Below are positions 1 to 22,551 of a stretch of DNA of 22,551 bases, piece by piece. Positions within the stretch are counted from its first letter, which is position 1; each line of letters opens with the position of its first letter. A program made the position numbers and the translations under genes. The notes below the pieces were generated by a model, which saw only the letters and a list, made by a program, of their open reading frames with translations, ran no database searches and was not told the origin of the DNA. Source of the stretch: a virus; IMG/VR virus record IMGVR_UViG_3300035698_001790, positions 1 through 22,551 of that record, one strand, 5' to 3'.

Positions 1-114
1 GTGGTTGTCGATGTCGATGTGGTTGGGGATGAAGTGGTCCCCGTTAAAGGGTTGGTTGTGGTTGTCGATGTCGATGTGGTTGGGGATGAAGTGGTCCCCG
101 TTAAAGGGTTGGTT
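1..114 (-). repeat. 57-bp perfect tandem repeat, two copies visible
   Basis: Positions 1-57 and 58-114 are identical base for base and the array may continue beyond the window. The period is 19 codons, so the repeat keeps the reading frame of the PKD-like protein and encodes a Thr/Ser/Pro linker (core NPLTGTTSSPTTSTS). Perfect identity, including third codon positions, points to recent duplication. Confidence 0.95.
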
Positions 115-407
115 GTAGTCGCAAATATATCTATGTCAATACTATCATATACACTTGAGTTTGTATGGCCTTCTTCAAATGCCGTTATGGAAACTGTGTA
201 TTCACCAGGGGCATTATATGTATGGTGGAGACCGACTGCGGACACGTTGTCTTCACCTGTCCCATCTCCATAAGATATTATATAAGAGACGTAATATTTG
301 CCAGAAAGATCTACAAAATCAATTGATACACTTAGAGGTTCATATCCAAAATATGGATCAACTACAATATATGAATAATCAGGCGCTAATGATGTTGTCG
401 TTATCAT
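1..407 (-). CDS. PKD-like domain protein with Ser/Thr-rich repeat tail (3' end outside window)
   Basis: The gene starts at 407 and reads leftward off the window, so only the first 135 residues are visible. Residues about 15-95 look like a PKD-type immunoglobulin-like fold: a YGDGTGED turn at 46-53, then HHTYNAPGEYTVSITA at 61-76, which matches the WGDG...H.Y..PG.Y.V pattern of PKD domains. From about residue 97 the chain becomes almost only Thr, Ser, Pro, Asn and Gly, in two identical 19-residue units. The start is fixed by a stop codon two codons upstream. That stop belongs to the lectin-like gene before it, which is in the same frame. PKD domains mediate protein or carbohydrate contacts on virion surfaces, so a fibre or adhesin role is inferred. 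No NTAAATA element precedes it, and it is probably co-transcribed with its upstream neighbour. Confidence 0.75.
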   Translation of the reverse strand, partial: MITTTSLAPDYSYIVVDPYFGYEPLSVSIDFVDLSGKYYVSYIISYGDGTGEDNVSAVGLHHTYNAPGEYTVSITAFEEGHTNSSVYDSIDIDIFATTTNPLTGTTSSPTTSTSTTTTNPLTGTTSSPTTSTSTT

Positions 408-410
408 ATA

Positions 411-1223
411 TTATAGTATATTACTTAATGTTGAAAATGTGGTGTCTGCATTGTTGGGTAGGATTGATATATAATTAATGGTTTCAGTCGTCGCGTCTTC
501 ATTAGACCCTTGTGTGTGGAAGTTTTTAAGATATAATGTTGATGGTGTTATAGCAGAACTTGAGATTGGAGAGCAAAAGGTAACGCCAGAGTAAACTGTG
601 GTGTTAGAGATTGCATCAAACGATGATAGAGATACTCTAATTAGAGTAGTATATGTTAAATCTAATGATTGTTTGTCGATATAAAGAGATTTACTCGCTT
701 TGGAAATTCTAAATCTAAGGGTTTGATAATTCTTAATTGCTGATGTTAAGAAAAATGTGGTGTCTAATGCCGATAATTCGATATTCAGAGCAAGGGAATC
801 ATTAGAATCTCTTATTATAAGAGAGTTTGGTTTAACTTGATCAATACCAACGCCATCATATGTCTCACTGGAGAGGGCAAAATATCCAGTAGTGTCAAAT
901 GCGATGCCCAAAACGCCAACAGTCTCATTCCCAGATAGCACATATGGGTCATATGTTAGTCTTGTGCCCGTATCAGATAGTAAAATATTACCATCTTCGT
1001 CCTTTAAGTAGTCTAAGTTGCCCAAATAGCCCAATCTGGTTCCCGGAATACCACTGGATAAGGTTATTCCAGTGGTTAAAAAGGTTACAAATCCATGTTC
1101 AGATCCAGTTAGGGCAAATGAAAAGCTCCAAGTAATGTCCCAGTGTGTATTACAGGGCAAATTTCCATTTATAAACCCATAATACTTAGCATTAACTGGT
1201 AGAACGACATCGGAGGGATACAT
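411..1223 (-). CDS. Concanavalin A/L-type lectin-like virion protein
   Basis: A 270-residue protein. Residues 31-70 (TWSFSFALTG, then HGFVTFLT, then GIPGTRLGYLG) and 104-111 (VLGIAFDT) follow the order of L-type lectin strands, where a GFAFFL-type strand and a GGxLGL loop precede a VAVEFDT strand. A jelly-roll carbohydrate-binding fold is therefore likely, although overall similarity is weak and I cannot run a profile search. The C-terminal part (about 150-270) is unassigned and beta-rich. It lies in the fibre cluster: its start codon overlaps the end region of the upstream fibre gene (stop at 1225-1227), and its own stop lies four bases before the next start. I infer binding to a host surface glycan. 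An alternative is a LamG-type structural decoration. Confidence 0.6.
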   Translation of the reverse strand: MYPSDVVLPVNAKYYGFINGNLPCNTHWDITWSFSFALTGSEHGFVTFLTTGITLSSGIPGTRLGYLGNLDYLKDEDGNILLSDTGTRLTYDPYVLSGNETVGVLGIAFDTTGYFALSSETYDGVGIDQVKPNSLIIRDSNDSLALNIELSALDTTFFLTSAIKNYQTLRFRISKASKSLYIDKQSLDLTYTTLIRVSLSSFDAISNTTVYSGVTFCSPISSSAITPSTLYLKNFHTQGSNEDATTETINYISILPNNADTTFSTLSNIL

Positions 1224-1224
1224 T

Positions 1225-1818
1225 TTAGTAATTTATTAGTAATGTAATATTAGCATCGGTCTTACTTCCATCTGAACTTAATACTACTACGTCGCAAGAC
1301 GAATTATTTATGGTTAAGGTCCGAGATTGATACCCTACAGCGTCCAAACCGACGATTTGCGTGGTTGCAATAAGGTTAGATGTAGGTAAACTGCCGTAAG
1401 TGAACCTATAATGGCCCGCAGATAGACGAGACGAGGTTGTAATATTCTGACTGAATTCTGCGGATGCTCCACTTAGACCATTATATTTGACATAAATTGG
1501 CGTATGTAGATTTGCAAGAGGTCTCCAATCGGTCAAATTTGTACCATCACCTTCGATAATAGTATATAGGGTATTATTTTGCGTATTATATCCCATATCC
1601 CCTGAAGTTGAAGGGGAAAGAGTAGTTAAATCGGGAGAAAATCCTTTGAATAGATTTCCAACTAATACGCCACCGGGAGAAAATCCATCTCCTACGTACA
1701 TTCTGAATGTGTCCGTGGTGAATCCCGGTTCTCCTGACTTAAGAACTATGTTTAAGCGTTCGGAATCTGATCCTTGGCGGAAAAGAGGTTGAATGATTGT
1801 ATCTTGTAGAATTTCCAT
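1225..1818 (-). CDS. Short tail-fibre protein with phage fibre N-terminal domain
   Basis: A 197-residue protein. Residues 15-52 follow the pattern RxGSDSER, then LKSGEPGFTTDTFRMYVGDG, then GG. This is the arrangement of the N-terminal adaptor domain found in many phage fibre and tropism-determinant proteins, with an L..GE..f.tDT....GdG core. A low-complexity middle and a beta-rich end follow. The next gene upstream carries the same N-terminal pattern, so the two look like paralogues. The TAA of that upstream gene lies eight bases before this start, and a degenerate CTAAAATA occupies the gap. Attachment to the baseplate or tail tip is inferred from the domain. Confidence 0.65.
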   Translation of the reverse strand: MEILQDTIIQPLFRQGSDSERLNIVLKSGEPGFTTDTFRMYVGDGFSPGGVLVGNLFKGFSPDLTTLSPSTSGDMGYNTQNNTLYTIIEGDGTNLTDWRPLANLHTPIYVKYNGLSGASAEFSQNITTSSRLSAGHYRFTYGSLPTSNLIATTQIVGLDAVGYQSRTLTINNSSCDVVVLSSDGSKTDANITLLINY

Positions 1819-1826
1819 GTGTTATT

Positions 1827-2924
1827 TTAGTATGCGAAGATTGGAATCGCGAATCTACCGATAGATTCGCCGGTTCTTGAAGTCGTATTGCCTTCAAATG
1901 TGATCCATCCTGCGGACGAGAGGGACACTGTGGCCCCGCTTGAGTCCGTTGCGGTAAAGTTGGTAAGCTGGATGCTAGAAGGTGATCCTGTGAGGGTGTG
2001 AGAGGGTACACCGTTGAATATAGCGGAGAGAGAATTGTTAGAATTGGTGGTCGAATTACCAGTTAAGGTGTCGTAAATTGACGATTGATGGTTGAAAATT
2101 CTACCATTTTTGTCAACATACATTTTACTCCATTCGGGAGACCCAGAAGCGGATGCATATTCTGTTAATGATAGTTGTTTAGATGCATTCAATTCAACTG
2201 AAAGGTCATCGACATTTATACTAAGAGTAGACAGGGGATCAACGCCCGCTGTGATATTTAATCCATCTCCAATCCATTGATTGTTAAGATTAAGCGACAA
2301 TTTATTACCATAATATTTAAAATATTGGTCATTTGTGTCGAGAGTAATGGTCGAAGAACTAATTCCATTGTATCCACCAATAAGACCACCACTTAGTGCT
2401 GTAGCGTTAATATCAGCGGCTCCAATACCACCAGACTTGACATTTAATTTATTTGCGGAGAGTTCAAGTGATTTTGTATTGTAATCCACTTGTAAAACGC
2501 CAGATTCAATCTTTAATCCATTAAAAACCGTATTTGGGTCAAGATGGACCGCAGATAATGCACTATTAGAGATAGTAAGAGTGTTTAGAGCATCATATGT
2601 GAAAATTGTAGTGTCAATTTTGGTTCCAACATTGGCCCAAGATGTGATATCTGAATAATCTGTAGCCGTTAATTGATAGAATAGATTATTGACATTTACC
2701 AAATCCCCAATTTGCGCATTAATTTCAGATAGATTATAATAATTCGTAAGTAGGGGGTGAACTTTAGCGGCAATAGATATACCTCCGAGAGTTGTTCCCG
2801 TTCCTACAAACACTCGTTTGGTGTCAACGGTATATATAATATTACCTTGGTCGAAAACTACTAGTTTTCGTTGTGTGTCACTACCCCTACGGGCTTTAGT
2901 TTTTGTAATTGTAATCCCAGGCAT
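1827..2924 (-). CDS. Tail-fibre protein, longer paralogue with same N-terminal domain
   Basis: A 365-residue protein. Residues 11-49 (ARRGSDTQRK, then a YTVDTKRVFVGTGTTLGG segment) match the fibre N-terminal domain of the following gene, and in both this is followed by a GD..N..N.LY-type segment. Residues about 90-290 are rich in Ser, Asn, Leu and Gly with short repeating beta-strand segments (LSANKLNV, KLSLNLNNQ, KQLSLTEYA), typical of an elongated trimeric fibre shaft. The C-terminus ends in aromatic and hydrophobic residues (GRFAIPIFAY), as fibre tips often do. It starts five bases after the collar-domain gene. I infer a receptor-binding or side-fibre role from composition and neighbours. 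Confidence 0.65.
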   Translation of the reverse strand: MPGITITKTKARRGSDTQRKLVVFDQGNIIYTVDTKRVFVGTGTTLGGISIAAKVHPLLTNYYNLSEINAQIGDLVNVNNLFYQLTATDYSDITSWANVGTKIDTTIFTYDALNTLTISNSALSAVHLDPNTVFNGLKIESGVLQVDYNTKSLELSANKLNVKSGGIGAADINATALSGGLIGGYNGISSSTITLDTNDQYFKYYGNKLSLNLNNQWIGDGLNITAGVDPLSTLSINVDDLSVELNASKQLSLTEYASASGSPEWSKMYVDKNGRIFNHQSSIYDTLTGNSTTNSNNSLSAIFNGVPSHTLTGSPSSIQLTNFTATDSSGATVSLSSAGWITFEGNTTSRTGESIGRFAIPIFAY

Positions 2925-2929
2925 ATAAA

Positions 2930-3565
2930 TTAGGCGGTTCTTTTGAATACATACATACCAAAGGTGGGAGGAAGATTATTATGTGCTAGTCCTCCTCCTG
3001 TCGATGCGGTGGTGGAATTTGTTTGTTCGATGGCACCACCAGCGGCGGCTTTATTATTAATTATTACACTCGCAGCCGGAATAGATGGGTCCGGATTATC
3101 ATCTTCATCATATTGTAAGTATAGAGGGGCGTGAACGTGGGCTGGTAATTCTGCTTCGGTCAAAGTGTGGGCATATTCTCCGGTAGTATTATTGCCCGAT
3201 ACAACAGTGCCAGCAAGCCCATTTTTATCTGTGGTCGATCCAACGCCAGCAATAAATCTACCAATTGCAATTTGTTCCCAGGTTCCGCCTAATGTCGTTG
3301 CTGGATTAATTGAAAGAACGGAAAAGTAAACGGAACCAATTGGATAAATTGCATTAATTAAAGTTAAACCATTAACAATTAGGTTGTCTAGTGTGAGAGG
3401 TCCACATATGGTGGCACCTTCACACGCTCTACCCAGTTTTAGAGAGGATTTATTTCCTAGTCCATCGTAGATATCTTCTTGTCCAGTCACGGGAAGTTCT
3501 TCGGCATTTGAATGGAGAAGTCCATCATAGTCGTCATCAATATATTTGTCGGTAAGGGCACTCAT
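2930..3565 (-). CDS. Tail-collar domain protein (gp10/gp12-type C-terminal domain)
   Basis: A 211-residue protein. Residues 73-104 read IYPIGSVYFS, then NPAT, then GGTWEQIAIGRF, and residues 133-145 read HTLTEAELPAHVH. The protein ends HNNLPPTFGMYVFKRTA. This is the phage tail-collar signature seen in short tail fibres and in the C-terminal domain of T4 gp10/gp12-like proteins. The HxH pair in PAHVH corresponds to the family's conserved histidines, which bind metal in T4 gp12. The N-terminal 60 residues (DGLLHSN, then DIYDGLGNKSSLKLG) form a separate attachment segment. The start is preceded by a CTAAATA element. The position at the head of the fibre sub-cluster fits an adaptor that holds the fibres encoded after it. 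Confidence 0.85.
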   Translation of the reverse strand: MSALTDKYIDDDYDGLLHSNAEELPVTGQEDIYDGLGNKSSLKLGRACEGATICGPLTLDNLIVNGLTLINAIYPIGSVYFSVLSINPATTLGGTWEQIAIGRFIAGVGSTTDKNGLAGTVVSGNNTTGEYAHTLTEAELPAHVHAPLYLQYDEDDNPDPSIPAASVIINNKAAAGGAIEQTNSTTASTGGGLAHNNLPPTFGMYVFKRTA

Positions 3566-3572
3566 TTTATAA

Positions 3573-3579
3573 TATTTAG
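3573..3579 (-). promoter_or_regulatory. Late-promoter-like CTAAATA
   Basis: CTAAATA on the minus strand lies seven bases before the ATG of the tail-collar gene, in the short gap after the 587-residue gene. It is one of eleven such elements in the window and resembles the T4 late promoter TATAAATA. Confidence 0.6.
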
Positions 3580-3599
3580 TAGGTTTATTTGTTTTTCAA

Positions 3600-5363
3600 T
3601 CATTTCGGAATAAGTTTTGTTTGAATGTTCGAAATTGTTGTTAAGATTCTCTGGATGGTGATGACATTGATTGTTTCGTTTCCATTTACAAGAAGAGTCG
3701 CCATGTCAGTCTCCACTTCTTGGAGGGTATCGACAAACACCGAATATTCAGAGAATGTATACTTGCCCTCTGCATTAGTTAGGAGGTTGAGGGTGTCTTT
3801 CAAGAGGTTGGAGAGGATGGAATTTAGATATAGTCCAATGGAGGAGTCCGATTGATTCAGTCCAGTGAAGTATTTTGCCAGATTCGTCGGAACTATTGAA
3901 GAGATATAGTCTGTGATTGGTTGCTTCAAGGCATATAGGCGGCCATAATTATGTAATATCATATACATATTGCCAAATCTCGTAGTTTCAGAAATTGTTA
4001 GAACATTAAAGTTATTGGATGCGTATTCTCCTGAATTAAATTTAATTTTAATTAAATTAAACTTCTCTCTGGCATTTGAAAATTTATACTTATTGAAGTA
4101 TAGAAGCTCGCCCTGTTCCATTCTACCCATTGGATATTCTGGATTTGATATACTTCGGGTTTGGACTTCTGTTTGAGTATAGAGGTATATTTGATCTGAG
4201 TCAACATTACTAAACTTAATCTTATACCAATCGGATACATTTATACTTTGTAGCGTATTATGAACGAATGATGTCGGGTCTTGGCCAAATATCATCAATA
4301 ATTTTACTTCTCCTTCAGAACTATGTAGGAGTGCGACATCATCGGTGAAGGGGGACACGTCAACATCTAATATTTCCCCAACGTCGTAGGTTGATAGGTA
4401 TATTTGTTGATATACAGTATTGGAATATTTGTTCACCAACGATAAAACATTATCAGATACGGCAGTTCTGATATTTTTGCCGAACTTTATGAGTTCCGGG
4501 TTGTTGTCGTTTAGAGTGTGGTATTTGGAGTTGAACTTATAATGGGCCTCTCCGAACTTATAGTGCATTTGGCTTATAATATGTTCAAATGTGGTGGTGG
4601 GAGTGAGAGATATTTGATCTAGAAGTGGCAAGTTCTCACATTCGTCATAGTTCGATGAGTCGTAAATCCGAATAAAATCATTATTGACAATAAAGATTCG
4701 AGAATTGTCAATGTCATTGTGTATATTGTATGTATAATCAGGAGACAGTCCGTATTTTGGGTGGAGATCTTTCGTATATATGATCTTCAATTCATTCGGT
4801 TGGGCGAATGCGCCAGTTAAGACGTAATCATAGTCCCCAGTAGAGCAGATATACTTAAACTCTTCATCAGAATTGACGAAAAGTGCTCCAGTTTTGATAG
4901 TGTCTAAAAACTCCCACCCAGAATATGAAGAAAATGGTTCGATATGGCTATAGTGCTGCTTACTAACCATATTATCCGAAGTGGAATACACCCCATAATA
5001 CAAATTATCATTCTTTTCAAAATTATAAATAGTTGGATTTGGGATATTGAACCCCTTAAAACACTGAAGGTTGTTATTATTAACCGAATTTGTCAAAGTT
5101 TCCAATCCTTGGATGTTGAAGATGTCAAAGGTGTTTGAATAATATGGTGTTATTTGGGGGGTATTTTCATATGAAGTGTCAAACTCCATTTCATTGGAAA
5201 AAAGATCTCCCATGAATGTATCTTTGTAGGCTAATTCTTCTGAGTCTGGGTTGAAAAATCGTTCGGTGTATGGTACGTTGTCAACTATATGAAAAAAGCC
5301 AACATAATTTTCTCCATTTAGGGTTAATGCCCCCCCATCGGTATACTTAAAATAGCTTTTCAT
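3600..5363 (-). CDS. Unrecognised large virion protein (587 aa)
   Basis: I do not recognise a family with confidence. The first 55 residues (YFKYTDGGALTLNGENYVGFF, then a PYTERFF and KDTFMGDLF segment) form a compact motif region that may be an assembly or attachment domain. The body is rich in Tyr, Asn, Ser and Asp and beta-like, with propeller-like stretches around 280-420. The last 110 residues are more helical (ILSNLLKDTLNLLTNAEGKY, then a C-terminal helix of Ile/Thr/Leu). No signal peptide or membrane segment is visible. Its ATG overlaps the stop of the 747-residue gene by one base (TAATG), implying translational coupling. Size, composition and position between baseplate-like and fibre genes support a structural role in baseplate or tail. 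Confidence 0.6.
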   Translation of the reverse strand: MKSYFKYTDGGALTLNGENYVGFFHIVDNVPYTERFFNPDSEELAYKDTFMGDLFSNEMEFDTSYENTPQITPYYSNTFDIFNIQGLETLTNSVNNNNLQCFKGFNIPNPTIYNFEKNDNLYYGVYSTSDNMVSKQHYSHIEPFSSYSGWEFLDTIKTGALFVNSDEEFKYICSTGDYDYVLTGAFAQPNELKIIYTKDLHPKYGLSPDYTYNIHNDIDNSRIFIVNNDFIRIYDSSNYDECENLPLLDQISLTPTTTFEHIISQMHYKFGEAHYKFNSKYHTLNDNNPELIKFGKNIRTAVSDNVLSLVNKYSNTVYQQIYLSTYDVGEILDVDVSPFTDDVALLHSSEGEVKLLMIFGQDPTSFVHNTLQSINVSDWYKIKFSNVDSDQIYLYTQTEVQTRSISNPEYPMGRMEQGELLYFNKYKFSNAREKFNLIKIKFNSGEYASNNFNVLTISETTRFGNMYMILHNYGRLYALKQPITDYISSIVPTNLAKYFTGLNQSDSSIGLYLNSILSNLLKDTLNLLTNAEGKYTFSEYSVFVDTLQEVETDMATLLVNGNETINVITIQRILTTISNIQTKLIPK

Positions 5364-7606
5364 TATTTGTTATTTTCAAATTTGATCTCAGATAGCTCAG
5401 AGTTGACTGGCACGTCTATAAGATTATTTGTGAGTGTTTCGATAAGGCCCGCTTGGATATCGGCATTGGTTATATCGGTATTTTTGATGATGATATTCAC
5501 CTTATTAGATTTGAAGAGAGAAGAACCGGATGCGCTCTGGAGATGTTCGATATTATCAGAGCTATTCCTCATACCACATGGCAATGCGATGTATATGTCA
5601 TTAATTGCCATCTTTCCATCGATCATAGGCTTAATGAATGCTAAATTCTGGTCTGTGGAGTCTGCTATGATGTATGGTGTAGTTATATAGGTCGTTTCCT
5701 CAAGTAGATTAGTTACAACGTCTCCTTGGTATATGAAGAAATCTCCATATAGTAGCTGTTTGTAAATATACTGATATCTTGGGATTTCGAAAGATTTGAT
5801 AATAGATGTATTCAAGAAGAAGAACGACTCTCCGGTGATCCCATCGACAGAACATAGAACGAAATTGTTCTTCAAACTCTTAATATTTCCACTTTCGGTC
5901 CAAGTTGTGGTTGTTCCATTGCTAGAATCGAAGATTTTTAGAGTTATAATGAGCGTTTGGCCAGTTTTACTGATCGATATTCCGCTGTCGAGTGCATTTC
6001 TTTCGCTTTGAACTGTCCAATTTTTGGCATCGCCATCAAAATAGAACCCAATGGTGTATTTATTGGCCTTATTTATAGTTTTGAAGTAATTGACTGGTTG
6101 CGTCGCATTGAAACCTGTGCAGAATGTAAAGGCAGATGATAGAGACGGGAAAATGGTGGTTGATATCCGTTCATAGAGATACGTTTCGTTTGCAGAAAAG
6201 GTCAGATCGCTCTTTTTGTCGAAAAACTTTCGAAGTGTGACCGATTCCTCTAATTCGCTATTTGAATTGATCAAAGATTCGATATAATCGTCATATGTTG
6301 GGGAGATTGGGCCATATGCGGTAATTGCGGCCTCTTTTTCAATTAAATCGGGATAATAGTATCTATCAATCCAGATGTTGTCTGATGAAGATGGGGAGCC
6401 TGATAGCCAAGTGCAAAGGATGTATTGGGCCTCTAAATTTTCGTCTTTCGAGATGTGGTATACCTTATCTGCGTATTGGGGTGTTGGATATGCGAATGAT
6501 CCAGAATATTTGAATGTCGTATCGTTAATATTGAGTGTAGAATATGGGAAAATTGATGAGGGCGCGAGGACTAAGGTGCTACCGGGGGTGATCCTATAGT
6601 GTTTATTGTAAAACACATAATTGAGTTCTAGTTCGTCGGTGTTCTCTTCTGTGATATCTTCGAATATTGAGGTATATTCTCGCAAATCCGCCGAGTGTTC
6701 TGAAATTGGGCCACTGGTGAGCAATGTGTTCGCACAGGAGAACACATCTCCTTGTAATAATTGATTTTTGAGGATGATCGGGGATAATATACTTCCATTC
6801 AGAGGCTTGTGTAATAGTATATTGTTTTTTAGGTCGAAAATACTATTGTCTTTGTCTATCTGATTGCTGTTGGTATATGCAATGAACGAAGTATTATTCG
6901 TTGCATTGACGGTTGTGAATATACTTCGAGAAAGAACAAAAGGGGTGGATAGGTATGTTATAATATTTGGTTGGAGGACCAAGCTATTACCATATTTTAT
7001 GAGGATGTAGTTTGTAGTTTCAGTCCGCTTGAAGAACAACATAGAATTTGTCGCCTCGGAAAACATATAGTCAAAATCGTGAGGATTGATGTCTGATGTT
7101 GTGGGGATCAGTTTTTCGAGCACAAACGATATGTTATTGTCGGTATTTGATATTAGGTAATATTTACGATATTTTTTGGTGAAGTATATCCTACATTTAT
7201 TGTTTTTGTGAATCTCTAAATTGAAATGGGTGTCGTCGTTGGTTACAGTTGAGAATGTGGCCGACCCATAATTATTATATTCCGAATATCTGTCCACATC
7301 TTTGTACGCCTCTGCGTCGGCAGGCGAGAATTGGAGAAAATCTAGTCCATATTTTATCTCGGTTCTAATATTAGACGATGGGAGGATGGATTTACCATAT
7401 GTGAATCCAGAATTGAATAGAATATTGTCGGATAGATAAAAGTTGGAGTAATTTTTCGTCTTGACATCTACTAAATCAGTAAAACACGCAGGAAAATTAA
7501 CACTAAGACCTCCAGAATATGATCTCTTAAATTGCTTTACGTCAACATTGTCCATGGTAGTAGACAATGTTGGCGATTCTATAGATGATAGTGAAATAAT
7601 TACCAC
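5363..7606 (-). CDS. Unrecognised large virion protein (747 aa), probable GTG start
   Basis: There is no clear family match. The N-terminal 60 residues (KRSYSGGLSVNF, then VDVKTKNYSNFYLSDNILFN) resemble an attachment region, and most of the rest is beta-rich. About residues 480-600 contain KYTIGFYFDGDAKNW and a following SFFFLN strand, which could be a LamG/concanavalin-like sandwich (weak evidence). The chosen start is GTG at 7604-7606, because TTAAATA with an ATTTT spacer sits directly before it, exactly as before the 298-residue fibre gene. Otherwise the first ATG would be 17 codons inside. It starts nine bases after the PKD-like gene and is followed with a one-base overlap by the 587-residue gene. 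A virion structural role is inferred. Confidence 0.6.
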   Translation of the reverse strand: MVIISLSSIESPTLSTTMDNVDVKQFKRSYSGGLSVNFPACFTDLVDVKTKNYSNFYLSDNILFNSGFTYGKSILPSSNIRTEIKYGLDFLQFSPADAEAYKDVDRYSEYNNYGSATFSTVTNDDTHFNLEIHKNNKCRIYFTKKYRKYYLISNTDNNISFVLEKLIPTTSDINPHDFDYMFSEATNSMLFFKRTETTNYILIKYGNSLVLQPNIITYLSTPFVLSRSIFTTVNATNNTSFIAYTNSNQIDKDNSIFDLKNNILLHKPLNGSILSPIILKNQLLQGDVFSCANTLLTSGPISEHSADLREYTSIFEDITEENTDELELNYVFYNKHYRITPGSTLVLAPSSIFPYSTLNINDTTFKYSGSFAYPTPQYADKVYHISKDENLEAQYILCTWLSGSPSSSDNIWIDRYYYPDLIEKEAAITAYGPISPTYDDYIESLINSNSELEESVTLRKFFDKKSDLTFSANETYLYERISTTIFPSLSSAFTFCTGFNATQPVNYFKTINKANKYTIGFYFDGDAKNWTVQSERNALDSGISISKTGQTLIITLKIFDSSNGTTTTWTESGNIKSLKNNFVLCSVDGITGESFFFLNTSIIKSFEIPRYQYIYKQLLYGDFFIYQGDVVTNLLEETTYITTPYIIADSTDQNLAFIKPMIDGKMAINDIYIALPCGMRNSSDNIEHLQSASGSSLFKSNKVNIIIKNTDITNADIQAGLIETLTNNLIDVPVNSELSEIKFENNK

Positions 7607-7611
7607 AAAAT

Positions 7612-7618
7612 TATTTAA
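7612..7618 (-). promoter_or_regulatory. Late-promoter-like TTAAATA
   Basis: TTAAATA on the minus strand lies five bases before the GTG of the 747-residue gene. It overlaps the TAA stop of the preceding 163-residue gene (7615-7617). The string TTAAATAATTTT followed by the start codon is identical to that before the 298-residue fibre gene, which supports the GTG start. Confidence 0.6.
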
Positions 7619-8106
7619 CGCCGCGCTGTCACCATTTCAACTAAACCTTTGTCGGTTCGTAATTGGTATTCCAATTTATTGCCAACTATATTCACATTTT
7701 CAATAGAGATGCGCCCCATGGACTCTATCTTATCATAGGTTTTTAATTCAATCGGGACTCTAAAATGCGAAGATTCTCCATTTGAATAGTATGCCACCAA
7801 TTGGAGCGTCATATTTTTATATACTGCTGTAGGGGATGGAGTATATTCGTGGGTGTGTAAATCAATAAAAATGGGATTGTAGGTGTAGAACAACAATGCA
7901 TTGTCATAGTGGGACCCATAGATATTATTGTCTTTGGTTTCAGATGTTCCATCTCCCCAATTTATCTTTACATAGATGGGAATAACATCATTGTATAGAT
8001 TTTCCAGATTTAGTGTTACGATTGTATTATCGTTCAACTCTTGCTGACCCAACAGTTCAATGTGATTAGTTGAGGATGATGATAATGCGATGGTGAGAGT
8101 GTTCAT
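7615..8106 (-). CDS. Small PKD-like domain virion protein (163 aa)
   Basis: Residues 45-56 (YVKINWGDGTSE) carry the WGDGT turn of PKD-type domains. After an insertion the usual H.Y strand follows (HEYTPSP) and then a TLQLVAYYSNGE strand. The single domain spans about residues 25-120. The last 40 residues (ESMGRISIENVNIVGNKLEY) form another beta segment. Its start overlaps the stop of the 884-residue gene (ATGA). A GAGGA Shine-Dalgarno-like sequence lies nine bases upstream, one of the few clear ones in the window. It is probably a small decoration or adaptor of the neighbouring large structural protein; the exact role is unknown. Confidence 0.65.
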   Translation of the reverse strand: MNTLTIALSSSSTNHIELLGQQELNDNTIVTLNLENLYNDVIPIYVKINWGDGTSETKDNNIYGSHYDNALLFYTYNPIFIDLHTHEYTPSPTAVYKNMTLQLVAYYSNGESSHFRVPIELKTYDKIESMGRISIENVNIVGNKLEYQLRTDKGLVEMVTARR

Positions 8107-10757
8107 AATATTAGTTCCTCATCATCTGTGGTGTATCCCGATGACGATAAGAAGAATGTTGCAGTTGAGGTTCCAAAAATTAAGGATTCTGCGTATGGAC
8201 TGATTTCAACTACAGATTTAGTGTCAAATATAACATCTGGGTTCATATAGAACGGGTAATTATGAATCGTGATGGTATCATTTTGGTCTCTAAGGGGAAG
8301 AGAGATCATGAATGTATTGGTCTGACTATCGTAATTTAGGAGGGGTGAATCGGCAGAGGTGAATCTGACATCACCACCCGACACATTGAAGTATGTGGTG
8401 TCTATAGCTGCAATTGGAAATAGTAAATCTGTTTTGTGTGTGTTGGTGTTGTATTTGTAAACTTTGGGGTACGCAACAAAATTATTAGATGATATTGGCT
8501 CGGTGGTTACAAATTTACAGAAAAACACATCGAATGATTTTTTAACTCTATTCGATATCTTGTCAAAGTTTCCTGTTGAATGCTCTAGTTGATAGACTGG
8601 GGTATAAGGGTCCACGAATGTTCCGGATTCAAACTTCATCTGATTTGCCAGAAGCCAAGTCTCGGTTTCGATTAGTAAGATATCTGACAATACTTCAAAG
8701 TTGTATACTTTCTCGTTGATCTGAGATATAATTGCAGCTGAATATTTATCTACTAAATATGGGGACGCATCGAGAAGCGAGAGAACTTGCTTGGTGTAGG
8801 TGTTCCTAACCATCAATTTACCGTCAACCGTAGGTGCAATAGTATTGTCTATTGTGGTATTGTGGATGACAGTAGAATCATAGTAATATTGATCTGATGT
8901 TAGTGATTGACTTGGAAATGGGATTTCAAATCTACCCCCATCAATAACTTCGAATGCTGTTAGATTGTCCCCGTATGTCAGAAATTTTGCGGTTAATGAT
9001 GGGTATAGGGGATCAAGCAACGCTCTCTCCGGGACTACCGAGTGGACCCCATCTTCATATAGGTCGGAGTAGTAGAAAGAACCAGAGGACGCTTCAAATG
9101 CTGATAAATCAGATGATACCACATCATTATAAAACGAATCACCATTCATGATGTAGGCATTTTCAAAGATTTGATATGTTGTGGCCAGTCCCACTTCAGC
9201 GTGCTCCAATATGGGATAATTGTTGGAGAAACTACCGTAATTTAAGATAATGTCCGGTATTGTTGCTGAGAAATCGCCCGCACTAAGAGTCAGACCACTT
9301 CTTCTAAGTTCTGTATATGTTGAATAGTCTTCTGTCGCATAATCGAAAACACTCCCCTCATTATATATATCATCGAAGAATTGGTAACCATTGAAGATAA
9401 AGCTGGTTATAGTTGGAGTTGTTGTCGAATGAGGGATCTGTTGGAAGTTTCCATCTTTTATGAAAAGACCATAAAGATTACCATATAAGTCCTTCTTCGA
9501 ATCTTTTACATAACCCTGTTCAAATATACTATCTAAATATTTTTGATGTTGGGGTTCGATCTTAGACACGTATCCATAGTATTTTGTGTCGTATTGACCG
9601 GTGGTTGGTTGGTTGGTGGCCAACCCCGACGAAAAATTCTTTTTGAGGTACGAATCATCTACCACAAGGGTCAAGACATCACCATTCGTTCCAATTATGC
9701 TTGGATCTGGAAAGAAATACAACGAATTTGGTTCCAAATTATCATAATTTATCTGGTATGTGTTGGTTACACCATCAACCAGAACGATTGTAGTATTTGA
9801 GGGTCTAAAAAAGCCACGTTCTCTTGGCGTTTCTAGATATTCTAAGTTTTCGGTAGATGCCGTGGTGGGATAATCACGATTCAGGAAATTAAGAGAGGTA
9901 TTAACATTATCGAAGAGTTTTCCGGATAAAACATCGGTGATGGTATCACCCGTTTGGATATAATAGAATGGGAATGCCGTATATTCCTCTGTTAGTGCTC
10001 TTTTAGTGTCAAATAGTTGGTCTGCTTCCTTGATGTCTTGTAGAGTTTGAGACACCCCTGCAAAAACTTCAGAAATTAGATCTTTATTTGTTCTTAAGAA
10101 GATATTGAGACCATAATCAAGGTCTTTCTTACCATAAACGCTGTCATCTGGGATTTGGTTGAAATAGTTTGGATATGTATTATATAACTCCTCTACTTCA
10201 ATCTCAAGTTTGGCCTTTATTGCATCGTAATCATACAATATCTTCCCGTCGTCATAATTTTTCAAGTATGTTAACACCAATCCCGATATGTTTTTTTCGG
10301 CTCCAAAGTTAGATCCCTTTAATTTAGAACGAGAAACATTAAACTTTAGGTCGTCTCTCTTTTGATTATAGAATGCGGCCAGATCATTCAGTTTCCTAGA
10401 ATAGAACCCCAGAATGATATCTAAATCATATTCGTCGTTGAAATCAATTTTGGTGAGGAATTCCTTTTCCTCTGGCGTTGTATAGTTTAGAGTTACTTCT
10501 TTTACAAAGTCTCTATACTGATCTACTATCAATATATTGTTGTCAACTGTCTTGGATGTATTTTTAGTATTCCAGAGTCCAAGATAGTGATTGTAGTACT
10601 TTTGCAAGGTGCTACTCTCGAAGGATACATTTATCAACTTGATAAATGTCAAAAATGACATAGGCCCATCGACATCGACAGAATTCACCCGTTTTACGTC
10701 CGGATTCGTTATGGATCTTGGAACTGAGGGGTATCCTAATTGTAATGTATTGGCCAT
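8103..10757 (-). CDS. Unrecognised large virion/baseplate-associated protein (884 aa)
   Basis: This is the largest protein in the window and I cannot name it. Residues 1-290 are strongly helical and charged (KKDLDYGLNIFLRTNKDLIS, then a LQDIKEADQLFDTKRALTEEY segment) and may form an attachment or coiled region. Residues about 290-884 become beta-rich with many Tyr, Ser and Asp (FRPSNTTIVLVDG, NSLYFFPDPS) and repeated short strands. No signal peptide or membrane segment is seen. It starts after a TTAAATA element and is coupled through an ATGA overlap to the small PKD-like gene. The helical head plus beta-rich body and the structural neighbours suggest a large baseplate or tail component. A search against phage virion proteomes would settle this. 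Confidence 0.6.
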   Translation of the reverse strand: MANTLQLGYPSVPRSITNPDVKRVNSVDVDGPMSFLTFIKLINVSFESSTLQKYYNHYLGLWNTKNTSKTVDNNILIVDQYRDFVKEVTLNYTTPEEKEFLTKIDFNDEYDLDIILGFYSRKLNDLAAFYNQKRDDLKFNVSRSKLKGSNFGAEKNISGLVLTYLKNYDDGKILYDYDAIKAKLEIEVEELYNTYPNYFNQIPDDSVYGKKDLDYGLNIFLRTNKDLISEVFAGVSQTLQDIKEADQLFDTKRALTEEYTAFPFYYIQTGDTITDVLSGKLFDNVNTSLNFLNRDYPTTASTENLEYLETPRERGFFRPSNTTIVLVDGVTNTYQINYDNLEPNSLYFFPDPSIIGTNGDVLTLVVDDSYLKKNFSSGLATNQPTTGQYDTKYYGYVSKIEPQHQKYLDSIFEQGYVKDSKKDLYGNLYGLFIKDGNFQQIPHSTTTPTITSFIFNGYQFFDDIYNEGSVFDYATEDYSTYTELRRSGLTLSAGDFSATIPDIILNYGSFSNNYPILEHAEVGLATTYQIFENAYIMNGDSFYNDVVSSDLSAFEASSGSFYYSDLYEDGVHSVVPERALLDPLYPSLTAKFLTYGDNLTAFEVIDGGRFEIPFPSQSLTSDQYYYDSTVIHNTTIDNTIAPTVDGKLMVRNTYTKQVLSLLDASPYLVDKYSAAIISQINEKVYNFEVLSDILLIETETWLLANQMKFESGTFVDPYTPVYQLEHSTGNFDKISNRVKKSFDVFFCKFVTTEPISSNNFVAYPKVYKYNTNTHKTDLLFPIAAIDTTYFNVSGGDVRFTSADSPLLNYDSQTNTFMISLPLRDQNDTITIHNYPFYMNPDVIFDTKSVVEISPYAESLIFGTSTATFFLSSSGYTTDDEELIL

Positions 10758-10763
10758 TACAAC

Positions 10764-10770
10764 TATTTAA
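10764..10770 (-). promoter_or_regulatory. Late-promoter-like TTAAATA
   Basis: TTAAATA on the minus strand lies six bases before the ATG of the 884-residue gene, in the 33-base gap after the SNFLG-repeat fibre gene. No Shine-Dalgarno sequence is evident. Confidence 0.6.
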
Positions 10771-10790
10771 TATGAGAACTTAAAATGTCT

Positions 10791-11687
10791 TTAGGCGTAA
10801 CATGGAATCTTTAAATCGATCCCATTTACCCGAACGACTAGATACGTTGTAATAGCTCCCGGTGCTGTACCGCCAGCGGCAGTTAGGAACGGATATGTTG
10901 TAGATCCTAGAGCAATTGTATTGTTTTGTGTTGCTACTGCTTCAGTTCCAATTACTAAGCAATCTGAAGTTGATAACGGCAATACTGAAGTATCTTTGCC
11001 GAACAGTTGATTTCTAGTTCCGGTAACGCACACCCCCGCGTGATATCCCAAAAAGTTCGAATTATCTGCGCCTGTTGCGCCATATCCCGCGTTATTGCCA
11101 AAGAAATTGGAATCATTTGCATTAAGGGCGTTATATCCAGCTTGAAATCCTATAAAGTTTGAATCGTTTGCTCCCGTTGTGTTCACCCCAGTTCTGGATC
11201 CTATAAAGTTTGATTGGTGTGCGGTTGTGGCACCATCTCCAGCTTTATGGCCGAAGAAGTTTGATCGATATGCCCCATGGGCTTGAAATCCCGCATTACT
11301 ACCCAAGAAATTTGACTTGTTGGCATTGGCGGCGATTGCCCCCGCATTAGATCCTAAGAAATTAGAGTCGTTTGCATTGGTGGCGCCTGACCCCGCCATA
11401 GATCCTAAGAAATTAGAGTCGTTTGCGAGGGGTGCCCGATGACCAGTTCCATTTCCCAAGAAATTTGAATTGTCGGGTATCTTTCGAACTGCTTCCACCA
11501 TGGCAAAATTGGCACCATCAGAAAACATTATCAAAGAACTTCCGGATAAGGAAATATTGGAATTCACGTATGTTTTTATCTCGCTAAGTTTGCTTGTTAC
11601 TGTTAACCCATTTTGGTTCATTAAAACACTCTCCCCCCCGGAAAGCGGGGTATCGGCCAGTGTAAGTTGGGAGACTTTAATACTCAT
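10791..11687 (-). CDS. Repeat fibre/adhesin with 17-residue SNFLG motifs
   Basis: A 298-residue protein. The N-terminus (residues 1-70; IKVSQLTLADTPLSGGE, then SSLIMFSDGANF) resembles fibre adaptor regions. Residues 74-226 are nine consecutive repeats of about 17 residues with the pattern SNF[LFI]GxxAGxxATxAxx, plus a tenth degenerate copy (NQLFG). A TIALGSTT segment near 255-262 resembles the head repeats of YadA-type trimeric adhesins, where NSxALG units build a left-handed beta-roll. A similar roll or beta-helix trimer is inferred here. The C-terminal 40 residues (YLVVRVNGIDLKIPCYA) form a capping strand region. The start follows TTAAATA. It is likely a host-contact fibre; the fold is inference. 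Confidence 0.7.
   Translation of the reverse strand: MSIKVSQLTLADTPLSGGESVLMNQNGLTVTSKLSEIKTYVNSNISLSGSSLIMFSDGANFAMVEAVRKIPDNSNFLGNGTGHRAPLANDSNFLGSMAGSGATNANDSNFLGSNAGAIAANANKSNFLGSNAGFQAHGAYRSNFFGHKAGDGATTAHQSNFIGSRTGVNTTGANDSNFIGFQAGYNALNANDSNFFGNNAGYGATGADNSNFLGYHAGVCVTGTRNQLFGKDTSVLPLSTSDCLVIGTEAVATQNNTIALGSTTYPFLTAAGGTAPGAITTYLVVRVNGIDLKIPCYA
11010..11468 (-). repeat. Nine tandem 51-bp coding repeats
   Basis: These are in-frame 51-bp units encoding the SNFLG motif of the fibre protein. Most copies have diverged at DNA level, but two neighbours share a perfect 26-bp direct repeat (11350-11375 and 11401-11426, exactly 51 bases apart), which suggests unit turnover by slippage or recombination. 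Confidence 0.9.
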
Positions 11688-11691
11688 AAAA

Positions 11692-11844
11692 TTATTTAAT
11701 TAAAAGAACGTTTTTTTCTGTTTTAATTATTTGAGATTTTTCATTTGCAATGAATGTTGGCGTGGTGTTTTTCTTTTCAGATTTCCACAATTTTGTAATC
11801 CACTCGAAAATGTCAACAAAAAAGTTTTTTATTCTTTGAATCAT
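11692..11844 (-). CDS. Small unknown protein (50 aa) with amphipathic helix
   Basis: The start at 11844 was chosen because GTAAATA lies five bases upstream, as at other transcription-unit heads here. A 14-codon longer version from 11886 is possible but would overlap the divergent gene's start. The protein begins MIQRIKNFFVDIFEWITKLW, an amphipathic aromatic helix of about 20 residues that could lie on a membrane, followed by a basic polar tail ending LLIK. It is too short for a clear transmembrane or holin call and I cannot assign a function. It heads the minus-strand structural run: its stop overlaps the TTAAATA element of the following fibre gene. Confidence 0.5.
   Translation of the reverse strand: MIQRIKNFFVDIFEWITKLWKSEKKNTTPTFIANEKSQIIKTEKNVLLIK
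11693..11699 (-). promoter_or_regulatory. Late-promoter-like TTAAATA
   Basis: TTAAATA on the minus strand lies five bases before the ATG of the repeat-fibre gene and overlaps the AAA-TAA end of the 50-residue gene. The spacer ATTTT is identical to that at 7607-7611. Confidence 0.6.
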
Positions 11845-11849
11845 ATTGA

Positions 11850-11856
11850 TATTTAC
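11850..11856 (-). promoter_or_regulatory. Late-promoter-like GTAAATA (divergent pair, left)
   Basis: GTAAATA on the minus strand lies five bases (TCAAT) before the ATG of the 50-residue gene. It stands only nine bases from the oppositely oriented GTAAATA at 11866-11872. The same spacer TCAAT follows the element before the 196-residue gene at 16050. Confidence 0.6.
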
Positions 11857-11865
11857 AAATTGATA

Positions 11866-11872
11866 GTAAATA
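11866..11872 (+). promoter_or_regulatory. Late-promoter-like GTAAATA (divergent pair, right)
   Basis: GTAAATA lies six bases before the ATG at 11879 and would drive the small acidic gene, the sugar-nucleotide genes and the clamp loader rightward. Confidence 0.6.
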
Positions 11873-11878
11873 ACACCA

Positions 11879-12088
11879 ATGAACACAAAATGGTTAAAGA
11901 AGGTGTGGGAGAAAGAAGAAAAACTTTTAGATGCTATTTATGAGGTCCAAGAGTTTCTCGATTCCACTGAAGATGAAGAATTATCGTCAATGGGTGCAGA
12001 ATTTTCCGAATCGCTGGTTGACTTTCTCTATGAAAATGATTATATATCTTTGAATGATATTAAAACACACATTGAAAGTGAACTCTAA
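11879..12088 (+). CDS. Small acidic unknown protein (69 aa)
   Basis: A helical protein. It has a basic aromatic start (MNTKWLKKVWEKEEKLLDAI), then a strongly acidic region (DSTEDEELSS) and an ending of mixed helix (ESLVDFLYENDYISLNDIKT). No family is recognised. The pattern of alternating hydrophobic and acidic residues and the small size would fit a phage accessory protein that binds a host factor, but nothing in the sequence shows which. It begins the rightward operon right after a GTAAATA element, and its 3' end overlaps the epimerase/reductase gene by up to 35 bases, so the two are probably translated together. Confidence 0.6.
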   Translation: MNTKWLKKVWEKEEKLLDAIYEVQEFLDSTEDEELSSMGAEFSESLVDFLYENDYISLNDIKTHIESEL

Positions 12089-12938
12089 AGTCTTAATTTT
12101 GGGGAAGGGTTATATTGGATGTTCATTATTCAATCAGATGAAGAACGCTTCATTGATGATAGTGTCTAGAGACTATTTGGATTATCATTCACCACAAATA
12201 CTTACTAAATATCTCCTTGATGGCGGATATGATGTAGTTATCAATGCCGCCGGATTTACGGGTCGTCCTAATGTAGACGAGGCCGAATCTAAGAAGGCGT
12301 TATGTTGGGATCTTAATGTTGCGGTTCCACTGACAATTAATCGAGTGTGTAATAATCTTGGAATAAAATATATTCATATTTCTTCCGGGTGTATATATGG
12401 TGGTTATACTAAAGATTATACTGAAATTGATAATCCAAATTTTGGATTATTTGATGACGAAAGCTCTTGGTATTCTAAGACCAAGCACGCATTTGAATTA
12501 ATGTCAAAACAGATGGATATTAAAATTTTACGAATTCGGATGCCAATTACTCCTGATATGAATCCTCGTAATTATTTGGTGAAAATTAAAAATTATGATA
12601 ATCTAATAACTAATGTCAATTCGAAGACATATATTCCAGATTTATCCCAATTTGTGGACGTTCTCCTCTCAAAAGAATCTCCATTTTTTTGGAAGGGTCA
12701 AGATGTTTACAATGTGGTGAATCCGAAACCTATGGGTGTTCGAGAATTGACCGGAATTATGGAGGTTTTCAAACAAAATAATCCAAATTGGAAGTTTGTG
12801 GAAATAAAAGACTTGAATATTATTGCGGAAAGAAGTAATTGTGTCCTTGATACTACAAAAGCAAGTCACATTCTTAAACTTAGACCAGAAAGAGATATTG
12901 TGATTACAGCTTTAACAGTAATAAACAATGAAAGATAA
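12054..12938 (+). CDS. NRS/ER-like nucleotide-sugar 3,5-epimerase/4-reductase (extended SDR)
   Basis: An extended short-chain dehydrogenase/reductase. The Rossmann glycine motif is LGKGYIG (residues 16-22). NAAGFTGRPNVDEAES (64-79), SSGCIYGGY (110-118), the catalytic pair in YSKTK (Y140, K144) and LRIRMPIT (159-166) followed by NPRNY match the reductase half of plant and viral UDP-rhamnose synthases (NRS/ER family) more closely than ordinary RmlD. Those enzymes epimerise and reduce a 4-keto-6-deoxy nucleotide sugar to the rhamnose form with NAD(P)H in the cytoplasm. An alternative GTG start at 12078 (VNSKVLIL) would shorten the overlap with the upstream gene and place the motif at the usual distance. 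No 4,6-dehydratase is present here. The partner RmlA-like gene follows. Substrate (UDP or dTDP) is unknown. Confidence 0.75.
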   Translation: MILKHTLKVNSKVLILGKGYIGCSLFNQMKNASLMIVSRDYLDYHSPQILTKYLLDGGYDVVINAAGFTGRPNVDEAESKKALCWDLNVAVPLTINRVCNNLGIKYIHISSGCIYGGYTKDYTEIDNPNFGLFDDESSWYSKTKHAFELMSKQMDIKILRIRMPITPDMNPRNYLVKIKNYDNLITNVNSKTYIPDLSQFVDVLLSKESPFFWKGQDVYNVVNPKPMGVRELTGIMEVFKQNNPNWKFVEIKDLNIIAERSNCVLDTTKASHILKLRPERDIVITALTVINNER

Positions 12939-13131
12939 TAATATGAGAGAGAATAATAAGGAATACAATGACGAGGGATTTGCGAAATTAATCACAATTG
13001 CCGAAAAAGCGAATCAAGATGTGCGGGACTATGTTGAGAAGATGGTGGACACACACATATTTGATATTAGAAATGAGAAAATCGTCTCAGTTATACCAGA
13101 CCATAATGACTGGACCCCCGTAAGAGAATAA
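12928..13131 (+). CDS. Small unknown protein (67 aa) between sugar genes
   Basis: A charged helical protein (FAKLITIAEKANQDVRDYVE) ending in a short segment VSVIPDHNDWTPVRE. No family is recognised. The start could be 12928, overlapping the end of the epimerase gene by 11 bases, or ATG 12943. The second start has an upstream context (GATAATAATATG) like that of the following gene (GAGAATAATATG). It ends one base before the RmlA-like gene, so it is clearly part of the same operon. A role linked to the sugar pathway is possible only from position. Confidence 0.55.
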   Translation: MKDNNMRENNKEYNDEGFAKLITIAEKANQDVRDYVEKMVDTHIFDIRNEKIVSVIPDHNDWTPVRE

Positions 13132-13132
13132 T

Positions 13133-13867
13133 ATGAAAGGAATAATTTTAGCTGGCGGGAAAGCCACTCGTCTCGGGGAACTTACAAGAATTACAAGCAA
13201 ACAGCTTCTCCCTGTATATAAGCAGCCCCTCATTTATTACCCCTTGAAGACATTGATCAACATGGGTATTGAGGATATCTTAATTATTGTTTCATCTGAG
13301 TTACAATTAACCTTATTCCAGAAACAATTAGGAGACGGGGCCAGATATGGGGTGTCTTTGGAGTATATTGTTCAAGAAAAACCTAATGGCTTGGCAGAAG
13401 CGTTCATTGTTGGAGAAACGTTCATTGGTGATGATGAGGTGGCCCTAATTTTAGGCGATAATGTATTTTTAGGTAATTCTCCCATGGATTGTCCCCCAAA
13501 TACGATTTTTACATATAAGGTGAAAGATCCGTCTGCTTATGGTGTTGTGAAATTAAATGATTGGGGCGAAATAGACGATATTGTAGAAAAACCCACAGAT
13601 TTCGTGAGTGATGATGCTGTTGTTGGATTATATATTTTTTCAAATTGTGTGATCAAATTCGCAAAAACGCTAACTCCTTCAAAAAGAGGAGAATTGGAGA
13701 TTGTGGATCTCATCAAAGCTTTAAATAAAGAACATGAAGTGGACATCTTTCAGTTTGATGGTGTTTGGTTTGATTGTGGGACTCCGGACGATTTATTAGA
13801 ATGCGCAGAATTCGTTCGAGCCCTTGACAAAAGGACCAATCATGATATACTGTTGACAGAACTATGA
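13133..13867 (+). CDS. rmlA: RmlA-like glucose-1-phosphate nucleotidylyltransferase
   Basis: Transfers a nucleotidyl group (typically dTTP) to glucose-1-phosphate, the entry step to deoxysugars. Visible signatures are LAGGKATRL (6-14, the phosphate-binding loop), SKQLLPVY (22-29, with the conserved Lys), YYPL (35-38), QEKPNGLAEAF (81-91), the metal-binding LGDN (107-110), VEKPT (151-155) and KRGELEIVD (184-192), followed by WFDCGTPDDLLECAEFV (212-228). The usual GSGTRL glycine is Ala here (KATRL), as in some other nucleotidyltransferases of the superfamily. At 244 residues it is shorter than typical bacterial RmlA of about 290, lacking the C-terminal extension, so allosteric control may be absent. 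Its stop overlaps the clamp-loader start (ATGA). Nucleotide preference is unproven. Confidence 0.88.
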   Translation: MKGIILAGGKATRLGELTRITSKQLLPVYKQPLIYYPLKTLINMGIEDILIIVSSELQLTLFQKQLGDGARYGVSLEYIVQEKPNGLAEAFIVGETFIGDDEVALILGDNVFLGNSPMDCPPNTIFTYKVKDPSAYGVVKLNDWGEIDDIVEKPTDFVSDDAVVGLYIFSNCVIKFAKTLTPSKRGELEIVDLIKALNKEHEVDIFQFDGVWFDCGTPDDLLECAEFVRALDKRTNHDILLTEL

Positions 13868-14802
13868 CAATCAACGATCTCTGGTGTGAAAAGTATCGTC
13901 CTAAAACTCTGGACGAAATGTGTTTGGATAAACCCATCCGAGATCGTATAGAGGCATGGGGAACTAAAATACCCCATCTATTATTATTGGGACATGCTGG
14001 AATTGGTAAGACCACATTAGCCAGGATCTTCATCCAAGAAATTCTAAAGTGTGATTATCTTTATATCAATGCTTCTGATGAAAATGGGGTAGAGACAATG
14101 CGAACTAAAGTCTCAGGATTTGTCCAAACTAAGAGTTTCGATGGGAATATTAAGGTCGTCGTTTTGGACGAGGCAGACTCGATCTCCCTTGCAGGTCAGG
14201 ATATTCTTCGTAATATGATGGAGTCCTATGCGGATACCGCCAGATTTATTCTCACGGGAAATTATAAACATAAGATCAGCACCCCGATCAAGTCCCGATG
14301 TCAGAGTATAGAATTGAAATACTCTCTAAGAGATGCTGTCGGTAGATGTATTTCTATTGCAAAAACGGAGGGTTGTATATTTGAGAAGGAGGACCCCAAG
14401 AAAATATCAGAATTAGTTAGACGATTTTTTCCGGATTTGCGTCTGTGTATCAATGAGCTACAGAAATGTTGTATTGGGGGTCATCTGATTTTCAGTGAGT
14501 CCATCAACAACGAAGAACTGGTAAATAGTATTTGGAAAAATATCACCACCTCCAAAACATTAGAACTTCGCAAGTATCTTATTCAGAATGAACAACTGTT
14601 TAACTCTGATTGGGACACTTTGATGAAGTCCATACTCGACACCTTATATGATCTGGACATTGAGGATTTCTTAAAGAAGAGAATGATCATTATTATTGCG
14701 GATCATTTGGAGAAATCCACACGAGTGATCGATAAAGAGATCAATTTTACCTCATGTGTATTATCACTAGAGGTGGAACACAAAACATCTACAGATAATT
14801 AA
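13864..14802 (+). CDS. gp44: Sliding-clamp-loader ATPase, T4 gp44-like
   Basis: A 312-residue AAA+ ATPase, close to the 319 residues of T4 gp44. The start WCEKYRPKTLDEM (7-19) is the RFC-type N-terminus. Walker A is GHAGIGKTT (43-51), Walker B is VVVLDEAD (98-105), sensor 1 is in LTGNY (130-134), and SRC (144-146) carries the arginine finger. The gp44 ring loads the sliding clamp (gp45) onto primer-template DNA for the phage polymerase, together with gp62. Neither gp62 nor gp45 is in the window, so they must lie elsewhere. The ATGA overlap couples it to the RmlA-like gene, an unusual partner for a replication gene. Its stop overlaps the convergent gene's stop by a few bases, leaving no room for a separate terminator. 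Confidence 0.93.
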   Translation: MTINDLWCEKYRPKTLDEMCLDKPIRDRIEAWGTKIPHLLLLGHAGIGKTTLARIFIQEILKCDYLYINASDENGVETMRTKVSGFVQTKSFDGNIKVVVLDEADSISLAGQDILRNMMESYADTARFILTGNYKHKISTPIKSRCQSIELKYSLRDAVGRCISIAKTEGCIFEKEDPKKISELVRRFFPDLRLCINELQKCCIGGHLIFSESINNEELVNSIWKNITTSKTLELRKYLIQNEQLFNSDWDTLMKSILDTLYDLDIEDFLKKRMIIIIADHLEKSTRVIDKEINFTSCVLSLEVEHKTSTDN

Positions 14803-15455
14803 ATCAGTCCGGGTTTGGTGGCTTGTGCTTGCCGATTTTGTGCTTGCGGATTCGGGGAACGTTGTTGGGGTGTTCGGGCTTGTTGCGCCTGTTGTTTGCC
14901 TTGTTTGCCTTGTTTGAACGCCGCGCCCATTCCGCTGGTAACATCGGGGGCCGCTTCTTTTTCAGCCTTGGTCTTAGCATAAGAACTATTCAAGTATTCA
15001 ATGATTTGATTTAGAGTTAATTTTAAGGGGTCCGCGCCTTGTAAATCAAGTAATCCATACTGAATATACTGGGTTAAGAGATCATGAAGTTGTTGGGTTG
15101 ATTTATAAACTTGTTTGACCGCATCCGTTGTCTTTTTTTGGCTGGTGCCCGTTGCCGCCATGCGCCCAACGTTTGAGATGGCCTGTTTGCCCGCATTGGC
15201 AACACCTGCGCCAAGTGCGCCCGTAGCGTTCTTTACCGCTTCTCCTGCACCCTTTGCAGCGTTTTTTAGCCCACCCCAAAATTCTTCGATGATTCTCTCA
15301 TTCACAGTATTGATATAGTCTAATTCTGAGTCTGACATCGTTGGGAAACGAGCTTGAAGTTGCTCCAATGTCATGTTGGGCGCGTGCTCTTTTAAAAGTT
15401 GGATGATGTACGCTTCTTCAAGAAGATTGTTATCTTTTGCGGTGTAGATACTCAT
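14799..15455 (-). CDS. Unknown protein with Gly/Ala amphipathic helix and Gln-rich tail (218 aa)
   Basis: The start at 15455 (MSIYTAKDNNLLEEAY) follows CTAAATA by five bases. A longer reading frame to 15668 exists but overlaps the upstream real gene and is rejected. Residues about 58-103 (EEFWGGLKNAAKGAGEAVKN, then GALGAGVANAGKQ) form a long Gly/Ala-rich amphipathic helix of the kind that inserts into membranes or packs inside capsids. Residues about 175-215 are Gln, Ala and Pro rich and probably disordered. LLE at 11-13 fits the T4 prohead-protease consensus. I do not recognise the family. Candidates are an internal head protein or a membrane-active protein. It is transcribed after the 196-residue gene. 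Confidence 0.7.
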   Translation of the reverse strand: MSIYTAKDNNLLEEAYIIQLLKEHAPNMTLEQLQARFPTMSDSELDYINTVNERIIEEFWGGLKNAAKGAGEAVKNATGALGAGVANAGKQAISNVGRMAATGTSQKKTTDAVKQVYKSTQQLHDLLTQYIQYGLLDLQGADPLKLTLNQIIEYLNSSYAKTKAEKEAAPDVTSGMGAAFKQGKQGKQQAQQARTPQQRSPNPQAQNRQAQATKPGLI

Positions 15456-15459
15456 GCTG

Positions 15460-16050
15460 TTATTTAGTTTGGGTTTCTTCTTCTGGGGTCCAAAGATCTT
15501 CATATAACATAGCCATATTATCATTGTCGAACTTTTTGCGGGTGCTTTCTCCCGCCATCTTATACTCTGCGGGAGTGTTTTTGCCCCCCACACCACTATT
15601 TTTATTAGTTTGGCGAGTAATGTGCTTGTCATCAGGCTTAAACACTTTTGGTTTATAGTCCACTTCATGTTTTAGTTCAAACTGATCAGGGACATCGGGA
15701 GAGAACGTGTCTTTGTCGGCAATATCGATCATATCGGTCGAAACCGTAAACGAATTCGTTATTCTACCCCCTCCTGTGTCTCCTCCGACAGTAACGACAA
15801 CGTTATCAGAAGTCTTGTGTTGATTGCCCCCAGAAACACCAGATAGCTTATCTCCAACTTGAATTACTTTAATGTTTAGTCCGCCACTCACCAATTCATC
15901 GAGTTCGTCCCTCATGACTGAAGGCATGGCTTTATAAGTTAGAGAGTTCTTATAATCCGGACGGAATTGAATCCAATCACCCGTAAGATAGCCTCCTACT
16001 TGATTTCTTCCAACGACTGATTCGAAAATTTTATCAAACTTCTTACCCAT
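15460..16050 (-). CDS. Unknown phage protein starting KKFDKIFESVV (196 aa)
   Basis: The N-terminus MGKKFDKIFESVV resembles the start of the divergent 635-residue protein (MKFDKLFKIVTEA). It is followed by GGYLTGDWIQFRPDYK and a SVMRDELDELVSGGLNIKVI segment, then VVTVGGDTGGGRITNSFTV. The layout suggests a small beta-barrel-like domain (residues 20-125) with a polar tail. I have an impression that similar proteins occur in other marine T4-like phages, but I cannot confirm it. IFE at 8-10 fits the (L/I)-X-E cleavage consensus of T4 gp21. It heads a two-gene leftward unit and its TAA overlaps the CTAAATA of the next gene. Function unknown. Confidence 0.7.
   Translation of the reverse strand: MGKKFDKIFESVVGRNQVGGYLTGDWIQFRPDYKNSLTYKAMPSVMRDELDELVSGGLNIKVIQVGDKLSGVSGGNQHKTSDNVVVTVGGDTGGGRITNSFTVSTDMIDIADKDTFSPDVPDQFELKHEVDYKPKVFKPDDKHITRQTNKNSGVGGKNTPAEYKMAGESTRKKFDNDNMAMLYEDLWTPEEETQTK
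15461..15467 (-). promoter_or_regulatory. Late-promoter-like CTAAATA
   Basis: CTAAATA on the minus strand lies five bases before the ATG at 15455 and overlaps the AAA-TAA end of the 196-residue gene. Confidence 0.6.
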
Positions 16051-16055
16051 ATTGA

Positions 16056-16062
16056 TATTTAG
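16056..16062 (-). promoter_or_regulatory. Late-promoter-like CTAAATA (divergent pair, left)
   Basis: CTAAATA on the minus strand lies five bases (TCAAT) before the ATG of the 196-residue gene. It faces away from the ATAAATA at 16075-16081, 12 bases apart. Confidence 0.6.
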
Positions 16063-16074
16063 TAGTTTAATGCG

Positions 16075-16081
16075 ATAAATA
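16075..16081 (+). promoter_or_regulatory. Late-promoter-like ATAAATA (divergent pair, right)
   Basis: ATAAATA lies five bases before the ATG of the 635-residue gene. A perfect T4 octamer TATAAATA also occurs at 16080-16087 but runs into the start codon, so the first element with the standard spacing is preferred. Confidence 0.6.
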
Positions 16082-16086
16082 TAAAT

Positions 16087-17994
16087 ATGAAGTTCGATAA
16101 ACTGTTCAAGATTGTAACGGAAGCAAAAGGCACGGAACCGGGACGTAGATTACACGCTGCCAAAAATGCTGCGGGTCCTGCGGGAGTGGTGTCTGGTCCA
16201 ATTGGGAAGTCTGATAATTTCGAATTGCAAACTCCAATTAAGCGTTGGGATTTTGACCCGACGGCGGATAGAAAAACCACTGCGGGCATTAAAGCTGCGA
16301 ATAAGGCATATTCTGGTATGTTTACGACTTTGGATAATGGGTTTTCCCTACTGAAGAACGATGACACCTTCATTCCCGCAATTGATGGCATTTCCAAAAA
16401 GTTCGATAGGAAGAGAGAAGGATACAAAAACATTATAATGGGAACCGACCCAGAGTCAGGGAAAGACACCATCACGAAATACGATGAGGAGTCCAAGCTC
16501 GAAAGTTTGGAGAGATCTGTTTCCAAGTATCGGGGAGAAACCGAAAATACGAGAATGGTAGTTCGCCAACTACAAAGAGAAGTAGATGCCATCGACATGC
16601 CAAAAATGGCAAGACGAAATTTAGAATCTGAAATCGGAACCTTAAAGGCCGAGGTAGACGCAACCGAAAAGTATTTTAAAGATGAGAAAGTGTCTAATCT
16701 ATATGGGGAATACCGGAAATTAGATGCCGAGGCCAAAAAGCACTTAGAACGATTAGCGAATTTTAAAAGAGATCTGCCGATCTCGAAAACTCCCGAAAAG
16801 GTGAAATTAAACATGAATCGGGCTAGACTCGACCTGAAAGAAGTCCAACAAGAGATGGGAGAAAAACGGTTCAATAAAATTCGAGGATTGTTCAAGACCG
16901 TATTGTCCAATCAGGATAAACTGACTCGGAGAATGGCGACCCTCTCCCACGCAGAGGCGGGTCCTAGCACCAGAGCAGAAAAGACAGCCAAGTTGGAAGA
17001 ACAGCAGGCGAAATTCGATAAACTAACAGACAAGCTACATACCAATGAGAGCGACCTGAGTGATCTCACAGATAGGGTCAACCAAATCGGAGAACAAAAC
17101 GTTGCAAACAATGAAGTGGCAATGAGACAGTTCATTGACCAAGTGTTAATGAGTGCCAATAAGATTAAAGATGACATCGACGAAGAAATCGCGGCGTATT
17201 CTAGTGCAAACGAAGCTGTAACCCCAGAAGACCCAAATTGGATCGATACTCCAACAACACTAAAACAAAAGCAGTCGATGATCGGAGCTTTGGCAGAAAA
17301 CAGCACAAATAATCCACTGATTGCGTATTTAGATACTATCGTCCGTAGAAATTATGAACTCCCGCCCAATTCTGCATCTGCATACAACCCCGAAACAAAG
17401 TCATTTGATGTTTCATCATTGACGGGCACAAAAGATCTACAATCAAGAGAATTTGACAAAAACACGAACATAACATCGATGAGAGATTACAATAGTCTCC
17501 CATTTGTGAGAATGATGAATGTATTTTCAACCTCTAAAACTCCAAAAATGTCGCTTAAGGGATCTGATGCGGATGTGAGTGTTGACCTTGGAAACTTGGA
17601 AAAAATCAATAAGATATTCATGGGAATCTTCTCAGCATTCTCATATACATCTGGACCGATGGAAGACGCCATCTCTAAGGACGCATGGGAAAAGCCCCAA
17701 AACAAAAACAAGATGAAAAAATTGGTATTTGACATGGGACTTGGGCCTGCAAGCACTGGCACACTCGTTCAAATGATAAATAGACCGTGGAGTGTCACAA
17801 AATCTAAATTGAACTCATTTCGCCAGTTACAGGCAACCCTCGATAGCGAAACTAAAAGATTCTATAATAAAAATGATCCGGCGGCAAATACAGCAGTCGC
17901 AGAATCATTCGACACATACGTTGCCAGACTTTTGAAAACCACTAAATATGATGAGGACAGGCTCAAAGTTGGTCTAATGGAAATATTTGGATAA
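16087..17994 (+). CDS. Large coiled-coil protein (635 aa), possible internal/scaffold or tail protein
   Basis: I do not recognise a family. The N-terminus MKFDKLFKIVTEA resembles capsid-targeting sequences of T4 internal proteins (for example MKTYQEFIAEA). Residues about 25-50 are Gly/Ala/Pro rich. Residues about 135-380 are charged heptad-like coiled coil (LESLERSVSKYRGETENTR, RRNLESEIGTLKAEVDATEK, KLTDKLHTNESDLSDLTDRV). Residues about 400-635 appear globular (DYNSLPFVRMMNVFSTSK, KLVFDMGLGPASTGTLVQM). Its TAA shares a base with the ATG of gp25 (TAATG), which ties it to the baseplate operon. A scaffold, internal head protein or tail-assembly chaperone are all possible. Confidence 0.75.
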   Translation: MKFDKLFKIVTEAKGTEPGRRLHAAKNAAGPAGVVSGPIGKSDNFELQTPIKRWDFDPTADRKTTAGIKAANKAYSGMFTTLDNGFSLLKNDDTFIPAIDGISKKFDRKREGYKNIIMGTDPESGKDTITKYDEESKLESLERSVSKYRGETENTRMVVRQLQREVDAIDMPKMARRNLESEIGTLKAEVDATEKYFKDEKVSNLYGEYRKLDAEAKKHLERLANFKRDLPISKTPEKVKLNMNRARLDLKEVQQEMGEKRFNKIRGLFKTVLSNQDKLTRRMATLSHAEAGPSTRAEKTAKLEEQQAKFDKLTDKLHTNESDLSDLTDRVNQIGEQNVANNEVAMRQFIDQVLMSANKIKDDIDEEIAAYSSANEAVTPEDPNWIDTPTTLKQKQSMIGALAENSTNNPLIAYLDTIVRRNYELPPNSASAYNPETKSFDVSSLTGTKDLQSREFDKNTNITSMRDYNSLPFVRMMNVFSTSKTPKMSLKGSDADVSVDLGNLEKINKIFMGIFSAFSYTSGPMEDAISKDAWEKPQNKNKMKKLVFDMGLGPASTGTLVQMINRPWSVTKSKLNSFRQLQATLDSETKRFYNKNDPAANTAVAESFDTYVARLLKTTKYDEDRLKVGLMEIFG

Positions 17995-18479
17995 TGAGTA
18001 TTAAACTAAAAACGCTTCAAGCACCGACCCAAACAGAAGATTCTCTCCAAAAGGATTATCTCTATAAGGACGTTGCCTTTGACCTGTCATCTGATGTGTC
18101 CTTCAACAATCAGTTGAATAAGATTGAATATTTGAATGATGTTCTGCCCCTCTATGACATTGAGGCTGTAAAGAATAGTGTAAAGACTGCATTTCTGACA
18201 GCGCCGGGTCAAAAGATCTTAAACCCCACATATGGGGTAGATCTGAGGCAATATGTGTTTGAACCTGTCGATGAGTTCACCGCAGATATCATAAAAGATG
18301 ACATTTCTGTGAAACTTCCCCAGATGGAGCCGAGAACAACTCTTGTGAATGTTGAGGTCATTGGTGATGAAGATGCCCAAACATATTACATTTTTATGCA
18401 AATAGATGTGCCATCTTTGAATGTCTATGGACTATCTCTAAAATCCGAACTCAATTCTACAGGATATACAATCGCATAA
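17994..18479 (+). CDS. gp25: Baseplate wedge protein, T4 gp25-like
   Basis: A 161-residue member of the gp25/GpW family of contractile-tail baseplates. It shows DIEAVKNSVKTAFLTAPGQK (55-74), YGVDLRQYVFEP (80-91) and the diagnostic EPR (112-114) followed by TTLVNVEV. T4 gp25 has 132 residues; here a 45-residue N-terminal extension (KTLQAPTQTEDSL onward) is added. gp25 forms the core bundle of the wedge with gp6 and gp53 and contacts the sheath, nucleating contraction. The next gene, gp6-like, confirms the assignment. Translation is coupled to the upstream gene by TAATG. Confidence 0.93.
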   Translation: MSIKLKTLQAPTQTEDSLQKDYLYKDVAFDLSSDVSFNNQLNKIEYLNDVLPLYDIEAVKNSVKTAFLTAPGQKILNPTYGVDLRQYVFEPVDEFTADIIKDDISVKLPQMEPRTTLVNVEVIGDEDAQTYYIFMQIDVPSLNVYGLSLKSELNSTGYTIA

Positions 18480-18480
18480 G

Positions 18481-18487
18481 TTAAATA
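18481..18487 (+). promoter_or_regulatory. Late-promoter-like TTAAATA
   Basis: TTAAATA lies seven bases before the ATG of the gp6-like gene, in the 15-base gap after gp25. Confidence 0.6.
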
Positions 18488-18494
18488 TTTCAAG

Positions 18495-20303
18495 ATGAGC
18501 AACCAAAGTCTTGAATATAACCTACCAAATGACGCTTATGTGAACTTTGACGCCACGGCATTGAAGTCATTCATGATTGAGCAACTGAATAATGGGGGTA
18601 GGTTTACTGATCAAAATTATGAGGGTAGTAACCTATCGTCATTGATTGATATCTTAGCATATTACACTCATGTGCTGATGTTTTACTTAAATCAAACATC
18701 ATCAGAGTCCATGTTCTCTCAAGCCACAATCTACGAGAATATGAACAAGATTGTCAAATTGATTGACTATAAGCCAACCGGACTTCAGACATCCTTATCC
18801 CCAATCAATTGTGTAGCATCTGACTCTTTAACACTAGGAAGTTACAACATCAGAAAGTATAGTTATTTTTTGGTAGATAATGTCCAGTATACGTTCATTG
18901 CGGATCAAACATTTGAGAAAACTATAGAGACAACAGAATCCATCGATGCTATAAACGATACGGCAATTATGTATCAGGGCGTCGTCTCGGAATATCCAAC
19001 ATATACTGCGGAGGGTATTGAATTTGAGACTCTTCCAATTGTAATAGACAACTTAGTAGACACAAAGGACACTCGGTTTATATCCCATGGAACTATCAGC
19101 GTATATGTTAAAGAGGTGGACACCGATACTTGGTATGAGTATTCGGCGGTTGACAATCTCTTTCTATCTACTTCTGTTGATCGAGTATTTGACGCAAGGC
19201 TTAATGAGTATGGGCACTATGAGATCAAATTTGGCAGTGGCTTATTTGGAAAGCAAGTGGATGCTGGGGATGAAGTTGCGGTGTTTTATATTTTGAGTGA
19301 TGGAGATAAGGGCATTATTAGTAAGAATGCTATCAATGGCAACAAGTTATTCGTATATAATAGTCGTAAGTTTAATGAGATTTACGATGATGTTAATTCC
19401 CTCTTATCAACACAGATCGATAGCACATATTCACAATATCTCACATTCAATAACCCATCAAACTCCACCATTATTCAAAATGCTGAAGATGTTGATGGAA
19501 TTCGGGGAAATGTTCCAACCTTCTTATCATCTCAATTGAGACTTGTAACAGAACATGATTATGAGGTTTACTTGAAGAAGAGTATCCCTAATGTTCTCAA
19601 TGATGTGAAGGTTGTCAACAACCAGACATTCATCTCTGGATATATCGACTATTTCTATAAGATTTGCGTCGATCCAAACAAAGTGAATAGGGTCATATTG
19701 AATCAGGTGAACTTTGCAGACTCCTGCGACTTCAATAATATCAATGTCTTTGTGGTTCCGACCTTTCTCTTACAGGAAGAACAATATCCTGAGTTTGTGT
19801 CAAATAGCTTCAAAACCATGATCAAAACTATCACAAACGATAAGAAGATGATCAGTAATGAGGTTGTTGTGAGAGATCCTATTTATACTGCTCTGGATGT
19901 CGGATTTACCAACCTTACAGTTGAAAAGAGTGTCTATAGTGACACAAAATTAACAATAGTCCGGGAGAAAAATAATAAAGTTAGTAAGGAGACCCTCAAA
20001 AAGCAAGTATCGGACATTATCGTTGACTATTTCGACCCTTCGAATATAACCCTTGGGCAGAAAATTGATACCAGTCAGATATCCTCCGATATCTTGAGTT
20101 TGGTGGGTGTTCAGAACGTGAAAACATTTAACTCAAAGGAAAATATCTATTTCACGGGAGTTTCATTCGTGGCCTGGAACCCCATGTTTGAAGGCGTTGA
20201 TGAAGAATTGATAAATCAGACTACGACCTTACCATATTTCAAATTTCCATACTTTTATAGACCTACGACTCTGATAAACAGAATAGAAGTCCTTGACGAA
20301 TAA
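18495..20303 (+). CDS. gp6: Baseplate wedge protein, T4 gp6-like
   Basis: A 602-residue protein (T4 gp6 has 660). The N-terminal region 37-95 (FTDQNYEGSNLSSLIDILA, then YLNQTSSESMFSQATI and KIVKLIDYKP) is characteristic of gp6/J-type wedge proteins, where it joins gp25. A middle domain (about 190-270) holds YGHYEIKFGSGLFGK, the strand-loop found in this family. The 330-400 region (VDGIRGNVPTFLSSQLRLVT then DYEVYLKK) is also typical. gp6 dimers link the wedges into the iris ring around the central hub. It sits after gp25 as in many T4-like phages, and its stop shares a base with the next ATG. Confidence 0.93.
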   Translation: MSNQSLEYNLPNDAYVNFDATALKSFMIEQLNNGGRFTDQNYEGSNLSSLIDILAYYTHVLMFYLNQTSSESMFSQATIYENMNKIVKLIDYKPTGLQTSLSPINCVASDSLTLGSYNIRKYSYFLVDNVQYTFIADQTFEKTIETTESIDAINDTAIMYQGVVSEYPTYTAEGIEFETLPIVIDNLVDTKDTRFISHGTISVYVKEVDTDTWYEYSAVDNLFLSTSVDRVFDARLNEYGHYEIKFGSGLFGKQVDAGDEVAVFYILSDGDKGIISKNAINGNKLFVYNSRKFNEIYDDVNSLLSTQIDSTYSQYLTFNNPSNSTIIQNAEDVDGIRGNVPTFLSSQLRLVTEHDYEVYLKKSIPNVLNDVKVVNNQTFISGYIDYFYKICVDPNKVNRVILNQVNFADSCDFNNINVFVVPTFLLQEEQYPEFVSNSFKTMIKTITNDKKMISNEVVVRDPIYTALDVGFTNLTVEKSVYSDTKLTIVREKNNKVSKETLKKQVSDIIVDYFDPSNITLGQKIDTSQISSDILSLVGVQNVKTFNSKENIYFTGVSFVAWNPMFEGVDEELINQTTTLPYFKFPYFYRPTTLINRIEVLDE

Positions 20304-22540
20304 TGAGCACAACCTATATCAATTTTTCCGCTATTGATTTTACAGGACTGGATTCTCTGTCCTCGTATGCAATTTCCCTGACACCTCTGAGATTTATTCC
20401 AGATTTGGACATAACCGACAAAACTTATAGGTATTTGTGGAACTTTGGAGATGGAACAATTTCTAAATCCTTTTCGGCCTCGAAATATTATGAGTTTCCG
20501 GGAATTTACCCTATCGAACTCGTAATATATAATTGTGATAATAATGCAGAGATATCAAGCGTCACAAAAAATATAACCGTATATGACTACATCCCATATA
20601 CATTGTCACTGGGTGGTTTGTCGTCTTGGGAGTTTCCGATTGGACAAATAACAGGTCCGATTGAAGTTACCGCATCTTATCCCCTATATCAACCGACAAC
20701 GTCGATATATTGCTCTGTCTCGGGTTCTGGTAGTAATAACTATTGGAATATCAACGATAAGAAGTATTCACACTTAGACAATTTTTATGCTTACTATGAT
20801 ACCCAATATAACTATTCGTTATCTGCGGCCCAATATACACCAGTAGAAAAGATCACAATAATCCCAACTCCAATATACGCAAAACAATCCGGTGACAATA
20901 TTGTAGAGTGTTTATCAACCGTAGACGGATCGCAATTGGTCGGTTATAGAGGTCTCAAAGATGTCTATTATAAGGATGATGTGGTATCGGATTTAGTATT
21001 TCTCAAATTCTTCTTTGATAAAACTGGGACTATCGTTCCCTCTGTAAAGTTAAGTAGCCCATATCTGAATAATCTAGGTTTGACTCTCTCCGCAACGGTC
21101 GTTGATAACTCCCCAGTTGAGCTTTCAATAACTTCAAATGGTGTCGATGGAGAAGGAGTTGAAATTGATGCTTTTAACATAAATCGGATTAAGTTCTTCA
21201 ATACTAGAATTCCGTTTGTCATTAAATTGAAAGATCCGAATTGGTTCTCCATTAAGAATCTCGACACGATTTCATTAACTGACATAACATTCTCATTGTC
21301 TGGTATTGATCACGATTCGATATTATCATCGGAACAAACACAATATTTATTGAATGAAGATGGAGACGTTGTGTATGTGTTTGGTGGAACATACTTCCTA
21401 GATTCGTGTTTTGAATTTTTTACGACCGAGACAGGAGAAATCTTTACGACCGAGACAGGAGAAATCTTTACGACTGGGGCGGGAAATAATATATATACTT
21501 CTGAGTTGTCGGCGTGTAAATACCAGATTGGATCATTGAATCCCACATTGTCTTCCGTTGATGCTGGAGGCGTATTCCGGGGATATATCGAATTCCCATT
21601 GTTATCTGGATCTGCCTTATATCAAAATATTCAACTCATGGCAAGTGTGACACTTACAAGTGATACACTCATTACATATTCTTTGGAGGGCCAAACTAGC
21701 CTATTCGACGTATATTCATCCAAGTATTTTGACATGTATAAGAAGTTTGAAGACTTCGACGCGGGCCAGACGATTAAAGATCTCCGATTTCAAGAAACCT
21801 TATTAGATAAGGAGGTTTTATTTGACGATTTCATTGGACAGATATTGGGAACCGAAACTTCAACTTACGACACAATCGGGAAGAAATTATACGAAAAAAT
21901 ATCAAATTTTGTGCAAAACACACAGGACGTTGATAAATGTAATGTCGATGGTCTCCATTCTCTCGCGGAATATTTGGGATATGACGACAGTGGCGAAGAA
22001 CAGTATATATATCCAACATCAATAAAACGGTGGATGGATCTATTTTCTATTACAGGGTCAAAGCTCATTGGAGTTACAAATAAATTCAATCAGAATCTAG
22101 ACATTAAGGGAAGGTCCACTAAAGTTGAATATGGTAAGAATATCGGAGACTTAATAGATCCCGACACATATGTCGTGGGTATTGATGTCCCAATCGTGGC
22201 ATTAGAGAAATTTAGCAACACATACACACTTTTAAATACCCACCAACCACTATCAGCCACCGGGACTTCTACTTACCCATTATCAGACTACGATGCAACT
22301 TGGGGTTGGCCTCTAGTATTACCATCTGATTTTGAATTTGTGGATATTTCGAAATATTATCTGTTCTTTGCATATGATGATCAGATTGATGAAACCATCA
22401 CGGACGGAGTTATTGATTTTGTGAATACGCAAACGACTGTCACCCCATATGCGACGCAAGAAGATCTGAGTAGCAGAAATGGAATATTTGAAAATATTAT
22501 ACTCGATACCCTCTATCAATCGCTGAGTCTCATTAAATAA
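20303..22540 (+). CDS. Large PKD-domain baseplate/tail protein in the gp7 position (745 aa)
   Basis: A PKD-like domain lies at residues 40-97 (YRYLWNFGDGTISK, then EFPGIYPIELVIYN). Beta-rich segments fill 100-360. A short 8-residue repeat (FTTETGEI twice, then FTTGAGN) lies around 373-394. The C-terminal 250 residues change character, from VLFDDFIGQILGTE through KLYEKISNFVQNTQDVDKCN to YDATWGWPLVLPSDFEF, and look like a conserved globular domain of its own. I do not recognise the whole protein. TAATG coupling to gp6 and a position equivalent to T4 gene 7 make a wedge-associated role likely, but similarity to gp7 is not visible. Confidence 0.7.
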   Translation: MSTTYINFSAIDFTGLDSLSSYAISLTPLRFIPDLDITDKTYRYLWNFGDGTISKSFSASKYYEFPGIYPIELVIYNCDNNAEISSVTKNITVYDYIPYTLSLGGLSSWEFPIGQITGPIEVTASYPLYQPTTSIYCSVSGSGSNNYWNINDKKYSHLDNFYAYYDTQYNYSLSAAQYTPVEKITIIPTPIYAKQSGDNIVECLSTVDGSQLVGYRGLKDVYYKDDVVSDLVFLKFFFDKTGTIVPSVKLSSPYLNNLGLTLSATVVDNSPVELSITSNGVDGEGVEIDAFNINRIKFFNTRIPFVIKLKDPNWFSIKNLDTISLTDITFSLSGIDHDSILSSEQTQYLLNEDGDVVYVFGGTYFLDSCFEFFTTETGEIFTTETGEIFTTGAGNNIYTSELSACKYQIGSLNPTLSSVDAGGVFRGYIEFPLLSGSALYQNIQLMASVTLTSDTLITYSLEGQTSLFDVYSSKYFDMYKKFEDFDAGQTIKDLRFQETLLDKEVLFDDFIGQILGTETSTYDTIGKKLYEKISNFVQNTQDVDKCNVDGLHSLAEYLGYDDSGEEQYIYPTSIKRWMDLFSITGSKLIGVTNKFNQNLDIKGRSTKVEYGKNIGDLIDPDTYVVGIDVPIVALEKFSNTYTLLNTHQPLSATGTSTYPLSDYDATWGWPLVLPSDFEFVDISKYYLFFAYDDQIDETITDGVIDFVNTQTTVTPYATQEDLSSRNGIFENIILDTLYQSLSLIK
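21419..21484 (+). repeat. 24-bp tandem repeat, two copies plus partial third
   Basis: Positions 21419-21442 and 21443-21466 are identical 24-base units, and 21467-21484 begins a third copy that has diverged. The repeat is in frame (8 codons, FTTETGEI) inside the PKD-domain protein and looks like a recent slippage expansion. Confidence 0.9.
22533..22539 (+). promoter_or_regulatory. Late-promoter-like TTAAATA
   Basis: TTAAATA overlaps the AAA-TAA end of the PKD-domain gene and lies five bases before an ATG at 22545, the same arrangement as before the starts at 11687, 15455 and 7606. Confidence 0.55.
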
Positions 22541-22544
22541 CATT

Positions 22545-22551
22545 ATGGCTA
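22545..22551 (+). CDS. Start of next gene (only first codons visible)
   Basis: ATGGCT (Met-Ala) begins four bases after the stop of the PKD-domain gene and is preceded by TTAAATA with a five-base spacer. The gene is inferred from this start context alone and its product cannot be known from the window. Confidence 0.5.

Follow-up and report, generated by a model that had tools for sequence, protein, structure and literature searches.

TAAATA elements at gene starts

In an uncultured T4-related phage clade, most late promoters are very probably recognised by a gp55-family sigma factor and fused to the start codon, an arrangement that is predicted from sequence to give leaderless late mRNAs. The window, the whole 22,551-nucleotide stretch of IMG/VR record IMGVR_UViG_3300035698_001790, has the hexamer TAAATA ahead of 11 of its 22 starts. 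An earlier note had reported NTAAATA before eleven starts at a distance of 5-7 bases, and all eleven sites were verified, each on the correct strand and within that range of spacers (Table 1). Its claim that genes in tightly coupled pairs mostly lack the motif holds in the window and among orthologues: no orthologue carries the motif for the motif-free genes 8106 (0/16), 12054 (0/9), 13133 (0/9), 13864 (0/17) and 20303 (0/24), and for 5363 it was found in 1 of 12.

Table 1. TAAATA cores in the window, with the genes they precede and the orthologues that carry the motif
Core position	Strand	Spacer (nt)	Start codon	Gene	Orthologues with motif
3573..3578	-	7	ATG 3565	2930-3565, tail-fibre/collar-like	9/9
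7612..7617	-	5	GTG 7606	5363-7606	13/13
10764..10769	-	6	ATG 10757	8103-10757	18/18, spacer 6 in all
11693..11698	-	5	ATG 11687	10791-11687	12/12
11850..11855	-	5	ATG 11844	11692-11844, short ORF	
11867..11872	+	6	ATG 11879	69 aa, first gene of RmlD-RmlA-gp44 operon	11/13
15461..15466	-	5	ATG 15455	14799-15455	9/9
16056..16061	-	5	ATG 16050	15460-16050	18/18
16076..16081	+	5	ATG 16087	16087-17994	13/13
18482..18487	+	7	ATG 18495	gp6 baseplate wedge (phrog_219, E 2e-34)	20/25
22534..22539	+	5	ATG 22545	extends past window end	

The search for orthologues of the short ORF at 11692-11844 returned none. Its site and the one at 11867..11872 are arranged head-to-head, and the sites at 7612..7617 and 22534..22539 share bases with the stop codons of the upstream and preceding gene, respectively.

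We posit that a gp55-family sigma factor would read TAAATA as the core of a -10-type late promoter, and that most late promoters of the clade would be fused to a gene start in this manner. RNA polymerase would open the DNA at TAAATA and begin the RNA on the A of the ATG where the spacer is 5, or 1-2 nt ahead of the ATG where it is 6-7. The late mRNAs would then be leaderless and devoid of Shine-Dalgarno (SD) sequences, with ribosomes presumably binding the 5'-terminal AUG, and coupled downstream genes that have no element of their own may be served by read-through and re-initiation.

A probable late promoter of the T4 type

In all likelihood the TAAATA element acts as a T4-type (gp55) late promoter and not as a ribosome-binding site. 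It is present at 39 of 65 late marker genes and at none of 66 early genes (Fisher P 3e-16), a set that excludes phoH, which is of uncertain class and was dropped after the motif had been seen there. This early-type gene has the element in five contigs, with a spacer of 7, or 9 in one of them. A looser first count had also flagged gp46 in one contig, which the stricter final count removes. Many of the 26 late markers without the element lie in coupled pairs, while gp4 and gp23 represent other contexts.

Homologues of gp55 (phrog_234) were detected in 10 of 16 related contigs, including all eight of at least 138,985 bp, and in two more distant relatives; the 22.5-kb window fragment itself contains none. 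Their presence in relatives and the marking of late but not early genes support the earlier suggestion of a gp55-like late sigma factor with relaxed specificity. That suggestion had any base replacing the first T of TATAAATA; the relaxation stands, but it affects two positions instead of one. In the spacer-5 genes of relatives, A or G predominates at -13, where T is depleted; A, C or T occurs at -12, and G is preferred at -14.

The likeness to the T4 late promoter (gp55/gp33/gp45) comprises the TAAATA core, the lack of a -35 element, the placement ahead of late genes, and gp55 in relatives. The clade differs from T4 in the relaxed -13 and -12 positions, and two T4 components were not found. 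The expected gp33 (phrog_254), whose profile is short and insensitive, had no match among 12 relatives at a threshold as loose as E <= 1, and the C-terminal clamp-binding tail of T4 gp55, SLDFLYE, has no counterpart in five gp55s of the clade, nor in that of cyanophage S-SSM5. gp33 is a short, fast-changing protein. The gp45 sliding clamp (phrog_223) is recognisable in 6 of the 12 relatives. A similar relaxation is found in the late promoter of Aeromonas phage Aeh1 (CTAAATA), where -13 and -12 are A or G, then C, and TAAATA is retained (PMC1524935, PMC2988020). Cyanophages with NATAAATA late promoters (S-PM2, Syn9, S-SSM5) also possess gp55 and are the nearest isolated relatives according to gp6 and gp23.

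It is very unlikely that TAAATA is instead a ribosome-binding or Kozak-like element of a host that dispenses with SD sequences, such as a member of the Bacteroidota. The element does lie at SD distance, SD sequences are absent, and Flavobacterium prefers A at -3 and -6 (PMC6847099), yet early genes likewise need ribosomes and do not carry it. Moreover, TAAATA is identical to the known late-promoter core, genes in coupled pairs are conserved as motif-free, and the early class has a different box, located where its own predicted start site requires it.

The gp18 gene is informative about this alternative as well. Among 66 environmental phages its box lies 5-7 nt from the start in 53, at other distances in 12, and is absent in 1; in relatives it shifts to 12-14 or 24 nt from the ATG without vanishing. 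This persistence at changing distances from the ATG fits a promoter and not a ribosome site. Exceptions to the start-fused box are mainly gp23 and some gp18 genes.

Promoter spacing and predicted leaderless mRNAs

The earlier note overlooked what the spacing implies. The T4 TATAAATA box occupies -13 to -6 (PMC1524935); with a box ending at -6 and a spacer of 5 nt, +1 coincides with the A of the ATG, and late mRNAs should therefore be leaderless. By this geometry the promoters should give mRNAs with no leader, or one of 1-2 nt, unlike those of T4, Aeh1, cyanophages and pelagiphages. Of the spacer-5 genes, 90% have T or C at -1, as is usual before start sites.

By a published rule, a TA-like box some 10-12 bp upstream of the start codon is the mark of a leaderless bacterial gene (PMC3160421). 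At a spacer of 5 the first T of the clade's element lies at -11, and this position is tightly clustered: in six related contigs (117-207 kb), 252 of 1526 TAAATA copies are in the arrangement TAAATA-N5-ATG, where the background predicts about 28 (log10 P about -151), while N6 and N7 account for 79 and 36 copies, with about 28 expected per offset. In agreement with the same rule, an SD sequence precedes 2-9% of motif genes; the random level is 10%, and among T4 late genes the share reaches 83%. The leaderless TANNNT genes of Actinobacteria and Deinococcus resemble this arrangement, with a -10 element about 12 bp before the start and +1 at the start codon (PMC3160421), but they depend on the main sigma factor of the host, whereas the clade would use a phage late sigma factor, along with a second phage promoter class seen in relatives.

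In 29 divergent gene pairs both genes carry the motif, and in 16 of these the start codons are 27-37 bp apart, which leaves no space for leaders. The pair at 16050 (-) and 16087 (+) in the window has 36 bp between its start codons.

Slightly less probable again than a translation signal is a T4-like late promoter of the ordinary, leadered kind, in which starts have been annotated too early or the RNA begins elsewhere. Precedent favours it: leaders precede most late genes of T4, Aeh1, a cyanophage and pelagiphages, and the boxes of T4, cyanophages, pelagiphages and Aeh1 typically lie 18-29 nt from the ATG with an SD sequence in between. In T4 the distance peaks at 24-28 nt, as opposed to 5-7 nt in the clade, in Aeh1 it is mostly about 18-29 nt with an AAGGAG-type SD, and S-SSM5 lacks the 5-7 nt peak. 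However, protein N-termini in the clade are conserved from the proposed Met (MAxRTIxSPG in gp18), no broad second peak is seen at 20-30 nt, and leaders would not fit between the divergent starts.

Controls and conservation

TAAATA as such is not enriched in the window (34 copies vs 30.6 expected); its position is. The 14 hexamers obtained by rearranging its letters precede 0-3 starts each, and shuffled upstream regions (20,000 trials) averaged 0.22 starts with the motif and never exceeded 4. TAAATA-N5-ATG was observed six times in the window vs 0.62 expected, and in 0 of 100 shuffles. No spacing peak was found for the reverse complement in the six related contigs, nor a comparable one for any of the 14 permutations. 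The earlier claim of an occurrence far beyond chance is borne out. The motif, and even its gene-specific spacing, is kept in orthologues at 22-74% protein identity.

That the motif is a by-product of AT-rich intergenic DNA and overlapping stop codons (TAA ahead of ATG) is extremely improbable: the window is 61.5% AT, and at four window sites the motif shares bases with the preceding gene's stop codon, but same-letter controls fail, no stop codon is available to account for the sites in divergent regions, and the motif is conserved across the range of identities given above.

Host clues

A Bacteroidota host is disfavoured, considering that the early boxes are TATAAT/TTGACA as opposed to TAnnTTTG and that F. 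psychrophilum has only 5.5% leaderless mRNAs. RmlA is about 50% identical to its best matches in three phyla alike and therefore indicates no host. Photosynthesis genes, a sign of a cyanobacterial host, were absent from the six contigs and the window. Rfam matches in the window and at 11 gp23 loci all fell below threshold. A gp18 scan of genome contigs returned four distant matches; one of them is a 188-kb contig from a Nonlabens assembly, which also encodes a cyanophage-like gp55 and falls outside this clade.

Implications

In the textbook case of T4 late transcription, late mRNAs are leadered and have strong SD sites. E. coli translates leaderless mRNAs inefficiently. Among the papers available for searching, none on leaderless T4-like late mRNAs was found. 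If our reading is correct, a widespread uncultured branch has merged promoter and translation signal in one element, and its late transcript starts would be predictable to the single base from sequence alone. It would also have to be explained how a lytic phage produces virion protein abundantly from leaderless mRNAs. Distances of 24 nt with SD, 12-14 nt and 5 nt would form a natural series for the gain and loss of leaders, and TAAATA-N5-ATG could be used to assign the start codons of these metagenomic phages.

A second, early-type promoter class in relatives

The relatives have a second, early-type promoter that consists of an upstream element and TATAAT-N6-ATG, for which +1 is likewise predicted at the A of the ATG. 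The 1-nt difference in spacer between the two classes matches the 1-nt difference between the sigma70 (-12..-7) and T4 late (-13..-6) boxes. We consider it about as likely as not that the clade rebuilt both early/middle and late promoters to start on the A of the start codon, that its transcriptome is nearly leaderless, and that it is mainly the abundant virion proteins (gp23, some gp18) for which leaders were retained or reacquired; the late sigma factor, with neither clamp tail nor recognisable gp33, may act without the sliding-clamp coupling characteristic of T4 late transcription.

The upstream element is repeated, differs in sequence by lineage (AAAACCGAA, AAAAACTA, AAACACTA) and, similar to T4 MotA middle promoters, mostly takes the place of the -35 box. 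An assignment to the MotA class was nevertheless rejected, as a MotA box is centred at -30 ahead of a -10 box, whereas the element of the relatives lies at about -28 to -14 and has another sequence.

Placement of TAAATA at start codons

The window, a 22.5-kb virus record, comes from an uncultured T4-related phage, with identified homologues of gp6, gp25 and gp44 besides a PKD-domain protein and large unknown proteins. Among isolated phages there are distant relatives only (gp6 identity below 30%, cyanophages ranking first). Relatives in IMG/VR are numerous; the 80 kept have gp6 identities of 39-74%, and the contigs of some reach 207 kb.

Inspection of the window recovered all eleven TAAATA sites of the earlier note on the correct strand, with spacers to the start codon of 5 nt at seven sites, 6 nt at two and 7 nt at two. 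The placement of TAAATA is non-random, its abundance is not. The window contains 34 copies vs. 30.6 expected, which is unremarkable, but 11 of its 22 starts carry TAAATA at 5-7 nt, compared with 0-3 for the 14 other permutations of the same letters and at most four in 20,000 trials with shuffled upstream regions of the window genes.

The motif is kept in all tested orthologues of seven motif genes (9/9, 13/13, 18/18, 12/12, 9/9, 18/18 and 13/13), at protein identities as low as 22%, and gene 10757 (8103-10757, minus strand) has a spacer of 6 in every orthologue. It precedes 20 of 25 gp6 orthologues, 11 of 13 orthologues of gene 11879 and, more variably, 17 of 25 of gp25. Genes in coupled pairs lack it, as noted earlier, and five motif-free genes are motif-free in every orthologue as well (8106, 0/16; 12054, 0/9; 13133, 0/9; 13864, 0/17; 20303, 0/24); for gene 5363 the count is 1/12. 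Across six related contigs of 117-207 kb, ATG follows 252 of 1526 TAAATA copies at spacer 5, 79 at spacer 6 and 36 at spacer 7, with about 28 expected per offset. GTG starts form a small peak at the same spacing and TTG starts none; neither the reverse complement nor letter permutations of TAAATA gave a comparable peak in these relatives.

A predicted late promoter

With genes of T4 and S-SSM5 as markers, the element was found before 39 of 65 late and 0 of 66 early genes (P 3e-16). This excludes phoH, whose class is uncertain and which carries the element in five contigs; counted as early, it yields at most 5/71, and the split is still strong. Late-only marking speaks against a ribosome site, and the element behaves as a promoter of the T4 late type. 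The T4 late box spans -13 to -6 (PMC1524935), and positions -13/-12 are relaxed in the clade as in Aeh1, where change at these positions is tolerated (PMC2988020).

The gp55-like late sigma factor of relaxed specificity proposed earlier gains from this relaxation, from the late-only element and from gp55 homologues in 10 of 16 relatives, plus two more distant ones. Its expected partner gp33 was not detected in 12 relatives with a short and insensitive profile. The clade gp55 proteins (146-154 aa) are alignable with T4 gp55; they and S-SSM5 gp55 are missing the C-terminal SLDFLYE of T4 gp55, its clamp-binding motif. The clamp itself, gp45, is divergent and was recognised in 6 of 12 relatives.

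Predicted leaderless start geometry

By analogy with T4, a spacer of 5 would place +1 on the A of ATG. In T4, TATAAATA lies mostly 24-28 nt from ATG, and in Aeh1, HTVC008M and Mosig late-gene boxes, where present, are mostly upstream of a sequence like a Shine-Dalgarno (SD). SD frequency is 2-9% in motif genes, 8-14% in other genes, 10% in random sequence and 83% in T4 late genes; in genes of the relatives it is near or below background. Motifs flank both sides of 29 divergent pairs, and in 16 of these the start codons are 27-37 bp apart (e.g., CATATTACATATTTAAGACTAAATAACTATATG in contig G002), which leaves no room for leaders. In Pelagibacter phage Mosig (L175, L176), TAAATA is slightly over-represented at a spacing of exactly 5 nt to ATG (10/173), although its late genes examined are leadered.

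TAAATA-free genes of the relatives carry another fixed element about 22-28 nt upstream of ATG; downstream of it comes a TATAAT-like box with a 6-nt spacer to the start codon (peak of 35 vs. a background of about 5-10 in G001 and G011). The element is lineage-specific (AAAACCGAA, AAAAACTA, AAACACTA), with dozens of copies per genome, mostly upstream of small early-type genes; G005 and G010 show this class weakly or not at all, and none was seen in the window, a late-gene stretch. A sigma70 -10 box occupies -12 to -7, so this class also predicts +1 at the A of ATG, and both classes would start on the start codon. As TTGA[CT] occurs at the -35 place only 0-3 times per genome, a phage activator may use the element as its site, in the manner of the T4 MotA boxes, from which the element differs in place and sequence.

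Features in the window, in contigs of related uncultured phages (G) and at numbered loci (L)
Feature	Location	Description
Protein, probably a repetitive fibre	window 10791-11687	several tandem NDSNFLGxxAG-type repeats
RmlD-/RmlA-like nucleotide-sugar genes	window 12054-13867	flanked by gp44 and the 69-aa gene (11879) with predicted late promoter
sigma70-like promoter sequence	window 13824-13851	TTGACA-N16-TATACT, ~12 nt upstream of gp44 start; very short leader at most
Second-class element	G001, L104-L114	TTAATTAAAACCGAA
Second-class element	G011, L152-L157	ATTAAAAACTA
Second-class element	G002, L122-L132	AAACACTA
Second-class element	G003, L142-L151	TAAAAACTA
gp23 hairpin	L180-L185, L187, L188, L198, L200-L202, L208, L209, L214, L215, L218, G001/G002/G003/G005	TGARG...CYTGA
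Clade gp55 without SLDFLYE	L112, L119, L125, L137, L145	

Three independent lines of sequence evidence thus agree on predicted leaderless starts: SD scarcity, tight divergent starts and an unrelated promoter class ending at the same base. Leaderless late mRNAs of the T4 type were not found described in the literature searched, in which many subscription journals are missing; promoters read by gp55 are known, as are leaderless genes, and the joining of the two throughout a phage clade appears to be new.

Leadered exceptions

Of 66 environmental gp18 genes, 53 have the box 5-7 nt before the start, 12 have it elsewhere (usually 12-14 nt away, once 24 nt away with AAGGAG behind it) and one lacks it. 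Spacing classes cluster on the gp18 tree, yet changed several times. The gp18 genes of the sister phages L311 and L314 share the same box, at 24 nt with a 19-nt SD leader in L311 and at 5 nt, leaderless, in L314. Since the rest of the L311 contig retains the 5-7 nt peak and has an SD at 0 of 23 long ORFs, this leader is a property of the gene, not the genome. No close TAAATA precedes gp23 in any of the four contigs where gp23 was found; its upstream region or leader holds a hairpin (4-9 bp stem, compensatory changes) at 17 of 37 loci, and 11 loci searched against Rfam gave sub-threshold matches only. Given the gp23 and some gp18 exceptions, leaders may be kept for the proteins required in the largest amount.

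Host

The SD scarcity in the phage genes suggests that the host, too, makes little use of SD sequences. The TTGACA/TATAAT-like early boxes speak against Bacteroidota (compared on the basis of PMC6847099 and PMC9723704). The window RmlA, about 50% identical to those of several bacterial phyla alike, pointed to no one phylum. A T4-type gp18 with an AGGAG SD occurs in a 188-kb contig (NZ_RMVE01000006.1, L171) of the Flavobacteriia isolate assembly of Nonlabens xiamenensis, which also encodes a gp55 that closely resembles the phrog_234 profile; the contig is probably a phage sequenced along with the culture.
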